A stretch of 64,000 nt of DNA, from assembly GCF_003003255.1 (NCBI RefSeq), contig NZ_PVTD01000001.1:496001-560000 (forward strand), written 5' to 3'. Both the position numbers and the translations under genes were made by a program. The first letter of the stretch is position 1. Each line of letters opens with the position of its first letter. The notes beneath the pieces were generated by a model. It searched no databases. It saw only the letters and a program-made list of their open reading frames with translations, and was not told where the DNA came from. Origin of the DNA: Aliiruegeria haliotis (GTDB taxonomy: Bacteria; Pseudomonadota; Alphaproteobacteria; Rhodobacterales; Rhodobacteraceae). Below, one piece after another: positions 1 to 64,000 of the stretch.

Positions 1-3000
1 TGGACCTCGACGGCGAAGGCGCCACGCTGCCGATCACGGTTGAATGGACCGGCCTCGACATCGCCGGGCTTCAGGATCTGGTATTCACCGGCGACTTCGC
101 CGAAGCCTTTGATTCCCCGGGCGATATCGACGACAGCGACTACATCCGCCTCGTCGCGGTGATCGACGGCGGCCCGGAGCAGGAATTGCTGGATTTCCGC
201 GGAGCGGATTTCACCTCCGGCGACTTCAACGGCAACTTCCGGCTCGACACGGACGGCGACGATGTCGGGGACGGCGCCGTGCTGTCCGACGCGCTGACGG
301 AGTTCGCGGCAAACATCGCGGGAACCGGCCTGACCCTGGATCTGCGGCTGGAGGTCTCGGTCAATGCCGGCGACGAGGACTTTGCTGTCGACAATTTCAG
401 GATCGTCGGCACCAGCGGCGGCACGGTTACCCCGGCCGTGATCGCGGACGCCGGCGACGGTCTTTTGGTGGATGAGAATGGCACGCTCACGGACAGCTTT
501 ACCCTGGCGCTGAGCACAGTGCCCGGCGATGCCGTGACGGTGACAATCGCCGGCGACGGCCAGAGCCTCGTCAGCCTCGATGGCGTGAACTTCTCCGAGA
601 CCCTGAATGTCGTGCTGTCCGACACCGACGCGGAGACGGTGCAGGTCCGGGCGGTGGACGATGCCATCGGAGAGACCATTCCGCACCTGGGCGCATTGTC
701 GTTCACGGTTTCGAGCGCCGACCCGGAGTATGACGGGCTGGAACTGAGCGATCTGGGCGTGTCGGTTCAGGACAATGACGTGATGAAGATCCACACTGTT
801 CAGGGCAGCGGAGCGGCCTCCGCGCTCGACGACCATGTCGTGACAGTGGAAGCGATCGTCACCAGCCTCGTGAAAACCAATTCGGGGAGTGTCGTGGGAT
901 ACTTCCTGCAGGAGGAGGACGCCGACGCCGATGGCGATGCGGCGACGTCCGAAGGGATCTACGTCTTTGACTTCGGCGCCACGGTCTCGGTCGGCGACCA
1001 CCTGCGGGTGACCGCTCGCGTGGACGAGTTCAACGGCCTGACCGAACTGACCTCCGTCGAGGAAACCCTGGTGCTGTCGACCGGCAACGCTTTGCCCACG
1101 ACAAGCGTCATCACCATTGGCATGTCCGACGGCTTCGAGGCCTACGAGGGCATGCGCGTCGAGTTGATCTCCGGCTCGACTGACCCGTTGACGGTGATCG
1201 AGAACTTCAACCTCGGCCGCTTCGGATCGGTGGTCATGTCGGAGGGCAACCAGTACCAGCCGACCCAGCTTTTCGATGCGCAGTCCCAAGCCACCGAGGT
1301 CGCCGACCTCGCCGCCGCCAATGCCGCCAACCGCATCACCATCGACGACGGCATCACCAGCCAGAACCCGGATATCTACCGGCTGATCGACAGCGGCGAC
1401 GGTACGCCGCTCGAAGCCGGGGATCCAATCACGGAGGCTGGACCGACCCTGCGGCTCGGCGCGCAGACGGAGACCGTTGTTGGCGTGCTGGACTACAGCT
1501 TCGGCCAGTTCCGTCTGAATGCCGACGGGCCACTCGACACGATCGCGGGCACCAACGAAGGCGCCCGGGAACCCGACGTTCCCGAGGTGGGTGGCGAGTT
1601 GAAAGTGGCGAGTTTCAACGTGTTGAACTATTTCACCACGCTGGACCAGCCCGGCGCCGGAACCGGGCCGGACGGCACGCTTGACCCGCGCGGTGCGGAC
1701 GATGCAGGCGAGCTGGTGCGCCAGACCGCCAAGATCGTCGCCGCCCTGACCGAGCTCGACGCCGATATCATTGGCCTGCAGGAGCTGGAGAACAACGGTT
1801 TCGGCACCGGCAGCGCGATTGCCACGCTGGTCGATGAACTCAACACCGCCCTCGGCGCCGAGGTCTATGCCTTCGTCGATCCGGGAGACGATTTCGTCGG
1901 CACGGACGCGATCATGACGGGCATCATCTACAAGGCAGACAGCGTCAGCCTTGTGGGTGCCGACACGCTGACCTTCGCGGAAGCCTCGGCTGCGACAACG
2001 CTGGCTGTCGCGGAAGACCTTAACCCCTATGCGTCTTCGGACGATCAGGTGGCGGACTTGCAACGCAACCGTCCGGCGACGGTCGCGACATTCGCCGACG
2101 AGGACGGCAGCGAGATCACGGTTGTCTCCAACCACTTCAAGTCCAAGGGAGACAGCAACCTGCAGGACCTCTACCTTGACGCTGTGAACGCAGGCGCGCC
2201 GCAGGGACTGATCGACGCGCTGCTGGCCGATCCGAACTACGATCAGGGCGACGGTCAGGGGTTCTGGAACGGGGTGCGCACCGATGCGGCGCTGGAACTG
2301 GCCGGGTGGCTGGAAACCAACCCGACAGGTGCCGCCGATCCCGGCAATATCATCGCGCTTGGCGACCTGAATGCCTATGCCATGGAAGACCCGGTGCAGG
2401 CGTTGCTCGGGGCTGGCTACACGGACCTCGCGGCTGCCTTCATCGGGGAGGACGCCTACAGCTTTGTCTTCAACGGCCAGCGCGGCACGCTGGACTATGG
2501 TCTTGCTTCCGGTGGCATCCTCGACAACATCACCGGCGTGGCGGAGTGGCATATCAATGCCGACGAGCCCGGTCTGCTGGGGTATGACACCAGTTTCAAC
2601 AACCCGGCCTTCTACAACGACGACCTCTTCGCGGCATCCGATCACGACCCGATGGTGATCGGCGTCGAACTGGACGATCCGACGATTGCCGCGCGGCTGG
2701 ATTTCGTGGACGGCCATCGCTGGGGCGCCAAGGCGGTCTATTCCGTCGATGGCGAAGAAGTCGGCGCCCGGCATCTGGGCTTGGTTCAGGGCAGGATCAA
2801 CGTGAACAAGGCCGGCATCAGGATCGATGCGGAGGACGGCAAGCGCTGGACGCCGGACCTGCTGTCGACGCTTGGCGATGGCCTTTCGGTGGCAAACCCG
2901 ACGGGGTGGTGCTGGTGGAAGGACACGTCGGTGGACAACAGCGAGTCCGTCAGCTTCTCCCTGAGGGATCGCGGTGGTCTGGGCGATGCGCTGGAGGTGG

Positions 3001-3233
3001 CCTTCGAGTTCGTCGATATCTCCGGGCCGGGCGATGTCACGCTGGAGTTCTACCAAGGCCGCGCGCTGGTCGAGGTTGCCGAGTTGAACATCGTCGACGG
3101 CGGCGTGTCCCACGATCTGGCGGGCAACACGTCCTTCGACAAGGTGGCCCTGTCGGTTGAAAACGGCACCGAACTGGAGATTTCGGCCGTCGAGTTCGGA
3201 CGTTTGGTCGAGCAGGATTACTTCGGCGTCTGA
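1..3233 (+). CDS. ExeM/NucH-family extracellular endonuclease, 5' truncated by window edge
   Basis: The reading frame is open from the first base, so the gene begins upstream and only the C-terminal 1,076 or so residues are here. A Calx-beta-like stretch (about 430-770 nt) precedes an OB-fold-like segment (about 780-1,100 nt). The endonuclease/exonuclease/phosphatase domain then starts at VASFNVLNYF (about nt 1,605). It shows the expected catalytic landmarks: IIGLQELENNG (metal Glu), NHFKSKG, GDLNAYAMEDP and the terminal SDHDPMVIGV. Known ExeM/NucH enzymes are secreted or surface nucleases that degrade extracellular DNA, often in biofilms. The last 180 residues (rich in W, G, D) follow the nuclease domain and match no domain I recognise. 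No RTX repeats lie in the visible part. The gene ends in a strong terminator. Family call is secure; the secretion route is inference. Confidence 0.9.
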   Translation, partial: DLDGEGATLPITVEWTGLDIAGLQDLVFTGDFAEAFDSPGDIDDSDYIRLVAVIDGGPEQELLDFRGADFTSGDFNGNFRLDTDGDDVGDGAVLSDALTEFAANIAGTGLTLDLRLEVSVNAGDEDFAVDNFRIVGTSGGTVTPAVIADAGDGLLVDENGTLTDSFTLALSTVPGDAVTVTIAGDGQSLVSLDGVNFSETLNVVLSDTDAETVQVRAVDDAIGETIPHLGALSFTVSSADPEYDGLELSDLGVSVQDNDVMKIHTVQGSGAASALDDHVVTVEAIVTSLVKTNSGSVVGYFLQEEDADADGDAATSEGIYVFDFGATVSVGDHLRVTARVDEFNGLTELTSVEETLVLSTGNALPTTSVITIGMSDGFEAYEGMRVELISGSTDPLTVIENFNLGRFGSVVMSEGNQYQPTQLFDAQSQATEVADLAAANAANRITIDDGITSQNPDIYRLIDSGDGTPLEAGDPITEAGPTLRLGAQTETVVGVLDYSFGQFRLNADGPLDTIAGTNEGAREPDVPEVGGELKVASFNVLNYFTTLDQPGAGTGPDGTLDPRGADDAGELVRQTAKIVAALTELDADIIGLQELENNGFGTGSAIATLVDELNTALGAEVYAFVDPGDDFVGTDAIMTGIIYKADSVSLVGADTLTFAEASAATTLAVAEDLNPYASSDDQVADLQRNRPATVATFADEDGSEITVVSNHFKSKGDSNLQDLYLDAVNAGAPQGLIDALLADPNYDQGDGQGFWNGVRTDAALELAGWLETNPTGAADPGNIIALGDLNAYAMEDPVQALLGAGYTDLAAAFIGEDAYSFVFNGQRGTLDYGLASGGILDNITGVAEWHINADEPGLLGYDTSFNNPAFYNDDLFAASDHDPMVIGVELDDPTIAARLDFVDGHRWGAKAVYSVDGEEVGARHLGLVQGRINVNKAGIRIDAEDGKRWTPDLLSTLGDGLSVANPTGWCWWKDTSVDNSESVSFSLRDRGGLGDALEVAFEFVDISGPGDVTLEFYQGRALVEVAELNIVDGGVSHDLAGNTSFDKVALSVENGTELEISAVEFGRLVEQDYFGV

Positions 3234-3270
3234 GGCACGGTGTCCCGAGCCGACGGTCAGGTGAAACAGC

Positions 3271-3303
3271 ATTCGCGCCGGGAAACCGGCGCGAATTTTT
3301 TCT
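3271..3303 (+). terminator. Rho-independent terminator after the nuclease gene
   Basis: Perfect 11-bp stem (ATTCGCGCCGG / CCGGCGCGAAT) with a GAAA tetraloop, followed directly by a run of six T. It lies 38 nt after the nuclease stop codon and also sits beyond the 3' end of the convergent creatininase-family gene. Confidence 0.9.
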
Positions 3304-3428
3304 TTTGAAATAGCGTGTTGCGATCCGGCGCCTTGTCGCGGGGCGGCGGCATGCCCCGCGGCGCGGCACGAGAGAGGACCGGGGTCTGAGCCGCGCCGAC
3401 CGGGTGGCTCAGGGTCGGGGCGGGTGGG

Positions 3429-4202
3429 TCACGTGAAGCTGTCGAGCGATGTATCCCGCACCTTGCGCAGCAACTCGATGAAGCCCGCGACCTGGTGTCG
3501 GCAGGTGGCCTCGCCCTTTTCCGCCGTTGCCAGATGCGCTTCGCCAACGGCACCGTCGGGGTTCAGGTCGGTGGAGATCCAGCCATAGGAGATCGGCCCG
3601 ATGGGAGAGATCGGCCCGCTTTCTGCCGTGGAGGCGAAGTCCCCTGCGCGGGTCATGTCCACGCAGTCCGGCTGGAACGTCAGCATGAGGGAGGTTTCCA
3701 CGTCGCCGCCATGAATGCCGAAGCTGCTCTCACGCTCGGAATACATCCCCTCGGGGCGACCAAACCCGCCCCATTGGCATTTCACCGCCAGCATCCGTTC
3801 CCGGATCCGCAACTCCCGCGAGAGGATGGAGACAAGATCGAGGTTGCCTCCATGGCTGTTGACGATGACGATCTTGCGTAGCCCGGCGCGGGCGACGGAC
3901 TGGCCGATCTCGATCCAGATCCGAAGCGCGTTCTCCGCCGAGAGCGTCAGAGTGCCACCGATGTGCATGTGCTCGTTCGATTTTCCGACGGCCTGCGTCG
4001 GCAGGATCACCACGTCGAGGTCGTCGGGGCAGGTGCGACGGAACTCGGCGAGCATGCCTTCGGCGATCGTCGTGTCGGTGCCTGTGGGCAGATGCGGCCC
4101 GTGCTGCTCGATGGCGGCCGTGGGCAGGATCGCGATGACCTTCTCGGGGTCCATCGCCTTGAATTCGGGGGCCCGGTGCTGGGCCCAGTCAAAACGTCTC
4201 AT
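3429..4202 (-). CDS. creatininase-family amidohydrolase
   Basis: 257-aa protein of the creatininase family (PF02633), metal-dependent hydrolases that open cyclic amides or cleave formamides, e.g. creatininase, MftE and ArfB. The metal-binding signatures are visible: AAIEQHGPHLPTGTD near residue 30-45, the VNSHGGN motif in the middle, and IHGGDVETSLML, where E and the preceding HGG fit the family. The start codon overlaps the stop of the upstream dioxygenase gene (ATGA), so the two are translationally coupled. It is the last gene of the nine-gene minus-strand operon that starts with the ABC binding protein at 11.7 kb. In that context it probably hydrolyses a ring amide or N-acyl intermediate. 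True creatinine specificity cannot be read from sequence. Confidence 0.85.
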   Translation of the reverse strand: MRRFDWAQHRAPEFKAMDPEKVIAILPTAAIEQHGPHLPTGTDTTIAEGMLAEFRRTCPDDLDVVILPTQAVGKSNEHMHIGGTLTLSAENALRIWIEIGQSVARAGLRKIVIVNSHGGNLDLVSILSRELRIRERMLAVKCQWGGFGRPEGMYSERESSFGIHGGDVETSLMLTFQPDCVDMTRAGDFASTAESGPISPIGPISYGWISTDLNPDGAVGEAHLATAEKGEATCRHQVAGFIELLRKVRDTSLDSFT

Positions 4203-5116
4203 TTCGTCTCCGGCGGGGTGTAGGTCGCGTCAAGCCGCGAGCGCAGATAGTTGGCGCCGGTGATCGGCGCATATTTGGGCGTGCCGGTGCCCGGAAGGGC
4301 CGCCACCACGCTGTCGGGGTTCGGATCGAGGAAAAAGGCGATGGAGCGGCGGACGCGTTCCGGCGCCAGCACCCGGTGCGGGGTGGAGACATAGGTGTCG
4401 TTCGTCCACCGCATCAGGCAGTCGCCGATGTTGACCACGTAGGCGCCCGCCACATGGGGAACATCCATCCAGTCGCCCCCGCGCGGGCGGACCTGAAGCC
4501 CGGCCACGCCGTCGGTCGTGAGCAGCGTGATCGAGCCGTAGTCGCTGTGCGCACCGGCGCCGATCCCATCGCCGCCAGCCGGGTAGCGCAGAACCCGCAA
4601 TGTTGCCATCGGTTCGGTGAAATGCGGTGCGAAGAAGCCTTTCGGCAATCCCAGTTCGATCTCGAATGCCTCATGGAGCGCCACGCCGAGCGACAGCGCG
4701 GCGCCGTAATACTCCAGCATGGTCTCCCGGAACCCGTCCTGTTCCGGCCAGACGTTCACGCCTCGGAAAGGGTCGCCCGCGATCACGCGGGGGTCATCGG
4801 CGGGCAGGTCGAAGCCGACGTTGAACGCCTCCTTGCGGTCCATCTGGCCACTGGTGTCGTCCAGCGCCTCCGACCCCATACAGGCCCAGCCCCGGTTGTG
4901 CCGGTTGCGCCGGATGTCGAGCGTCGTCTTCTCGGCCTCGGTGCGGGCGAAGAAGGCGTCAGACTGGGCGAAGACCCGGTCTATCAGCGTCCCCGGAATG
5001 CCGTGGTTGGCGAGCAGGAAAAACCCGGTGTCCCGGCAGGCACGGCCCAGATCGGCCACGAAGCCGTCGCGGTCAGTGGCGTCTGCAAAGCGCGACCAGT
5101 CGAGTATGGGGATCAT
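4199..5116 (-). CDS. isopenicillin N synthase-like 2OG/Fe(II) dioxygenase
   Basis: 305-aa non-haem iron oxygenase with the two-part architecture of the family: a DIOX_N region beginning IPILDWSRFAD, and a double-stranded beta-helix with the HSD...H iron triad (GAHSDYG and STPHRVL) followed by the RRSIAFF segment whose Arg binds 2-oxoglutarate. Start chosen at the ATG at 5116, because MIPILDW is the canonical N-terminus and the codon overlaps the upstream stop (ATGA); the open frame upstream is not protein-like. Bacterial members hydroxylate small molecules, amino acids and pyrimidines. Its place between a creatininase and flavodoxin-fold reductases in a catabolic operon suggests hydroxylation or oxidative demethylation of the imported compound. 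The exact substrate is unknown. Confidence 0.88.
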   Translation of the reverse strand: MIPILDWSRFADATDRDGFVADLGRACRDTGFFLLANHGIPGTLIDRVFAQSDAFFARTEAEKTTLDIRRNRHNRGWACMGSEALDDTSGQMDRKEAFNVGFDLPADDPRVIAGDPFRGVNVWPEQDGFRETMLEYYGAALSLGVALHEAFEIELGLPKGFFAPHFTEPMATLRVLRYPAGGDGIGAGAHSDYGSITLLTTDGVAGLQVRPRGGDWMDVPHVAGAYVVNIGDCLMRWTNDTYVSTPHRVLAPERVRRSIAFFLDPNPDSVVAALPGTGTPKYAPITGANYLRSRLDATYTPPETK

Positions 5117-5751
5117 GCGGGATCCTCCGTCGTCCGGGGGGCGGCAGCGGTCGCGCCGCGCAACAGCTTGTCCATCTTGCGTCGGACCCGCGTGAGGTGT
5201 TTCGCCCGGCTGGCATCGGTGGAGCTGTCCATCAGGTAGTGCGCTGCAAACGCGACGCGGCGGCGCGGTGCGCAGAGCACGCCGACCCCGCGCAGCAGCG
5301 TCCGCCTCCCCGGTGCGCCGACAAACCGGGTCAGCCACCAGCTGGCCCCGCAGGTGGTGAAGACGCCGAGCCGCTTGATGTGCTGAAGCGCCGGGCGGAT
5401 GGTGCTGTGCGTCGCATCCGGCATCAGGAAGGCGACCTCCGGGAGCAAGACCCGGTCGAGCCAGCCCTTCAACACCGCCGGCAGCCCGTACCACCAGGTC
5501 GGGTAGACGAAGATCAGCGTATCGCACCAGCGGATCGCCTCGACGTCCCCGGCGACCGGCGCGATGCTGTCGGGATAGTCGAAATAGCGCTCCAGTTCGC
5601 CGGCACCCAGCACCGGCTGGAAGCCGCTGGCATAGAGGTCCAGAAGCCGTACTTCCGCGCCCCGCGCCTCCAGTTCGCCGACGACCACATCACGAATGGC
5701 GGCGGTGAAACTTTCGGGGCGGGGGTGGCAATAGATGACGACCGCGCGCAT
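5113..5751 (-). CDS. flavodoxin-fold NAD(P)H oxidoreductase (NQO/KefF-like), copy 1
   Basis: 212-aa protein of the flavodoxin_2 family (NAD(P)H:quinone oxidoreductase, KefF/MdaB-like). It begins VVIYCHPRPESF, the FMN/FAD phosphate loop of this family, and contains the FVYPTWWYGLPAVLKGWLDRVLL signature split over residues 75-100. The start at 5751 is preferred over an upstream ATG at 5808 because the family begins a few residues before the first beta strand and because it leaves only one base after the stop of the preceding gene. It is paralogous to the next gene upstream (same motifs, similar length), so the operon carries a tandem pair. They may supply reduced flavin or reduce a quinone-like intermediate, but which is not visible. 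Confidence 0.82.
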   Translation of the reverse strand: MRAVVIYCHPRPESFTAAIRDVVVGELEARGAEVRLLDLYASGFQPVLGAGELERYFDYPDSIAPVAGDVEAIRWCDTLIFVYPTWWYGLPAVLKGWLDRVLLPEVAFLMPDATHSTIRPALQHIKRLGVFTTCGASWWLTRFVGAPGRRTLLRGVGVLCAPRRRVAFAAHYLMDSSTDASRAKHLTRVRRKMDKLLRGATAAAPRTTEDPA

Positions 5752-5752
5752 G

Positions 5753-6334
5753 TCAGAATGTCTCCATTTCGCGGCCGACCTTCGAAAGAAAGGCACCGCG
5801 CCTGGCATCGTCTGCGCGGTTCATGTCGTAGAGCGCAAGGTATTTCATGCTGTCGGGACGACAGACATGCCAGACCGCGCGTTTCACACAGTGGCGCGGG
5901 GGGTCGCCTGCCAGTAGCGCGCGGACCCGCGTGCCGCCATAGGTCGTCACCGCCGCGAGCTTGCGAATGTGGGTGAGGTTGGGCCTCACCTTGCCATCGA
6001 CCAGCTTGAAGGAGACGCCGGGCAGGAAGACCCGGTCAAGAAACCCCTTCAGGATCGCGGGGTAGCCGAAGTTCCACACCGGGAACACCATGACCATCGC
6101 ATCGGCCGCCCGCAGCCGTTCCACATAGCCTCGGACGGGTTCGATATTGGGGCCGACCTCGTGATAGCCGCGCCGCTCCGCCTCGGTCAGAACCGGGCTG
6201 AAGCCTTCGGCGTTCAGGTCGCAATCGTCAACCTCCCACCCCCGTGCCGACAGCGAGTCGACGACGCGGGAATGCAGCGCAGAGGAAAAGCTCTCCGGGC
6301 AGGGATGGGCAAACAGGACAAGCGCGCGGGTCAT
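5753..6334 (-). CDS. flavodoxin-fold NAD(P)H oxidoreductase (NQO/KefF-like), copy 2
   Basis: 193-aa flavodoxin_2-family flavoenzyme. The N-terminal ALVLFAHPCPESF forms the cofactor phosphate loop, and VFPVWNFGYPAILKGF then LDRVFLPG is the family signature; GGTR near residue 135 matches the flavin/nicotinamide-side loop. It is a paralogue of the adjacent downstream gene. The start codon overlaps the stop of the FAD-linked oxidase gene (ATGA). The family reduces quinones, azo or nitro compounds with NAD(P)H. In this operon it is a candidate redox partner for the FAD-linked oxidase or the dioxygenase. Confidence is high for the fold and low for the substrate. Confidence 0.82.
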   Translation of the reverse strand: MTRALVLFAHPCPESFSSALHSRVVDSLSARGWEVDDCDLNAEGFSPVLTEAERRGYHEVGPNIEPVRGYVERLRAADAMVMVFPVWNFGYPAILKGFLDRVFLPGVSFKLVDGKVRPNLTHIRKLAAVTTYGGTRVRALLAGDPPRHCVKRAVWHVCRPDSMKYLALYDMNRADDARRGAFLSKVGREMETF

Positions 6335-7734
6335 GCCGGCGACTGGATCTTCGGGTAGGAATACATGCCGTCGAATGTCCAGTCGGGGTCGTCCCAGGAA
6401 ATCATCTTGCCGGGGTTCAGCAATCCCTTCGGGTCGGCCTCCTGCTTGAAACGGAGCTGGCGGTCGTCGACCGTCTGCCGGCCGCCTTCTTCCAGCGTGT
6501 AGCGGTGCGGGTTGAAGATCAGCGCGCCGATCTCCTCGTGGCGGCGGATGATCTCGTCCAGGCGCTCCTGGGTGGTGAATTTCACCATCGTCAGCCCGGC
6601 AAAGATCACCTTGCCGCTTTCGCGCATGACTTCGAGGTGTTGGAGGATCTCCGGCGAGAACTCCTTCCGGATGGTCTCGATCTTCTCCATGTAATCGGGG
6701 AAGCCGTAGCGGACCTGAAGATAGGTGATCGACGGGTCGACCTTCAGCGCGCGCAGCGTGGTGTGGTTCCAGCCGTATTCGAAGATCGGGCCGGGGCCGC
6801 GTTTCCAGTCGTTTTCCTGATCCGAGCGATAGAGCAGCGAGGCCTCCGGGCGGCGGCCGAGGAAGGTCAGGAACCCGTCCATGGAATGTGGCGCCACGGC
6901 GAGCGCGACCAGGTGCGTCTCTGGTGTGACGTGGGGCTTCACCCGCAGGAAGTAGTCATGCGCCACCGGCGCCTCGAAGACGGAGGCGACCTTGATCAGG
7001 ATGCCATCCTGTTCGGCCAGGTCGGCGGCGAATTGCGCGGCTGCGGGGAAGGTGTCGAAGGTGACAAAAAGGTCGGTCCAGTCGTAGGCCGGGGCAAGCG
7101 GCATCTCGATCTCGGTGATGATGCCGTTGGTTCCGTAGGCGTGGGACACGCGGGCCAGTTCCTCGCCGGTGAATTCGAGGATGCGCGGCTCCTCCTCCAT
7201 GGTCACGACCCGCAGGCGGATGATATTGCCGAGATCCCGCAGCGCGCCCCATTTGCACGAGCCGATGCCACCGGACCCCCCGGCGATGAACCCGCCGATC
7301 GTCGCGGTGGCGTAGGTGGAGGACATCATGCGCAGTTCCTGCCCGGAATGGGCCTTGGTCGCCGCGTCGAGGTCTTTCAGGATGCAGCCGGGCTCCGCGA
7401 TCACGCGACCGGGGTGGATCTCCTTCACATTGTCCATGGCCTTCATGTGCAGGATGCACCCCCCCGAGAGCGGCATCGCCTGGCCGTAGTTGCCGGTGCC
7501 GGCCCCCCGCGTCGTGACCGGCACGTTGTGGGCATAGCAGACACGGAGGATCTCGATCACCTCCGCCTCGTTGCGTGGCGTGACGACAAAATCCCCGACC
7601 ACGTGGTCCAGCGCGTCCTTCAGCGCCGGCGAGTACCAGAAGAAATCGCGGCTCTTGGCGCGGATGGAGATCGGGTTCTCGTCGAGGTCGAGGTAGGCGA
7701 GGGCGGCCTTGGCGGCGGCGATATCGGCGGTCAT
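6331..7734 (-). CDS. FAD-linked oxidase (FAD_binding_4/GlcD-like)
   Basis: 467-aa flavoprotein of the PCMH/VAO type. The N-terminal half has the FAD-binding pattern DFVVTPRNEAEVIEILR followed by VPVTTRGAGTGNYGQAMPLSGG, and GGFIAGGSGGIGS in the middle; the C-terminus ends near LLNPGKM, the hallmark of GlcD/DLD-like oxidases. The start is the ATG at 7734 overlapping the stop of the amidohydrolase gene. Family members oxidise alpha-hydroxy acids or alcohols with FAD. Its position between an amidohydrolase and two NAD(P)H flavoproteins suggests it oxidises a hydroxylated intermediate of the imported substrate. Confidence 0.85.
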   Translation of the reverse strand: MTADIAAAKAALAYLDLDENPISIRAKSRDFFWYSPALKDALDHVVGDFVVTPRNEAEVIEILRVCYAHNVPVTTRGAGTGNYGQAMPLSGGCILHMKAMDNVKEIHPGRVIAEPGCILKDLDAATKAHSGQELRMMSSTYATATIGGFIAGGSGGIGSCKWGALRDLGNIIRLRVVTMEEEPRILEFTGEELARVSHAYGTNGIITEIEMPLAPAYDWTDLFVTFDTFPAAAQFAADLAEQDGILIKVASVFEAPVAHDYFLRVKPHVTPETHLVALAVAPHSMDGFLTFLGRRPEASLLYRSDQENDWKRGPGPIFEYGWNHTTLRALKVDPSITYLQVRYGFPDYMEKIETIRKEFSPEILQHLEVMRESGKVIFAGLTMVKFTTQERLDEIIRRHEEIGALIFNPHRYTLEEGGRQTVDDRQLRFKQEADPKGLLNPGKMISWDDPDWTFDGMYSYPKIQSPA

Positions 7735-8999
7735 GCGGACTCCATCAGGTCGTCGAGTTCGGAATAGGCGGGAAGGGTGCGGTCGATGGCCTTGCCTCGA
7801 CGCAGCACGATACGGTCGGATTGCGGTCGGGCCAGAAGCTCCGTCCAGCTGCGCGCGTTGAACACCACGAGGTCGGCCGGGGCACCGGGCGCGAGGCTCG
7901 GTGCGTCGAAGCCGCAGGCCCTCGCGGGGTTGGCGGTGAAGGCGAGCGGCCAGTCGGAACGCGAATGGTCCAGGTGCCCGATGCGGGTCGCCTGCCGCAG
8001 CACCTCCAGCATGTCCAGATCGCCATAGGCATAGAACGGGTCGCGGGTGTTGTCGGATGCAAAGCTCACGTTGATCCCGCGGGCGACCATCTCGTGCACC
8101 AGAGTGATGCCACGGTTGCGCGGGGTGCGCCCGTCGTGGCGGTCCTGAAGGTAGAGGTTGCACATGGGAAGGGAGACGACGTTGATCCCGGCCTTTGCCA
8201 CGAGGTCCAGCGTATCCAGCGCCCGAGCCTCGTCCTGCGTGGAGAGCGAGCAGCAATGCCCGACGACGACCGGCGCGGAAAAGCCGGTTTCAAGCACGGC
8301 TTCTGCAATCGCCCGCAGGGTTTCGGAACTTGCATCCATGGTCTCGTCGACGTGGAAATCCGCGGCGAGGCCACGCTCCGCAGCCATGCGGAAAAAGGTG
8401 CGGATCCGCTCGGCGACATCCGGCACCGGATAGGTGACCATGCCCAGCACGCCGCCGAACTCGGCCACCAGGTCGGCCGTGTGGCGGAATGCGCCCCCGT
8501 CCTCGACACGGTCGCAGGCCACAAGGTTGGCCATCTGAAGGTCGATCCTGCCAGCCCAGTCCTCGCGGATTTCACGGAAGACCGGCCAGGAGATGTCGTC
8601 TTGTGGCGGCAGTGAATCCAGATGGGTGCGAATGGCGCGAGTGCCGTGGGCATAGCCGCAGCGCAGGGCAAAGTCGGCGCGGCGGCGAACATCCTCGGCG
8701 GACCAGTTGGCGGCGCGGTCTTCTCCCACCGCGGTCAGCGCCCCCATGAAGGTGCCATCGGGATTGCCGGCGCGCGGCCAGATATGGCCCTTGTCGAGAT
8801 GGGTGTGCATGTCGACGAAGGCGGGCAGCACCATGGCGCCCTGCATGTCGATGACCTTGCCGCCGCCCGCGCCGACCCGACCATTCTCGATCGAGAGATC
8901 GGTGCGCACGAGGTCGCCCGTCTGGCCGTAGAGACAGGCCGGCACGACGACATTGGAAAGCGTCAGCGGGCCGGTTGGAAGGGTTCGGAAATCTTGCAT
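7731..8999 (-). CDS. cytosine deaminase-like amidohydrolase
   Basis: 422-aa amidohydrolase most like the cytosine deaminase (CodA)/N-isopropylammelide family. It shows the metal-binding DMHTHLDKGH (about residue 65-75), HVDE after a strand in the middle, VVVGHCCSLS, and the catalytic Asp motif ASDNTRDPFYAYGDLDML that parallels the D-x-x-x-D-P-[WF]-Y of CodA. The C-terminal ANPARACGF/APADLVVFNA is the usual end of the composite domain. It overlaps the permease gene by one base (TGATG). The neighbouring NMT1/THI5-type transporter fits import of a pyrimidine-like ring and deamination here. The sequence does not settle whether cytosine itself or another N-heterocycle is the substrate. Confidence 0.87.
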   Translation of the reverse strand: MQDFRTLPTGPLTLSNVVVPACLYGQTGDLVRTDLSIENGRVGAGGGKVIDMQGAMVLPAFVDMHTHLDKGHIWPRAGNPDGTFMGALTAVGEDRAANWSAEDVRRRADFALRCGYAHGTRAIRTHLDSLPPQDDISWPVFREIREDWAGRIDLQMANLVACDRVEDGGAFRHTADLVAEFGGVLGMVTYPVPDVAERIRTFFRMAAERGLAADFHVDETMDASSETLRAIAEAVLETGFSAPVVVGHCCSLSTQDEARALDTLDLVAKAGINVVSLPMCNLYLQDRHDGRTPRNRGITLVHEMVARGINVSFASDNTRDPFYAYGDLDMLEVLRQATRIGHLDHSRSDWPLAFTANPARACGFDAPSLAPGAPADLVVFNARSWTELLARPQSDRIVLRRGKAIDRTLPAYSELDDLMESA

Positions 9000-9847
9000 C
9001 AGTGATCTCTTTTCAGGGCGCTCTCATGCCACTTGTGCAGGAGCATGTGGCTGATCAGCGAAAGGGCTGCGAAGATGAAAACACCCATGGCCGCGACCAG
9101 CGACAGGGCGGCGAACATGCGGGCGATGTTGAGCCTGTAGCCGGCTTCCTGGATGCGGAAGGCAAGGCCGGTGCCGACACCGCCGGTACCGGCGACCAGC
9201 TCGGCCACCACGGCGCCGATGAGCGACAGGCCACCCGCGATCTTCAGCCCGCCAAGGAAGTAGGGCAGGGCGGAGGGCAGTTGCAGCATTGTCAGCCGCT
9301 GCCAGCGCGTGGCACCGTAGATCCGGAACAGGTCGCGCAGGTTGTGATCGACGGAGTTCAGCCCCAGCGTGGTCGAGGACAGCACCGGGAAGAAGGCCAC
9401 GAGCCAGGCGCAGAGCAGCATCCCGGCGACCTTGCTGTCGACATAGATGAAGATCAGCGGCGCGATGGAGACCACCGGCGTCACCTGGAGGATCACCGCG
9501 TAGGGGTAGAAGGACATCTCCAGCATCTTCGACTGGTTGAAGAGGATCGCGAGCCCCGCGCCCCCCAGCACCGCCAGCCCCAGCGCCATCAGCGTGATGC
9601 GGCCGGTCAGGATGGCGGAGTCGAACAGGATGTCCCAGTCGCCGGTCAGGCTGTCCCAGACATTGCGCGGGCTGGGGAGGATGTAGTGCGGGATCGCGTT
9701 CGCCGTCACGATCCAGTCCCAGGTCACCAGCGTGACGAACATTACCACGATGGGCATCGTCCAGCGGGCAACCCGCTCGATCTGCCGTTTGCGGATGCGC
9801 CGGGCTTCTTCGGTATCGATTTCGGGGATGGTGTCGGCAACGCTCAT
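8999..9847 (-). CDS. ABC transporter permease, NitT/TauT (SsuC/ThiX-like) type
   Basis: 282-aa inner-membrane protein with about six hydrophobic segments and the EAA-type loop typical of BPD_transp_1 permeases (around residues 180-205: LFRIYGATRWQRLTMLQLPS, ending just before a GG-containing helix). The real start is the ATG at 9847 overlapping the ATPase stop codon; the long open frame upstream is antisense noise from the ATPase gene. It forms the channel of the importer with the ATPase (9844-10644) and the binding protein (10745-11737). Related systems carry nitrate, sulfonates, pyrimidines or riboflavin. Confidence 0.92.
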   Translation of the reverse strand: MSVADTIPEIDTEEARRIRKRQIERVARWTMPIVVMFVTLVTWDWIVTANAIPHYILPSPRNVWDSLTGDWDILFDSAILTGRITLMALGLAVLGGAGLAILFNQSKMLEMSFYPYAVILQVTPVVSIAPLIFIYVDSKVAGMLLCAWLVAFFPVLSSTTLGLNSVDHNLRDLFRIYGATRWQRLTMLQLPSALPYFLGGLKIAGGLSLIGAVVAELVAGTGGVGTGLAFRIQEAGYRLNIARMFAALSLVAAMGVFIFAALSLISHMLLHKWHESALKRDH

Positions 9848-10644
9848 GCGGCATCTCCCATGGCTTCGTGGAGGGCGTCCGAGGCTGCGCGGCAATGCGC
9901 GGCGTAGTCGGCAGAGGTGCGGAAATCCTCGTCGCGGGGGTAAGGTTCGTCCACCTGCACCTCCCGGATGACCCGTCCCGGACGCGCCGCCATCACCACG
10001 ATCCGGTCGGAGAGGAACACGGATTCGAACACCGAGTGGGTGACGAAGATCACCGTGCAGCCGATCTTCTGCTTCAGTTCCAGCAGGTCGTTGTTCAGCT
10101 TGAACCGCGTGATCTCGTCGAGTGCCGCGAAGGGCTCGTCCATCAGGATCAGGCGGGGATGGGTGACCATGGCGCGGGCGATGGAGACGCGCATCTTCAT
10201 GCCGCCCGACAGCTCCCGCGGGTAGGAATTGGCGAATTTGCCAAGGCCGACGAGGTCCAGCGCCTCCTTCACGTCGTCGCGCACCGAGCTGTGGGACTTG
10301 CCCCGCAACCGGAACGGAAGCGACACATTCTGCGCCACTGTTGCCCAGGGCATGAGCGTCGGTTCCTGGAAGACGACGCCGAGGTCGCCCCTGTGCTGCC
10401 CGCCTTCCCAGTCGATACGGCCGGCGGTCGGCTGCATCAGCCCCGCGATCAGCCGCAGCGCGGTGGACTTGCCGCAGCCGGAGGGACCGAGCAGCGAGAT
10501 GAAATCGCCCTCGTTCACGTCGAGGTGCATGCCGCGCAGCGCGACGACATCGCCGCCGAAAACCTTGTCGACCCGGTCCATGGTCAACAGGCGCGGACGT
10601 TCGTTGAGCGGCGCAAGCGCGCCGGGAGTGGTGACGAGGCTCAT
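9844..10644 (-). CDS. ABC transporter ATP-binding protein, NitT/TauT type
   Basis: 266-aa ATPase. Walker A is GPSGCGKST (about residue 53), Q-loop VVFQEPTLMPWATV, signature LSGGMKMRVSIARA, Walker B LILMDEPFAALDE and the H-loop FVTHS. Length and Q-loop sequence match the SsuB/TauB/ThiZ group. It is followed by the permease with ATGA coupling and preceded, after a 100-nt spacer, by the binding protein, giving the usual binding protein-ATPase-permease order. Confidence 0.95.
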   Translation of the reverse strand: MSLVTTPGALAPLNERPRLLTMDRVDKVFGGDVVALRGMHLDVNEGDFISLLGPSGCGKSTALRLIAGLMQPTAGRIDWEGGQHRGDLGVVFQEPTLMPWATVAQNVSLPFRLRGKSHSSVRDDVKEALDLVGLGKFANSYPRELSGGMKMRVSIARAMVTHPRLILMDEPFAALDEITRFKLNNDLLELKQKIGCTVIFVTHSVFESVFLSDRIVVMAARPGRVIREVQVDEPYPRDEDFRTSADYAAHCRAASDALHEAMGDAA

Positions 10645-10744
10645 GGAATTCCGTTCGGTCCTGCGGGAGGGCGGGGTGGCCCGCGCCTCCGGTCAGTGGT
10701 GCGGCGAGACACATGGCCGTCCCGCCGCGTGGTCATGTCAGGGG

Positions 10745-11737
10745 CTATTTCTTCAGGTCCAGCCCGACGCCCTTGTTGGCAAAGGAAGTGTCCAGGGCGG
10801 CTTTCCAGTCCAGCCCGTCCTCGATCACGCCGGCGGCGACCATCTTGGCATAGAAGTCACCGACCTTCTCCTCGGTGATCGCGCCGATGCCGAGCGTCTC
10901 CGCGTCGCCGGAATCCGCGATGCCGTTGGCCTTCATCTTCTCGATGGCGAAGGCGATCTTCTCGTCGGTCATGTCCGGGTTATCGGCCTTGATCATGTCG
11001 TTGGCGGCGGCATTGTCGCCGTACAGGTAGTTGTACCACCCCTTGATCGAACCATCGACAAAACAGCTCACCACCTCCGGTTTGGTCTCGATCGTGTTCT
11101 TCATGGTTTCGATCGTGGTGGCGTAGGTGGAGTATCCCGCATCGGCGATCAGGAAGACATTGGGAGTGAACCCGCCTTCTTTTTCAATGACGTAGGGCTC
11201 GGAGCTCAGGTAACCCTGCATGCCGACCGTCTTGTCGGCGAGGAAGGGCGCGGGGTTGAATGTGTAGGGTTTGCGCTGCTCCACGGTAAAGCCGTATTCG
11301 GCAATCATCCACTGGTAGTAGCTGGCGAAACCATTGTCGCCGATGAGCAGCGTCAGGTCCTTCAGGTCCTCCCAGCTGTCGGCCTCTCCGGGGTGGGCGA
11401 TGATCACCTGCGGATGCTTCTGGAAGATCGCGGCGACGGAGACGACCGGGATGCCTTCCTTGACTGCGTTGAAGGCTTGCAGCATGTCGCCGCCCATGTG
11501 GAAATCGATCTTGCCGGCCATCATCAGTGCGCGATTGTTCACCTGCGGCCCGCCCGGAAGGATCTCCACGTCGAGACCGCATTCGGCGTAGGTGCCATCG
11601 GCGACAGACTGGTAGAAGCCGCCGTGCTCGGCCTGGGCAAGCCAGTTGGTGCCGTAGGTCGCTTTCACGTTTTCGGCGCCGGCCGTTGTGGCGGCGAGTG
11701 CGAGCAGGGCGGAGACCGCCGTCGTCATGTGGTTCAT
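10745..11737 (-). CDS. ABC substrate-binding protein, NMT1/THI5-like
   Basis: 330-aa periplasmic binding protein and first gene of the nine-gene operon. The N-terminus (MNHMTTAVSALLALAATTAG AEN) is a signal peptide with a likely AGA cleavage site. The mature part begins TNWLAQAEHGGFYQS, the pattern of the NMT1/THI5 family, whose members bind pyrimidine precursors, riboflavin-like or sulfonate ligands. Start at 11737 is chosen because it begins a clean signal peptide and has GGGGAA about 8 nt upstream; an upstream ATG at 11770 would add a polar extension before the signal. Ligand identity is unknown; together with the deaminase-like gene a pyrimidine or related ring is the best guess. Confidence 0.9.
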   Translation of the reverse strand: MNHMTTAVSALLALAATTAGAENVKATYGTNWLAQAEHGGFYQSVADGTYAECGLDVEILPGGPQVNNRALMMAGKIDFHMGGDMLQAFNAVKEGIPVVSVAAIFQKHPQVIIAHPGEADSWEDLKDLTLLIGDNGFASYYQWMIAEYGFTVEQRKPYTFNPAPFLADKTVGMQGYLSSEPYVIEKEGGFTPNVFLIADAGYSTYATTIETMKNTIETKPEVVSCFVDGSIKGWYNYLYGDNAAANDMIKADNPDMTDEKIAFAIEKMKANGIADSGDAETLGIGAITEEKVGDFYAKMVAAGVIEDGLDWKAALDTSFANKGVGLDLKK

Positions 11738-12250
11738 GGAAATGTTCCCCGTTGCGAGTTTTGCCCGCACGTTATGAAGAGGAAATCGTTTTCTGAACCA
11801 GTTGGCCCTGTCAGCGATGCACCGGACGCGTCAAAAAGGCGGCTTTGTGTGCGCAAATTTGGGCACTTGCCTAAAAGCAGGGCGGTTCTCCGGGTGTCTC
11901 GCCGGGAATCGGTCGCGGGCGACAGGATCGACGGAAAGGTGCGCCAACGGTCTGCGACCGATCCTGATCCGTGGGGAGTATCACCGAGCGGCAATCCGGG
12001 CGACAGGCCCGCCGAACCTGCGCAGGGGGCGCGTGGTTGGGTGCGGGTCTGCGCCCGTCGTCGCAGAGGGGCAATGCGGCAGAAATGCCTCACCTGCCGC
12101 GGGGCCGCATTGCCATCTGGCGGATTCCCGGCGATGACCACGAACGGGCGGCCGATTGCCAATCGCCCCGCGGGATCGGGACACCGGTGGCTGCCAATGC
12201 CCTCTAATTGGGCGGCATGGGCATACGGTGCAACAGACAAGGGAACGCCT
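11738..12250. other. intergenic region between divergent transporter genes
   Basis: About 510 bp separating the ABC operon (minus) from the TauE/SafE gene (plus). No reading frame here has a protein-like composition on either strand. The promoter of the operon must lie here; AT-rich bases just upstream of 11737 (about 11770-11800) are the likeliest place, but I see no clear operator or -35/-10 pair. Confidence 0.5.
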
Positions 12251-12991
12251 ATGGATTTCTGGATCGTGGCCGGGCTGGCCGCCTTTCTCATGGGGTTATC
12301 CAAAGGTGGAGTGCCGATGATCGCCATGCTCTCGGTGCCGATCATGTCGCTCTACATGGAGCCGGCGCTGGCGGCCGGGCTGCTGCTGCCGATCTACAAT
12401 ATCGCCGACCTCCATGCGATCTACCTGTTCCGAAAGGCCTTTTCGCTCCGGATCCTGAAGATCATGTTGCCGGGCGCCGTTGTCGGTATTTTCACCGGCT
12501 ACATGGCCGTCGCCTATGTCCCGCCCGATTTCGCCAAACTGCTGGTGGCGGCGATCGGCCTGTCCTACCTCTTCAATGCCCTGCGCAACCGCCTGCGGGC
12601 GCGGGAGGTGCCGCCACGGGATGCGGATGTGCCGCGCGGGCTGATCTGGGGCGCGTTGGCCGGGCTTGCGAGCTATATCAGCCACGCCGGAGGCCCGCCG
12701 TTCCAAGCCTATGTCCTGCCGCAGAAACTCGACAAGATGGTCTACCTCGGGACCACGACGATCTTTTTCACGGTGGTGAACGCGATGAAGGTGCCGCCCT
12801 TCATCCTCGCGGGCCAGATCACTATGGACTCGTTCCTGCAGGCGATCTGGCTTGCTCCGTTGGCTTTGCTTGGCGCCGGAAGCGGGGCGGTGATTGCGCG
12901 GATGTTGTCGGACCGCGTGTTCTTCATCCTGATCGAGGTCGCGCTAGCGGCCGTCTCCTTCAAACTGCTGTTCGAGGTATTCTGGGGATAG
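12251..12991 (+). CDS. TauE/SafE-family sulfite/anion exporter
   Basis: 246-aa integral membrane protein of the TauE/SafE (PF01925) family. It has seven or eight hydrophobic segments, opens with FWIVAGLAAFLMGLSKGG (the family's first helix and conserved G-x-x-K-G turn), and carries the second-repeat motif GLASYISHAGGPPFQAYVLP. The ATG at 12251 follows AAGGGAA by a few bases and gives a full-length protein; the long in-frame extension upstream is out-of-frame antisense sequence. Members export sulfite, sulfoacetate or other organic anions, or import them. It is transcribed divergently from the ABC operon and may handle an anionic by-product of that pathway, but this is only positional. Confidence 0.88.
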   Translation: MDFWIVAGLAAFLMGLSKGGVPMIAMLSVPIMSLYMEPALAAGLLLPIYNIADLHAIYLFRKAFSLRILKIMLPGAVVGIFTGYMAVAYVPPDFAKLLVAAIGLSYLFNALRNRLRAREVPPRDADVPRGLIWGALAGLASYISHAGGPPFQAYVLPQKLDKMVYLGTTTIFFTVVNAMKVPPFILAGQITMDSFLQAIWLAPLALLGAGSGAVIARMLSDRVFFILIEVALAAVSFKLLFEVFWG

Positions 12992-13280
12992 CCCGCCACG
13001 TGCTTCATGCGGCCCGCGGACCGTCGGTCAGGTCCGTGCGACCGGGGCGATCCGCGTGCCCCTACATTGTTGCAGTTTCGCAACGTGACGTTGGGTCATG
13101 AAGCTCGACGCCAGGGGGAATCCCTCGGATCCGGCGCCACCCGGTCTATTATGACGTCTGGCAAACTGCGGCGTGCGGGCGCCGGTCTATTCTGTTTGCG
13201 GATGGACCGGCCCGCCGCCGGGATGCAAGGGGCCGGTTTGTCCGGACCCGATGTTTTGACAACTGACTCGGACGACCATT

Positions 13281-14927
13281 GTGACAATCTACATTTCCCC
13301 TGCAGAAGCCGGTGCTTACACGGTTTACCTCGAGTTCGACTACAACGTGACCCCGACGCCGGCCGTGAACCCGCCGTTCGATGCCTATGGCGGTACGCAG
13401 ACGATCGCGGGCGTGACGCTTTCGGGAAATCCCTACGGCGTCACCTATGTGGCGAGCTATCCGAACGGAACCGGGTATTACGAGCGATTGGTGAAGCGCT
13501 ATCATCTGGAGAGACCGGCCGATTTCGACGAGTTTGCAACCGCCGTAGTGAGGGTTGGAGCGTCGTTCCAGACCAAGTATGCCGTGGGCGACATGGATCT
13601 GAGGGCACTGGCGGCCACCGGTGTCCCCGGTGACGCGTTCGTCATTGGCAGTCCCGGCGATCCGGGCAATCCCGGCACGGGCCCGGGAACAGATCCCGGC
13701 ACGGACCCGGGCGACGATTTGCGAGACAAGATCGATTTCGATGCGTTGTCCGACAAGTTCGCGGCAGGGGATCCTTCGTGGTCGGCGGAATTGCCCAAGC
13801 TCCAGCTGCCCAGCAACGGACGATCCGGAGAGGCACTTGGCACGGCTCTCGCGGGGGCATTGCTGAACTACCTCGACGATCTGGGAAGGTATGGCGTCGG
13901 ACGCGGCTACGACGAGATGCAGGACCGGTTGGAGCGAAAGGAAAACCTCCTGCAAGACTATCTCGGCAAGGCGTTGGACTTCGTCTTCGGCTCTCCGACA
14001 CGGGATCTGAGAGCCGAGCTGGAAGGTGGAGAAGCCAGCTACCGCGACCATGAAAAGGCTTGGCGCAAGGCAAAAATCGAATCCCTGCCCGGCGACGCGC
14101 TGGACGACGGGCTCAAGGATCTCGGAGTGTCCGACAGCGCGCGACTGCTCCTGAAGGAACTCTCCGTGTCGCAGCACGAGGAAAATTCGGTTTTCGCCGA
14201 TTTCGGCCGCACGTTCCGGGCCCTCGTGGCCAGCGGCGAAGGGATGACAGCGGTCATCGGCGAACGAATGCGGAAGGTCGTCGGCTCCGGCTACGATGAC
14301 CTCGTTGTCAACGACGACGAGAAATTTGGTGGCGGCGTCGACCGGATCCAGCTCGGCAAGGGGGCGGATGTCTTCTATGACGGGAATGGCCGCTCCAAGG
14401 TTCTAGGCGGGTCCGGCAATGACGAGATCTATACCTACGGCGGCGCCGACACGGTCATCGGCGGAAATGGGGGCGACGTGGTGCTTACCGGTGGCGGCAA
14501 GGACTCCCTGTCGGGCGGGCGCGGCCCTGACCTGCTGGACGGCGGGCGCGGCAGTGATCTGCTCAAGGGCGGCGCCGGTGCCGACACGATACTCGCCGGA
14601 GCAGGCCAGGACCTGCTCAATGGCGGCGGCGGTCGGGACCGGATGCTTGGCGGCGACGGCCGGGACACGCTTCGCGGCGGCGGCGGAAATGACCGGCTTT
14701 TTGGAGGCGCGGGAGGCGATGTGTTCGTCTTTCAGCGGCACGCCGGGCGGGACTGGGTGAAGGATTTCGAACAGGGCAGGGACAAGGTACAGGTCAATGG
14801 CGCCGATTTCCGGGATCTCTCTTTCGAGCGGCTCGGGTTCCACACTGTCGTGCACTGGAAAGACGAAGAAATCGTCATCGAGGGCGTCCTCCCGCGGGAA
14901 CTGTCGGCGGACGATTTCCTGTTTTGA
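13281..14927 (+). CDS. RTX calcium-binding protein with unknown N-terminal region
   Basis: 548-aa protein starting at GTG. Residues 1-110 are a globular region with no recognised domain. Around 117-138 is a Gly-Pro-Asp linker (GNPGTGPGTDPGTDPG). Residues 145-350 are largely helical and charged. Residues 370-490 contain about eleven tandem GGxGxDxLx nonapeptides (e.g. GGAGADTILAGAGQDLLNGG), the calcium-binding RTX beta-roll. The last 60 residues (DVFVFQRHAGRDWVKDFEQG through to the end) are the usual RTX C-terminal cap that carries the type I secretion signal. There is no Sec signal peptide. It is therefore probably exported by a type I system not present in this window; its enzymatic or adhesive role is unknown. 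Confidence 0.85.
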   Translation: MTIYISPAEAGAYTVYLEFDYNVTPTPAVNPPFDAYGGTQTIAGVTLSGNPYGVTYVASYPNGTGYYERLVKRYHLERPADFDEFATAVVRVGASFQTKYAVGDMDLRALAATGVPGDAFVIGSPGDPGNPGTGPGTDPGTDPGDDLRDKIDFDALSDKFAAGDPSWSAELPKLQLPSNGRSGEALGTALAGALLNYLDDLGRYGVGRGYDEMQDRLERKENLLQDYLGKALDFVFGSPTRDLRAELEGGEASYRDHEKAWRKAKIESLPGDALDDGLKDLGVSDSARLLLKELSVSQHEENSVFADFGRTFRALVASGEGMTAVIGERMRKVVGSGYDDLVVNDDEKFGGGVDRIQLGKGADVFYDGNGRSKVLGGSGNDEIYTYGGADTVIGGNGGDVVLTGGGKDSLSGGRGPDLLDGGRGSDLLKGGAGADTILAGAGQDLLNGGGGRDRMLGGDGRDTLRGGGGNDRLFGGAGGDVFVFQRHAGRDWVKDFEQGRDKVQVNGADFRDLSFERLGFHTVVHWKDEEIVIEGVLPRELSADDFLF

Positions 14928-14975
14928 CGCAGAAGCGCGGTTGCGTGCCCCGGCGGGCGGCACTGACAGCCGGGA

Positions 14976-15854
14976 TCACGGTTGCAGGAAGGTTATTCCC
15001 GGCATTTCGGCGATGACGGAGAGCTCGGCTTCGTAGCGGTCGGTCAGCGCGGTGACCCGCGCGGCGTCCCATCCGGGCAGATCGTATTCGACCTCCACCG
15101 CATCTTCCCGGGCGAACTTGTCGAGAAACGCGGAGATCACCCGATGGCGATGCTCCCGCGTTCGAGGCGGGTGGGCTTCGAGGTAACGTTCCATCCGCGT
15201 CACGCCCTCGGCGGACATGAGGGTCGCCAAAAAGTCGGTGCTGCCCTCCAGATCGGTGCCCGGCGCGGGGGCGGCCAGCGTTTCGAGCACGTCGGTCCAG
15301 ATCAACGGCGTGTCCTCGTTCGCCCAGATCGTCACCGGGCAATCGGGTACCGCCGCGCGGAACCGCTCGATCATGTCGATCCAGGAGATCTCCTCCGGCT
15401 CGATCCTGGCCAGAAATTCTCCGAAGCTCTCCTTGTCGGCAAACCTGGCCTGCATCGCGGGGATCAGCGTGGCCGGGTTCCGGAGCGCGAAGGCAAATTC
15501 CGCCGGGTGATCGGGAAACAGGTTGCGGATCCACGGCGCCCGTTCGCCAGCAAGCGGATAGAGCACATTGCCGTCGATGGCGCGCTGCGGCACGCACAGG
15601 AAGCTGTCGTTGGAGAAGATCAACCGCTCGGGGTGATCGACATCGGTGACTGCGTCCAGAACCTGTTCCTGCATCCGGGTATCGGCCACCGCGCCGCGCA
15701 AATGGATCATCGCTTGCCGCAGCACCGGCCGGAAGCGGCCCGGAAGCGAAACAACGGTGCCCTGCCGGGCGAGCGTGTCGGCATTCCTGAGAAGGCAGCG
15801 CAGGGCGCGGTCCTCGTCGGTGCAATGCAGACCGATGTGGTAGATGACCTTCAT
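14976..15854 (-). CDS. conserved protein of unknown function, possibly sulfotransferase-like
   Basis: 292-aa soluble protein beginning MKVIYHIGLHCTDEDRALR. It resembles a group of roseobacter proteins of similar length that I recall only as uncharacterised. The opening strand-turn-helix (YHIGLHCTDED) is reminiscent of sulfotransferase-fold proteins, which start with a similar IGxHKTGTT loop, but here the P-loop-like residues are absent. No signal peptide or membrane segment. It is convergent with the RTX gene, their stops 48 bp apart. Function unknown; the sulfotransferase comparison is weak. Confidence 0.7.
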   Translation of the reverse strand: MKVIYHIGLHCTDEDRALRCLLRNADTLARQGTVVSLPGRFRPVLRQAMIHLRGAVADTRMQEQVLDAVTDVDHPERLIFSNDSFLCVPQRAIDGNVLYPLAGERAPWIRNLFPDHPAEFAFALRNPATLIPAMQARFADKESFGEFLARIEPEEISWIDMIERFRAAVPDCPVTIWANEDTPLIWTDVLETLAAPAPGTDLEGSTDFLATLMSAEGVTRMERYLEAHPPRTREHRHRVISAFLDKFAREDAVEVEYDLPGWDAARVTALTDRYEAELSVIAEMPGITFLQP

Positions 15855-15998
15855 GGACGCTCGATGCCCTCCGTTGCCGCCTCTGCGGGGGCGGTTTCAC
15901 GGCACCCTATCCGTGCGGCGGTCGGTGGGTAAACTGCAATCGGCCAGCCCTCGGGAATTCAACGGCATTTGTGGTTGTTGGGTCGTCCGGCGCGCGGC

Positions 15999-17183
15999 TC
16001 AGCGGGTGACGAGCAGCCGCTCCAGCCCGTGGATGTGATAGACCGGCGCGTAGCGGGGCGGTTCGACAAGGCGCAGGCCGGGGCAGGCGGCGAACAGCGC
16101 GGGCAGGGTGCGGGCCAGCTCCAGCCGGGCCAGCGGCGCCCCGATGCAGAAATGCAGGCCCGCCCCGAAACTGGCATTGGTCGTGACGGGGCGGTCGGGA
16201 TCGAACCGGTCGGGGTCGGGGAACGCCTCCGGGTCCCGGTTGGCCGACGCCAGAAGGCAGGCCACCTGTTCGCCACGCCGGAAGCTGTGCCCGAAGAGGT
16301 CGATATCCTCGTAGGCATAGCGAGTGAAAAGGTGGAGCGGCGGGTCGTGGCGCAGCACTTCCTCCACCAGCGTGGGCAGCCGGGCGGCATCCTGCGTGAC
16401 GGTGCCGAGCCCCTGTTCAAGGATCGTCTTGATCCCGTTTCCGAACGTGTGCACCGTGGCTTCGTGCCCGGCGTTCAGCAACAGGATGATCGTGGCGACA
16501 AGCTCGTCGGAGGACAGTCGGTCGCCGTCATCCTCCTCAGCCGCGATGAGGTGGCTGAGAAGATCCGCGCGCGGGTTGGCCCGACGGTCAGCCAGGACAC
16601 CTTCGAGCCAGTGGCGGAAGGCCAGTGTCGCGGCAACGGCTTCGTCCTCCATCTGCCGGGTGCGGCCGGCCTGGTACATGCCGACCATGGCGTTGGACCA
16701 GCACAGAAGGTCATCGGTGCGATCTTCCGGCACCCCAAGCAGGCGGGCGATCACCGTGACGGGCAGGGGGCGTGCCAGCGCATCCAGAAGGTCGAAGGGA
16801 CCATCCGGAATCCCGGCAAGAAGCTGCGCGGCGATGGCATCGATATCGGGGACCAGTGCATTGATCCGGGCCGTTGTGAAGGCCCGCACCACCAGCCCGC
16901 GCAGACGGGTGTGCCGGGGCGGCTCCAGTTCGAGCATCGAATGCGCCTCGAGGTCGTAGAACGGTTGCAGGTGGGGCGGGATGTCGGGCGAGACTTCCGG
17001 GGGCACCTCGCGGCCGAAGCGGCGATCGCGCAGGATCGCATTGCAGGCCGCGTGGGTCGTGGCCGCGACCATGCCGTACTCCTCCCAGAAGACCAGGTCG
17101 CCCGACGCGCGAGCGCGGGCATAAAACGGGTAGGGGTCCTGCACGAAGGCCGGATCGGTCGGGGATTGGCTTAGGCGGTGCAT
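15999..17183 (-). CDS. cytochrome P450
   Basis: 394-aa soluble bacterial P450. The haem-binding motif FGAGLHFCIGAPLARLE places the thiolate Cys at about residue 346. The I-helix oxygen-activation site reads LLNAGHEATV, where the usual acid-Thr pair is E-T-less (E-A-T), and the K-helix ExxR is EEVLRHDPP. The start at 17183 gives the expected short N-terminus; the longer open frame upstream is low-complexity antisense sequence. The active-site Thr after E is displaced by an Ala (GHEAT), which is common in this family. No ferredoxin or ferredoxin reductase is adjacent, so its redox partners lie elsewhere. Substrate unknown. Confidence 0.92.
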   Translation of the reverse strand: MHRLSQSPTDPAFVQDPYPFYARARASGDLVFWEEYGMVAATTHAACNAILRDRRFGREVPPEVSPDIPPHLQPFYDLEAHSMLELEPPRHTRLRGLVVRAFTTARINALVPDIDAIAAQLLAGIPDGPFDLLDALARPLPVTVIARLLGVPEDRTDDLLCWSNAMVGMYQAGRTRQMEDEAVAATLAFRHWLEGVLADRRANPRADLLSHLIAAEEDDGDRLSSDELVATIILLLNAGHEATVHTFGNGIKTILEQGLGTVTQDAARLPTLVEEVLRHDPPLHLFTRYAYEDIDLFGHSFRRGEQVACLLASANRDPEAFPDPDRFDPDRPVTTNASFGAGLHFCIGAPLARLELARTLPALFAACPGLRLVEPPRYAPVYHIHGLERLLVTR

Positions 17184-17567
17184 TCCTGTCTGGTGGCCGG
17201 AAAGTTGCGGTTTGGCAAGGCCCGGGGAGGTCCGGCTGCCCCATGTGCGGTGGACATCGGGAGAGGTCGACAGGGCCGGGCGGGTCCATGGGGTCGGCAC
17301 AACCAGTCTGCGCGCGGGAAGGACGCCGAGGCGTGCCAACACCCCTATGGCGACCTCCGTGCGGGCTGCGTGCGACCGATGGAATGGACCCGCCGGGCGG
17401 CATCGACGCGGTGGTGGCAGGGCAAGGTCCGGGCCACGCCGTGGCGAGTGGCAATGACGCTGGCAGCCCCGCAGGCAGACGGGCCATCGCACCAACCCGA
17501 CGTGTCCGTTCGTCGGGTTTCCTTCCCGGCCGGGCCCTTCTAGAGTGAGCCTTCAGGAGGACCGCCC
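17184..17567. other. intergenic region upstream of dctB
   Basis: About 380 bp between divergent P450 and dctB genes. No convincing reading frame. It ends with a strong ribosome binding site (CAGGAGG at 17554-17560) for the GTG start of dctB; no promoter could be assigned. Confidence 0.5.
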
Positions 17568-19346
17568 GTGATCCGTCGCCCTTTTGTCGCACTGATCTAC
17601 CTGCTTGCCGTGGCCGGGTTTTCGGGCGGCGTCTGGTGGTTTTCGCTGACGTCGGACCTCGACGCGCTGGCCGCACGCGGAGAGGCGAACCTCGCCGTGG
17701 CGTCCGACCGGCTGGTCAGCCAGTTGCAGCGGTTCCGGGAACTCGCGGTTCTGCTTTCCGACCATCCCGACCTGACGGCGTTGCTGAACGGGCAGGGAAA
17801 TGCCGCCCTTGCGGCGCGCGTTTTGCAGGAAACGGCGGACAAGACCGGGTCGCTGGAAATCCTCGCCGTGGCGCCGGGGGGGCAGGTGCTGGCGCGGTCT
17901 GCGGGGGCTGTAACCTCGGTTGTAGGGGCACCCTACCTCGTGCGCGCCGTGCAGGACGGGGCGCTTGGCGCGGCCCATGCCGTCGATCCTGAAACCGGGA
18001 TCCGCAACTTCACCTTTTCCGCGCCGGTCTATTCCGAGGCCGGACCGGTGGCAGGCGCCGTGATCGTCCGTGCCGACATCGGTGCCATCGAGGCCGAGTG
18101 GCGCGGCGACGAGACGATGGTGGCCTTTTCCGACGACGCCGGGGTGATCTTTGCGTCCAACCGGTCGGAATTGCTGTACCGGGCGCGGGAGATCCCGCCG
18201 CGCAATGCCAGCGCCGCCTACATTGGCACCGATCTCGTGCCCTTTCCGAACGTCCGCGTGCTGAACGTACAGGACCGGGAGATCTGGCGCCTCGATGCCG
18301 GTCGATACCTTCCCTACACGGCGATCCACCTGACCCGCCCGCTTCCGGTTATCGGCATGACGGGGGAGGCGTTGGTGGACCTTGCGCCGGCGATGGCGCT
18401 TGCCGGATGGCAGGCACTTGTGGCAGCGGCCCTTGGACTGGTGACCGGTGCATTCCTGCTTGTGCTTGCGGATCGTCGGCGCGCGCTTGCGGACCGTCTG
18501 GCCATGGAGGCGGAGGCGAATGTCGTGCTGGAGGCGCGGGTCGAAGAGCGCACCGCGGCGCTGTCGGCCGCCAACCTGGCGCTGCGGCGAGAGGTCGACG
18601 AGCGCCGTGCGGCTGAGGAGGCACTGAAGCGGGCGCAGGCGGATCTGGTCCAGGCTGGCAAGCTGTCGGCGCTGGGGCAGATGTCGGCCGGGATCAGCCA
18701 CGAACTCAACCAGCCTCTGATGGCGATCACGTCCTTCGCGGAAAACGGCGCGGCCTTCCTTGGGCGGGGAAAGCCCGACCGCGCCGCGGAGAATTTTGGA
18801 CGGATCAGCGAGATGGCGCGGCGCATGGGGCGGATCATCCGCAACCTGCGCGCCTTTGCCCGGCAGGAGGTTCAGCCGGTGCGCCCGGTGGACCTGCGTG
18901 CGGTGGTTGTGGCGGTGCTGGAGCTTTCGGAGGGGCGGTTGAAACGCGATGGCGTGACGGTGGACTGGCAGGTCCCGGAGGCGCCGGTGATGGTGCGCGG
19001 CGGCGAGGTGCGGCTCCAGCAGGTGGTGATGAACCTCCTCTCCAACGCGGTGGACGCGATGGCTGGCCGGTCCCGCCGCGTCCTGACCATCGGGCTGGAG
19101 CGGGGCCGGGTCGTGCGGCTGAGCGTTGCCGACACCGGCGCGGGCATCGCCGACACCGACCGCATCTTCGACCCGTTCTACAGCACCAAGGAGGTCGGCC
19201 AGTCCGAGGGCATGGGGCTGGGCCTGTCGATTTCCTACGGGATCGTGCAGAGCTTCGGTGGCGTGATCCGTGGAGCGAACAGAGCGGAGGGCGGCGCGGT
19301 GTTCACGGTGGAGCTTGAACCGGCCGAACAGGAGGTGGCGGCATGA
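17568..19346 (+). CDS. dctB: C4-dicarboxylate sensor histidine kinase DctB
   Basis: 592-aa membrane sensor kinase with a GTG start 7 nt after CAGGAGG. One transmembrane helix near residues 8-28 and another near 280-300 bracket a periplasmic sensor region of about 250 residues (the double-PAS/dCache domain in DctB). A coiled coil follows (VEERTAALSAANLAL), then the H-box SAGISHELNQPLMAI, N-box NLLSNAVDAM, and the G-boxes DTGAGI and GMGLGLSISYG. The GISHELNQPL motif is diagnostic of the DctB/FixL-like group. It overlaps dctD by four bases. Known role: senses succinate, malate or fumarate and phosphorylates DctD to switch on dicarboxylate transport, here presumably the TRAP genes at 21.7 kb. Confidence 0.92.
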   Translation: MIRRPFVALIYLLAVAGFSGGVWWFSLTSDLDALAARGEANLAVASDRLVSQLQRFRELAVLLSDHPDLTALLNGQGNAALAARVLQETADKTGSLEILAVAPGGQVLARSAGAVTSVVGAPYLVRAVQDGALGAAHAVDPETGIRNFTFSAPVYSEAGPVAGAVIVRADIGAIEAEWRGDETMVAFSDDAGVIFASNRSELLYRAREIPPRNASAAYIGTDLVPFPNVRVLNVQDREIWRLDAGRYLPYTAIHLTRPLPVIGMTGEALVDLAPAMALAGWQALVAAALGLVTGAFLLVLADRRRALADRLAMEAEANVVLEARVEERTAALSAANLALRREVDERRAAEEALKRAQADLVQAGKLSALGQMSAGISHELNQPLMAITSFAENGAAFLGRGKPDRAAENFGRISEMARRMGRIIRNLRAFARQEVQPVRPVDLRAVVVAVLELSEGRLKRDGVTVDWQVPEAPVMVRGGEVRLQQVVMNLLSNAVDAMAGRSRRVLTIGLERGRVVRLSVADTGAGIADTDRIFDPFYSTKEVGQSEGMGLGLSISYGIVQSFGGVIRGANRAEGGAVFTVELEPAEQEVAA

Positions 19347-20572
19347 CCGACAGGGTTCTGGTGGTGGATGACGATGCCTCCGTGCGCGAGGCGCTTGGGC
19401 AGACGCTGGAACTGGCCGACCTGCGCCCGGTCACCGCGGGTAGCTATATCGAGGCGAAGGACCACGTGTCGCCTGAGTTCGGCGGCGTGGTCGTGACGGA
19501 TATCCGCATGCCCGGAAAGGATGGCTTCGCGCTTCTCGACTGGGTGCAGAAAGTGGACGAGGATCTGCCTGTGATCCTGCTGACCGGCGAAGGCGACGTG
19601 CCGATGGCGGTAAAGGCGATGTCGAACGGTGCTTTCGATTTTCTGGAAAAGCCATGTGAATCCAAAGTCTTGCTGTCCGTTGTTCACAAGGCCCTCGCCG
19701 CACGGGAACTGGTGATGGAGAACCGTCGGCTGAAACGGGAGCTTGCCTCGGGCGATGCGGCCGCGCGGATGTTGCGCGGGACATCGCCGCAGTCGGAGGC
19801 GTTGCGCGCGCGGGTCAGGCTCGTGGCGCGTTCGGGCGCGGAAGTACTGGTGACCGGCCCGCTGGGCTCGGGCACGGCCAAGGTGGCGGAGGTGGTGCAT
19901 CTGGTGTCCTCTGCCGCGCCACATCCCTTCGTGAAACGCTCCGCGGCGGCGTTGACTCCCGAGGCGCTGGAAGACGCCTGCGATGCGGCGGGCTCTGGCA
20001 CTCTGTTCCTCGACGAGGTCACGACGCTCGGTCCGGCCACCCAACTGGCGCTGCTCGACCGGTTGGATACCGGCGCTGAACCGAGGGTAATCGCGGGAAC
20101 CTACCGAGATCTCGATGCGGAGGTCGAGGCTGGACGGTTCTCGGCCGATCTGGCGATGCGGCTGGACATGCTGCGGGTCGCCATCCCGCCATTGAACGAG
20201 CGCAAGGAGGATATCGCGCCGCTATTCCGGCACTACGTTGCCCTGGCCTGCGAACAGGCGAATTTGCCGGAGCCGGAGATTTCGCCGGAGGTGATCGCCC
20301 GGCTGATGGCGCAGGACTGGCCGGGAAATGCGCGCAGCCTGATGAATGCGGCGATGCGGTTTGCCATGGGGGTGAGCGATCCGGCTCCGGCGGAGGAACT
20401 GGGCTTGGCGGAGCAGATGACCCAGGTGGAGCGCACCTTGCTGATCGCGGCGCTGGAGAAGGCCGAGGGCAGGGCGGTTCAGGCGGCAGAGGCTCTGAAG
20501 CTTCCCCGCAAGACATTCTATGACAAGTTGGCCCGGCATGGGCTGAGGGCGGAAGACTACCGCAAGGTGTGA
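19343..20572 (+). CDS. dctD: DctD-like response regulator with degenerate AAA+ domain
   Basis: 409-aa NtrC-family regulator: receiver domain (residues 1-120, phospho-Asp in VVVTDIRMPGKDG), central AAA+ module and Fis-type helix-turn-helix at the C-terminus (AEALKLPRKTFYDKLARHGL). The AAA+ module is unusual. The Walker A position reads GPLGSGTAKVAE with Thr where the nucleotide-binding Lys should be. The segment between Walker A and Walker B (GTLFLDEV) is shortened, and no GAFTGA loop, the contact site for sigma-54, can be found. Length is about 40 residues below canonical DctD. The protein therefore probably activates or represses without sigma-54, as has been described for Rhodobacter NtrC, which also lacks GAFTGA. 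Pairing with DctB is clear. Confidence 0.88.
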   Translation: MTDRVLVVDDDASVREALGQTLELADLRPVTAGSYIEAKDHVSPEFGGVVVTDIRMPGKDGFALLDWVQKVDEDLPVILLTGEGDVPMAVKAMSNGAFDFLEKPCESKVLLSVVHKALAARELVMENRRLKRELASGDAAARMLRGTSPQSEALRARVRLVARSGAEVLVTGPLGSGTAKVAEVVHLVSSAAPHPFVKRSAAALTPEALEDACDAAGSGTLFLDEVTTLGPATQLALLDRLDTGAEPRVIAGTYRDLDAEVEAGRFSADLAMRLDMLRVAIPPLNERKEDIAPLFRHYVALACEQANLPEPEISPEVIARLMAQDWPGNARSLMNAAMRFAMGVSDPAPAEELGLAEQMTQVERTLLIAALEKAEGRAVQAAEALKLPRKTFYDKLARHGLRAEDYRKV

Positions 20573-20796
20573 GGGGTGCGCGACATGGCTGACCGGTGCC
20601 GGGCGATGACCTCCACGGTGTCCCGATCGCGTTCCGCGACAGGCGGGTGACAGGGCGCCCGTCCGTTCTTGGAGTTGCATCCGGACCGGGTGTGATGTGC
20701 AACAGATCTGGACCTCGACGCGCGTACGTGCCATCCAAACCCCATGCGGACCTTGTGCTGGACATCTTACACGCCCTTGCAGGCTCGAATTAGCAT

Positions 20797-20820
20797 CCCG
20801 GCCTGACGTCGCAGGCCGGG
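20797..20820. repeat. perfect 9-bp inverted repeat upstream of the kinase-like gene
   Basis: CCCGGCCTG and CAGGCCGGG separated by ACGTCG, in the 300-bp gap between dctD and the small P-loop gene. There is no T-tract, so it is either a weak terminator for dctBD or an RNA/operator element. The rest of the gap (20573-20872) holds no supported gene. Confidence 0.6.
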
Positions 20821-20872
20821 TGAATGCGCTTCGATCCCCTGTTGCACACCACACGCCACAAGAGGCTGACCC

Positions 20873-21373
20873 ATGTTCCCCACATCTCCGATGCTGCACT
20901 TGTTGTGCGGCAAGCCCGCTTCCGGAAAGTCCACCCTTGCAGCAGAACTCGCCCTTGGATCCGGTGCCATCGTGATCTCCGAAGATGAGTGGCTGGAGGC
21001 CCTCTTTGCCGATGACATGGCCTCGCTGTCGGACTACGTGCGCTGCGCGGCGAAGCTGAGGCGGATCATGGAGCCGCACGTTGCGACGCTGTTGACGGCT
21101 GGCGTTTCGGTGGTTCTGGACTTCCCGGCGAACACGATCGAGACCCGAGGCTGGATGCAGCGCCTCCTTCAGCAGACCAACGCCGCCCACAGGCTGCATG
21201 TGCTCGACGTTCCCGATGAGGTCTGCCTCGCCCGGCTACAGACGCGCAATGCGCGCGATGAGCACCCGTTTGCCGCCACAGAGGTCCAGTTCCGGCGGAT
21301 TGCCCGCCACTATGTCGCGCCGCGGGACGAAGAGGGGTTCAACGTGGTGACCCACCGCATCGGCGATGATTGA
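20873..21373 (+). CDS. P-loop ATPase/zeta-toxin-like small-molecule kinase
   Basis: 166-aa AAA_33-type P-loop protein. Walker A is GKPASGKST at residues 13-21, followed by ISEDEWL, which fits the catalytic-acid/base position after beta-2 in zeta-toxin-like and chloramphenicol-phosphotransferase-like kinases; VVLDFPANTIETR is the region after the Walker B strand and RLQTRNARDEHPF the Arg-rich lid. AGAGG lies seven bases upstream of the ATG. It sits between dctBD and dctPQM. No antitoxin gene is adjacent, so toxin function is unlikely; a kinase acting on a small metabolite or nucleic acid end is possible. The role in dicarboxylate metabolism, if any, is unknown. Confidence 0.75.
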   Translation: MFPTSPMLHLLCGKPASGKSTLAAELALGSGAIVISEDEWLEALFADDMASLSDYVRCAAKLRRIMEPHVATLLTAGVSVVLDFPANTIETRGWMQRLLQQTNAAHRLHVLDVPDEVCLARLQTRNARDEHPFAATEVQFRRIARHYVAPRDEEGFNVVTHRIGDD

Positions 21374-21495
21374 CCACGCCTGGGCCGTCGCGGCTCGCGG
21401 GCTCGGTGGTGGTACGCCGGTGTGGCGACGGTTGGTGGACATCAGAGGGTAGATTTCGGAAGCCGTGCAGTTTGTCCGCCGGGTGGTGTGACAAC

Positions 21496-21546
21496 TGTGC
21501 GGAATCTCGCACAAAGCCGTTCGCGGACCGTGCGGACGCTCGCACA
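21496..21546. promoter_or_regulatory. tandem 18-bp palindromes upstream of dctP, probable DctD sites
   Basis: Two inverted repeats of the form TGTGCGGAnnCTCGCACA occur at 21496-21513 and 21529-21546, identical at 15 of 18 positions and 33 bp apart start to start, about three helical turns. They lie roughly 190 bp before the dctP start. Paired enhancer-like palindromes upstream of a dicarboxylate transporter are how DctD binds in rhizobia, and dctBD is the neighbouring operon, so these are the best candidate DctD sites. Assignment is inference. No sigma-54 -24/-12 element with the required spacing was found downstream, which fits the degenerate DctD. Confidence 0.65.
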
Positions 21547-21738
21547 ACGCCGCGGCGCACGGCCGGGGATCGGGACCCGAACTCCATTCATGCATTTGAA
21601 ATTGATAGGGTATTCAGAATTGATGCGGCGCAGGGAGATTTTGCTTGGCGACCGGCGCCGCACTCTGTTTGTTACTCCAAGGACCTGTCGAGGAGCAGGT
21701 CGCATGCCAGAATTGACATGTCTTGGGAGGACATCAGC

Positions 21739-22740
21739 ATGAAATACGTGACCGCAGCGGCGACCGCCGTCGCCCTTTGCCTGACCACCGGTTCCGCGCT
21801 CGCCGCCTGTGACGACGGCGAGGTGGTGATCAAGTTCAGCCACGTCACCAACTCCGACAAACACCCCAAGGGGATCGCCGCCTCGTTGCTCGAAAAGCGC
21901 GTGAACGAGGAAATGAACGGCAAGGCCTGCATGGAGGTGTTCCCGAACTCGACCCTCTACAATGACGACAAGGTGCTTGAGGCGCTGTTGCAGGGCGACG
22001 TGCAGCTTGCCGCCCCGTCGCTGTCCAAGTTCGAGAAGTTCACCAAGCAGTACCGCATCTTCGATCTGCCGTTCATGTTCAAGAACGTCGATGCCGTGGA
22101 CGCCTTCCAGGGCTCCGAAAACGGGCAGGCGCTCAAGGACTCGATGCAGAAGCGCGGCCTGCAGGGGCTGGCCTTCTGGCACAACGGCATGAAGCAGATG
22201 TCGGCCAACAAGCCGCTGATCTCGCCGGAGGATGCCAACGGCCTGAAGTTCCGCGTGCAAAGCTCGGACGTGCTCGTGGCACAGATGGAAGCCATCGGCG
22301 GGTCGCCGCAGAAAATGGCCTTCTCCGAAGTGTACGGTGCGCTGCAGCAGGGCGTCGTGGACGGGCAGGAGAACACCTGGTCCAACATCTACGGCAAGAA
22401 GTTCTTCGAGGTGCAGGACGGCGTGACCGAGACCAACCACGGCATTCTCGACTACCTCGTCGTGACCTCCGTGGACTGGCTGGACAGCCTCGATGCCGAC
22501 GTGCGTGACCAGTTCCTGACCATCATGGAAGAGGTTACCGCCACCCGCAACGCCGAGGCGATCGCCGTGAACGCGGCGGCCAAGCAGTCGATCATCGATG
22601 CAGGCGGCGAGATCCGCACTCTCTCCGAAGAGCAGCGCGCTGCCTGGGTCGAGGCGATGAAGCCGGTGTGGGAGCAGTTCGCCGGCGATGTCGGTCAGGA
22701 CATGATCGACGCCGCACAGGCCATCAACGCAGGGATGTAG
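21739..22740 (+). CDS. dctP: TRAP C4-dicarboxylate-binding protein DctP
   Basis: 333-aa periplasmic binding protein of the DctP family. Signal peptide MKYVTAAATAVALCLTTGSA then ALA|A. The mature part starts EVVIKFSHVTNSDKHPKG, a DctP hallmark, and contains AFSEVYGALQQGVVDGQENTWSN, the ligand-binding helix with its conserved region and the QEN motif. Start at 21739 is supported by GGGAGG eight bases upstream; the longer frame upstream is not coding. It opens the dctPQM operon and carries dicarboxylates such as malate, succinate or fumarate to the DctQM membrane complex. The strong hairpins after its stop probably keep its level above that of DctQM. Confidence 0.95.
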   Translation: MKYVTAAATAVALCLTTGSALAACDDGEVVIKFSHVTNSDKHPKGIAASLLEKRVNEEMNGKACMEVFPNSTLYNDDKVLEALLQGDVQLAAPSLSKFEKFTKQYRIFDLPFMFKNVDAVDAFQGSENGQALKDSMQKRGLQGLAFWHNGMKQMSANKPLISPEDANGLKFRVQSSDVLVAQMEAIGGSPQKMAFSEVYGALQQGVVDGQENTWSNIYGKKFFEVQDGVTETNHGILDYLVVTSVDWLDSLDADVRDQFLTIMEEVTATRNAEAIAVNAAAKQSIIDAGGEIRTLSEEQRAAWVEAMKPVWEQFAGDVGQDMIDAAQAINAGM

Positions 22741-22758
22741 TTTCCTGTTCCGGCGGTT

Positions 22759-22848
22759 GCCGGGGGGCGGGGCGCGCCGCAGGCGCGCCCCGCCCCCCGG
22801 CCGGTCGGATCGCGCACGCGATCCGACACATCCGGCAGAAGCCGGATG
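22759..22848 (+). repeat. three consecutive perfect hairpins between dctP and dctQ
   Basis: Hairpin 1 has a 19-bp perfect stem (22759-22777 with 22783-22801, loop CGCAG). Hairpin 2 has a 10-bp stem, GTCGGATCGC/GCGATCCGAC with loop GCAC (22804-22827). Hairpin 3 has an 8-bp stem, CATCCGGC/GCCGGATG with loop AGAA (22829-22848). None is followed by a T-run. Intercistronic stem-loops after dctP are known from Rhodobacter and are thought to stabilise or partly terminate the dctP transcript. Three in a row, filling 90 bp, is an elaborate version. Confidence 0.85.
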
Positions 22849-22948
22849 ATATCTTCGAACACGACAATCGGCCGGGCCTGAACGGGGGAACCACCCCTGC
22901 CCAAGACACCGGGTCCTGACACCGGCCACCTTCGAAGGGGGACATTCC

Positions 22949-23605
22949 ATGGCCGCAATTGGCCGCTTCGTGAACGAGTTGGAAGAGACGCTCATCGCGC
23001 TCCTGCTGGGCTTGATGACCATCGTCACCTTTGCCAACGTCGTTGCCCGCTACGGGTTCAATTCCAACATCCTCTGGGCGCTGGAGATCACCGTCTTCAT
23101 GTTCGGCTGGCTGGTGCTCCTGGGCGCCTCCTATGCTGTGAAGACCCATATCCACCTCGGGGTGGACGCCCTTATCAACGCGGTGAGCCCGTCCACGCGA
23201 TACGTGCTGGGCCTGATCTCGGTCACCTGCTGCATCGTCTACGCCTTCCTACTCTTCAAGGGGTCCTGGGACTACTGGGCGAATTTCGCCAACCTTCCGG
23301 CCACCGAGGGTCGCTGGTTCCCGCTCGGCTTCGAGCAGGAGTTCCGGCCCAAGGGTTGGTACGAGGTCAACGACACGCCGATGCCGGAGTGGCTGCGCTG
23401 GATGGAAGACGCATTCAACGACGGCGACGAATACGAGAAGATCCCGCGGATGATCCCCTATGTGGTCCTGCCGCTCGCCATGGGCCTTCTGCTGTTCCGC
23501 TTCCTCCAGGCCGGCTGGCAGCTCCTGCACGGACACAAGGACCGGCTGGTGGCCTCCCACGAGGTCGAAGATGAACTCGAAGCCCTGCAGGAGGAGCGCA
23601 ACTAA
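22949..23605 (+). CDS. dctQ: TRAP transporter small permease DctQ
   Basis: 218-aa protein with four transmembrane helices. The opening (NELEETLIALLLGLMTIVTFANVVARYGF) and the later FMFGWLVLLGASYAVKTHIHLGVD, each split over helices 1-2, are the DctQ family signatures. It is preceded by AAGGGGG. An insertion of about 60 hydrophilic residues between helices 3 and 4 (roughly residues 100-165) makes it longer than many DctQ proteins, as in the C4-dicarboxylate subgroup. The stop overlaps the dctM start by one base. DctQ forms an inner-membrane complex with DctM. Confidence 0.93.
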   Translation: MAAIGRFVNELEETLIALLLGLMTIVTFANVVARYGFNSNILWALEITVFMFGWLVLLGASYAVKTHIHLGVDALINAVSPSTRYVLGLISVTCCIVYAFLLFKGSWDYWANFANLPATEGRWFPLGFEQEFRPKGWYEVNDTPMPEWLRWMEDAFNDGDEYEKIPRMIPYVVLPLAMGLLLFRFLQAGWQLLHGHKDRLVASHEVEDELEALQEERN

Positions 23606-24981
23606 TGGAAGTCGTCCTGCTTTTCACGATGGTCATCGGCCTGCTGATGATCGGCGTGCCCATTGCCGTCTCGCTCGGCCTCAGCTCGGTCCTGTTCCTG
23701 CTGTGGTTCTCCGACAGCTCGCTTGCCTCGATCGCCCAGACCCTGTTCAACGCCTTCGAGGGCCACTTCACGCTGCTGGCCATTCCCTTCTTCATCCTGG
23801 CCTCCAGCTTCATGACCACCGGTGGCGTGGCCAAGCGGATCATCCGCTTCTCCATCGCCTGCGTTGGCCACTTTCCCGGCGGCCTCGCCATTGCCGGTGT
23901 CTTTGCCTGCATGCTCTTCGCGGCGCTCTCGGGCTCCTCGCCCGCGACCGTTGTGGCCATCGGTTCCATCGTCATCGCCGGCATGCGCGAAGTCGGGTAT
24001 TCCAAGGACTTCGCAGCCGGTGTGATCTGTAACGCCGGTACGCTCGGTATCCTGATCCCGCCGTCCATCGTGATGGTGGTCTACGCGGCGGCTGTCGAGG
24101 TCTCTGTCGGCCGCATGTTCCTTGCCGGTGTCATCCCGGGGCTGCTCGCGGGCGTCATGCTGATGGTTGCGATCTACGCCATCGCGAAGGTGCGCAATCT
24201 GCCGAAAGGCGACTGGCTGGGCTGGGGCGAGATCTTCGCCTCGGGCCGGGATGCCGGGTGGGGGCTGTTCCTGATCGTCATCATCCTTGGCGGCATCTAT
24301 GGCGGCGTCTTCACCCCGACCGAGGCTGCGGCCGTGGCCGCTGTCTACGCCTTCCTCATCGCCTGCTTCGTCTACAAGGACATGGGGCCGCTCGCCAATG
24401 GCGATAGCGCGGTCAAGACACCGCTCCTGAAAAAGCCCTATGCGCTGGTGACGGTCTGGTTCCATCCGGACACGAAGAGGACCCTCTTCGATGCCGGCAA
24501 GCTCACCGTCACCTTGCTTTTCGTCATCGCCAACGCGCTGATCCTGAAGCACGTGCTGACCGATGAGCAGGTGCCGCAGCAAATCGCGGGGGCCATGCTG
24601 GATGCGGGCTTCGGAAAGGTGATGTTCCTCGTCATCGTCAACGTGATCCTGCTGATCGGCGGCCAGTTCATGGAGCCCTCGGGCCTGCTGGTCATCGTCG
24701 CGCCGCTGGTGTTCCCGATCGCCATCGAGCTAGGCGTCGATCCGATCCACCTCGGCATCATCATGGTTGTCAACATGGAGATCGGCATGATCACCCCTCC
24801 GGTCGGCCTGAACCTCTTCGTCACTTCTGGCGTTGCGGGCATGCCGATGATGCGGGTTGTCCGGGCGGCGCTGCCGTTCCTGGCCGTGCTCTTCGTCTTC
24901 CTGATCATGGTGACCTACATACCGTGGCTCTCCACCTACCTGCCCAATACCTTCATGGGACCGGAGATCGTCACGAAATAG
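23605..24981 (+). CDS. dctM: TRAP transporter large permease DctM
   Basis: 458-aa, about twelve transmembrane helices. It carries the DctM signatures LAIPFFILASSFMTTGGVAKR, GSSPATVVAIGSIV and TLGILIPPSIVMVVY, and the C-terminal GMITPPVGLNLFVTSGV. An extra hydrophilic-plus-helix segment around residues 255-300 is typical of the C4-dicarboxylate-type DctM. It is the sodium-coupled transport subunit. The operon is closed by the terminator at 25012. Confidence 0.95.
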   Translation: MEVVLLFTMVIGLLMIGVPIAVSLGLSSVLFLLWFSDSSLASIAQTLFNAFEGHFTLLAIPFFILASSFMTTGGVAKRIIRFSIACVGHFPGGLAIAGVFACMLFAALSGSSPATVVAIGSIVIAGMREVGYSKDFAAGVICNAGTLGILIPPSIVMVVYAAAVEVSVGRMFLAGVIPGLLAGVMLMVAIYAIAKVRNLPKGDWLGWGEIFASGRDAGWGLFLIVIILGGIYGGVFTPTEAAAVAAVYAFLIACFVYKDMGPLANGDSAVKTPLLKKPYALVTVWFHPDTKRTLFDAGKLTVTLLFVIANALILKHVLTDEQVPQQIAGAMLDAGFGKVMFLVIVNVILLIGGQFMEPSGLLVIVAPLVFPIAIELGVDPIHLGIIMVVNMEIGMITPPVGLNLFVTSGVAGMPMMRVVRAALPFLAVLFVFLIMVTYIPWLSTYLPNTFMGPEIVTK

Positions 24982-25011
24982 GTGCTGGTCGCTCCTTGAC
25001 GAACCATCGAC

Positions 25012-25049
25012 ACACCCCGCCCGCGAAACCGGGCGGGGTGTTTCTTTTT
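25012..25049 (+). terminator. Rho-independent terminator of dctPQM
   Basis: Perfect 12-bp stem ACACCCCGCCCG/CGGGCGGGGTGT around the loop CGAAAC, followed by TTTCTTTTTC. It lies 30 bp after the dctM stop. Confidence 0.93.
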
Positions 25050-25273
25050 CTAGCCGAAGACCAGCGCGAACATGAGCTGCATGCGGGTGCCCCTGTACGA
25101 TCAGGGCGCAGCAGATTGTGACCCGCGCGGAATGGGTGGGGGCTTCGCCCGGCGGGGCGGGCCTCCCTGGCGATCAGGCGGGCGGGTTGCCGGATTCTCC
25201 TGTCGGTGCCACGAGTGCCGGGCTTGCGGGGAACCGGGCCGGTGCGGCGGATTGCACCGATTATCCGATAGCT

Positions 25274-25342
25274 GATAAAAACAATCGGAAACCGGTTGAC
25301 CTGCGTTCTTAGTCCGATAAAAACGCTCGGAAACCAAATGAC
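25274..25342 (+). promoter_or_regulatory. tandem 27-bp direct repeats upstream of fbpA
   Basis: Two copies of GATAAAAACnnTCGGAAACC followed by nnnTGAC occur at 25274-25300 and 25316-25342 (22 of 27 identical, 42 bp start to start), immediately before the ferric-iron binding protein gene. They are AT-rich islands in a GC-rich genome. The half GATAAAAACGCT also abuts the start of fbpB at 29334. A role as iron-responsive operator is inferred from the two iron-transport genes that carry it. I cannot match it with certainty to a named box (RirA, Irr or Fur-type). Confidence 0.6.
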
Positions 25343-25355
25343 ACCGGAGACGCGC

Positions 25356-26378
25356 ATGTCCACATCTCACACCCGCCTTGCCGCCGCAGCCCTTCTGTTG
25401 ACCGGCTCGGCCCTGACGGCAACCGCCGAAGGCGAGCTCAACATCTACTCGTCCCGCCACTACGACACCGACGAGCAACTCTATGGTGAGTTCGAAGACG
25501 CCACGGGCATCACCATCAACCGGATCGAAGGCAATGCCGATGAACTGATCGCGCGAATGAAGGCGGAGGGCCCCAACAGCCCGGCCGACATCCTGATCGC
25601 CGTCGATACCTCCCGCCTGCACCGCGCGAAGGAAGCCGGTGTCCTGCAAGCCGCCGAGTCCGAGATTCTGGAAGACCGCATTCCCGCCTACCTTCAGGAT
25701 GTCGACAACCAGTGGTTCGGGTTCTCGCAACGGTCCCGCGTGATCTACTACGACAAGAACGAGGTCGCGGAACCGCCGATGACTTATGCCGATCTGGCTG
25801 ATCCCAAGTACAAGGGGCAGGTCTGTATCCGCTCGTCGGGTAACGTCTACAACCAGACCCTGCTGGCCGCCATCGTGACCCACGAAGGCGAGGACGCCGC
25901 GAAGGTATGGGCCGAAGGCGTGGTGGCAAACATGGCGCGCGATCCGCAGGGCGGCGACACCGACCAGATTCGCGGCATCGTCTCAGGCGAATGCGAAATC
26001 GCGGTCGGCAACACCTACTACTTCGCCCGCGCAATGGCACAAGATGTCAAAGGCGTGTCCGAGCAGATCGACATGATCGGCTGGATTTTCCCCGATCAGG
26101 ACGGCAACGGCGCGCACATGAACCTCTCCGGGGCGGGCATCGCGGCCCATGCGCCGCACAAGGAAAACGCGGTGAAGTTCCTTGAATACCTCGCCAGCGA
26201 TTCCGCGCAGGAGTATTTCGCCGGCGGCAACAACGAGTTCCCGGCGGTTGAAGGGATCGAGACCACGGCCGCGGTGCAGAAGCTCGGGGAATTCAAGCCG
26301 GACGAGATCGACCTCTCCGAAGTTGCCGGCAATCTGGACACCGCCCAGAAGATCTTCAACGAGGTCGGCTGGAAGTAA
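25356..26378 (+). CDS. fbpA: ferric iron ABC transporter binding protein (FbpA/AfuA-type)
   Basis: 340-aa periplasmic protein. Signal peptide about 24 residues (ALLLTGSALTATAEG). The mature start ELNIYSSRHYDTDEQLYGEF is the class-FbpA N-terminus with the first Tyr region. The twin-tyrosine iron-binding motif NTYYFAR is at about residue 220, and FSQRSRVIYYDKNEV, a central strand, also matches. The ATG at 25356 is chosen because GGAG lies seven bases upstream; an ATG at 25338 falls inside the regulatory repeat. It captures Fe3+ for an ABC importer. Its permease (27646-29334) is encoded separately on the other strand, and no ATPase gene is nearby. Confidence 0.92.
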   Translation: MSTSHTRLAAAALLLTGSALTATAEGELNIYSSRHYDTDEQLYGEFEDATGITINRIEGNADELIARMKAEGPNSPADILIAVDTSRLHRAKEAGVLQAAESEILEDRIPAYLQDVDNQWFGFSQRSRVIYYDKNEVAEPPMTYADLADPKYKGQVCIRSSGNVYNQTLLAAIVTHEGEDAAKVWAEGVVANMARDPQGGDTDQIRGIVSGECEIAVGNTYYFARAMAQDVKGVSEQIDMIGWIFPDQDGNGAHMNLSGAGIAAHAPHKENAVKFLEYLASDSAQEYFAGGNNEFPAVEGIETTAAVQKLGEFKPDEIDLSEVAGNLDTAQKIFNEVGWK

Positions 26379-26432
26379 GGCGCGGGCGCCGGGGTCTGCG
26401 GACACCACCGGCTGCACCGGCGACAGGACACC

Positions 26433-26463
26433 AAAGGCGGGCCCCCCGGGTGCCCGCCTTTTT
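26433..26463 (+). terminator. Rho-independent terminator of fbpA
   Basis: 10-bp stem AAAGGCGGGC/GCCCGCCTTT with a 9-nt loop and a T-rich tail, 55 bp after the fbpA stop. The following ~330 bp (26464-26790) hold no supported gene and presumably the promoter of the VPLPA-CTERM gene. Confidence 0.85.
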
Positions 26464-26790
26464 CGTTCAAGGGCAGGGGAGAGCTAGCGCCCAAACCTGA
26501 GGCGCGTTTCTTTCCGACTCAGCAAAACGCCGCCTGTCCCCCGGCGCAACTGCATCCGGGACGCAATGATGTTGCGCCGAAGCGACATTCGGCAGGAGAG
26601 TTCTGGGCGAACGCCCGCCGTCAGTCGGGCCCAGAACACGGCCCAAAGGCGTTGTTTCATTGCCGCGAAGCAGGTTGCGCGGGGGACTGGCTCACGCAAA
26701 GGTAGCAGCTCCGTTCACGCGGCCTGCCTTGTGCGTGCTCTGGCAGAAGCCTAGCCTTTGCATACACTCAATAATTCCAGTGAGACGCAC

Positions 26791-27567
26791 ATGTTCGTCA
26801 GAAGCTTCGCACTCGCCCTGTCGCTGGCAATGGCCGCGGGTGCCGCGGACGCGGCAACCATCACCCAACAGGATTTCTCCACCCCGCCGCCTATCGCCGC
26901 CGCGAAGGCTCCGGGCGTCTGGTACACGGACCGCTACGCGCCTTCGGGCTTCACGTCGCAATCCTTCATGGGCGACGAACGCCTCGCGCTGACGCTTTCG
27001 AGCAGCGATGGCGGCACAAGCCGCCCGTCTTCCTACAGTTCCAGCTTCTACAACACGCAAGGCCGCAAGTACGATATCGACGGGGCAGGGTCCGTCTCGG
27101 TCGATTTCTTCGTCGACAGCGGGTTCGAGAACGTATCCGGCCGGACCGGTGGATTCTGGTTGACGGCGGTGGATGCCGGCGACGGCATCGTGGACTACCC
27201 GATCTTCGAGTTTTTCGACAATCAGTTCCAGGTCTGGTCCGGTGGCGGCTGGAACGCTGTCGGCACGCAATCGGGCTTTGCCTTCGGCGAGTTCGTCACC
27301 ATGTCGATAAACCTCGATATCGGGACCGACAGTCTGGATTTCCTCATCAATGGCGAGTCCCTGTTCACGGCGGGCGCCAGCGCTGCGACCGATTTCACCA
27401 ATGTCATCCTGCAGGGCATCAACACGGATGCGGGCCTGGATCGGACGCTCTACTTCGACAACCTTTTGGCCACGACCGTTGCACCGGTTCCGGTGCCGGC
27501 GGGGCTGCCGCTTCTGGCGATCGGCGTCGGCGCCCTGGGATTTGCCGTCCGCCGCCGCCGACGTTGA
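26791..27567 (+). CDS. VPLPA-CTERM sorting-domain surface protein
   Basis: 258-aa exported protein. The N-terminus MFVRSFALALSLAMAAGAADA is a signal peptide. A Ser/Gly/Thr-rich beta-type ectodomain of about 200 residues follows, with F-D-N/Y-F-D-N motifs and no recognised enzyme domain. The C-terminus is APVPVPAGLPLLAIGVGALG ending in a run of Arg: the VPLPA-CTERM tripartite signal (short motif, hydrophobic helix, basic tail) recognised by an exosortase-type enzyme in roseobacters. No exosortase gene is in this window. The ATG at 26791 was preferred to an upstream TTG. Likely attached to or released from the cell surface after processing; function unknown. Confidence 0.85.
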   Translation: MFVRSFALALSLAMAAGAADAATITQQDFSTPPPIAAAKAPGVWYTDRYAPSGFTSQSFMGDERLALTLSSSDGGTSRPSSYSSSFYNTQGRKYDIDGAGSVSVDFFVDSGFENVSGRTGGFWLTAVDAGDGIVDYPIFEFFDNQFQVWSGGGWNAVGTQSGFAFGEFVTMSINLDIGTDSLDFLINGESLFTAGASAATDFTNVILQGINTDAGLDRTLYFDNLLATTVAPVPVPAGLPLLAIGVGALGFAVRRRRR

Positions 27568-27596
27568 GCGGCGGCTACGGTTTCATTTGTCCTGAG

Positions 27597-27626
27597 ACGG
27601 GCGGGCCATCCTGGTCCGCCCGTTTT
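27597..27626. terminator. terminator between convergent genes
   Basis: 8-bp stem ACGGGCGG/CCGCCCGT with an 11-nt loop that can pair further (GCC/GGT), followed by TTTT. It serves the VPLPA-CTERM gene; fbpB converges from the right, so it may act both ways. Confidence 0.75.
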
Positions 27627-27645
27627 CGTTGGGCGGGGCCGGACT

Positions 27646-29334
27646 CTATGTCGTGGTCGATGGCGCGGCACCGTATTCGCGGGAGGTTTGCGCGCCGAGG
27701 TGACGGCAGACAAGGATAACCGGCAACAGACCCACGGCGACGATCACGAGGCTGGGCACCGCCGCCCCCTCCAGCCGCTCGTCGGAGGCTAGCCGATGCG
27801 CCTGCACCGCCAGCGTATCGAAGTTGAAGGGGCGCATGATCAAAGTCGCGGGCAGTTCCTTCATCACGTCGACGAAGACGATCAGCAGCGCGGTGAGCAC
27901 CGAGGGGCGCAGGATCGGCAGGTGAATCCGGCGCAGCATCTCAAGCGGGTGCTTGCCCAGCGTGCGGGAAACCGCGTCGATGTTGCTGTGTATCGTGCCC
28001 AGCCCGCTGTCGTAGCTGTTCAGCGCCGCCGCCATGAAACGGATCATGTAGGCCGCGACCAGAAGCCAGATCGAGCCGGTGAAGAGAAGCCCGGTGGAGA
28101 CATTGAAAGTGGCCCGCATCCAGGCATCCAGCGCGTTGTCGAAGGCCGCGAAGGGCACCAGCAGGCCCACCGCGATCACGCCCCCCGGAACCGCATATCC
28201 GATCCGGGCCACGTTGCCCGCAACGCGCGACGCCCGGCCCGGCCAGAGCCTTTGCCGGAAGCCGATAAGGATCGCGCCGAGCACCGTGAGCAGGGAGGCG
28301 ATCCCGGCCAGGATGACTGAATTCTGCATGAAGCCGAGATAGCGCGGGGAAAGCAGGTTCTGCTCCGACTCGAGCCCCATGCTCACCAGCAAGACCACGG
28401 GCAGCGCGAAGCCCAGCAAGACGGGCAGGCCGCACAGCACGACGGCGCCCCAGCGGGCCGCGCCATGCAGTTCCATCGGCGGCAAGCGCTCGAAACGTTT
28501 TCCCGCGCCATGATGGCGGGCCGCGCCGCGCTGGATCCGCTCCAGCATCGCCAGCAGCAACGCGAAGCCGAGCAGGCAGAGCGCAAGCTGCGCCGCCGCG
28601 GCCCGATCGGCCATCGTGAACCAGCTTGTGTAGATGCCGGTGGCGAAAGTCTGAACCGCGAAATAGGAGACGGTTCCGTAGTCGGCGATGGTCTCCATCA
28701 CCGTCAGCAACACGCCCCCGGCAATGGCGGGACGTGCCATCGGCAGGCTGACGCGGAAGAAGGCCGACCATGGGCCGCGCCCGAGCGCGCGGGCGGCGAG
28801 GAAGGCCGTGGCGCTCTGCTGAAGAAAGGCGGCTCGGGCGAGAAGGTAGACGTAGGGGTAAAGCACGAGGATCAGCATGATCGCGGCCCCCTCGACGGAG
28901 CGGATCTCGGGGAACCAGTAGTCGCGAGGCCCCCATCCCGTCAGGTCGCGCAGGAGCGTCTGCACGGGGCCGGGATGGTCGAGGAAATCCGTGTAGGCAT
29001 AGCCCATGACATAGGCAGGGAAGGCCAGCGGCAGAGCCAGCGCGATCTCGAACATCCGGGCGCCGGGAAAGCGGGTCATGGTAACCAGCCAGGCGGCTCC
29101 GGTGCCGATGGCAGCTGTGCCAACGGCGACGATGACCGCCAGTTGCAGCGTCGTGGCCGAATAGGTCCACAGCACGGTTTCGGAGAGGTGCCGCAGCGTC
29201 TCCGTGGAGCCGAGCATGGCGGCAACGGCCACCGCGATCATCGGCAGCAGGCAGAGGGCCGCAACGAAAAGCGCCCCCCCGCGAAGCAGGCCGGACGCAA
29301 GACGCTCGGCCAGGGCAAGGGGGCGCAAGCTCAT
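27646..29334 (-). CDS. fbpB: ferric iron ABC transporter permease (FbpB/SfuB-type)
   Basis: 562-aa permease made of two fused BPD_transp_1 halves, about twelve membrane helices. Each half carries an EAA loop: ARALGRGPWSAFFRVSLPMARP in the first and SRTLGKHPLEMLRRIHLPIL in the second, the pattern of SfuB/FbpB/ThiP-type permeases. Twin-domain length matches FbpB. It begins 13 bases after the tpiA stop on the same strand with no good ribosome binding site; an AT-rich GATAAAAACGCTTTC motif, shared with fbpA's upstream repeats, abuts its start codon. The substrate-binding partner is presumably FbpA at 25356. An FbpC ATPase is missing here. Confidence 0.9.
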   Translation of the reverse strand: MSLRPLALAERLASGLLRGGALFVAALCLLPMIAVAVAAMLGSTETLRHLSETVLWTYSATTLQLAVIVAVGTAAIGTGAAWLVTMTRFPGARMFEIALALPLAFPAYVMGYAYTDFLDHPGPVQTLLRDLTGWGPRDYWFPEIRSVEGAAIMLILVLYPYVYLLARAAFLQQSATAFLAARALGRGPWSAFFRVSLPMARPAIAGGVLLTVMETIADYGTVSYFAVQTFATGIYTSWFTMADRAAAAQLALCLLGFALLLAMLERIQRGAARHHGAGKRFERLPPMELHGAARWGAVVLCGLPVLLGFALPVVLLVSMGLESEQNLLSPRYLGFMQNSVILAGIASLLTVLGAILIGFRQRLWPGRASRVAGNVARIGYAVPGGVIAVGLLVPFAAFDNALDAWMRATFNVSTGLLFTGSIWLLVAAYMIRFMAAALNSYDSGLGTIHSNIDAVSRTLGKHPLEMLRRIHLPILRPSVLTALLIVFVDVMKELPATLIMRPFNFDTLAVQAHRLASDERLEGAAVPSLVIVAVGLLPVILVCRHLGAQTSREYGAAPSTTT

Positions 29335-29347
29335 GAAAGCGTTTTTA

Positions 29348-30097
29348 TCAGGATTTCTGGAGCGCGTCGATGATGGCGCCGAAATCGGCGGCCTTCAGGG
29401 ATGCTCCACCGACCAGCGCGCCATCGACGTTCTCCACCGCGAAGATCTCGGCGGCGTTCGAAGGCTTAACCGAACCGCCGTAGAGAAGCGAAACAGCGCC
29501 ACCGACTTCGGCGCCGAACCGCTCCGTCAGCTTTGCGCGCATGAAATCATGCACTTCCGTGATCTGTTCGATGGTGGGGATGCGCCCGGTTCCGATGGCC
29601 CAGACGGGTTCGTAGGCGACGACGAGCGTTTCGCCGGAGATGCCGTCGGGGATCGAGCCGGCAAGCTGTGCGCCGACGAGATCGAGGGTTTCGCCCGCGT
29701 CGCGCTGCTCCAGCGTTTCGCCGACGCAGACCACGGCGACGAGGCCCGCGCCGGTGGCGGCGACCGCCTTGGCGTTGACCTGTTCGTTGGTCTCACCGTG
29801 ATCGGTGCGGCGTTCGGAGTGACCTAGGATCACGTAGGCGCCGCCGGCATCCTTGATCATCTCGGCAGAGATATCGCCGGTATGCGCGCCGGAGGCATTG
29901 GCGTGACAATCCTGGGCGCCGGTGGCGATGGGGCCGGAGCCGACACGCTTGCTCAGGCGGTCGAGGAGGGTCGCGGGCGGGCAGATCAGCACGCCGCAGC
30001 CCGGGTCCGGGTAGGCCGCGATCATCGCGTCGATCTCGGCCAGGGAGGCCTCGGTGCCGTTCATCTTCCAGTTTCCGGCGGCAAGTTTCTGCGCCAT
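29348..30097 (-). CDS. tpiA: triosephosphate isomerase
   Basis: 249-aa TIM-barrel enzyme interconverting dihydroxyacetone phosphate and glyceraldehyde 3-phosphate. The start has GNWKMNG (catalytic Asn-Lys), ILGHSERR carries the catalytic His, [13 protein letters not shown] the catalytic Glu and the mobile loop, and [12 protein letters not shown] the phosphate-binding C-terminal loop. GGAGGGA lies about 6 nt before the ATG. Full length. It is co-directional with fbpB. Confidence 0.98.
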
Positions 30098-30199
30098 GGA
30101 TCATCCCTCCGATTGGGGTTTGGGGTTGGCGGCAGATTGCAGGGGCGGCGCCCAGCGTCAAGGGGCACGGGGCGCGGCCAAATGATGCCTCTTGAGTTC

Positions 30200-31048
30200 T
30201 CAGTCCGGGCCGGGGCGTAAGCTGTGATCGCTCAGCAGCCGTGCCAGCGCCTCCAGCGCGGCGCGAACCGGCGGATCGTGCCGCGCCTCGTGGTGCGCAA
30301 CGAGCCATTCGTCGTGCGACAGCTCCTCAATCGGTGGTGAAAGCCGGTGAAGCCCGGGCACGGCATCGCCGGCGAAACATGGCAGGACGATGCGCCCGAT
30401 CCCCTGAAGGGCTAGATCGACGGCAAGCCGGGTGTCGCTTGCCAGCATGACTATCTGGTCCGAGCGGTTGTCGCGGACCCAGCGCGCCGTCGGGGTCAAA
30501 CGCCCGTCCTGCGGCAGGGCGATATATCCGGTCGACTCCTCGGAGGTGCCGTATTCGGCATTCTCGATCCGGCAGGTGCGCCGCCCGGCCAGCCATTCCT
30601 GCTCTGGCCGCTTGTTGCGGATGCCGATATCGGCCTGCCGCCGGGCGATATCAAGCTGCAGGCTGGACGTCAGCAAGTCCGGTGCCCAGATCGACTCCTC
30701 GGACCAGATGCGGCGGATGTTGTGGGCGATGAACCAGGACGTCCAGGTGCCGGCCGTGATCCGGACCCGCGCAACGGAACTGCCTTCATCCCGCCAGCGA
30801 CCGATGCTGGCGGCGGCGGATTTGAGCGGCACGGCCCTGTCCAGAAGCTCCCGCCCGTCGGCGGTGAGCCTGTAGCCGCTCGCCCCCCGCACGAAAAGCC
30901 TGCGGCCTAGCTCCGCCTCCAGCCGGGTCATCTTTCGGCCCATCGTCGGAACGCTGATGCCGCTTTGCCTGGCGGCGGCGGTGAGCGATCCCGTCTCCGC
31001 TACCAATAGGAACATGGCGAGGTCGTCGAGTGGGAGTGGGCATTTCAT
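30200..31048 (-). CDS. LysR-family transcriptional regulator
   Basis: 282-aa LysR regulator. The helix-turn-helix is at residues 8-65 (FLLVAETGSLTAAARQSGISVPTMGRKMTRLE, given in two parts: FLLVAETGSLTAAARQSG and ISVPTMGRKMTRLEAELG), and the rest is a substrate-binding effector domain that is shorter than average. Divergent from a possible small gene at 31142 and convergent with nothing nearby; target unknown. Effector unknown. Confidence 0.85.
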   Translation of the reverse strand: MKCPLPLDDLAMFLLVAETGSLTAAARQSGISVPTMGRKMTRLEAELGRRLFVRGASGYRLTADGRELLDRAVPLKSAAASIGRWRDEGSSVARVRITAGTWTSWFIAHNIRRIWSEESIWAPDLLTSSLQLDIARRQADIGIRNKRPEQEWLAGRRTCRIENAEYGTSEESTGYIALPQDGRLTPTARWVRDNRSDQIVMLASDTRLAVDLALQGIGRIVLPCFAGDAVPGLHRLSPPIEELSHDEWLVAHHEARHDPPVRAALEALARLLSDHSLRPGPD

Positions 31049-31141
31049 TTTTGAAACTACACCTGCGATGTCGGCGGCTCCCCGAGGGCGAATGCAGGTG
31101 ATTTATTGAGGCAAGACATTCACGAATGAAAGAGGAATATG

Positions 31142-31375
31142 ATGGCTGTGCATCCGATATATGACCTGCGAGGCGACCAATGCTGGCGCGAACGGGGCGA
31201 GTTGACGGAACGGGACCTGATCGAATCCCGTATCCGCAGCCGCACCAAATGGGCGACGCGCCTCAGGCGGCTAAAGCTGCGCGCGGCGGTGTTCGGACGG
31301 TCTGGAAGGGGTATGACGGACGGTTTCCGGCGGATCAACCGGCACCGCCCTCCGACAGGCTCTCGTCGAACTTGA
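31142..31375 (+). CDS. possible small basic protein
   Basis: 77-aa frame beginning MAVHPIYDLRGDQCW, rich in Arg (about 20 of 77), with AGAGG six bases before the ATG. It is divergent from the LysR gene, a position where LysR targets are often found. However, its 3' end overlaps the convergent FeS-carrier gene by 41 bases and no homologue comes to mind. The coding composition of the first 55 residues is plausible; the last part may be fortuitous. Confidence 0.35.
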   Translation: MAVHPIYDLRGDQCWRERGELTERDLIESRIRSRTKWATRLRRLKLRAAVFGRSGRGMTDGFRRINRHRPPTGSRRT

Positions 31376-31706
31376 TCGACTCGCCGCAGCCACAGGCCTC
31401 GGAAACGTTCGGATTGCGGAACTTGAAGCCGGCTTCCAGCAGGGAGATTTCGTAGTCGATCTCGGTGCCGAAAAGGAACATCTGCGCCATGGGCGCGATC
31501 ATCACACGCGCCCCGTCCTGCTCGACAACTTCGTCGAGCGGGTCGATCTCCTCGGCGTAGTCCATGGTGTATTCCATGCCCGCGCAGCCGCCCTTCTTGA
31601 CGCCAACGCGAAGCCCCTGATGGCCATCACGCTCCATCAGCTTCGAGATCTGCGCGGCAGCGCGCGGGGTCAGGGTCACGGCCTGTTTGCCGGGAATGGA
31701 GAACAT
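31335..31706 (-). CDS. sufA: A-type iron-sulfur cluster carrier (SufA/IscA/ErpA family)
   Basis: 123-aa A-type carrier with the three conserved Cys in KKGGCAGMEY and EACGCGES. The N-terminus MFSIPGKQAVTLTPRAA is the form usual in Rhodobacteraceae, which together with AAAGGTG seven bases upstream supports the start at 31706 over an ATG at 31754. It accepts or delivers [2Fe-2S]/[4Fe-4S] clusters in the SUF pathway. The next gene upstream (31802-32161) encodes the SufT-like protein. The rest of a suf operon is not in this window. Confidence 0.93.
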   Translation of the reverse strand: MFSIPGKQAVTLTPRAAAQISKLMERDGHQGLRVGVKKGGCAGMEYTMDYAEEIDPLDEVVEQDGARVMIAPMAQMFLFGTEIDYEISLLEAGFKFRNPNVSEACGCGESIKFDESLSEGGAG

Positions 31707-31801
31707 CACATGCACCTTTGCTCTGGCCCCATAACCTAGGGGCGCGTCGGTCATGGCTCAACCCCCGCAACGCAATCGTGTGCTGCGGCGGGGCGACGTG
31801 C

Positions 31802-32161
31802 CTACATGAAGCCCAGTTCGAGCCGCGCCTCGTCGGACATCATCTCCATGCCCCAGGGCGGCTCCCACGTAAGCTCGACATCCACTTGCTTGACCCCGGG
31901 CAGGGGTTCGATGGCTTCCGCGACCCATCCGGGCATGTCGCCCGCAACCGGACAGCCCGGCGCGGTCAGCGTCATGATAACCTTCACTTCTCCGGCATCG
32001 TTGATCAGGATCGTGTAGATCAGCCCGAGGTCGTAGATATTGACCGGGATTTCCGGGTCGTACACGGACCGGCAGGCCTCCACGATCGAATCGTGCATCG
32101 GGTGTTCGGAGTTGGACGGGCGGATAAGCGGTTCGCCTTCCATGGGGGTTTCGACGGTCAT
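31802..32161 (-). CDS. SufT-like MIP18/DUF59 iron-sulfur assembly protein
   Basis: 119-aa MIP18-family protein. The conserved core is SVYDPEIPVNIYDLGLIYTI, with the family's DPEIPVN followed by the DLGLIY motif, and TLTAPGCPVAGDMPGWV, which contains the single conserved Cys. C-terminal ELTWEPPWGMEMMSDEARLE is also typical. Members help FeS delivery in SUF systems. It precedes the A-type carrier on the same strand (95 bp), so the two likely form one operon. Residue patterns and context agree; confidence is high for the family. Confidence 0.93.
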   Translation of the reverse strand: MTVETPMEGEPLIRPSNSEHPMHDSIVEACRSVYDPEIPVNIYDLGLIYTILINDAGEVKVIMTLTAPGCPVAGDMPGWVAEAIEPLPGVKQVDVELTWEPPWGMEMMSDEARLELGFM

Positions 32162-32372
32162 CTGGGAGTGTCCTCGATCGATAGTTGATTATTCATATAG
32201 GGAATACGGCAGAGGTGGTCCAGTGCGACCCGGCGCATTCAAAGTCGCCCCCGGCGAGCGCACCGGCCGAAACAAATGCCCGTGACAAACGCCCTGCCGG
32301 AACGCAAGCTGGTGGTGCACCAGTTCCCAATGTTGTTCTTCCCCTATTCAATAGCTTCATGTGGTGTCTTAG

Positions 32373-33197
32373 ATGTTTGAAATTGCAAATAAATACCAGG
32401 AACTCCTGCAGCCGGCGACAGTGTTCGCGGCAAGTGTCCTGCTGGCATGGCTGTTTCAGAAATATGTCCGACCGGAGGCCGGTGATGCCTTGATGGCCAG
32501 CCTGATCTTCGTGCCGGTCCTGATCTTTCTCGTTGGCGACCGCAAACTGATCGAGGTGTCCGGGTTCGGCTTCGCCGTAAAATTGGAGGAGGCCGGGGCG
32601 AGCCGGCTGGACGATGTCTTTTCGGAGCAACTCACGGAGGACCTTCCGCAGGACCTGACCATGGCGTCTCCCGATGAACTCGCGGCCTATTTCCAGGCCT
32701 GCGAGCGGCATTTCGTCATCCGCACTAACCTGGTTCCCGATTGGAAAAGTGACATGATTGATCCCTATGTTGTTTACGCGACCGAGGCGATCCGCGGGTC
32801 GTTGGCCTGCGGGCGGCTCATTGGCGTGATCGTGCTGGACGAAGATGACAGCTATGTCGGCTCATATGATGCCGGGTTCTTTCAGGAATCATTGTCGCTG
32901 TGGACGATCCCGACCGGGACGTCCAAGGAGGCTGTCGCGGCGTCGATCCGCCAGCGAACGATATTCGGCACGGCTCTTGTCCATCCAACCAAGCGCCTGA
33001 CCCCTGGAGAGGGGTATGTCGCCGCGATCAACGAACGGGCGACGCTGTTCGAGGCCTTCGAGGCATTCGAGGAGATCGAAGGCGAGATGCTGGTCATCAC
33101 CGATACGCTCGGACGGATGAAGGGCGTTCTGGACCGTCAGGCCGTGCGCGACAAAATCCTCGGAAAGGTTGTCTCGTCGCTTTCCGCCGACGACTGA
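32373..33197 (+). CDS. membrane protein with a CBS-like C-terminal region
   Basis: 274-aa protein. Two hydrophobic segments at residues 13-30 and 38-55 (LLAWLFQKYV..., SLIFVPVLIFLVGD) form an N-terminal membrane anchor. The remaining 215 residues are soluble; the end MLVITDTLGRMKGVLDRQAVRDKIL resembles the strand-turn-strand-helix of a CBS domain (given as MLVITDTLGRMKG and VLDRQAVRDKIL), though a complete pair cannot be recognised. It lies 60 bp ahead of tgt but shows no functional link. Function unknown. Confidence 0.7.
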   Translation: MFEIANKYQELLQPATVFAASVLLAWLFQKYVRPEAGDALMASLIFVPVLIFLVGDRKLIEVSGFGFAVKLEEAGASRLDDVFSEQLTEDLPQDLTMASPDELAAYFQACERHFVIRTNLVPDWKSDMIDPYVVYATEAIRGSLACGRLIGVIVLDEDDSYVGSYDAGFFQESLSLWTIPTGTSKEAVAASIRQRTIFGTALVHPTKRLTPGEGYVAAINERATLFEAFEAFEEIEGEMLVITDTLGRMKGVLDRQAVRDKILGKVVSSLSADD

Positions 33198-33257
33198 CGC
33201 GGCACCTTGGCAATTGCGGTGGCGCCCGCTACATCAGCGCGACCCGAGGAGAGAGCC

Positions 33258-34388
33258 GTGGACAAGACATTCTCGTTTTCCCTGAACGCCACCGACGGCA
33301 AGGCCCGCACGGGTGTCATCTCAACCCCGCGCGGGGAGATCCGGACCCCTGCCTTCATGCCGGTGGGCACAGCCGCGACCGTCAAGGCGATGTTGCCGGA
33401 GAACGTGCGCGCCACCGGCGCCGATATCCTGCTGGGCAACACCTACCACCTTATGTTGCGCCCCACGGCGGAGCGGATCGACCGGCTTGGCGGGTTGCAT
33501 GACTTCATGAACTGGGAGCGGCCGATCCTGACGGATTCCGGCGGGTTCCAGGTGATGAGCCTGACCGCGCTGCGGAAGATCACGGAGCAGGGCGTCCGGT
33601 TCAAATCCCATATCGACGGCTCGGTCCACGAGCTGAGTCCGGAGCGGTCGATGGAGATCCAGCGGTTGCTGGGCTCCGATATCGTGATGTGTTTCGACGA
33701 ATGTCCGGCGTTGCCTGCTGATCGCGACCGGATCGCGGAGAGCATGCGGATGTCGATGCGGTGGGCGCAACGGTCGCGCGACGCTTTCGGGGATCGGCCG
33801 GGACATGCGCTGTTCGGAATTCAGCAAGGGGGGCTGGAAGAGGATCTGCGCGGCGAGAGCGCCGAGGCCTTGCGCGGCATCGGCTTCGATGGCTACGCCA
33901 TTGGCGGCCTTGCGGTCGGCGAAGGGCAGAAAGCTATGTTCGAGACGCTCGACTACGCGCCCGACATGCTGCCCACCGACAAGCCGCGCTACCTTATGGG
34001 GGTCGGAAAACCGGACGACATTGTCGGCGCGGTGAAGCGGGGGGTCGACATGATGGATTGCGTGCTGCCATCGCGCTCCGGACGGACAGGGCAGGTCTTC
34101 ACCCGGCGCGGGGTTCTGAACATCAAGAATGCGCGGCACCAGGACGACCCGCGCCCAATCGACGAGCATTGCAACTGCCCGGCCTGCGCCAACTACTCTC
34201 GGGCCTACCTGCACCACGTCTTCCGCGCACAGGAGATCATCTCCTCGATGCTGCTGACCTGGCACAACCTGCACTACTATCAGGAAATCATGCAGGGCAT
34301 GCGGGACGCGATCGCAGCCGGCCGGTTCGCCGCGTGGGAGGCTGACTTCCACGCAGAACGTGCCGCGGGAGACATCGAGCCCGTCTGA
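33258..34388 (+). CDS. tgt: queuine/preQ1 tRNA-guanine transglycosylase
   Basis: 376-aa TGT, which exchanges guanine-34 of GUN-anticodon tRNAs for preQ1. Visible are the catalytic Asp regions ([12 protein letters not shown], and GGLAVGEG with MDCVLPSR, containing the nucleophile Asp) and the zinc ligands in [10 protein letters not shown] followed by the HH pair. A GTG start at 33258 (VDKTFSFSL, with GAGGAGAG just upstream) gives the family's usual length of about 375; a TTG further upstream would add unmatched residues. Confidence 0.95.
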
Positions 34389-34507
34389 TGTGCTGCCACG
34401 AGGGGCGGGGCGTCGGGTGACGCTACGTCGTCTTGAGGCGCGGAATATGGTATACTGCCAGCAGGGCTGTCCGATCACGGGCGGCCTTGTTCATTTGGGA
34501 GGATACC

Positions 34508-35119
34508 ATGGCAGACGTCAATTTCATGACGGCAACCGTTGCTCACGTCGATTCCGACTACGTCGACACAGCCTTCGGCCATTGCGAGACCATTGCCAAC
34601 GACCTGCGTGGCTCCGCGGCCGCCACGGCGCGCTACGGGATGCTCCAGACCGGCGACTGGACATCTCACATCATCTTCTTGGCCAGCTACAAGACAGCCG
34701 CCGATGTTGAGAAGGGATGGGATACGATTGCGGCCAGTGCGGGGTTCCGGGCGATGGCGGCGGACGGAAAGTCGCAGATCAAGCTGCGCAATGTCGTGCG
34801 GTTGTCCGATGTGAGCATCCCCGTGAAGGCATCGACGGGGCCGGGATATGGCGTGATCACCCGCCTTGGGTCGGCGACACCCATGGTCGACGAGATCAGG
34901 GAACTCCTGCCGATTTTCATCGACAACGGCGCGCAAATCCTGCGGTACGGCACGCTGGTGACCGGATCAGCGGCCGGTCGGCGCCTGATGGCAGTGGGCT
35001 ATCCGTCGATGGCGGCCATAGACGCCACCTATGAGGCGCTGATGGCGAGCGAGGGCTACAAGTCGATCATGGCGCAGGTCGAGCTCGATTTCCGCAATAT
35101 CGTCCGCCTCGCCGGGTAG
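34508..35119 (+). CDS. conserved protein with internal duplication, unknown function
   Basis: 203-aa soluble protein preceded by GGGAGG. The two halves are related: both carry the pattern YGxLxTG, then an A/S-rich helix, then AsxGyxxxxA, ending in RNVVRL (residues near 93) and RNIVRL (near the C-terminus). It looks like a duplicated ferredoxin-like (dimeric alpha-beta barrel) unit of about 100 residues. No catalytic residues stand out. It lies between tgt and lon without an obvious link to either. Function unknown. Confidence 0.75.
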   Translation: MADVNFMTATVAHVDSDYVDTAFGHCETIANDLRGSAAATARYGMLQTGDWTSHIIFLASYKTAADVEKGWDTIAASAGFRAMAADGKSQIKLRNVVRLSDVSIPVKASTGPGYGVITRLGSATPMVDEIRELLPIFIDNGAQILRYGTLVTGSAAGRRLMAVGYPSMAAIDATYEALMASEGYKSIMAQVELDFRNIVRLAG

Positions 35120-35403
35120 CGGCGGCAGGGCAATCTGCCAGAACACTGGCAGCGGGCGTAGTGTAAGGGCTCACCGGATTCGCCCGCCCGATCACAAGAC
35201 AGCGAGTCCGAAGGGCCGCTCAACGTGGCCCATGCGCCGCGCGGGCTGTGAAACCAGCCGGTGCGGCGCCGAATCTGGCGCCGAGGGACCGCGTGATTTC
35301 AGGGGCTTCGCGGCTGATGGCGCGAGGTCGGAGGGATGCGCGGATTGTCTGCTTGCCCCTTCGCACGGGCGCAGGCAGAGTGGTGGCCAAACACAGGACA
35401 TGG

Positions 35404-35431
35404 TTGAAACCTGCCGGGGCTGACCCCACAT
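35404..35431 (+). promoter_or_regulatory. candidate heat-shock (RpoH) promoter of lon
   Basis: TTGAAA (35404-35409) and CCCCACAT (35424-35431) separated by 14 bp resemble the RpoH -35 (CTTGAAA) and -10 (CCCCATnT) elements, placed about 80 bp before the lon start. lon is a classical heat-shock gene, so the match is plausible. The rest of the 390-bp gap (35120-35511) holds no supported gene. Confidence 0.5.
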
Positions 35432-35511
35432 GTCGAGACCATGACCGGAGGAGGCCGAGTGTTGCTGCAAAGCGGGGCCGGAGCCTTCTTGCCAAGAACA
35501 GGAAAACGAGC

Positions 35512-37926
35512 ATGAGTGAGCCTCTGAGCCAATCCTACCCCGTGTTGCCGCTGCGCGATATCGTGGTCTTCCCGCACATGATCGTGCCGCTTTTCGTGGG
35601 CCGGGAGAAATCCGTCCGTGCCCTCGAAGAGGTGATGCAGGACGACAAGCAGATCCTTCTGGCCAGCCAGATCGACCCGGCCGATGACGATCCGACCTCC
35701 GACGGGATTTTCAAGGCGGGCGTGCTGGCCAATGTGCTGCAGCTTCTGAAGCTGCCCGATGGCACCGTCAAGGTGCTGGTGGAAGGTATCCGCCGGGTGC
35801 GGATTGTCGAGTACCTTGAAAACGATGACTTTTTCGAAGCCAATGCCGAGTTCCTGACGGAGTTCCCGGGCGATGAAGCCGCCGTTGAAGCGCTGGTTCG
35901 CTCCGTCGCCGAAGAGTTCGAGCGCTACTCCAAGGTCAAGAAGAACATCCCCGAAGAGGCGCTCGCCGCGGTTGCCGAGACCAATGAAGCCGCCCGTCTG
36001 GCTGACCTTGTGTCGGGCCATCTCGGGGTTGAAGTCGGCCAGAAGCAGGAGCTTCTGGAGACCCTCTCCGTCGCGGAGCGGCTGGAGAAGGTCTACGGCC
36101 TGATGCAGGGCGAAATGTCGGTCCTTCAGGTCGAGAAGAAGATCAAGACCCGCGTGAAATCCCAGATGGAGCGGACGCAGCGCGAGTACTACCTCAACGA
36201 GCAGATGAAGGCGATCCAGCGTGAGCTGGGCGATGGCGACGAAGGTGCCAACGAGATCGCCGAGCTTGAAGAGAAGATCGCCGCGACCAAGCTGTCCAAG
36301 GAGGCGCTTGAAAAGGCCGAGGGCGAGCTGAAGAAGCTCAAGAACATGTCGCCGATGTCGGCTGAGGCCACGGTTGTGCGCAACTACCTCGATTGGATGC
36401 TGTCGATTCCGTGGGGCAAGAAATCCCGCGTGAAAAAGGATCTGAATCGGGCCCAGAAGGTCCTCGACGACGATCACTACAGCCTCGAAAAGGTGAAGGA
36501 ACGCATCGTCGAGTACCTCGCGGTGCAACAGCGCTCCGCGAAGCTGAAGGGGCCGATCCTCTGCCTCGTCGGGCCTCCGGGTGTCGGCAAGACCTCACTC
36601 GGCAAGTCGGTCGCACGGGCCACGGGACGCGAGTTCATTCGCATTTCGCTCGGTGGCGTGCGCGACGAGAGCGAGATCCGCGGCCACCGCCGGACCTATA
36701 TCGGCTCCATGCCCGGCAAGATCATCCAGGCGCTGAAGAAGGCCAAGACCACGAACCCGCTCATCCTGCTCGACGAGATCGACAAGATGGGGCAGGACTT
36801 CCGTGGAGACCCGGCCAGCGCCATGCTGGAAGTGCTTGATCCGGAACAGAACTCGACCTTTGTCGATCACTACATGGAGGTGGAATACGATCTCTCCAAC
36901 GTGATGTTCCTGACCACGGCGAACTCCTACAACATGCCGGGCCCGCTGCTGGACCGGATGGAGATCATCACGCTTGCCGGCTACACCGAGGACGAGAAGC
37001 GGGAGATCGCGCGGCGGCACCTGATCGAGAAGCAGATGAAGAATCACGGCCTTCGCGAGAAGGAGTTCGAGCTGACCGATGAGGCGCTGACCGAGATCAT
37101 TCGCACCTATACCCGCGAGGCGGGTGTTCGGAACCTCGAACGCGAGATCGCCAAGCTGGCCCGGAAGTCGATCACGAAGATCGTCAAGAAGGATGTCGAG
37201 ACGGTGGAGATCAAGCCGGAGGATTTGGAGGATTTCCTTGGCGTGAAGCGGTTCCGCTATGGTCTGGCCGAGAAGGAAGATCAGGTCGGTGTCGTTACCG
37301 GTCTGGCCTGGACCTCCGTCGGCGGCGATCTTCTGTCCATCGAGGCGCTGAAGCTGCCCGGCAAGGGACGGATGAAGACCACCGGCAAGCTCGGTGACGT
37401 GATGAAGGAGTCCATCGACGCGGCGAACTCGTTCGTGCGGTCGATCTCCCCGGAGATCGGGGTGAAGCCGACGAAGTTCGACACGTTCGACATCCACGTG
37501 CACGTGCCCGAGGGCGCCACGCCCAAGGACGGGCCGTCCGCAGGTGTCGCGATGGTGACGTCGATTGTCTCTGTGCTGACGCGGATTCCGGTGCGCAAGG
37601 ACATCGCCATGACAGGCGAGGTCACGCTGCGCGGCAACGTTCTGGCCATCGGTGGCTTGAAGGAGAAACTTCTCGCGGCACTTCGCGGTGGCATCAAGAC
37701 GGTGCTGATCCCGGAGGAGAACGAGAAGGACCTGCCGGAGATCCCCGACAACGTGAAAGAGGGGCTGGATATCATCCCCGTCGCCCATGTTCGGGATGTG
37801 CTGAAGCACGCGCTGGTGTCCACTCCGGAGGCCATCGAATGGGATGAGGCGGCCGAGGAAGAAGCCGCCGCCGCCCGCGCCGCCGCGGCAACCGGGTCGA
37901 CCGCCTCTGCTGCGACTGCGCACTAA
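35512..37926 (+). CDS. lon: ATP-dependent protease Lon
   Basis: 804-aa LonA. N-terminal substrate-binding domain begins [20 protein letters not shown]. The AAA+ module has Walker [10 protein letters not shown] and Walker [11 protein letters not shown] with [20 protein letters not shown] between. The protease domain carries the catalytic Ser in [11 protein letters not shown] and Lys in [10 protein letters not shown]. The start at 35512 gives the family's N-terminus; upstream in-frame sequence is not conserved in character. The C-terminus ends in an Ala-rich tail. It degrades misfolded and regulatory proteins in the cytoplasm. Confidence 0.98.
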
Positions 37927-37946
37927 GTCGCCGAAAAGTCAAAAGG

Positions 37947-37976
37947 ATTGCCCCGTTGTTAACGCAACGGGGCAAT
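37947..37976. terminator. terminator between lon and the convergent SDR gene
   Basis: Perfect 12-bp stem ATTGCCCCGTTG/CAACGGGGCAAT with the loop TTAACG. On the plus strand it is followed by only TTTGCG, while on the minus strand a T-rich CCTTTTGACTTTT follows, so it may serve both converging transcripts. Confidence 0.75.
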
Positions 37977-38127
37977 TTGCGTTCGGAGCGACGCCAACCT
38001 GCCCGATGCCCGTTTCCCGCTCTGCGTCGGCGCGGCGGTGCCCCGCGGACAGACGGATGCCAACGCGCCGGCGACCGGACCCAGCCGGTTGGCGCCGCCT
38101 TTGCGGTGACAATGGGCGACGCTGGGC

Positions 38128-39078
38128 CTAGTGCTGGAACTGTTGCCCGACGATCTTTTCGGACACGGACCAAAGACGCTCTGCCAGATCCGGATCGACC
38201 GCATAGGGCCGCACAACGGTCTGGACCTCGGTCTTCGCGTCGACCGGGCAGATCCCGCAATCGGCGAGGAAACTGCCGCCCATCCCTGCGATTTCAGGTG
38301 CGGTCGCGGCATAGACCTGCGTGGCCGCACCCTGACCAACGGTCTTCATCGGCAGCGTCCCGGCATCGATGCGTTCCTGGAACATTGCAACATCGTCGTC
38401 CGGCATATGCCGCGCCAGCTCGGTCATGATGGCGCCAGGGTGCACTGCGAAGGCCTCGATCCCGCGTCCGGCCAGACGCGTGTTCAGGCCCACGGCGAAG
38501 AGCGCGTTCGCGGTCTTGGCCTGCCCGTAGGCGGCCCAACGATTGTAGGCGCGTGTCTCGAACTGGATGTCGTCGAAGACAACCGGCGAGATCTGGTGCC
38601 CAGAGGACGACAGCGAGACGACCCGGCCGCCGCTGACCAGCGACGGAACGATCAGGTTGGTCATGAGGAAGTGACCGATGTGGTTGGCGCCGAATTGCAT
38701 CTCCAACCCGTCTTCTGTCCTGGCCTCGTCGCAGGCCATGATCCCGGCATTGTTGATCAGGATGTCGATCTGGCTGTCGCGGGCAAGAATGCGATCCGCG
38801 AAAGCGCGGATCGAGGCGAAACACCCCAGTTCCAGTGTCTCCGCCTGGACTTCGGCACCCGTCGCGTCCTTGAGGGCGGACAGGGCGCGGCCGGCTTTCT
38901 CGGTGTCGCGGGCGGTGATGATGACGTGAGCCCCTTTCGCGGCCATGGCACGGGCGCTTTCCGCGCCAAGGCCGGAGGTGCCACCGGTGATCAGGACGGT
39001 CTTTCCTGCAAGATCGATACCGTCGAGCACCTCGTCGGCGGTGGTGGCGAACCCGAAGTCGGGACGGTTGGGGATCAT
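38128..39078 (-). CDS. short-chain dehydrogenase/reductase (retinol-dehydrogenase-like)
   Basis: 316-aa classical/extended SDR. The nucleotide-binding TGGTSGLG is near residue 30, NNAGIM near 105, catalytic Ser in VSLSSSGHQ, and the YxxxK in AAYGQAKTAN. The start at 39078 (MIPNRPDFGF) has AGGA in front and is preferred to an ATG 27 bases upstream. Divergent from a TetR-type regulator, with a palindrome between; the regulator probably controls it. Oxidises or reduces an unknown alcohol/carbonyl substrate, possibly NADP-dependent. Confidence 0.87.
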   Translation of the reverse strand: MIPNRPDFGFATTADEVLDGIDLAGKTVLITGGTSGLGAESARAMAAKGAHVIITARDTEKAGRALSALKDATGAEVQAETLELGCFASIRAFADRILARDSQIDILINNAGIMACDEARTEDGLEMQFGANHIGHFLMTNLIVPSLVSGGRVVSLSSSGHQISPVVFDDIQFETRAYNRWAAYGQAKTANALFAVGLNTRLAGRGIEAFAVHPGAIMTELARHMPDDDVAMFQERIDAGTLPMKTVGQGAATQVYAATAPEIAGMGGSFLADCGICPVDAKTEVQTVVRPYAVDPDLAERLWSVSEKIVGQQFQH

Positions 39079-39112
39079 GGGAGTTCCTGCAATTGGACAA
39101 ATCAAGTATAGG

Positions 39113-39126
39113 TGTCAATGTTGACA
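39113..39126. promoter_or_regulatory. 14-bp palindrome, probable TetR operator
   Basis: TGTCAATGTTGACA has perfect 6-bp arms (TGTCAA/TTGACA) around TG. It lies between the divergent SDR (start 39078) and TetR-family (start 39155) genes, a classic place for an autoregulatory TetR operator covering both promoters. Confidence 0.65.
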
Positions 39127-39154
39127 AATGGTGTCGATGAGTCAAGGTGCGGCC

Positions 39155-39769
39155 ATGATGGACCGCGAGAAGATAATACTGGACGCGGCGGTGCGCGTAT
39201 TCTCCCGCTATGGTGTCAAGCGCAGCAGCATGCATGACCTCGCCAGCGAGGCCGGTGTGTCCCGCCAGACGCTCTACAATGCCTTTTCCAGCAAGAACGA
39301 CATCCTGCGCCGGTTGATCCGTGTCTATGCTGACGAGGGTGTGGACGAGATCAGGAGCGGGCTCGGGGCGGCGCAGGGGCTGTCGGAGAGGCTGGATCTC
39401 GCCTTTCGGAAGATCGCGCTGGAACCCTACGACCTGATAGCCTCGTCGCCGAATGCTGAGGATATCGTCGAAGGGTTCAATGCCAGCAGCCAGCAGGAAC
39501 TGGCGGTTGCCGAGGAACGGTTCCGGTCCGTCATCGAGGAGATCCTGAAACCCTACGAGGCCAGCCTTGCCGCAGCAGGGTTCTCGCTCCCGGCGCTTTC
39601 CGATTTTGTTCAACGTTCGGCGAAAGCGGCAAAGAAAGGCGCCCGGGACAGGGATCACTTGGTTCAGTTGCTGGGAACACTGCGGGACATGTGCCTTGTG
39701 GTCGTCGGGGAAAAGACAGGCCGAGAGGGCAGGGCGGGCGCACCCGGTTCGCTGCGGTCAGAGGTTTGA
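39155..39769 (+). CDS. TetR/AcrR-family transcriptional regulator
   Basis: 204-aa repressor. The helix-turn-helix is at residues 5-50 (IILDAAVRVFSRYGVKRSSM then EAGVSRQTLYNAF), followed by a C-terminal ligand domain of about 150 residues with no recognisable subfamily. The ATG at 39155 has AAGGTG five bases upstream; earlier in-frame ATGs at 39128 and 39137 would start inside or next to the operator. Divergent from the SDR gene, which it probably represses. Confidence 0.87.
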   Translation: MMDREKIILDAAVRVFSRYGVKRSSMHDLASEAGVSRQTLYNAFSSKNDILRRLIRVYADEGVDEIRSGLGAAQGLSERLDLAFRKIALEPYDLIASSPNAEDIVEGFNASSQQELAVAEERFRSVIEEILKPYEASLAAAGFSLPALSDFVQRSAKAAKKGARDRDHLVQLLGTLRDMCLVVVGEKTGREGRAGAPGSLRSEV

Positions 39770-40544
39770 CGGGCAGTTCAGCAGGCAAACACTGAAGGCT
39801 TTGCGCCGGGCGGATTGACAGATTGTGCACACCCCGGCTGGCACGCCGGTTTTGCTCTGGCACGGCGCAGGGATTCGCAGCGTTGTCCCATTCTCCAGCC
39901 CGGATTCTTCCATTGGATTTCCGTTCGGCGCGCCGGTCTTGGAGGTAATCCGTCCGCGGGTCGTGGGGAGGGAAGTCACCACCATGATCCTCTCGCGCAG
40001 CCCTGACGAGGAAGCAACGGACATTGCTCTAGCCAGCAAGATCATGGGGGCGGCGTGCAGGTTGCAGATCTGAACTAGAAGGATCTTGCGGGCCTCGGTC
40101 GCGATCAGTTGGGGCAGTTCCGGCGGTGCCATTTGCTGCTGCGTGAGGGCGAACCTCCGTCCCACGTCCACCTCGACGGTCCACCGGCCATAGCCCGCAG
40201 CTCGCCCTGAAACAGAACAAATGTCGGTCAGGAGATCTGCCGAGGCGAAACGCCGGTTTTCCCCGCGGTGATTTCTGCACGGCAGATCGGCGGCGCAAGT
40301 CGCACCGGGAGCAGCAGGGCGTGACCGGACAAGGGTGGACGGGGGCGAAGCCCGCGAGGCCCGCTATGCGCCGCGGCGCCTGCCAATGCACTAGGGCCCT
40401 TTTGGCGTGGCCGGACGACAGGGTTGCAATGCTTGCGTGAGTTCTGGCAGGGGCTATAGCCGATTGGCGCAAGTGCACCCCGAATGCGAATGCCTAGGAA
40501 ACGTTGGGGATTCAACGCCGTTGGTCGGGAACTCCCGTTCACTG
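39770..40544. other. gene-poor region, degenerate
   Basis: About 775 bp with no coding region I can support. A 137-codon minus-strand frame (39758-40171) has a protein-like opening (DVGRRFALTQQQMAPPELPQ) but overlaps the TetR gene and matches no family known to me. Next to the transposase remnant at 40545, this is probably decayed mobile-element or gene sequence. Confidence 0.45.
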
Positions 40545-40740
40545 TATCAGCGATGCCGTGTGCGCTAGAACCCTTGCGCGTCCTATGTGGCGACGTGCTC
40601 CGGCAAGCGAGTGGTGGCGGTCCCGAAGCAAGCAATCGTCTCCGGCGTCTGCGATTGCCCATGGGAGGTGAGTGCTCCGCCAGTGCATGGGCCACGACCC
40701 GATTGCATGCGACCAACGCCACCAAGCCGGCATATTCGGG
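40545..40740 (-). pseudogene. remnant of an IS110-type transposase
   Basis: Two minus-strand frames, joined by a frameshift near 40664, read like the N-terminal RuvC-like part of IS110-family transposases. The first gives GLVALVACNRVVAHALAEH, comparable to the family's LVVxEATGGYExxxxxALAEAGLP. The second continues PWAIAD and ends LAGARRHIGRARVLAH, comparable to PxAxxNPRQVRDFARATGxLAKTDxIDAxVLA with near-identical spacing. The frameshift, missing catalytic residues and lack of flanking sequence show decay. The match is by recall of the family pattern only. Confidence 0.4.
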
Positions 40741-40853
40741 CCGAGTGCCGCTGCCCTTTGCAGGGTTGGTGCGGGAAGGCCGGCCACGCTGCTGCGTCGG
40801 GATGCTTGGGGAAATCCTTCGGCGCCGCTCAGGCCAGCGGCCGCAGGTGATGG

Positions 40854-41393
40854 TTAGTCGACAACACCCGCGCCGTCGAAGCCGCATTCCTCCGCCATTT
40901 TTAGGTAGGACGCCGTGAAGCCATCAAGGTAGACGTACATAAATACGTTGTTCCCGAGCACGACATCGAACTGGCCGTTTGCACGCATGGCGCGCAAAAC
41001 CCACTGACTGAGCGGGTGGTCGAAGGCGATCTCCGCATTTGCAAAGCCTTGGTCGTCGAAATACCCAACGACTACGCCATCCATGACCTCTTCGTTGTCG
41101 AACCGGATATAGGCTTCCTGCCCGTCCTGCAGGCCGGTCTGGTGGTGTCGCGGCGCGTGTTCGCGGATCAGCACACTTGGGAAGACCTCCGGTGGGCCGG
41201 CGTCGCCATTGCTCACGGAAACGGAAACGCTCGGCTCCCCGTCGCCGCCGGTTGCCGCGGTGCAGGTGCGGCGCAGATCCTCCCCGGTGTCCACGTCTTC
41301 CACGATCACGCGCCAGGACCCGTATTCCCAGAATCCATCGGCCATGACCGGCCCGGCCAGAACGGCCAGCAGGCCGGCGACAATCAATCTCAA
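40854..41393 (-). CDS. secreted protein of unknown function
   Basis: 179-aa protein starting at TTG: RLIVAGLLAVLAGPVMADG is a signal peptide with cleavage after MADG or AMA-type site, preceded by GGAGGA with a six-base spacing, which decides this start over upstream codons at 41432 and 41456 that lack ribosome binding sites. The mature part is beta-rich, with two Cys, e.g. GSWRVIVEDVDTGEDLRRTC and SVSVSVSNGDAG; similarity in style to small periplasmic invasion-associated (IalB-like) proteins is possible but not established. Function unknown. Confidence 0.6.
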   Translation of the reverse strand: MRLIVAGLLAVLAGPVMADGFWEYGSWRVIVEDVDTGEDLRRTCTAATGGDGEPSVSVSVSNGDAGPPEVFPSVLIREHAPRHHQTGLQDGQEAYIRFDNEEVMDGVVVGYFDDQGFANAEIAFDHPLSQWVLRAMRANGQFDVVLGNNVFMYVYLDGFTASYLKMAEECGFDGAGVVD

Positions 41394-41538
41394 CAGACGT
41401 CCTCCACAGACAGGATCCTTGCACCCTCGCATCGAGGTGTTGCGATATCCTTTCAAAGTGGCGGAAATTCGGCGGGGCGGGTCGGGTGGAGGTGCTGGCC
41501 CGGGCCGGGATCGGGGTCAGTGTGCCCAAGGCGCCGCG

Positions 41539-42255
41539 CTATTCCGGGTCGAACACATAGCCGATGCCGCGCACCGTTCTGATCAGGCTCGGTTTCTGGG
41601 GGTTGGCCTCGATCTTTCGCCGCAATCGCGAGATCCGGATGTCGATGCTTCGGTCGAACGGATCCCAGGACCGGTCGTGTGCCTGTTCGAGGATCTGGTC
41701 GCGGTTGAGCACCCGTGATCGGTTCTCCGCGAAAAGCTTGAGCAGACGGAACTCCATGGCCGTGAGGGGTACTTCCTCGCCCGACTCGCGAAACAGCTTC
41801 GCAGCGTCGAAATCGAGGGTAAAGGTGCCGAAGGGCACCGACGTCCGCCCGTTTTCCGCCACCGGCGCTTCGGCCTGCGTCGGAGCGCGTCGCAACACGG
41901 CCTTGATGCGGGCTTCCAGTTCGCGCAGGTCGACCGGTTTGCCGAGGTAATCGTCCGCACCCATTTCCAACCCGACAATCCGGTCGATGGTTTCGCCGGC
42001 AGCGGTCAGCATGATGACGGGGGTTCGGTCTTCGACCCGAAGCGTGCGAAGCGCGGTCAGCCCGTCTTCTCCGGGCATGTTCACGTCCAGCAGGATGAGG
42101 TCGACATCCGCCTCCGACAGGCGTTCACGCATTTGCACCGCGTCATGGGCGGATATGACCGCGAAGCCGCGTTTCCCAAGGTATTCGCCGAGCATCTCGC
42201 AGAGATCGGTCTCGTCGTCGCAGACCAGAATGGTCGGATCGGATGTATCGGTCAT
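41539..42255 (-). CDS. OmpR-family response regulator
   Basis: 238-aa regulator: receiver domain with acidic pocket (CDDE), phospho-Asp in LILLDVNMPGEDG, conserved Thr/Lys (MLTAAG, GKPVD), and a winged-helix DNA-binding domain ending RTVRGIGYVFDPE. Its ATG overlaps the stop of the hybrid kinase (ATGA), so the two form an operon. It is the likely DNA-binding output of that kinase and stands divergent to the CysK-Grx/OsmC/microprotein cluster, its probable target. Confidence 0.93.
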   Translation of the reverse strand: MTDTSDPTILVCDDETDLCEMLGEYLGKRGFAVISAHDAVQMRERLSEADVDLILLDVNMPGEDGLTALRTLRVEDRTPVIMLTAAGETIDRIVGLEMGADDYLGKPVDLRELEARIKAVLRRAPTQAEAPVAENGRTSVPFGTFTLDFDAAKLFRESGEEVPLTAMEFRLLKLFAENRSRVLNRDQILEQAHDRSWDPFDRSIDIRISRLRRKIEANPQKPSLIRTVRGIGYVFDPE

Positions 42256-44462
42256 GATCTGCCTCCCCCGGCGAGAATCCCGGCCACGAAATCCCGCAAC
42301 TCCGTCGGCGAGACAGGTTTTTCCAGATAGGGACGCCCGGCTTCGAGCAGGAAGGTCTGCGAAGCCCGCCCCATCGTGTCCCCGGTGACGATGCCGATCT
42401 TGGACACAGTGCCGGGATGTGTGCGCCCAATATGCTCGAAGACGCCGCGTCCGTCGATGTCGGGCATGTTCAGGTCGCACAGGACGCAATCGAACCCGGT
42501 CTGGGCAAGTGCCTCGATCGCCTCGGTGCCGGAATAGGCGATGGTCACCTCATACCCCGCACGCTCCAGGATCTCCGCATTGAGGTCAGCCACATCCGGC
42601 TCATCGTCCACGACGAGAATACGGGCCGCTGGTGCCTCGTTCGCCTCCGGGCGCGGATCGGTGCCGTCGGTCGCGGGCAGGTCGACGACGATACGGGTGC
42701 CGGCGGGATGCCCCGGGTCGACGTGGATCCGGCCGTTGAATCCCTGAAGCGTGTTGTGGCACCAGGTCAGCCCGATACCCTTGCCGTTTCCAAGGCCTCG
42801 CGTGGTGAAATACGGCTCAAAAACCCTCTGGAGGATGTCTTGCGGAATACCGGGGCCATCGTCTTCGACCACCAGCCGAATGCCGCCGGTCGAGGAGTCA
42901 GATCCGGTCGCAATGCGGATTTGCCCGGCCTTGCCCGTCGCCGCGATTGCCGCGTGGGCATTCTGCAGCAGGTTGACCACCACCTGCACCATCCTGTCGG
43001 GATCGACGAGCACCGGCGGCAGGTCCGGCGCCAGATCGGTGGTGACCGACAGGTCGTTGCCGAAAACCTCGTACCGAACCACGTCGAGCGCCGTGGTGGC
43101 GATCTCGTTGATTTCCGTCGGCTCCAGTTCGGGCGTCTGGGCAGGCGTCATCGTCAGGTAGGTTCGGACGATCTCCGTGCATCGCTCGGCCGCCTCCCCG
43201 ATCCGACCGGCCTTGCGAACCACCTCCGGGTCGTCACTTTCCTCACCGAGCATCAGCGCATGACCTGCCACCACCGAAAGCGGATTGTTGAGGGCATGGG
43301 CCACGTTGGCGAGCAGCCCGCCGAGGGCGGATAGCTTCTCATTCTGGAACATGCGTTCGCGAGTCTGTGACATGCTGATCTCCGCTTCGAGCTGATCGGT
43401 CATGTCCCGTGAATAGGACACGATCACATCGCGCCCCTCGTATTCGAACATCCGGGCCGAGATGGCGCCCCAGAACGGTGCACCGTCGGCGCGATGAAAC
43501 CGTGCCTTGTAGTCGAGAACGATTCCGTCCCGGCGTAGCGCCTCCAGAAACCCCTCCCGGTCGGCCGGGTCGATGTAGAAATCCCTCGTATTGAGCTTGG
43601 TGCCGAATATCCGGTCGATCTCCGGGCTGCGATACAGGACGCGCCCGCTTTCGGCCTCCGTCATCAGGATCGGGGCGGGGCAGTTCTCAACAACCTTTCG
43701 GGCTATCGCATCCCGTTCCGCCGCCTCGCGCAGATCGACCAGCGCTGTGACCACGCAGGTCTCGCCTCCGTAGCGTGTCAGCCGCCCGTTTGCGGACATC
43801 GGAACGCGGCTGCCATCCGCCGCGAGAAACACCATGCGAAAGTCGTCGACTTCCCCATCTTGGCGGAGCATGCGCACGAAGGTCTCCCGGTCGGACGGGT
43901 TCTCGTAGTGCTCGATTGCGTTCCGGGTCTCGCCGAACAATGCGTTGGCGGCGGGTGAACGGTACAGGATCAGCCCGTCCCGCAGCCGCGACATGACCAC
44001 CGGGGTCGGGTTCGTCCCCAGGATGTTGCTCAGGAGCGCTTCGCTTTCCTCCAGCAAGCGCTTGTTCTGGCGGGACAGGGTCACGTCGTTTCGCACGATC
44101 ACGAAGCCGCCGCCAGCGGTCGGGTTGTAGCGTACCGCGTATTCGCGGCCGTCGCCCTGGGATATCTCCACGATCGTTGCGCCGTCGCCCCCAACGTTCG
44201 TGTGCCATTCGCGGTCGCGGTCAGCCGCATCCGTGTAGATCCCGCCGGCAACGCAGGCTTGCAGCATGTCCTCCCACCGCAGACCGGGCGCGATCATCTC
44301 GCGGATCGGGCCGAGCATTTCAGCGAAGCGTTCATTGTGGATCACGAGGCGCCGTTCGGGATCGAACACGGCGATGCCTTCGGAGAGCGCTTCTATCGCG
44401 TCGAGAAGGACGCCTTCGCGTTGCGCGTCCGTCACGTGGGGAGAGTGTTCGTGCTGGTTCAT
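42252..44462 (-). CDS. PAS-rich hybrid sensor histidine kinase
   Basis: 736-aa soluble sensor with no membrane helix. Three PAS-type domains (about 20-130, 140-250, 255-360) precede the HisKA domain with His389, an ATPase domain (N-box NLLQNAHAAI, G-boxes EDDGPGIP and GKGIGLTWCHN), and a C-terminal receiver (614-736, Asp663 in VLCDLNMPD). The H-box reads AHALNNPLSV: the acidic residue that normally follows the phosphorylated His is Ala, which in other kinases impairs autokinase or phosphatase activity. AGGTGG supports the ATG at 44462. PAS domains 2 and 3 and the kinase core resemble the kinase at 54027, suggesting a common origin. Ligand (redox, oxygen, haem or flavin) is not predictable. 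Confidence 0.92.
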   Translation of the reverse strand: MNQHEHSPHVTDAQREGVLLDAIEALSEGIAVFDPERRLVIHNERFAEMLGPIREMIAPGLRWEDMLQACVAGGIYTDAADRDREWHTNVGGDGATIVEISQGDGREYAVRYNPTAGGGFVIVRNDVTLSRQNKRLLEESEALLSNILGTNPTPVVMSRLRDGLILYRSPAANALFGETRNAIEHYENPSDRETFVRMLRQDGEVDDFRMVFLAADGSRVPMSANGRLTRYGGETCVVTALVDLREAAERDAIARKVVENCPAPILMTEAESGRVLYRSPEIDRIFGTKLNTRDFYIDPADREGFLEALRRDGIVLDYKARFHRADGAPFWGAISARMFEYEGRDVIVSYSRDMTDQLEAEISMSQTRERMFQNEKLSALGGLLANVAHALNNPLSVVAGHALMLGEESDDPEVVRKAGRIGEAAERCTEIVRTYLTMTPAQTPELEPTEINEIATTALDVVRYEVFGNDLSVTTDLAPDLPPVLVDPDRMVQVVVNLLQNAHAAIAATGKAGQIRIATGSDSSTGGIRLVVEDDGPGIPQDILQRVFEPYFTTRGLGNGKGIGLTWCHNTLQGFNGRIHVDPGHPAGTRIVVDLPATDGTDPRPEANEAPAARILVVDDEPDVADLNAEILERAGYEVTIAYSGTEAIEALAQTGFDCVLCDLNMPDIDGRGVFEHIGRTHPGTVSKIGIVTGDTMGRASQTFLLEAGRPYLEKPVSPTELRDFVAGILAGGGRS

Positions 44463-44516
44463 AAATCCCACCTAAAAGGCTGGTGTTTCAGGTCGTTTTC
44501 ATCCCCGGCGGGAAAG

Positions 44517-44530
44517 GTTTCAATTGTAAC
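44517..44530. promoter_or_regulatory. imperfect palindrome in the divergent kinase/cluster promoter
   Basis: GTTTCAATTGTAAC (arms GTTwCA/TGwAAC around AATT) lies between the hybrid kinase and the 62-aa gene. A closely similar sequence, GTTTCAGATTGTTAC, occurs near 47987, upstream of osmC, and CAATTG with a nearby GAAAC recurs near 51670. It may be the binding site of the response regulator; this is inference. Confidence 0.4.
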
Positions 44531-44730
44531 AGCATTGGCTGTCGTCTGCGACTGCTCGATATATTTTTTTGCTTTTATTTCAGAGGGATGAGGGAGGCTG
44601 TGCGATCCGCATGCTCTGAAGCGTTCGAAACACGATTGACCGCGTTCAGACATGCTGGCGCAACGCCGCCGGCACAGTCTTGCTCCTATCGGCAACCTCG
44701 CCAATGCACGCAAGCCCAAAGGAGCCCCCC

Positions 44731-44919
44731 ATGAGCGCCCCCCGAAACCGCGAGCCTCTGTACCGCATCGATGGCGCGATGGACGTGCTCGTTCCGCGCC
44801 GCGCAGCACCGGGCCAAACCGATCCCCGCACTCTTGCCGGCGACATCGGCACGGCCCGGCAGGACAGCCGCCGGGCCCCCGACTGGCACCGGACCCTGCG
44901 CCCCGCGCAGGCCATTTGA
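44731..44919 (+). CDS. 62-aa Arg/Pro-rich protein
   Basis: Begins MSAPRNREPLYRIDGAMDVL, 62 residues, with a strong AAAGGAG seven bases upstream of the ATG. It has no signal or membrane segment and about 20% Arg plus Pro. It lies just 41 bp before the CysK-Grx fusion, so the two are probably co-transcribed and the peptide may be a component of the pathway. No family recognised. Confidence 0.6.
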   Translation: MSAPRNREPLYRIDGAMDVLVPRRAAPGQTDPRTLAGDIGTARQDSRRAPDWHRTLRPAQAI

Positions 44920-44960
44920 CCCATTCCCTGACCCATCCATTCCATTCGAGGACCAGACAC

Positions 44961-46451
44961 ATGGCCGGACTGAAATCATCCATTCTCGATACGATCGGCA
45001 AGACGCCCGTTGTGCGGATCAACAACATCGCGCCCGAGGGCGTCGAGCTCTACGTGAAATGCGAGGCCTTCAATCCGCTGGGGTCGGTCAAGGACCGGCT
45101 GGCGCTAGGCGTGATCGAGGCTGCTGAACGCGACGGTTCGCTGAAGCCCGGCCAGACAGTGGTCGAGGCGACCTCCGGCAATACCGGCATCGGTCTGGCG
45201 ATGGTCTGTGCCCAGAAGGGCTATCCGCTGGTTCTGGTGATGGCAGAGAGTTTCTCCATCGAGCGCCGCAAGCTGATGCGCTTCCTCGGAGCCAGGGTGG
45301 TTCTGACACCGGCCTCCGAGAAAGGCACAGGCATGGTCGCAAAGGCGAAGGAACTCGCGGAGCAACACGGGTGGTACTGGACCCGGCAGTTCGACAACCC
45401 GGCGAACTCCGAGATCCACGCCACCACCACCGCTATCGAGATCCTGGACGATTTTGGCGTTGACGGGCTGGACTACTGGGTTTCAGGCTTTGGAACCGGC
45501 GGTACGATGAACGGGGTCGCGCGCGTGCTCAAGCAGCGCAGCCCGAGGACGAGGATCATCGCCACCGAGCCGGACAATTCCCAGCTCCTGAACTCCGATG
45601 TTGCCCAGGAGTTCGGACCCGATGGCGTCGCCGTCGGAAGCCATCCGAGTTGGCGCCCGCACCTGATGCAGGGCTGGTCGCCGGATTTCATCTCGCAACT
45701 CGCGCAACAGGTTCTGGACGCCGGTCATATCGACGCTTTCCGCCCGGTGCCGGGCGACGATGCGATCCAGTGCGCCAAGGATCTGGCAGCGCGCGAGGGC
45801 ATCTTCTGTGGCATCAGTTCCGGGGCCACCTTCGCTGCCGCGCTCGAGGTCGCAAGGACCGCGCCGAAGGGGTCGAGAATACTCGCCATGCTGCCCGACA
45901 CCGGCGAGCGGTATCTCTCCACGCCGCTCTTCGCGGACGTCCCCGAGGACATGACTGCGGAGGAAATGGCGCTGTCGCAATCGACGCCGAACTACCGCTT
46001 CGACGTCAGTCCGCCGCCCCCAGTGCCCGCCGTGGCCACCGCGGAACCTGCCGTCGATCCGGCGACACGAGCCGAGGTCGAGCGGATAGTCGCAAGCAAA
46101 CCTGTCGTGATCTTCGCCCTGGAATGGTGCGAGTTCACCTGGTCCGTCCGCAACATGTTCGCCGAAGCCGGGATCGACTACGAGAGCGTGGACCTCGATT
46201 CCGTGGCGTTCCAGAAGGGCGATGCGGGACGAAGCACCCGCTACCGCGCCGTCCTGCGGGACATGACCGGTTCACCGACGATCCCGCAGGTGTTCGTCAA
46301 CGGCCAGCATGTCGGCGGCGCCACAGAAACTTTCGATGCCTTCAACTCCGGCACATTGCAAGAGGCTCTGGCCGCAGGGGCGGTGAGTTTCGACCCCGGC
46401 ATGGAACGGGACGCATATTCCTTCCTGCCCAAGTGGCTGCACGCGAGGTAG
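44961..46451 (+). CDS. cysteine synthase fused to a glutaredoxin domain
   Basis: 496-aa fusion. Residues 1-340 are a PLP-dependent cysteine synthase fold: Lys44 in GSVKDRLA binds PLP, TSGNTG at 71-76 binds substrate carboxylate, GTGGTMNG the phosphate. After a Pro/Ala linker (SPPPPVPAVATAEP) residues 370-496 are a glutaredoxin with a monothiol site, WCEFTW (Cys390). The loop that in CysK reads QGIGAGF here reads QGWSPDF, a change in the region that shapes the nucleophile site. Fused Grx suggests a thiosulfate-using or persulfide-handling synthase, since S-sulfocysteine must be reduced. This is inference; plain O-acetylserine sulfhydrylase activity is the alternative. Confidence 0.9.
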   Translation: MAGLKSSILDTIGKTPVVRINNIAPEGVELYVKCEAFNPLGSVKDRLALGVIEAAERDGSLKPGQTVVEATSGNTGIGLAMVCAQKGYPLVLVMAESFSIERRKLMRFLGARVVLTPASEKGTGMVAKAKELAEQHGWYWTRQFDNPANSEIHATTTAIEILDDFGVDGLDYWVSGFGTGGTMNGVARVLKQRSPRTRIIATEPDNSQLLNSDVAQEFGPDGVAVGSHPSWRPHLMQGWSPDFISQLAQQVLDAGHIDAFRPVPGDDAIQCAKDLAAREGIFCGISSGATFAAALEVARTAPKGSRILAMLPDTGERYLSTPLFADVPEDMTAEEMALSQSTPNYRFDVSPPPPVPAVATAEPAVDPATRAEVERIVASKPVVIFALEWCEFTWSVRNMFAEAGIDYESVDLDSVAFQKGDAGRSTRYRAVLRDMTGSPTIPQVFVNGQHVGGATETFDAFNSGTLQEALAAGAVSFDPGMERDAYSFLPKWLHAR

Positions 46452-46497
46452 AGTGATGAAACAGGACCGCATTTTGCTGCCCACCAGGGGGATCCGG

Positions 46498-47910
46498 ATG
46501 ACTGATGCAATGAAGCTGGCCGCGGAACACGGCCGGGCGTGGCGCTCAAACGCGGTGCGGCCGATGGGCGACGGGGCCAATGTCCGCGCGATCCATCCGA
46601 CGGCAACGCTGGAGGCGCTTCGCGAAGCGTTCGGTGGCCCGCTGCCGGACATACCGCAGGAAGGGCAGGGGGTGATCCGCGACCTCATCGCGGCCGCCGA
46701 GCCCGGGCTTGTCGGCAATACCGATGCCGGGTTTCATGCCTGGGTCATGGGCGCGTCCCATCCTGTTGGTGTCGCCGCCGACTGGCTGACCTCCGCATGG
46801 GGGCAAAACCCGGGCATCTACCAATGCTCGCCTGCGGCTTGCACCGCTGAGGAAGTTGCCGCGGGCTGGCTGCTGGAGCTGCTTGATCTGCCGCGCAATG
46901 GATCGGTTGGCTTCACCACCGGCGCCACCATGGCGGGCTTCACGTGTCTTGCCGCAGCGCGTGGCGAGGTGCTGCGCCGGGCTGGCCACGATTTCGACGA
47001 GCTCGGGCTTGCCCATGCGCCGCCGGTCAAGGTGTTCGTCGCGGAAGACACGCATGTCACCAACCTGGCCGCGATCCGTTACCTTGGCATCGGCAATCGC
47101 GATGTGATCCGGATTGCCACAGATGCACAGGGCCGGATGGTCGTGCCGCTGCTTGCCCGCAGCCTGTCCGACACCGAAGGCCCGAAGATCATCCTGGCCA
47201 CCGCCGGCCACATCAATACCGGGGCGTTCGACGACTTTCCGGCGCTGGCCGACCTTGCCGCCGAAAACGACGCCTGGCTGCACGTGGATTCGGCATTCGG
47301 CCTGTGGGCCCGCGCGGCCCCGGACCGGAAGGCGCGGACCGCTGGTCTGGAGCGCGCCGACAGCTGGTCGACCGACGGCCACAAGTGGCTGCAGGTTCCC
47401 TACGATTCCGGCTTTGCCATTGTCCGGCATCCCGACGCGCATGCCCGCGCGATGGACATGACGGCGAGCTACCTCACGCAATCGCCCGAGGGCGGGCGCA
47501 ATCCGACGCAGTTCAGCCCGGAACTGTCCCGCCGGGCGCGCGGTTTCGCGGTCTGGGCCGTGTTGCGCGCGCTCGGGCGGGAAGGTGTCGCCGAAATGAT
47601 CGAGCGGCATTGCGCGGCGGCCGAGTTGCTCGGCGATCTCCTACGCGATCTGCCCGGGGTCCGGGTGCACAATGATGTGGTGCTTAACCAGCTCGCCGTG
47701 TCCTTCCATACCGGCGATGGGGGAGCGAACGTCACCGCCGCGATGGAGGAGCGGCTGAACCTCGATGGCCGCTACTTCTTCCGAACGGCGAGTTGGAAGG
47801 GCGAGACCGTGCTCCGCGTCTCCGTGATCTCGCGGGAGACGGGCGTCGCGGACATCCGGGCCCTGGCGGCCTGCGTTGACCGCGAATGGAGTGCCATTCG
47901 GACCACGTGA
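46498..47910 (+). CDS. PLP-dependent group II (aromatic/cysteate-type) decarboxylase
   Basis: 470-aa enzyme of the pyridoxal-dependent decarboxylase family (PF00282). The PLP Lys296 is in STDGHKWLQVPYD, and Asp264 in HVDSAFG holds the pyridine nitrogen. TTGATMAGFTCLAAAR is the conserved glycine turn (TSGxT/GG in relatives). Start at 46498 follows AGGGGG; ATGs 42 bases upstream are possible. It lies 46 bp after the CysK-Grx gene. Family members decarboxylate aromatic amino acids, glutamate, cysteate or cysteine sulfinate. Given the neighbour, a sulfur amino acid is a reasonable but unproven substrate. Confidence 0.88.
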   Translation: MTDAMKLAAEHGRAWRSNAVRPMGDGANVRAIHPTATLEALREAFGGPLPDIPQEGQGVIRDLIAAAEPGLVGNTDAGFHAWVMGASHPVGVAADWLTSAWGQNPGIYQCSPAACTAEEVAAGWLLELLDLPRNGSVGFTTGATMAGFTCLAAARGEVLRRAGHDFDELGLAHAPPVKVFVAEDTHVTNLAAIRYLGIGNRDVIRIATDAQGRMVVPLLARSLSDTEGPKIILATAGHINTGAFDDFPALADLAAENDAWLHVDSAFGLWARAAPDRKARTAGLERADSWSTDGHKWLQVPYDSGFAIVRHPDAHARAMDMTASYLTQSPEGGRNPTQFSPELSRRARGFAVWAVLRALGREGVAEMIERHCAAAELLGDLLRDLPGVRVHNDVVLNQLAVSFHTGDGGANVTAAMEERLNLDGRYFFRTASWKGETVLRVSVISRETGVADIRALAACVDREWSAIRTT

Positions 47911-47950
47911 ACCAAGCGCCGCATCAGCGACACATGCACAGTATCGACAC

Positions 47951-47978
47951 GCCCGCCGGAGATTTCGGCGGGCTTTTT
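47951..47978 (+). terminator. Rho-independent terminator after the decarboxylase gene
   Basis: 8-bp stem GCCCGCCG/CGGCGGGC with a 7-nt loop and TTTTT, 40 bp after the stop. The following AT-rich stretch (about 47980-48030) should hold the promoter of osmC. Confidence 0.9.
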
Positions 47979-48147
47979 CGTGCTTTGTTTCAGATTGTTA
48001 CACGGTTTTTTTGAATTGAAACTTTTGACACGCAGATCGGTGCATTCCGACCGAATACTGAAACGAGGGCCCCGTAGAACTCCTGTCATGGCCGAACGAG
48101 AACGGCCTTCCGATCCCAAAGCAAACACCAGACAGGAAGACACACAG

Positions 48148-48726
48148 ATGAACACCGCAGTCATGGAAAAGCCCGCCAAGATCGCCAAGAACGGCGTCGA
48201 CGTTCCCACGCTTCTGGCCACCATCGGCGCCGTCAAGGAAATGCCGGTTGCCGCGAAGTTCCAGTTCCGCGCCAAGGGCGCCTGGGTCAGCGGCACCCAC
48301 AGCCGTGCGACCGTCAACGGCTTCTTCGGCGCGGGAGAGGAGCAGAACCGCGACGAGGACTTCGTGATCGAAGGCGATCACCCCGCCGTTGTTTGCGGCG
48401 CCGACAAGGCGCCCACCCCGGTCGAGTATCTTTTGTCTGCGCTCGCGGCCTGCCTGACGGCTGGCGTCGGCAATATCGCTTCCGTGCGCCAGATCGATCT
48501 CGAGTCCGTCGAGACCATTGTTGAAGGCGACATCGACATGCAGGGCATCCTCGGCCTGAACGACGAGGTCCGTAACGGTTTCGAGGGCATTCGCGCCACT
48601 GTGAAGATCAAGGGCAATGCCCCGGCCGAGCAGCTCGAAAAGGTCGTCCAGCAGTCGATTGCCCGCTCCGCCGTCTTCGACATGCTGTCCAACGGCACGA
48701 AGGTCGACGTGGCGATCGCCGCGTGA
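48148..48726 (+). CDS. OsmC-family peroxiredoxin-like protein
   Basis: 192-aa OsmC-fold protein. Conserved core ADKAPTPVEYLLSALAACLT carries Cys102; Cys83 precedes it in VVCGADK, so both thiols that OsmC/Ohr proteins use to reduce organic hydroperoxides are present. CAGGAAG lies eight bases before the ATG. Preceded by terminator and AT-rich promoter, it heads a new transcription unit that includes the microproteins and flavoenzymes. Members detoxify organic peroxides; some OsmC-like proteins of this subtype also handle persulfides. Which applies here is unknown. Confidence 0.9.
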   Translation: MNTAVMEKPAKIAKNGVDVPTLLATIGAVKEMPVAAKFQFRAKGAWVSGTHSRATVNGFFGAGEEQNRDEDFVIEGDHPAVVCGADKAPTPVEYLLSALAACLTAGVGNIASVRQIDLESVETIVEGDIDMQGILGLNDEVRNGFEGIRATVKIKGNAPAEQLEKVVQQSIARSAVFDMLSNGTKVDVAIAA

Positions 48727-48736
48727 ACTCCCGAAG

Positions 48737-48759
48737 GGCGGCGGGTCAGACCCGCCGCC
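48737..48759 (+). repeat. perfect 10-bp hairpin between osmC and the microproteins
   Basis: GGCGGCGGGT/ACCCGCCGCC with a CAG loop, no T-run. It lies 10 bases after the osmC stop and 35 before the first microprotein start; possibly an attenuator or mRNA processing/stability element setting different levels for osmC and the downstream genes. Confidence 0.7.
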
Positions 48760-48793
48760 GCCTCTCCCCGCTGACACCCGAAAGGAAACCCCA

Positions 48794-48904
48794 ATGCTCC
48801 CGACCCTGTTTCGCAACCCGCCACTCCGCAACGATCGCCTGCCGCAGCGCCACGCAACCGCAACTCGCATGATGCAGCGCCGCAGCCGTGGGCAGGCAGG
48901 ATGA
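48794..48904 (+). CDS. Arg-rich microprotein 1 (36 aa)
   Basis: MLPTLFRNPPLRNDRLPQRH begins a 36-residue basic peptide (no signal, no membrane helix) with GAAAGGAAA about 6 nt upstream of ATG. It contains RHATATRMMQRRS, similar to RHARTLMQRSATRRS in microprotein 3. The stop overlaps the start of microprotein 2 (ATGA), indicating coupled translation. Too short for family assignment. Confidence 0.55.
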   Translation: MLPTLFRNPPLRNDRLPQRHATATRMMQRRSRGQAG

Positions 48905-49023
48905 CCATGGTCCGCAGATCCCGCAGCCCGCGTGCTGCTGCCCATTCCGCCCGACGGATCGCCAGTCGGGTCCTGCGCCTTCCCGAGATTCTGCCGGACC
49001 GCAAGGACGGCTGGATCGTCTGA
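48901..49023 (+). CDS. Arg/Ser-rich microprotein 2 (40 aa)
   Basis: Begins MTMVRRSRSPRAAAHSARRI and runs 40 residues, ending in DRKDGWIV. The ATG at 48901 overlaps the stop of microprotein 1; a second ATG at 48907 has GGCAGG six bases upstream and would give 38 residues. Highly basic amino half, acidic/aromatic tail; no family recognised. Confidence 0.5.
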   Translation: MTMVRRSRSPRAAAHSARRIASRVLRLPEILPDRKDGWIV

Positions 49024-49039
49024 CCCGGAAGGAGACCCG

Positions 49040-49165
49040 ATGGCCCGTTTCACCAGAAGCAACCGCCACGCCCGCACCCTCATGCAACGCAGTGCGACCC
49101 GCAGGTCCGCGTCGCGGCCCGGGCGTGGCATCGACAGTTTCATCGCCGGCATCTTTTCCGGCTGA
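49040..49165 (+). CDS. Arg-rich microprotein 3 (41 aa)
   Basis: Begins MARFTRSNRHARTLMQRSAT, 41 residues, with AAGGAG ahead of the ATG. The first 30 residues are Arg/Ser-rich; the end (DSFIAGIFSG) is hydrophobic. It shares the RHAxTxMQR-like core with microprotein 1, so the two may be paralogues. It lies 18 bp before the FAD monooxygenase start. Confidence 0.55.
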   Translation: MARFTRSNRHARTLMQRSATRRSASRPGRGIDSFIAGIFSG

Positions 49166-49183
49166 CCCACCTGGGAGCCCAGC

Positions 49184-50434
49184 ATGACCCGCAAGACAGA
49201 TGTCCTGATCATTGGCGCCGGACAAGCCGGACTGGCCATGAGCCATTGCCTGACCGGCCAGGGAATCGAGCACGTTGTCCTCGATCGCGGTGCCGTCGGG
49301 CAACGGTGGCGGGCGGAACGCTGGGCGTCGCTGCACCTGCTCACGCCCAACTGGATGACGCGCCTGCCAGGCTGGCAGTACCGTGGCCCCGACCCGGAGG
49401 GCTTCATGCACAAGGACGAGGTCGTTGGCATGTTGAACCGGTATTCCCGGTCCTTTGCCGCGCCGATCCGGGAGTTCTCTGCTGTCGAGAGCCTGTGCCG
49501 GACCACTGACGGGTTCCGTGTCACGACACAGGCGGAGACCTGGATCGCCCGCTCTGTCGTTGTCGCGACCGGAGCCTGCGACCGCCCGGCGGTGCCTGCG
49601 TTCGCAGGCGGGGTGGCGCGTGATATCACTCAGGTCACCCCCGGCGACTACGTTCATCCCGGACAGCTCGAACAGGGCGGCGTGCTGGTTGTCGGCGCCT
49701 CTGCGACCGGTATCCAACTGGCCGAGGAGATCCACCTGTCAGGCCGTCCGGTCACCCTCGCTGCCGGCGCCCATGCCCGCTTGCCACGCCGCTATAGGGG
49801 GCGGGATGTCCTCGATTGGCTGGACCGTTGCGGCGTGTTGTCCGAGGCACGGAACCCTTCGGTTCCGAACCACCGCGCCCTGACGCAGCCGTCGCTGCAA
49901 CTGATCGGCTCGACCCCGGCTCGTGATCTCGACCTGATGACGTTGGCGCGATTGGGCATAACCATCACCGGGAGGGTGGATGGCATCGGGGGCAACACCG
50001 TCAGAATATCCGACAGCCTTCCCGCCGACATGTTGGCCGCGGAGGATCGGCGTATCCGCACCCTCGCGCGGATCGACGATCACATCCATTCCACCGGTGC
50101 CACGGCGCCCGTTTCGGCCGATGCCGCGCCCCTGACCATGCCTGTGTCCGCTAGCCTGCGCGCAATCGATCTGCGCGCCGCCGGTATCCGCACCATCCTC
50201 TGGGCCACGGGCTATCGCCGCAGCTACCCATGGCTGCAACTCCCGGTGTTCGACCCATCCGGGGAAATCCTGCAATCCGGGGGGATCACCCCGTGCCCCG
50301 GCCTCTACACGCTCGGCCTGCCATTCATGCGCAGGCGAAATTCCACCTTCATCGATGGCGTCGGCCAGGACGCAATCGAGATCACCACGGAAATTGCCCG
50401 GCACCTCGACATCACCTGTCGAGCGGTTGCCTGA
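49184..50434 (+). CDS. FAD/NAD(P)-dependent flavin monooxygenase-like enzyme
   Basis: 416-aa flavoprotein. Two Rossmann fingerprints, GAGQAGLAMS at residues 11-20 and VVGASATGIQLAEE in the centre, with the linking ATGACDRP turn, match FMO/CzcO-type NAD(P)H monooxygenases (Baeyer-Villiger, N- or S-hydroxylating). FMO-type tryptophan/His signature is weak, so substrate class is open. It is part of the tightly spaced series after the microproteins and is followed, 15 bp on, by a second flavoenzyme. Confidence 0.87.
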   Translation: MTRKTDVLIIGAGQAGLAMSHCLTGQGIEHVVLDRGAVGQRWRAERWASLHLLTPNWMTRLPGWQYRGPDPEGFMHKDEVVGMLNRYSRSFAAPIREFSAVESLCRTTDGFRVTTQAETWIARSVVVATGACDRPAVPAFAGGVARDITQVTPGDYVHPGQLEQGGVLVVGASATGIQLAEEIHLSGRPVTLAAGAHARLPRRYRGRDVLDWLDRCGVLSEARNPSVPNHRALTQPSLQLIGSTPARDLDLMTLARLGITITGRVDGIGGNTVRISDSLPADMLAAEDRRIRTLARIDDHIHSTGATAPVSADAAPLTMPVSASLRAIDLRAAGIRTILWATGYRRSYPWLQLPVFDPSGEILQSGGITPCPGLYTLGLPFMRRRNSTFIDGVGQDAIEITTEIARHLDITCRAVA

Positions 50435-50449
50435 CACAGGAGAAAGACC

Positions 50450-51625
50450 ATGCCCCAGACCAGGCCCAATACCCATTTCGATGCGTTGATCGTCGGCGCC
50501 AGGTGTGCGGGTGCCGCCACCTCGATGCTTCTTGCACGCGCCGGGCTGAAGGTCCTGCTGATCGACCGGGACGAGGCCGGAACGGACACGATGTCGACCC
50601 ATGCGCTGATGCGCGGCGCGGTCATGCAACTCGACCGTTGGGGGCTTCTCGATGGCCTGTTATCCGCAGGGGCGCCGCCCATCCGCAAAACGACCTTCCA
50701 CTATGGCGCAGAGGCGTTGCCGCTGGACATTCGTCCGGGTCACGGCGTTGACATCCTTGTGGCCCCGCGCCGGTCTGTGCTGGACGCGCAGCTTGTCGAG
50801 GCCGCCCGCGCGGCCGGTGCGGTTGTCCGTCACCGCACGGCACTCCGGGCCCTGCTGCGCGAACCGGCGACCGGTCGCGTCATTGGCGCCACGCTGTCCG
50901 GACCCGGCGGCAGGACCGAGCATGTTCACGCCGCCATCACCGTAGGCGCCGACGGGCGGCGGTCGTCCGTAGCCCGGCAGGTCGGCGCGCGGAGCATCTC
51001 GCAATCGGTGCATGCCACGGGCTGCGTCTATGGCTATTTCGATGGCATTCCCGACGATGGCTTCCGCTGGTACTATGGGCCGGATGTGTCAGCGGGGGCG
51101 ATCCCGACCAATGACGGTTCCCATTGTGTGTTTGCCGCGATCCCGGCCGACGCGTTTCGTACCCTGAAAAGCCTACACGCACCGTCGCAACTGTTGACCC
51201 GGCTGGCCGAGCAGTCCAACCCGGACCTGGCGGCGGTTCTGCGGGATGCGAAGCCATGCACACGCCCGATTCTGTTTGCGGGGGCACCGGGCCATCTGCG
51301 GCAATGCCACGGACCCGGCTGGGCGCTGGTTGGCGATGCCGGCTATTTCAAGGACCCGCTCACGGCGCATGGGATCACGGATGCCCTGCGCGATGCTGAA
51401 TGCCTCGCCAATGCCGTGGTCGCGGGAACGAAAGCTGCGCTGGTCACGTATCAGGACACGCGGGACCGACTGTCGCGCGGGTTGTTCGAGATCACCGACA
51501 GGATCGCCTCCTTCAACTGGTCCCTGCGCGAGCTTCAACAGCTTCACAAACAGCTCAACGAAGAGATGAAGCGGGAACAGGGCTGGATGGAAAAGGCCTT
51601 CACACCCGCGCCGCTGGCCGCCTGA
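50450..51625 (+). CDS. FAD-dependent oxidoreductase, geranylgeranyl-reductase/halogenase-like
   Basis: 391-aa FAD_binding_3-type flavoprotein. FDALIVGARCAGAATS carries the dinucleotide GxGxxG (G-A-R-C-A-G-A, with the second Gly as A), ITVGADGRRSSVARQVGA the central DG motif, and WALVGDAGYFKDPLTAHGIT the GD motif for the FAD ribityl chain. Related enzymes hydroxylate, halogenate or reduce isoprenoid or indole-type substrates. Catalytic Lys of halogenases could not be located. Fifteen bases separate it from the preceding monooxygenase. Confidence 0.87.
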   Translation: MPQTRPNTHFDALIVGARCAGAATSMLLARAGLKVLLIDRDEAGTDTMSTHALMRGAVMQLDRWGLLDGLLSAGAPPIRKTTFHYGAEALPLDIRPGHGVDILVAPRRSVLDAQLVEAARAAGAVVRHRTALRALLREPATGRVIGATLSGPGGRTEHVHAAITVGADGRRSSVARQVGARSISQSVHATGCVYGYFDGIPDDGFRWYYGPDVSAGAIPTNDGSHCVFAAIPADAFRTLKSLHAPSQLLTRLAEQSNPDLAAVLRDAKPCTRPILFAGAPGHLRQCHGPGWALVGDAGYFKDPLTAHGITDALRDAECLANAVVAGTKAALVTYQDTRDRLSRGLFEITDRIASFNWSLRELQQLHKQLNEEMKREQGWMEKAFTPAPLAA

Positions 51626-51728
51626 CCGCGCGCCGGAAACAAACGAAACATTTCCCGGCGTCCCGGGACAATTGAGTGAAACACCCGGCCGCTAGATCCT
51701 GATGACATGATCTGAAGGGACCATTGAA

Positions 51729-52577
51729 ATGAACATGATACCTCGAATTGATTTCGCCGTGGCAGCCGCTGCCACGTCCTCGAACCTGCCAGTGGTCGCC
51801 TTGCATGGGACCGCAATGAACGCCGCGACCTGGACCGGCCTTCGGGAACATGCAGGCAGCCGTCTGTCCTTCTCCGCCCCGACCCTCGCCGGGTCAATGG
51901 CAGGCACGGGTGGCGCACGGGAGCTGGAGGAAACCACGGACGCCGTTGCCCGTGAAATCCTGCAACCCGGAAAAGCCCTGCACCTCGTCGGGCACGATTT
52001 CGGCGCCGTTGTTGTAATGAAAATCGCGGCCGCGCATCCCGGACACGTTGCCAGCCTGACGCTGGTCGAGCCGACAGCCTTCAACGTGCTGTCGCCGACC
52101 GACGAAACGTCCGGGCCGATCCGGCGGGACGTCATGCGGACAATGGCGCAGATGCGTGCGTCGCTGGCAAACGGCGATACGCACGGGGCCATGGAATGCT
52201 ACATCGACTGCATCAACGGTCAGGGAACTTGGGGGCGGACGGCACCTGTCCACCGCCAGGACCTCTCTGGTCTGGCCAGTCGCGCGTTGTCCGACCTCCA
52301 TTCGGTCACCGCAGACCGGATGACGCCGGCGGAGCTTGCCACGATCGTCTGCCCGGTTCTGCTGATCCGTGGAGGTCGGACATCCAGGGCATTGCAACAC
52401 CTCGCGCTGGAGATCCGCCGCTCCGTGCCCTTCGTCCGCGAAGAGGTCATCGAGGGCGCCGGCCATTTCCCGCATCTGACCGATCCGCACCTCGTCGATC
52501 CGATGATCGTCGAATTTCTTGTGCGCGTGGATCGTCAATGGCAGGATAGCACGGTTACCCTGCGGCAGGCGGCCTAG
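51729..52577 (+). CDS. alpha/beta hydrolase with Asp nucleophile
   Basis: 282-aa alpha/beta hydrolase. The oxyanion HG is in ALHGTAMNA, and the nucleophile elbow is VGHDFGAVV with Asp90 in place of Ser, as in epoxide hydrolases, haloalkane dehalogenases or fluoroacetate dehalogenases. The catalytic His is in EGAGHFPH near residue 250. Preceded by a 103-bp spacer with an AT-rich CAATTG. A dealkylating or epoxide-opening role downstream of two FAD oxygenases would be consistent. Substrate unknown. Confidence 0.85.
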   Translation: MNMIPRIDFAVAAAATSSNLPVVALHGTAMNAATWTGLREHAGSRLSFSAPTLAGSMAGTGGARELEETTDAVAREILQPGKALHLVGHDFGAVVVMKIAAAHPGHVASLTLVEPTAFNVLSPTDETSGPIRRDVMRTMAQMRASLANGDTHGAMECYIDCINGQGTWGRTAPVHRQDLSGLASRALSDLHSVTADRMTPAELATIVCPVLLIRGGRTSRALQHLALEIRRSVPFVREEVIEGAGHFPHLTDPHLVDPMIVEFLVRVDRQWQDSTVTLRQAA

Positions 52578-52613
52578 GCCAATTCGCATTCAATTGATTG
52601 GGGAGGAAACCCC

Positions 52614-52973
52614 GTGGAAAAGACACTGTTTGAGAAGTACGGCGGTTTTTCGACGGTCAGCAAGATCGTCATGGACCTTTACGACACCCTGCTGGACGAC
52701 GACGATGTCGGGCCGTTTTTTGACGATGTCGATATGCCCCGGCTGATCGATCATCAAACAAAATTCGTCGCGTCGCTGATGGGTGGGCCAGCGTCTTTCA
52801 CCGACACGCATATTCAGCGGGCCCACCACAACCTGGATATTGCGCCGGTTCATTTCGACCGCCTGAAAGAAATCATCGAAGGCACGCTTGAGAAATTCGA
52901 GGTCGAGCGGGAGGATATCGAAACGGTCCTCGGGGCATTCGAATCCCGGCGCAAATTGCTGCTCGGCGACTGA
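52614..52973 (+). CDS. glbN: group I truncated haemoglobin
   Basis: 119-aa trHb. LFEKYGGFSTVSKIVMDLYD is the group I A/B-helix pattern with Tyr23 at the B10 position; PFFDDVDMPRLIDHQTKFV is the group I C-E region; the proximal His is H71 in RAHHNLDI. GTG start with GGGGAGG eight bases upstream. Group I trHbs bind O2 or NO. It is followed one base later by a PAS-cyclase gene, so expression of the globin and the cyclase is coupled, suggesting a gas-linked signal. Confidence 0.92.
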   Translation: MEKTLFEKYGGFSTVSKIVMDLYDTLLDDDDVGPFFDDVDMPRLIDHQTKFVASLMGGPASFTDTHIQRAHHNLDIAPVHFDRLKEIIEGTLEKFEVEREDIETVLGAFESRRKLLLGD

Positions 52974-52974
52974 C

Positions 52975-54030
52975 ATGACCATCGAAGCCATCAATGAGCA
53001 ATTGTTGCGGGCCATCGGCGTCGGCGTTGCGCTTGCCGATCTCGATACGCTCGAACTGAAGTTCCGCAATGACACTTTCATCGACTGGTTCGGCGGACCG
53101 GAGGCGAGCCTGCGTCTGGGGGATCTTTTTCCGTCGCTCGACCTGGAAGCACTGTCCGGGGAAATGGAGAATGGCGGCACGTTCACGGCGGAGGCGAGTT
53201 TCAAACTCAAGCGGCGGCGCATGACTGTCGCGATGGATTTCACCCGCGCCGGGAATTCCACCGAACGGATCGCGGTGCTGGTCTGTCAGAACATCACGCG
53301 GATCAAGGAACTGGAGTCGATGATCGATTCCTATTCGATGATGGTCGAGCGCAATACGCACGAGATCAAGCGCGAGAAGGAACAGGTCGAGAAACTCCTT
53401 CTCAACATGATGCCGAGATCCGCCTATGAAGAATACAAATCCTTTGGCGTCGTGGCGCCGCGGATCTTTGAATCGGTTTCCGTGCTGACACTGGATTTCG
53501 AGAATTTCGACAAGATCCTGGAGTCCAACGATCCGGCAGTCATCGTCAGCGAATTGAACGATATCTATACCGCATTCGATCGTATCGGAGAGCAATTCGG
53601 ATGCGAGCGGGTGCGCACGAATGGCGACAGTTATTTCGCGGTGTCCGGTGTTCCCGACCCGGTGCTGAACCATGCGGAATCCGTTGCCAATGCGGCGGTA
53701 CGTTTCCTGCGATATCTGGCGCGGCGCAATGAAAGCCACCCGATCCGCTGGGAGGCCCGCCTCGGGTTGGCCTCCGGTCCGGTCGTGGGATCTGTCGTTG
53801 GCGTTCAGCGATATATCTACGACGTGTTCGGACCGGCGGTCGAGCGGGCGAGCAAGACACGTGCACGCGCTCCGGGCATGGCAATCGTCGCCGATGCCAG
53901 CATTCGCGACCTGTTGGATACGCGTTTCACCCTGACCGCGCTGCCGCCGGCCAGGGTTCGTCCGGAACCGCAGGGTGGCCTCTACCTGCTTGAGGAAGCC
54001 AGCCAGAGCGAGGCGCACGGAGCCCTGTGA
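52975..54030 (+). CDS. PAS-linked class III nucleotidyl cyclase
   Basis: 351-aa protein: PAS-like sensor (about 1-110), a coiled coil (115-145), and a class III cyclase domain (155-345). Metal-binding Asp174 (LTLDFENF) and Asp218 (RTNGDSYFAVSG) are present. At base-specificity sites it has Arg214 (Lys in adenylate, Glu in guanylate cyclases) and Asp283. The usual VNxASR at the transition-state site is changed to VERASK (Glu290, Lys294), so activity may be altered or the enzyme may use other substrates. The linker EKEQVEKLLLNMMP resembles that of soluble guanylate cyclases. Its stop overlaps the kinase start. Confidence 0.88.
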   Translation: MTIEAINEQLLRAIGVGVALADLDTLELKFRNDTFIDWFGGPEASLRLGDLFPSLDLEALSGEMENGGTFTAEASFKLKRRRMTVAMDFTRAGNSTERIAVLVCQNITRIKELESMIDSYSMMVERNTHEIKREKEQVEKLLLNMMPRSAYEEYKSFGVVAPRIFESVSVLTLDFENFDKILESNDPAVIVSELNDIYTAFDRIGEQFGCERVRTNGDSYFAVSGVPDPVLNHAESVANAAVRFLRYLARRNESHPIRWEARLGLASGPVVGSVVGVQRYIYDVFGPAVERASKTRARAPGMAIVADASIRDLLDTRFTLTALPPARVRPEPQGGLYLLEEASQSEAHGAL

Positions 54031-55517
54031 CACGTCCGGACGACATGATCGCCGGGGCGGGCTCCACCCCGGCGCCCGATTCCGTGCCGATGCGTGAGGC
54101 AATCGACCTGTTGGAGGATGCGGTTGCCTTTTTTGATGCCGATGGCGGGATCCTTGCCACCAACCTGAGTTTTCGCGATGCCTATGGCGAGATCGCGCAG
54201 TATATCCGGGAGGGGTCGTCCTGGGAGATTTTCCTGCTTGAGGCAGAGCGCCACGCGGCGCTTGACGGCGCGGTCTGCCAGCAATTGCGTCTCGCCGAGA
54301 CGATGCTTGGCGGACAGGGTGCAACCCCAGCTGCAATCGAGCATCGCGGCGACGCGAACCGGGCCTACGAGATCCGGCTGAAGCCGACGTCGAACGGTGG
54401 GTTCGCAATGGTCCAGACCGAAGTGATCGACACGCGTGGACGGGCGGAAAGCGACGAGTTGGCGGAGGTGCTGATGTCGAAAGTGCTCGAAGCTTGCCCG
54501 GCCAACCTAACGATGTCACGGATCGGCGACGGTCAGATCCTCTACCGGACACCGGCCGCAACCGAGTTGCTGGGTGCGGTACGCAACAGCCGTGATCACT
54601 TCGCAAGGGTCGAGGAGCGCGCGGATTTCGTGACCGCGCTTCTGCCCGATGCTCGTGTGGACGACATGCGGGTGACCGGGCGCCGCCGCGACGGATCGGC
54701 CTTTCCGGCATCGCTTTCGGCACGGTTGATCGACTACCGGGGCGACGAGGTGGTGGTGGCGAACATGATCGACCTGACCGACGAGATCGCCCTTCAGGCG
54801 GAACTGGAGCGGCAGAAGGACCTTGCCTTTCAGTCGGAAAAGATGTCGGCACTTGGGGAGTTGCTGGCCAGTGTTGCGCATGAACTCAACAACCCGCTCT
54901 CGGTCGTGGTGGGCAATGCGACCATGCTGAGCGAAGAAGACCTGGGCGAGGCGGCGCTCCGGCGCGTGAGCAAGCTCAGTGATGCGGCCGACCGGTGCGT
55001 TCGGATTGTCCGCACCTTCCTGTCGATGGCGCGGCAACAGCCCCTCAACCTGAGCGACGTCTCGCTGGCGGAACTGGTCGAGACTGCGCTCGATGCCTTG
55101 CAGAGCCACGCAGAGACATCGTCCGTCGAAATCGAGGTGTCGCTGCCACAATCCCTGCCGTTGGTGCGCGTTGACGACATTCAGGTCGTTCAGGTGATCC
55201 TGAACATCCTTGCCAATGCCGATCAGGCCATCGGCGAGTCCGGTATCGGAGATCGGATCCGGATTTCGGCGGCGGAGGAGGCCGCGACCGGGCAGGTCCG
55301 CGTGACAATCGCCGACAATGGTCCCGGTGTGCCGGAGCAGATCCACGGCCGCATCTTCGATCCGTTGTTCACGACGAAGTCGAAGGGCAGGGGCACCGGT
55401 GTCGGCCTGGCCTTCTGCCATCGCGTGATCTCTGCCCACGGCGGTGCGATCGAGTTGGAGCGGCGCAGCACAAGCGGCGCGACCTTCGTGATTGATTTGC
55501 CAGTGGCCGGCCCCTGA
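54027..55517 (+). CDS. PAS sensor histidine kinase, soluble
   Basis: 496-aa kinase beginning GTG (overlapping the cyclase stop, GTGA); an ATG at 54045 is an alternative. Two PAS domains (about 25-135 and 145-255) precede HisKA with His285 in VAHELNNPLSV, N-box NILANADQAI, G-boxes DNGPGVPEQI and GRGTGVGLAFCH. No transmembrane helix and no receiver. It is related to the hybrid kinase at 42252-44462 in PAS and kinase parts, but has the full HELNNP motif. No partner response regulator is adjacent; it may phosphorylate the OmpR-type regulator at 41539 and thus complete the circuit. Confidence 0.92.
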   Translation: MTRPDDMIAGAGSTPAPDSVPMREAIDLLEDAVAFFDADGGILATNLSFRDAYGEIAQYIREGSSWEIFLLEAERHAALDGAVCQQLRLAETMLGGQGATPAAIEHRGDANRAYEIRLKPTSNGGFAMVQTEVIDTRGRAESDELAEVLMSKVLEACPANLTMSRIGDGQILYRTPAATELLGAVRNSRDHFARVEERADFVTALLPDARVDDMRVTGRRRDGSAFPASLSARLIDYRGDEVVVANMIDLTDEIALQAELERQKDLAFQSEKMSALGELLASVAHELNNPLSVVVGNATMLSEEDLGEAALRRVSKLSDAADRCVRIVRTFLSMARQQPLNLSDVSLAELVETALDALQSHAETSSVEIEVSLPQSLPLVRVDDIQVVQVILNILANADQAIGESGIGDRIRISAAEEAATGQVRVTIADNGPGVPEQIHGRIFDPLFTTKSKGRGTGVGLAFCHRVISAHGGAIELERRSTSGATFVIDLPVAGP

Positions 55518-57320
55518 GCCCCATGCAGTGATGCTCAAGGACAAGCTGGCACGGCCACGGGAGGCCAGCCTGCCTTCAGGGATAGGTGCTGAAACCGCGC
55601 GGACTCGTGTGCAGTCGTCGCCATGTTTCGCAGGGCAGATTGGGGGACATCCGGGCAAGCTGCACCAGCGCGGCCTGCTTCGTGGGGTTCCGAGGTCCCA
55701 CGGCCGGAAGTGATCATGATTGCGCCGCCACGTCAGGCTGCGATGTCCCTGCGACGACCGTAACAATCCGACGGGCAACGTATCCGGTGTGAGACCGTCC
55801 TGCATCAACCGCCCGATTCCCAAGTGTTCGGCAGAGCCGCCAACGATGAAAGACCTCGGAGTGCTGCGGGGCAGCGGCGTCCGGGCCTTTGGCACTGTCG
55901 AGCTAACCGTGCACTTGCGCAGGTCTGTGAAACGAAGCGCACGATCCATCTCTTCAGGTGGCACAGCACAAGAGACTTCGTGGACGACGTCGCAGACATG
56001 AGCACGTCAATCTTTTCGTCGAGAACCGCCCCGTTGGTCGCCCAGTCTACCGCTCGACTGTGACCCTCTGCTCCCGCCTTTGAGCAGGCGCTCGTTGGCG
56101 ACCGCCGTCAAGGCGATCCCGACCATGCGGTATTGGAAAATCGCCGTTCAAGCATCGCCGAACCGGTATCGGACACGGCAGTCACCATTGGCGCGCCTTT
56201 GCAGGCGATTAAGCGTTCAGGGCACGGAATGCCTCTGCCTCTACGCGACCCTTCGCCCGGCCAAGTGCGTCGCCATCTCCGCGTGGACCGATGAAGCCGT
56301 CCGGCAGAACGCGGTGTGGATCAAAGGTCTCACGGCCACATCAGTCGGCGAGGTTGTCGCGAAGGCGGAGGTCTTTCGTGTCGGTTTTTTCAAATATATC
56401 AGGGTGATGTATGCTTTTTCGAAGGTCAATTGAACGCCACTTGGAATCCGGGCATGCGGGCACTGACCCGCACTTCGACCTTTCTGGTGATTTGAACGAC
56501 GGGCCTCTGCACCTCTCGCGCCTGAGTAGTGATCTGCGGAGGAGCGACGTCGTTCTGTGACGGACATCCTGCATGGAGCCTCGCCTGAACACGCCTTCGA
56601 CGCCGTGAGCCGCCGCTTCCGCCCAAACCGCGCCCGGTCTGATTGCCCACTGGCAAACCTTCCCGGGGTTTCCAGAAACCGGAGGGCTGGCTATGGTCGA
56701 TCCATGGCGTCAGGACAAAGTTACGCGACACATTCCGGCTTGCGGGCCTTGTGCCCCGGCACGGTCCTGTCCGTGGCGGGGACGCTACGTGGTGCTGGCC
56801 TGTTCCGTCGTTGCGAGGGTCGACCTATCGTGTCGCAGGGCGATGGCTGGTGCGCCCGACGGCTGAAGATGGATCGCGGCATCGCTGCGCGGGACCTGCC
56901 TTGGCGCAGGGCGGATGTGGCAGACGTCGACCGGATCTGTGCGGCCCGCTCGCCCGCCGTCCACCCAACGGGGTGCTGGCCGAAAAAGCGGCAGTGGACC
57001 CTCAGTTCCCCCATTCTGTCGAGGCTTTGGCGACAGGTCGCAACGCGCGGCGGACGGTCGGGCGGGACAGCCCCCGACCCGTCACGGCAGAGCCGAGTAC
57101 TCGTGGTTTTCCGCAGCCGGAGGCGTGCCCTCTGCCGCGATTCCGTCCCTCCGATCCCACCATCCGCGCCACTCGGGCATGTATCTGCGCGATGACTGAC
57201 ACCGACGCGAACAGGCAAAGCTCTGCCGCCAAGCAGGGGTCCTCCGACACCGCATCCCGGTCTTCCTGACCCTTGTTTCACGACCACCGCAACGCCCCCA
57301 TCAACCTCCGGAGACACGCG
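55518..57320. other. 1.8-kb gene-free region
   Basis: No reading frame on either strand has convincing composition, ribosome binding site or family similarity; frames present are short and switch often. Base composition is similar to the neighbours with some AT-rich stretches near 56370-56430. It probably represents decayed genes or mobile DNA. A 17-nt sequence, GGGCAACGTAyCCGGTG, near 55773 recurs once near 60075 in the other gene-free region. Confidence 0.5.
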
Positions 57321-59396
57321 ATGAGATCAAAGACAGCACTTGCAACCGGTCTTGCGTCGGCTTTCCTGACCCTGCCGACAGGCGTTCTGGGCCAGGCCGC
57401 GGACCTGCCGCCGGCTGGCCCTGATGACCTCGTCTTTTCCGTGGAAAACATGGATACCAGCATCGATCCGGCGGTGGATTTTTACCGCTACGCCTCCGGC
57501 AAGTGGCTGGACCGGGTCGAGCGACCGTCGCACCTGGCGGCCTATGGCGCGCTGACCATCGCCGCGGAACGCACCAAGGAACGGATGAAGATCGCCCTGG
57601 CCGAGGCCGGCCGGACCGCAGCTGACGCTCCCAAAGGCAGCCCGGTGCAACTGGTTGGCGATTTCTACAATGCCTACATGGACACGGCGGCGCTGGACGC
57701 CGCCGGGCTGGACCCGCTGACGACGGAGCTGGAGCGGATCGAGGCGATCCGGACGATGGATGACCTTGTCCGGTTTGTCGGTGGGATGCTCGACATCGGC
57801 GGTCCGTCGCTTCTGCTGAGCTTTGGCCCGGATGTGGATCTTGCCAACAGCAAGGCCTATGCGACCTATGGCGGCGCGGGGTCGTTCGGGGTGCCGAAGG
57901 AACATGCGGAGATTTTGCGGCAAGGGCCGGGGGCTGCCGGCTATGCCGCGTATCGGACCTATGTCGAGGCGGTGATGCAAATTGCCGGTCGCAGTGAGGC
58001 GGAGGCCGCGCGGATCGCGGAGACCGTCCTGCAGCTCGAATCCGCGATGCTGGCGGCCCAACTGACGCCGGAGGAGAAGATCGACCCCCGCGTCTTCTAC
58101 AACCCGATGCCGGTGGAGGAGGTGCAGGCCCAGATCCCGGAACTCGATCTTGCCACCTTGTTTGACGTCATCGACTTCCCGCTCCCCGAGACGATCATCG
58201 TCGCCGAGCCGCGGTATTTGCCAGCGCTGTCGCAGCTGCTCCGCGAACGGCCCATCGGGGATTTCCGGAACTATTTCACTTTCCGTCTGATCGACAATTA
58301 CACGGATGTTCTGACCACGGAGTTCGACGAGCCACACCGCGCCTTCAATGCCGCGCTGACAGGGGTCGAGGAGCAACTCCCGCGGGAGGAGAGGGCGCTG
58401 GCTTTCCTCAAGGAGGCGCTCGGGCACCCATTGAGCCAAGTCTATATCAACCAGTTCTACGCCGATACCACCCGGGACAAGACGCTCGACATGATTGACC
58501 GGATACAGGCGGTCTTCATCGACCGGCTGCCCTCCCGCGACTGGCTGTCCGAGGAGACCCGGGCCGAGGCGCTGAACAAGCTGGAGAACCTCTACTACAA
58601 GGTCGGGTATCCGGATGAATGGATCGACTACAGCAGCGTTGAGATCGGTCCGGATGCCGTGAGCAATATCAGGAACATCGCGGCGTTTCTCGCGGATCGC
58701 ATTCGGGAACGGTCCCGGGGGCCGGTCACCCATGACCAGTTCAACACCGAGTCCACCCTGCCCATCGTTGTGAATGCCGCATACAACCCCACCTACAACG
58801 GGTTCGAGGTTCCCGCCGCGATCCAGCAGCCGCCGGTCTTCGACGCCTCGGCCGACGCGCCGGTCCGTTTCTGCCGACTGGGTGCGATCATCGGGCATGA
58901 GATGACCCATGGTCTCGACAGTGGCGGCCGCCGGTTCGATGCCGAGGGCAACCTGCGCGACTGGTGGACCTTTGACGACGGCGTGGCCTTCGTCGCCGAG
59001 GCGAAGAAGCTCGTGGAGCAGGCCGATGCCGTGGAAATCCGCCCCGGGCTGCATCTGAACGGCCCGCTCAATGTCGGGGAGAACATGGCCGATGTGGGCG
59101 GCATCACCTTCGCGCACGAGGCGCTGATGCGCTATCTCGACGAACACCCCGACGAGAACGTGGAGATCGACGGGCTGACACCCTCGCAACGGTGTTTCAT
59201 CGCCTGGGCGCAGATGTGGACCTGGAAGGCGAGTGAGCAGTTCATTCAGACCATCGTGACGGGCGATCGGCACCCGCCCAGCGAATACCGCGCCTATGCG
59301 CCGCTCCAGCATCTGGAGGCCTTCTACGAGGCGTTCGACATCGGGGAGGGCGACCCGATGTGGCTGCCGCCAGAGCAGCGTGTGAACGCCTGGTAG
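57321..59396 (+). CDS. M13-family metallopeptidase (neprilysin/PepO-like)
   Basis: 691-aa zinc endopeptidase. Signal peptide MRSKTALATGLASAFLTLPTG with likely VLGQAA cleavage. The N-terminal M13 region (residues 40-420) includes DPAVDFYRYASGKWLDR, and the peptidase part has IIGHEMTHGLD (HExxH zinc site) with the third ligand in GENMADVGGI. C-terminal WLPPEQRVNAW matches the family's end (xPxxRxxVW) in outline. GGAG eight bases upstream supports the ATG at 57321. It cleaves small peptides in the periplasm. It stands isolated between two gene-free stretches. Confidence 0.93.
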   Translation: MRSKTALATGLASAFLTLPTGVLGQAADLPPAGPDDLVFSVENMDTSIDPAVDFYRYASGKWLDRVERPSHLAAYGALTIAAERTKERMKIALAEAGRTAADAPKGSPVQLVGDFYNAYMDTAALDAAGLDPLTTELERIEAIRTMDDLVRFVGGMLDIGGPSLLLSFGPDVDLANSKAYATYGGAGSFGVPKEHAEILRQGPGAAGYAAYRTYVEAVMQIAGRSEAEAARIAETVLQLESAMLAAQLTPEEKIDPRVFYNPMPVEEVQAQIPELDLATLFDVIDFPLPETIIVAEPRYLPALSQLLRERPIGDFRNYFTFRLIDNYTDVLTTEFDEPHRAFNAALTGVEEQLPREERALAFLKEALGHPLSQVYINQFYADTTRDKTLDMIDRIQAVFIDRLPSRDWLSEETRAEALNKLENLYYKVGYPDEWIDYSSVEIGPDAVSNIRNIAAFLADRIRERSRGPVTHDQFNTESTLPIVVNAAYNPTYNGFEVPAAIQQPPVFDASADAPVRFCRLGAIIGHEMTHGLDSGGRRFDAEGNLRDWWTFDDGVAFVAEAKKLVEQADAVEIRPGLHLNGPLNVGENMADVGGITFAHEALMRYLDEHPDENVEIDGLTPSQRCFIAWAQMWTWKASEQFIQTIVTGDRHPPSEYRAYAPLQHLEAFYEAFDIGEGDPMWLPPEQRVNAW

Positions 59397-60368
59397 CCGG
59401 ACAGACACGGTGTGGCGGGGCAGGGAAGTCGAACCCGACCGGTGTGGGACCCGGCAGGCGGTGCCACGCTCCCCGATCGGAAAGTTGAGTGCGATGATCC
59501 GCGGACCCGGGCCTGTCGGTTTGGGGACACGCGCGCGACACGCAGCGACGCGCAGCGCGTCCTTGCAAGGATCTGGTGTCGTGCTTCGGGGCCCCGGCAA
59601 GGTTTGGCGAAAAAATGCTCTGGTAGCAACATCGCAGACCGGGAACACCGCGACGGCCACCGCCGCAATGCCCACCACGATGGGGTGAAGGCGCCCGAGC
59701 GTGCGGGTCCATCGGCCCCGACGTCCGAACACGCATCAGGTCCTCGGAGACCCTCGCTGCACGTGCCGCGCGGCGATCACGCGGGTTCGATCCGGCGGCA
59801 GGGTACACCGGCGCGGCGTTTGCACCGTCGGGCGGTCACGATCCTCGTCCCGGCTCCGCGGCGCCGGCATCGCACAGCGTCTTCCGGTTGAACCATGGTG
59901 CGGGGCGAGCTTCGGGCCACGGCCTGCCATGGGGGCGCAGCCACCCTTCAGGGCAGGGCGCGCATCATCGATTCCCGTGTCTCCGAAATCGCACTGCCGT
60001 CCGGCGGTATGCGGTTTCCAACCTGCTTCGTTGTGCTCTTATTGACCCGGAGCTGCGCGACGGGCGCAGGTGCCGGGCAACGTACCCGGTGCCTGCTCGT
60101 TCCGAGTGCATTTCCGAATGGCCCCTCGATGTTCGAGGGACGGGAGTACGCCATGCGGTTTCGAAGACGTTTCGGGGCGCGGGCGTGCAGATGGCCGCCG
60201 ACAGCCATGGTGGGCTGCGGCCGTGGTGCAATGCGCCCTGACGACTGTCGGGTCGGCAACCGCTGCGCGCAGCCTTCATGAGCACGTGCAATGTGTTGGC
60301 GCTGTCTGCCTCCGCCCGGAAAGGATGCGCCGCACGGCGTCCGGCAACACTCGGCCTTTGGGGCGTGA
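59397..60368. other. gene-free region between M13 peptidase and hypE
   Basis: About 970 bp without a supported gene. No terminator with a T-tract was noticed after the peptidase. Contains the 17-nt sequence near 60075 that is shared with the gene-free region to the left. Likely decayed DNA. Confidence 0.5.
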
Positions 60369-61385
60369 TCAGCAGATCCTCGGCAGCGGGTCGTCCTCCA
60401 GTTCTTCGAGGAACCTCTCGCCACCGACCGTCGTCCTGAGCGTCACGCGCCCTCCGCCTGCATTGCCACCCAGCGTTCCGGCAATGGCGGCATCGGTTCC
60501 GCCGGGCAGATCCTGCCAGGCCGCCAGGGCTTGCGCGGCCGTTTCAGGTGCAACCACGGCAACCACCCGGCCCTCGCACGCGAGATAAAAGGGATCGTAT
60601 CCCAGCATGTCGCAGACGGCTTGAACCGCCGGCCGCACCGGAATCGTCGCCTCGTCCAGCGCGATGGAGAGGTCGGTCGCCCGGGATATCTCGTGCGCGA
60701 CCGTGGCGAGGCCGCCGCGCGTGGGATCGCGCATGAAACGAACACCGGGAACACCGCGCAGGGCCCGGGTCAGGGGCAGCACGCAGGCCGCATCCGACCG
60801 GATGTCCCCGCGCAGGCCGAATTGCTCCCGGGCGAGCATGACAGCGATCCCGTGGTCGCCAATCGGGCCGCTCACGAGCAGGACGTCGCTTGACCGGATC
60901 TCGCTCATGGCCAGCGCGTCGGGGTGCCGGGAGACCCCGATCCCCGTCGTGGCGAGGTAGAGGCCGCCACCCTCTCCGCGCGGCAGGACCTTCGTGTCCC
61001 CTGCGGCGACCGAGACACCGACCTGCGCGGCCGCGCGCCCGATGTCTGCCACGATGCGTTCCAGCCGCGCAACGTCGAACCCTTCCTCTATAAAGGCGTT
61101 CAGGCTCAGGTAGAGCGGATCGGCCCCCGACACCGCAAGGTCATTGACGGTTCCGTGCACCGCGAGCGACCCGATGGAGCCGCCGGGGAACTCCAGCGGT
61201 TGAACCGTGAAGCCATCGGTCGTGAGCATGATCCTGTCGCCCGGCAGCGTCAACGGAACGGAATCGGCGTCGGTGTCCAGCGTTTCGCTGCCGAGGTGTC
61301 GGGCGAAGACCTGCTCTATCAAGTCGCGCATGTAGCGTCCGCCATTGCCATGTGCGAGCGCGATATGGCTGTCCTGAAGCGTCAT
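60369..61385 (-). CDS. hypE: [NiFe]-hydrogenase maturation protein HypE
   Basis: 338-aa HypE, which dehydrates the thiocarboxamide on its own C-terminal Cys to the thiocyanate that becomes the CN ligand. The ATP-binding AIRS-type N-domain begins IALAHGNGGRYMRDLIEQVF, with AAGDTKVLPRG and FMRDPTRGGLA in the core. The chain ends with PRIC, the strictly conserved C-terminal substrate Cys. The start overlaps hypF's stop (ATGA). Last gene of the visible hyp operon. Confidence 0.96.
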   Translation of the reverse strand: MTLQDSHIALAHGNGGRYMRDLIEQVFARHLGSETLDTDADSVPLTLPGDRIMLTTDGFTVQPLEFPGGSIGSLAVHGTVNDLAVSGADPLYLSLNAFIEEGFDVARLERIVADIGRAAAQVGVSVAAGDTKVLPRGEGGGLYLATTGIGVSRHPDALAMSEIRSSDVLLVSGPIGDHGIAVMLAREQFGLRGDIRSDAACVLPLTRALRGVPGVRFMRDPTRGGLATVAHEISRATDLSIALDEATIPVRPAVQAVCDMLGYDPFYLACEGRVVAVVAPETAAQALAAWQDLPGGTDAAIAGTLGGNAGGGRVTLRTTVGGERFLEELEDDPLPRIC

Positions 61386-63688
61386 CGGATGTGCCTTCCT
61401 GCCTGCGCGGCATATTCCACCACCTGCCCGAAGGAGAGCCCGGCGTCATTGCAAGGGACCGTCCGGTGCATCCGCAGCGGGATCTTCAGACCGGTCGTCC
61501 TGTCGAGGATTTCCCGTACCAGCCGGGCATTCTGGAACACGCCTCCGGTCAGGCCGATCTGCGAACAGGGGAACTGCGCACATAGGATCCGGGCAAGGTC
61601 CGGGACAACCTGCGCCAAGCTGGCGTGGACATCGACGGCCCGTTCCCGCGGACGTCGGCGGTCGTTGGTCAAGGCGGGCAGGAGCGGCGCCCAATCAACT
61701 TCCCAGATCCCGTCGCGTTTGGTGATCGGCATTCGGGTCGGCTGGCCGGCGATGCGCCCGGCAAGGGTTTCCAGCCGCATCGGCCCCTGCGCTTCGAAAC
61801 TGCCGTGGGTGATGCCCGTCACGATGCAGGCCGCCGCATCGAAGATCCGCCCGGCGGCGGTGGTTTCGATTGTGTTGATGCTCTGTTTCCAGGCGGTGTA
61901 GGCGATCCTGACCCCGTCGGGCGGGTTGGGGAGGTCGCGCCCCTCCGCCCAGCAGAGCGCGGCGGCACTGCGCCAGGGCTCGCGCCCCGCCCGCACGCCG
62001 CCGGTGAGTCTGAATGGCCGGAACCGGGCGACGCGACGCCAGCGCCCGGGCTGGCCCCAGAGCACGTCGCCGCCCCAGAGCGTGCCGTCTTCGCCCAGTC
62101 CCACGCCATCCCAGGCAAAGGTCAGCCAGTCTCCGCTGGCCTCCGGATGGTCTGCGGCCAGCGCCGAGGCATGGGCGTGATGATGCAGGATCTGCACCAC
62201 CGGAAGGCCTTGCTTTCGCGCCCAGCGGTGGGTGGTGTAGCCCGGATGGGCATCACACAGCAGGACGCTGGCCCGCGCACCGTAGAGGTCCTGAAGGCTG
62301 CCCGAGACCGCGTGCAGCACCTCAAGGCTACGTGGGCTGTCCATGTCCCCGATGTGGGGGGAGAGGACCGCGCGGTTGCCGAAGCCGAGAGTCATGGTGG
62401 CCTTCATCTGGGATCCAAGGGCGAGCACCGGGGAAGCGACCGACCGTGGAAGCGCCAGTTCGAGCGGCGCGGTGCCACGGCCGGTTCGCAGCGGGACAAT
62501 CGTTCCTCCGATCTCCCGAAGCACCGGATCGTCGGCGGGGCGCGCAATGGGCCGATCGTGGTGCAGGACGGCATCGGCCACGCCGAACAGGTGCGCGTCG
62601 ACCTCCGCCGGAGTGGTGAGAACCGGCTCGCCGCTGAGGTTCGCCGAGGTTGCGACCAGCGGTCGGCAGAGCGCGTCCAGCAACAGGACGTGCAGCGGGC
62701 TGTAGGGCAGGAAGAGACCAAGATCGCCACAATCCGGTGCGACGGCGGGCGCCAGATCGGTCTCTGCCCGGCGTGGCAGCAGCACGATGGGACGGTGCGG
62801 CGCCCGCAACGCCTCGGCCGCGGGGGCGGTGAGGGTGACGAGCGCCCGGGCGCTGTCCAGACCATCGGCGCCGCATTCTGCGACCATGATGGCAAAGGGT
62901 TTGTCGGGGCGGCGCTTGCGGTCGCGAAGACGCTGAACGGTTGCCGCGTTGCCAGCATCGCACATCAGGTGATAGCCACCGATCCCCCGAACGGCGAGGA
63001 TCTCCCCGGATGTCAGCGCCGCAATAGCCGCCTGAAGGGCTGTTTCGGTGCCCGCAATGTCAGGCTGTCCCCAGCGCGCGAACCGCAGCGAGGGGCCGCA
63101 GTCCGGGCAGGCAATGGGTTCGGCGTGGAAGCGGCGGTTCATGGGGTCCTCGTACTCCCTGCGACAGGCCGCGCAGAGCGTGAAATCGGCCATCGTCGTC
63201 TGTGGCCGGTCATAGGGCATCCCCTCGATCAGCGTGTAGCGGGGCCCGCACTGGGTGCAGTTGATGAAGGGATAGCGATGGCGCCGATCCGACGGGTCGC
63301 GCATTTCCCGCAGGCAATCCGCGCAGACGGATGTGTCGGCGGGAACGAAGATCGACGCATCGGACCGCGCGTCGCTGTCGCGGATCGTGAACCCCGTCAT
63401 CCCCAGCGGGGCAGCATCGGCAACCTTGCCCAGGGCCGGCCGGGAAAGGGGCGGGGCCTTGTCCACGACGTCCCGGAGCCAGGCCCCGACATCCTCTTGC
63501 GGTCCCTCGACATGGGCGTGCACCTCGCCCATCCGGTTGCGAACCCAGCCCCGCAGGCCATGCGCGACCGCGATGCGGTACACATGCGGACGAAAGCCGA
63601 CACCCTGAACATGGCCGGTCAGAACGATCCGCCGCGCCACGGGGGACGCATCGGCGTCATGCGCAGGGACGTCCGGGGTGCAGGTCAT
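61382..63688 (-). CDS. hypF: carbamoyltransferase HypF
   Basis: 768-aa HypF, which makes the carbamoyl-derived precursor of the CN ligand and transfers it to HypE. Domains in order: acylphosphatase (residues 15-105, LTGHVQGVGFRPHVYRIA), two zinc fingers (CADCLREM..CTQCGPRY and CAACRREY..CPDCGPSL, about 120-210), YrdC-like, and Kae1-like C-terminal domain with HHHAHASALAADH. Start at 63688, which overlaps the hypD stop; sequence upstream in the same frame is not coding. Order hypD-hypF-hypE is unusual in lacking hypC next to D at this end. Confidence 0.96.
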   Translation of the reverse strand: MTCTPDVPAHDADASPVARRIVLTGHVQGVGFRPHVYRIAVAHGLRGWVRNRMGEVHAHVEGPQEDVGAWLRDVVDKAPPLSRPALGKVADAAPLGMTGFTIRDSDARSDASIFVPADTSVCADCLREMRDPSDRRHRYPFINCTQCGPRYTLIEGMPYDRPQTTMADFTLCAACRREYEDPMNRRFHAEPIACPDCGPSLRFARWGQPDIAGTETALQAAIAALTSGEILAVRGIGGYHLMCDAGNAATVQRLRDRKRRPDKPFAIMVAECGADGLDSARALVTLTAPAAEALRAPHRPIVLLPRRAETDLAPAVAPDCGDLGLFLPYSPLHVLLLDALCRPLVATSANLSGEPVLTTPAEVDAHLFGVADAVLHHDRPIARPADDPVLREIGGTIVPLRTGRGTAPLELALPRSVASPVLALGSQMKATMTLGFGNRAVLSPHIGDMDSPRSLEVLHAVSGSLQDLYGARASVLLCDAHPGYTTHRWARKQGLPVVQILHHHAHASALAADHPEASGDWLTFAWDGVGLGEDGTLWGGDVLWGQPGRWRRVARFRPFRLTGGVRAGREPWRSAAALCWAEGRDLPNPPDGVRIAYTAWKQSINTIETTAAGRIFDAAACIVTGITHGSFEAQGPMRLETLAGRIAGQPTRMPITKRDGIWEVDWAPLLPALTNDRRRPRERAVDVHASLAQVVPDLARILCAQFPCSQIGLTGGVFQNARLVREILDRTTGLKIPLRMHRTVPCNDAGLSFGQVVEYAAQAGRHIR

Positions 63689-64000
63689 GCGATTGCCTGT
63701 TTCGCGCGGCTCCGCCGCCCGCCGGCCCACCAGATCCGGCAGGCGCCTTCGTCGGAGACCATGCAGGGCCCGACCGGGGTGCGGGGCGTGCAGGGTCCGC
63801 CGAAGATCCGGCACTGGTCGGGGCGGATCTGCCCCAGCACAACCCGGGCGCAATCGCAGCCGGCGGGCATCTCCCCCGCACGCCGGCGGGTGTCGTCCCG
63901 GACAACGGGAAAGACCTTTCGCGCATCATGGGCGGCATATTCCGCGCGCAGCGCAAAGCCGGAGGCGGGAAGCGTGCCGATGCCACGCCAGGCTGCGTCC
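63685..64000 (-). CDS. hypD: hydrogenase maturation protein HypD, 3' end only
   Basis: The last 104 or so residues of HypD; the gene continues beyond the window on the right. WRGIGTLPASGFALRAEYAA is the conserved C-terminal segment, CDCARVVLGQI and CRIFGGPCTP / GPCMVSDEGAC are the Cys clusters of the family (the C-terminal [4Fe-4S] ligands). It overlaps hypF (ATGA). HypD with HypC carries the Fe(CN)2CO unit. Confidence 0.92.
   Translation of the reverse strand, partial: DAAWRGIGTLPASGFALRAEYAAHDARKVFPVVRDDTRRRAGEMPAGCDCARVVLGQIRPDQCRIFGGPCTPRTPVGPCMVSDEGACRIWWAGGRRSRAKQAIA

Follow-up and report, generated by a model that had tools for sequence, protein, structure and literature searches.

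A truncated globin, a cyclase-like protein and two histidine kinases as a possible sensor relay over sulfur-thiol genes in Aliiruegeria haliotis

In the H-NOX/histidine kinase pairs of bacteria, a stand-alone heme sensor gene adjoins the gene of a kinase that is controlled in trans. Regulators of the OmpR/PhoB family, which join a receiver to a winged helix, bind direct repeats. Soluble guanylate cyclase (sGC) carries its N-terminal heme domain, H-NOX, in the chain that also holds a PAS-like part, a helix and a class III cyclase domain, and mycobacterial HbN, a group I truncated hemoglobin, has a pocket with TyrB10, a hydrophobic E7, GlnE11 and HisF8. Globins are thought to control a cyclase or another signalling domain in HemAC-Lm of Leishmania and in globin-coupled sensors, which passages of PMC12755159 and PMC4720485 name.

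The block of 14 genes at 41539-55517 of the window (the whole stretch of 64,000 nucleotides of A. haliotis DNA that was analysed) recalls each of these systems in part. As in the H-NOX pairs, the gene of a putative stand-alone heme sensor lies close to that of a kinase on which it would act in trans, but here the sensor is a truncated globin and an sGC-like protein stands between it and the kinase. Judged by its structural model, this protein would share with sGC the PAS-like part, the helix and the cyclase domain in one chain; it differs in having a separate truncated globin gene for the H-NOX domain, adenine-type base residues and, in this clade, no transition-state pair. The globin aligns with HbN at the four pocket positions but is the obligate neighbour of a cyclase-like gene, and unlike in HemAC-Lm and the globin-coupled sensors the globin, here a truncated one, and the cyclase are separate genes. 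The regulator has the domains of the OmpR/PhoB family and a tandem repeat lies at promoters, in this case the 9-bp TGAAACAAT. We found no description of such a module among the open-licence PMC papers listed, nor in passages of PMC1592074, PMC12755159 and PMC4720485. The features of the block are these:

41539-42255, minus strand: RR, OmpR-type response regulator (Pfam Response_reg and Trans_reg_C)
42252-44462, minus: HK1, hybrid PAS histidine kinase with receiver domain (Pfam)
44516-44531, minus: weak box of the repeat (score 13.8) at 54 bp from the HK1 start; same place in Tropicimonas loci
44617-44632, plus: weak box of the repeat (score 10.2) at a distance of 101 bp from the 44516 box
44731-44919, plus: mp0, small ORF of 62 residues before CysK-Grx; tblastn relatives in Tropicimonas loci (35-53% identity)
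44961-46451, plus: CysK-Grx, CysK-glutaredoxin fusion (Pfam PALP and Glutaredoxin)
46498-47910 (or from a GTG start at 46453), plus: group II PLP decarboxylase (Pfam Pyridoxal_deC)
47951-47973, plus: terminator-like hairpin 3' of the decarboxylase; 10 pairs, 8 of them G-C, and a T-run
48017-48032, plus: weak box of the repeat (score 13.5) at 131 bp from the osmC start; same place in L035, L036 and L038
48148-48726, plus: OsmC-family protein (Pfam OsmC; nearest solved chain 2opl)
48794-48904, plus: mp1, microprotein of 36 residues; tblastn relatives in Tropicimonas, Silicimonas and one uncultured member of the Rhodobacteraceae
48901-49023, plus: mp2, microprotein of 40 residues with a conserved C-terminal DGWI motif; tblastn relatives
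49040-49165, plus: mp3, microprotein of 41 residues; tblastn relatives in Tropicimonas only
49184-50434, plus: FAD1, flavoenzyme related to TIGR04046 (NCBIfam)
50450-51625, plus: FAD2, flavoenzyme of the FAD_binding_3/geranylgeranyl-reductase kind (Pfam, NCBIfam)
51635-51650, plus: strong box of the repeat (score 20.4) ahead of the hydrolase gene
51729-52577, plus: alpha/beta hydrolase (Pfam) whose nucleophile position holds Asp
52614-52973, plus: trHb, group-1 truncated hemoglobin (Pfam Bac_globin, PDB relatives, heme-pocket residues)
52975-54030, plus: CYC, sGC-shaped cyclase-like protein, transition-state Asn/Arg replaced by Glu290 and Lys294
54027-55517, plus: HK2, PAS histidine kinase coupled to CYC (Pfam)

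An earlier note on this DNA had described a sulfur/redox cluster bracketed by two related PAS kinases, and much of that description stands. Every gene it named is there; HK1 and HK2 are 38% identical over 368 residues of HK1; and the coupled stops and starts are real, with overlaps of 4 bp at HK1/RR, mp1/mp2 and CYC/HK2 and 1 bp between trHb and CYC. The neighbourhood comparison it proposed also came out in its favour: the block is conserved beyond genus and order, and the greater part of the set is found again on plasmid pLA3 of Novosphingobium pentaromativorans and in many genera of Alphaproteobacteria. We used two locus sets, 80 named loci and 22 loci of a family sample, four of which duplicate named loci. 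The most constant genes are trHb, CYC, the kinases and the regulator, which backs the suggestion of gas or redox sensing. PADLOC gave no match for nine cluster proteins, and we dropped phage defence as a reading.

Independent transcription had been put forward as a sign of chance grouping, and this may apply in part. Terminator-like hairpins are in no excess in the region (10 against 10.0 in shuffles), but the one that follows the decarboxylase, together with the several repeat boxes, argues against one long operon, and the block is therefore probably several transcription units. Yet the repeat shared by the promoters of several units points to a single regulon. The block reads better as a sensor relay with its regulon than as one pathway.

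We consider it somewhat more probable than its contrary that a sensor built on a heme globin drives the whole as a two-component regulon. A presumed small ligand would bind the heme of trHb, which would alter the state of CYC in trans; CYC, with the layout of sGC minus the H-NOX domain, would relay the signal through contact with HK2, the kinase coupled to it, with HK1 or with both; one or both would phosphorylate RR; and RR, on direct repeats of the TGAAACAATTGAAACA type, would control its own operon as well as CysK-Grx with or without the decarboxylase, OsmC-microproteins-FAD1-FAD2 and hydrolase-trHb-CYC-HK2. The outputs would probably serve against sulfide, persulfide or thiol stress. The most likely task of CysK-Grx is to make cysteine from O-acetylserine and sulfide, with its glutaredoxin part liberating sulfide from persulfides or maintaining thiols in the reduced state. 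A bolder version, which we put forward tentatively and would sooner expect to fail than to hold, is that the nitric-oxide receptor of animals has a split counterpart in Alphaproteobacteria, made from a truncated globin acting in trans on an sGC-shaped cyclase, and that this clade later swapped the cyclic-nucleotide output for direct signalling from a dead cyclase to a histidine kinase, over a regulon of enzymes for sulfur and thiols and of conserved microproteins some 36-62 residues long. If the relay is real, it is a heme sensor whose components, a truncated globin, an sGC-like protein and a two-component system, are not known to cooperate, and it gives a signalling role to truncated globins, which are mostly discussed as enzymes. 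Intact and broken sister cyclases could then show how a cyclase turns into a kinase adaptor, and through the repeat the regulon, and with it the physiological signal, would be open to direct test in marine strains that can be cultured.

The earlier note had read the enzymes as a route from a cysteine-like product through decarboxylation to flavin oxidation. In its fullest form this is a biosynthetic cluster in which the product of CysK-Grx is a beta-substituted alanine, the PLP enzyme converts this to an amine by decarboxylation, FAD1 and FAD2 oxidise the amine, and the globin and kinases only regulate. The decarboxylase has its PLP Lys and Asp in 15/15 rows. In the named loci it never occurs without CysK-Grx, which it adjoins in distant genomes too (L115, L022, L031); OsmC-FAD1(-FAD2) lies by CysK-Grx without globin genes in L116, L119, L122 and L031, FAD1 and OsmC being 3 kb from CysK-Grx in L122. 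But among the 37 named loci that carry CysK-Grx only 15 have the decarboxylase, OsmC, FAD1 and FAD2 occur in 35, 34 and 30 of the 80 named loci, and form II loci keep the same relay and repeat with neither CysK-Grx nor decarboxylase in the locus. We therefore think such a cluster unlikely; the route is possible, but it is not the conserved core. Modules are seen apart (CysK-Grx without globin genes, CysK-Grx with the decarboxylase, unlinked OsmC-FAD1, trHb-CYC alone), and by their distribution CysK-Grx, the decarboxylase and OsmC-FAD1-FAD2 are exchangeable outputs. Solved relatives named no substrate for the decarboxylase, the form-II methyltransferase, FAD2, OsmC or the hydrolase.

FAD1 occurs unlinked in 14/37 genomes with trHb-CYC, against 16/385 genomes of the class. 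It matches the full length of the Nit1C flavoenzyme MSMEG_0569 (TIGR04046), but at 351.3 bits it falls below the cut-off of 498.35, and no nitrilase is found among the cluster genes scanned; we rejected membership in Nit1C, and with it a cyanide reading, and keep the resemblance only.

The globin itself might be a detoxifying enzyme, an NO dioxygenase or a peroxidase, that senses nothing, with CYC, the kinases and the outputs as a general stress regulon. trHb has the features of group I truncated hemoglobins (2/2 globin, proximal His, polar distal residues), and TyrB10 (Y23), GlnE11 (Q48), HisF8 (H71) and Phe36 are present in 95/95 distinct rows. The pocket is like that of HbN, and such a pocket would suit an enzyme that consumes NO no less than a sensor. 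A second globin gene, found in seven loci, also fits detoxification. The tie of trHb, though, is to CYC alone, even where the other cluster genes are missing: CYC follows immediately 3' in 80/80 named loci, with a gap of -11 to +10 bp, and adjoins trHb in 22/22 family-sample loci (four shared with the named set). We regard a purely detoxifying globin as improbable. In the block and in all 80 named loci the two are separate genes, not the fusion of globin and signalling domain that defines a globin-coupled sensor.

CYC, of 351 residues with a PAS-like part at its N-terminus, gave no profile match to the H-NOX domain. Its homologues match Guanylate_cyc (49/49) and PAS_8 (44/49) in Pfam, and HNOBA in 49/49 at E<=1 (best 3.3e-5), this CYC weakly (E 0.017) and at the helix end only. 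The sGC-like layout is seen in its model, which is of moderate quality (pLDDT 78.7, pTM 0.53): Foldseek places sGC chains at all of ranks 1-15 over 359-402 columns, in a loose superposition (TMq about 0.46-0.50, rmsd 8.7-22.7). This CYC keeps D174, D218, R214 and D283, and with Glu290 and Lys294 at the Asn and Arg positions it lacks the full set of an active class III cyclase (two metal Asp, base residues, Asn and Arg), which is complete in 35/37 rows of the other, non-kinase clade.

The break goes with the kinase. With HK2 directly 3' of CYC the Asn/Arg pair is broken in 38/38 rows, and without HK2 it is intact in 35/38, the degenerate exceptions being L064, L067 and L105; in the family sample it is broken in 4/4 loci with HK2 and intact in 14/14 without a linked kinase. 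The long ORF of L105, considered as a CYC-HK2 fusion, is a read-on without kinase. Within the kinase clade eight CYC retain Lys and 14 retain Arg. Replicated coevolution of HK2 with a dead cyclase was rejected: each trait changes twice on the tree, independent pairs are not significant, and the association is close to one evolutionary event.

Could trHb-CYC still be an active heme-controlled adenylate cyclase here, through another cyclase subunit or the altered residues, with cAMP and not HK2 contact as its output? The metal and base Asp are nearly invariant (75, 76 and 76 of 76 rows), and the pair is intact in 14/14 kinase-less minimal modules. In the kinase clade, however, the transition-state positions vary freely (of the 102 columns that the other clade conserves, they are the third and the sixth most variable), and we find this reading quite unlikely. 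Because the transition-state pair is lost while metal and base contacts are kept, CYC of this clade probably makes no cyclic nucleotide any longer, and the trHb-CYC pair of this genome seems to have given up cyclase chemistry to work with a kinase.

CysK-Grx scores 353 bits against the NCBIfam cysK cut-off of 351, and the O-acetylserine sulfhydrylase residues (PLP Lys, substrate Asn, OAS-type Phe144, sulfide-type Gln237) as well as the glutaredoxin Cys390 (CEFT) are each present in 51/51 distinct rows. According to passages of PMC12800425, Gln is the sulfide-type and Phe the OAS-type residue, and the thiosulfate-using PaCysM has Arg at the Gln site. The fusion could instead be a thiosulfate assimilation enzyme in one protein, S-sulfocysteine synthase plus glutaredoxin, and E. 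coli glutaredoxins are reported to reduce S-sulfocysteine (PMC3528435). Gln237, in place of the CysM-type Arg in all 51 rows, sets this back, and we consider it very unlikely. The use of sulfide is most likely, on the strength of one residue whose position was matched by motif, the PMC12800425 enzymes not being part of the alignment.

The signalling residues of the two-component proteins are conserved: the H-box His in 47/47 HK2 rows, the H-box His and receiver Asp in 55/55 HK1 rows, and, in RR, whose phospho-accepting receiver Asp and Trans_reg_C domain place it in the OmpR family, Asp57 in 70/70 aligned rows. Counting RR above 55% identity and repeats at a score of 19 or more, we find the direct repeat at cluster promoters in 66/66 named loci with RR and in 1/7 kinase-less ones; in the family sample it is present in 8/8 loci with RR or kinase and 0/14 without, and one shuffled set had none. 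RR would thus be the protein that binds it, a link made by co-occurrence only. The window has one strong and three weak sites, and there a plain repeat scan does not rise above chance, with 6 matches against 4.64. The strong box is the genome's only exact pattern match, the reversed control giving two. The box before HK1 is not significant by score alone, and a minus/plus pair 98-104 bp apart recurs in 36/80 loci. Searched strings for the 9-bp unit returned no printed record in the open-licence PMC literature. A wider regulon from genome-wide boxes was abandoned, as 17/20 sites taken as off-cluster by their coordinates lie inside ORFs by a crude gene caller; the site of L138 is in the cluster itself and that of L130 at an osmC-FAD1-FAD2 unit, and the others gave no clear pattern.

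That the genes are neighbours by chance has next to nothing to commend it: modules do occur apart, but the grouping is kept across genera and orders and in the Novosphingobium copy, with a shared repeat and unlinked co-occurrence.

Among the outputs, OsmC has Cys102 in 57/57 rows and Cys83 in 27/57, and FAD2 has distant halogenase-like relatives. The Asp nucleophile of the hydrolase is a local trait, shown by three of 43 aligned homologues (this one, L035 and L037) against Ser in 39. mp0 is a fourth small ORF, absent from the earlier note's list. Relatives of mp2 were found by tblastn in Tropicimonas and also upstream of trHb in Roseovarius and Aliiroseovarius; a few further weak microprotein matches look like chance. 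ORFs similar to mp3 by eye are present in L028 and L047.

The reading that fits best is a relay of a heme globin and a demoted cyclase, driving a sulfur/thiol-redox regulon. The signal, contacts and chemistry of such a relay, which would control the enzyme genes, are predictions; the grouping of the cluster, the pairing of the group-1 truncated hemoglobin (trHb) with the cyclase-like protein (CYC) and, across genomes, a promoter repeat are well supported. In the window itself the repeat is weak.

ORF lists and Pfam/NCBIfam scans recovered in the window all the genes named in the earlier note. Its 14-kb block is probably made up of several transcription units. The Asp nucleophile that it gave the alpha/beta hydrolase is present in the window as a local trait (3 of 43 homologues have Asp, 39 Ser). 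Relatives of the microproteins occur in Silicimonas and an uncultured Rhodobacteraceae (mp1), in Roseovarius and Aliiroseovarius, where they precede trHb and lie outside the osmC-FAD1 gap (mp2), and in other Tropicimonas (mp3), the closest named relatives of the window genome (assembly 5.04 Mb). Other Tropicimonas also carry relatives of a fourth small ORF (44731-44919), and an M13-family peptidase lies 3' of the cluster (57273-59396).

The genes are neighbours elsewhere: a search of 120 relatives and plasmids with the CysK-glutaredoxin fusion (CysK-Grx) found the cluster in other Tropicimonas and in another genus, with a near-complete copy on plasmid pLA3 of Novosphingobium pentaromativorans US6-1. 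Immediately next to this copy lies an operon for arsenic resistance (arsB, arsC, arsI/cadI-type, arsR; L022:1-2373). Scanning with the CYC alignment yielded 103 loci, the best 80 of which are the named loci below.

Genes in the 80 best-scoring of 103 loci (tblastn at 1e-8; some loci end at contig ends).
trHb: 80/80
OmpR-type response regulator (RR): 67/80
PAS histidine kinase HK1 (cross-matches HK2): 52/80
PAS histidine kinase HK2 (cross-matches HK1): 48/80
alpha/beta hydrolase: 40/80
CysK-Grx: 37/80
OsmC: 35/80
flavoenzyme FAD1: 34/80
flavoenzyme FAD2: 30/80
group II PLP decarboxylase: 15/80

Form I has trHb-CYC-HK2 plus CysK-Grx and/or OsmC-FAD1-FAD2; form II has RR-HK1 divergent from hydrolase-methyltransferase-trHb-CYC, the methyltransferase occurring in 27 loci. 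Recurrent neighbours include a second globin, single-domain and of three-on-three type, between RR and CysK-Grx in 7 loci (e.g. L060:13724-14164), a rhodanese-like protein in 3 (identified by eye) and a YgjV-like inner-membrane protein in 9 (e.g. L036:13346-13936), which tblastn did not find in the window. Four loci carry a MetA-type homoserine O-succinyltransferase immediately 5' of trHb-CYC:
L064:8606-9523, homoserine O-succinyltransferase
L065:8496-9446, homoserine O-succinyltransferase
L067:8606-9523, homoserine O-succinyltransferase
L092:8610-9515, homoserine O-succinyltransferase

In the family sample 24 of 394 genomes, including that of the window, have CYC (E<=1e-60). CYC lies beside trHb in all 22 fetched (4 of these loci duplicate named loci), and likewise in the other two, the window genome and G043 (= L028). 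Two trHb-CYC modules of the minimal kind, their cyclase residues intact (L150:4886-6198, L153:5236-6548), directly follow L13-/S9-like ribosomal protein genes, as judged by eye.

All 95 distinct trHb sequences have Tyr23, Phe36, Gln48 and His71, with Leu, Ile, Met or Val at E7; Tyr23, Gln48 and His71 correspond to B10, E11 and F8. CYC consists of a PAS-like part, a long helix and a class III cyclase domain. Guanylate_cyc matched 49/49 CYC, PAS_8 44/49 and HNOBA 49/49 at E<=1 (best 3.3e-5; the window's match, 0.017, is below the cut-off and covers the helix end only). Foldseek matches 1-15 to an AlphaFold model of CYC (pLDDT 78.7, pTM 0.53) were all soluble guanylate cyclase chains (359-402 columns), on which it superposes loosely (TMq 0.46-0.50, rmsd 8.7-22.7). 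The trHb/CYC gap is -11 to +10 bp in 80/80 named loci, an adjacency suggesting that the two proteins may touch.

Active-site residues of CYC (of metal, base and transition-state type) were located by comparison with adenylate cyclases. CYC retains the metal and base Asp in 75/76, 76/76 and 76/76 rows (75 named loci plus the window; 5 named loci have no usable CYC ORF). In the window Glu290 replaces the transition-state Asn and Lys294 the Arg. HK2 lies directly 3' of CYC in 38 of the 76 rows, and the Asn/Arg pair is missing in all 38; among the other 38 it is present in 35 and missing in L064, L067 and L105, the last falling in the kinase clade and having lost HK2. CysK-Grx is in the locus of none of the 35 rows with an intact pair. 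When 102 columns of the cyclase domain that the other clade conserves are ranked by variability within the kinase clade, Arg comes third and Asn sixth; 14/39 rows of the kinase clade retain Arg and 1/39 Asn. The pair in the family sample is intact in 14/14 loci without linked RR or kinase (counting L155, with a weak 28% HK2 match) and in 3/3 readable HK1-RR loci (L158 was unread), and broken in 4/4 with HK2 after CYC. The CYC of L143 has Ser at the first metal Asp position. On a tree built without the pair columns each trait, HK2 and the pair, changes twice, and independent pairs are not significant for their association, which is close to one evolutionary event.

The repeat emerged from counts of word pairs in the regions preceding cluster genes: GAAAC-N4-GAAAC in 35/38 hydrolase and 19/34 OsmC regions and ACAAT-N-GAAAC in 16/37 CysK-Grx regions, against at most 3-4 in one mononucleotide shuffle per set. 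Exact double sites numbered 43 before hydrolase, 21 before OsmC, 4 before CysK-Grx and 10 before trHb, some common to neighbouring genes. A matrix trained on the 43 found, with these counted, 159 strong sites (score of at least 19) across the 80 loci, 111 of them exact double sites; one block-shuffled set had none (top bin 18). Strong sites often lie 54-115 bp before HK1 or within ~250 bp of osmC, FAD1, trHb or hydrolase, some being farther from the nearest matched gene; 36/80 loci have a -/+ box pair spaced 98-104 bp, and 3/9 YgjV-like genes have a strong site upstream. Genome-wide, the pattern occurs 65 times in 27 genomes versus 17 for the reversed control.

Every named locus whose RR exceeds 55% identity has a strong repeat (66/66), and so do 8 of the 14 that lack such an RR. 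Five of these eight run out at HK1 or RR (L035, L036, L041, L059, L061), L042 and L046 have HK2, and L105 lost its kinase. The six lacking a strong repeat (L073, L081, L090, L094, L110, L113) are all kinase-less and L105 is the sole kinase-less locus bearing one, so that 1 of 7 kinase-less named loci carries it. The family sample gave 8/8 with RR or kinase (the L158 site lies off the HK1 promoter) and 0/14 without. Sneathiella, whose trHb-CYC locus has no RR, has a strong repeat that is not near any cluster gene (L165:4388). The window has a weak -/+ box pair (101 bp spacing) and one strong box, at 51635; a plain two-mismatch scan of the window was at chance (6 matches versus 4.64 expected), and its genome has the pattern once versus twice for the reversed control.

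FAD1 (330 bits or more) is present elsewhere in 14/37 trHb-CYC genomes without it in the locus, some loci being cut by ends, compared with 16/385 class genomes, own genome counted (Fisher 7e-9, a figure that ignores relatedness and genome size). Among ten unlinked osmC-FAD1 units, chosen in trHb-CYC genomes by their FAD1, the repeat precedes osmC in four (L166, L167, L170, L171) and was not found there in L168, L169 and L172-L175; three comparison units (L176-L178) had no strong site. L130, chosen for its box, is a further osmC-FAD1 unit; L124, chosen in the same way, has the box beyond FAD1.

The PLP Lys, Asn74, Phe144, Gln237 and glutaredoxin Cys390 of CysK-Grx are invariant in 51 distinct sequences; the second CxxC position is Cys in 39, Ser in 7 and Thr in 5, including the window. 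Excerpts of PMC12800425, whose sites we transferred by motif, associate Gln with sulfide alone, Arg with the ability to use thiosulfate, and Phe with O-acetylserine. In the decarboxylase the PLP Lys and Asp are present in 15/15 rows, but its relatives range over tryptophan, glutamate, diaminobutyrate and cysteine-sulfinate decarboxylases. OsmC has one Cys in 57/57 rows and the other in 27/57. CysK-Grx (E<=1e-165) occurs in 9/385 class and 5/398 phylum genomes, own genome counted, and recurs without globin genes, alone or beside decarboxylase, OsmC-FAD1 or FAD2. Beside loci of this kind lie winged-helix fusions to alpha/beta hydrolase or TPR repeats (L116:14436-15656, L121:13221-14840), which might be a further regulator of these enzymes.
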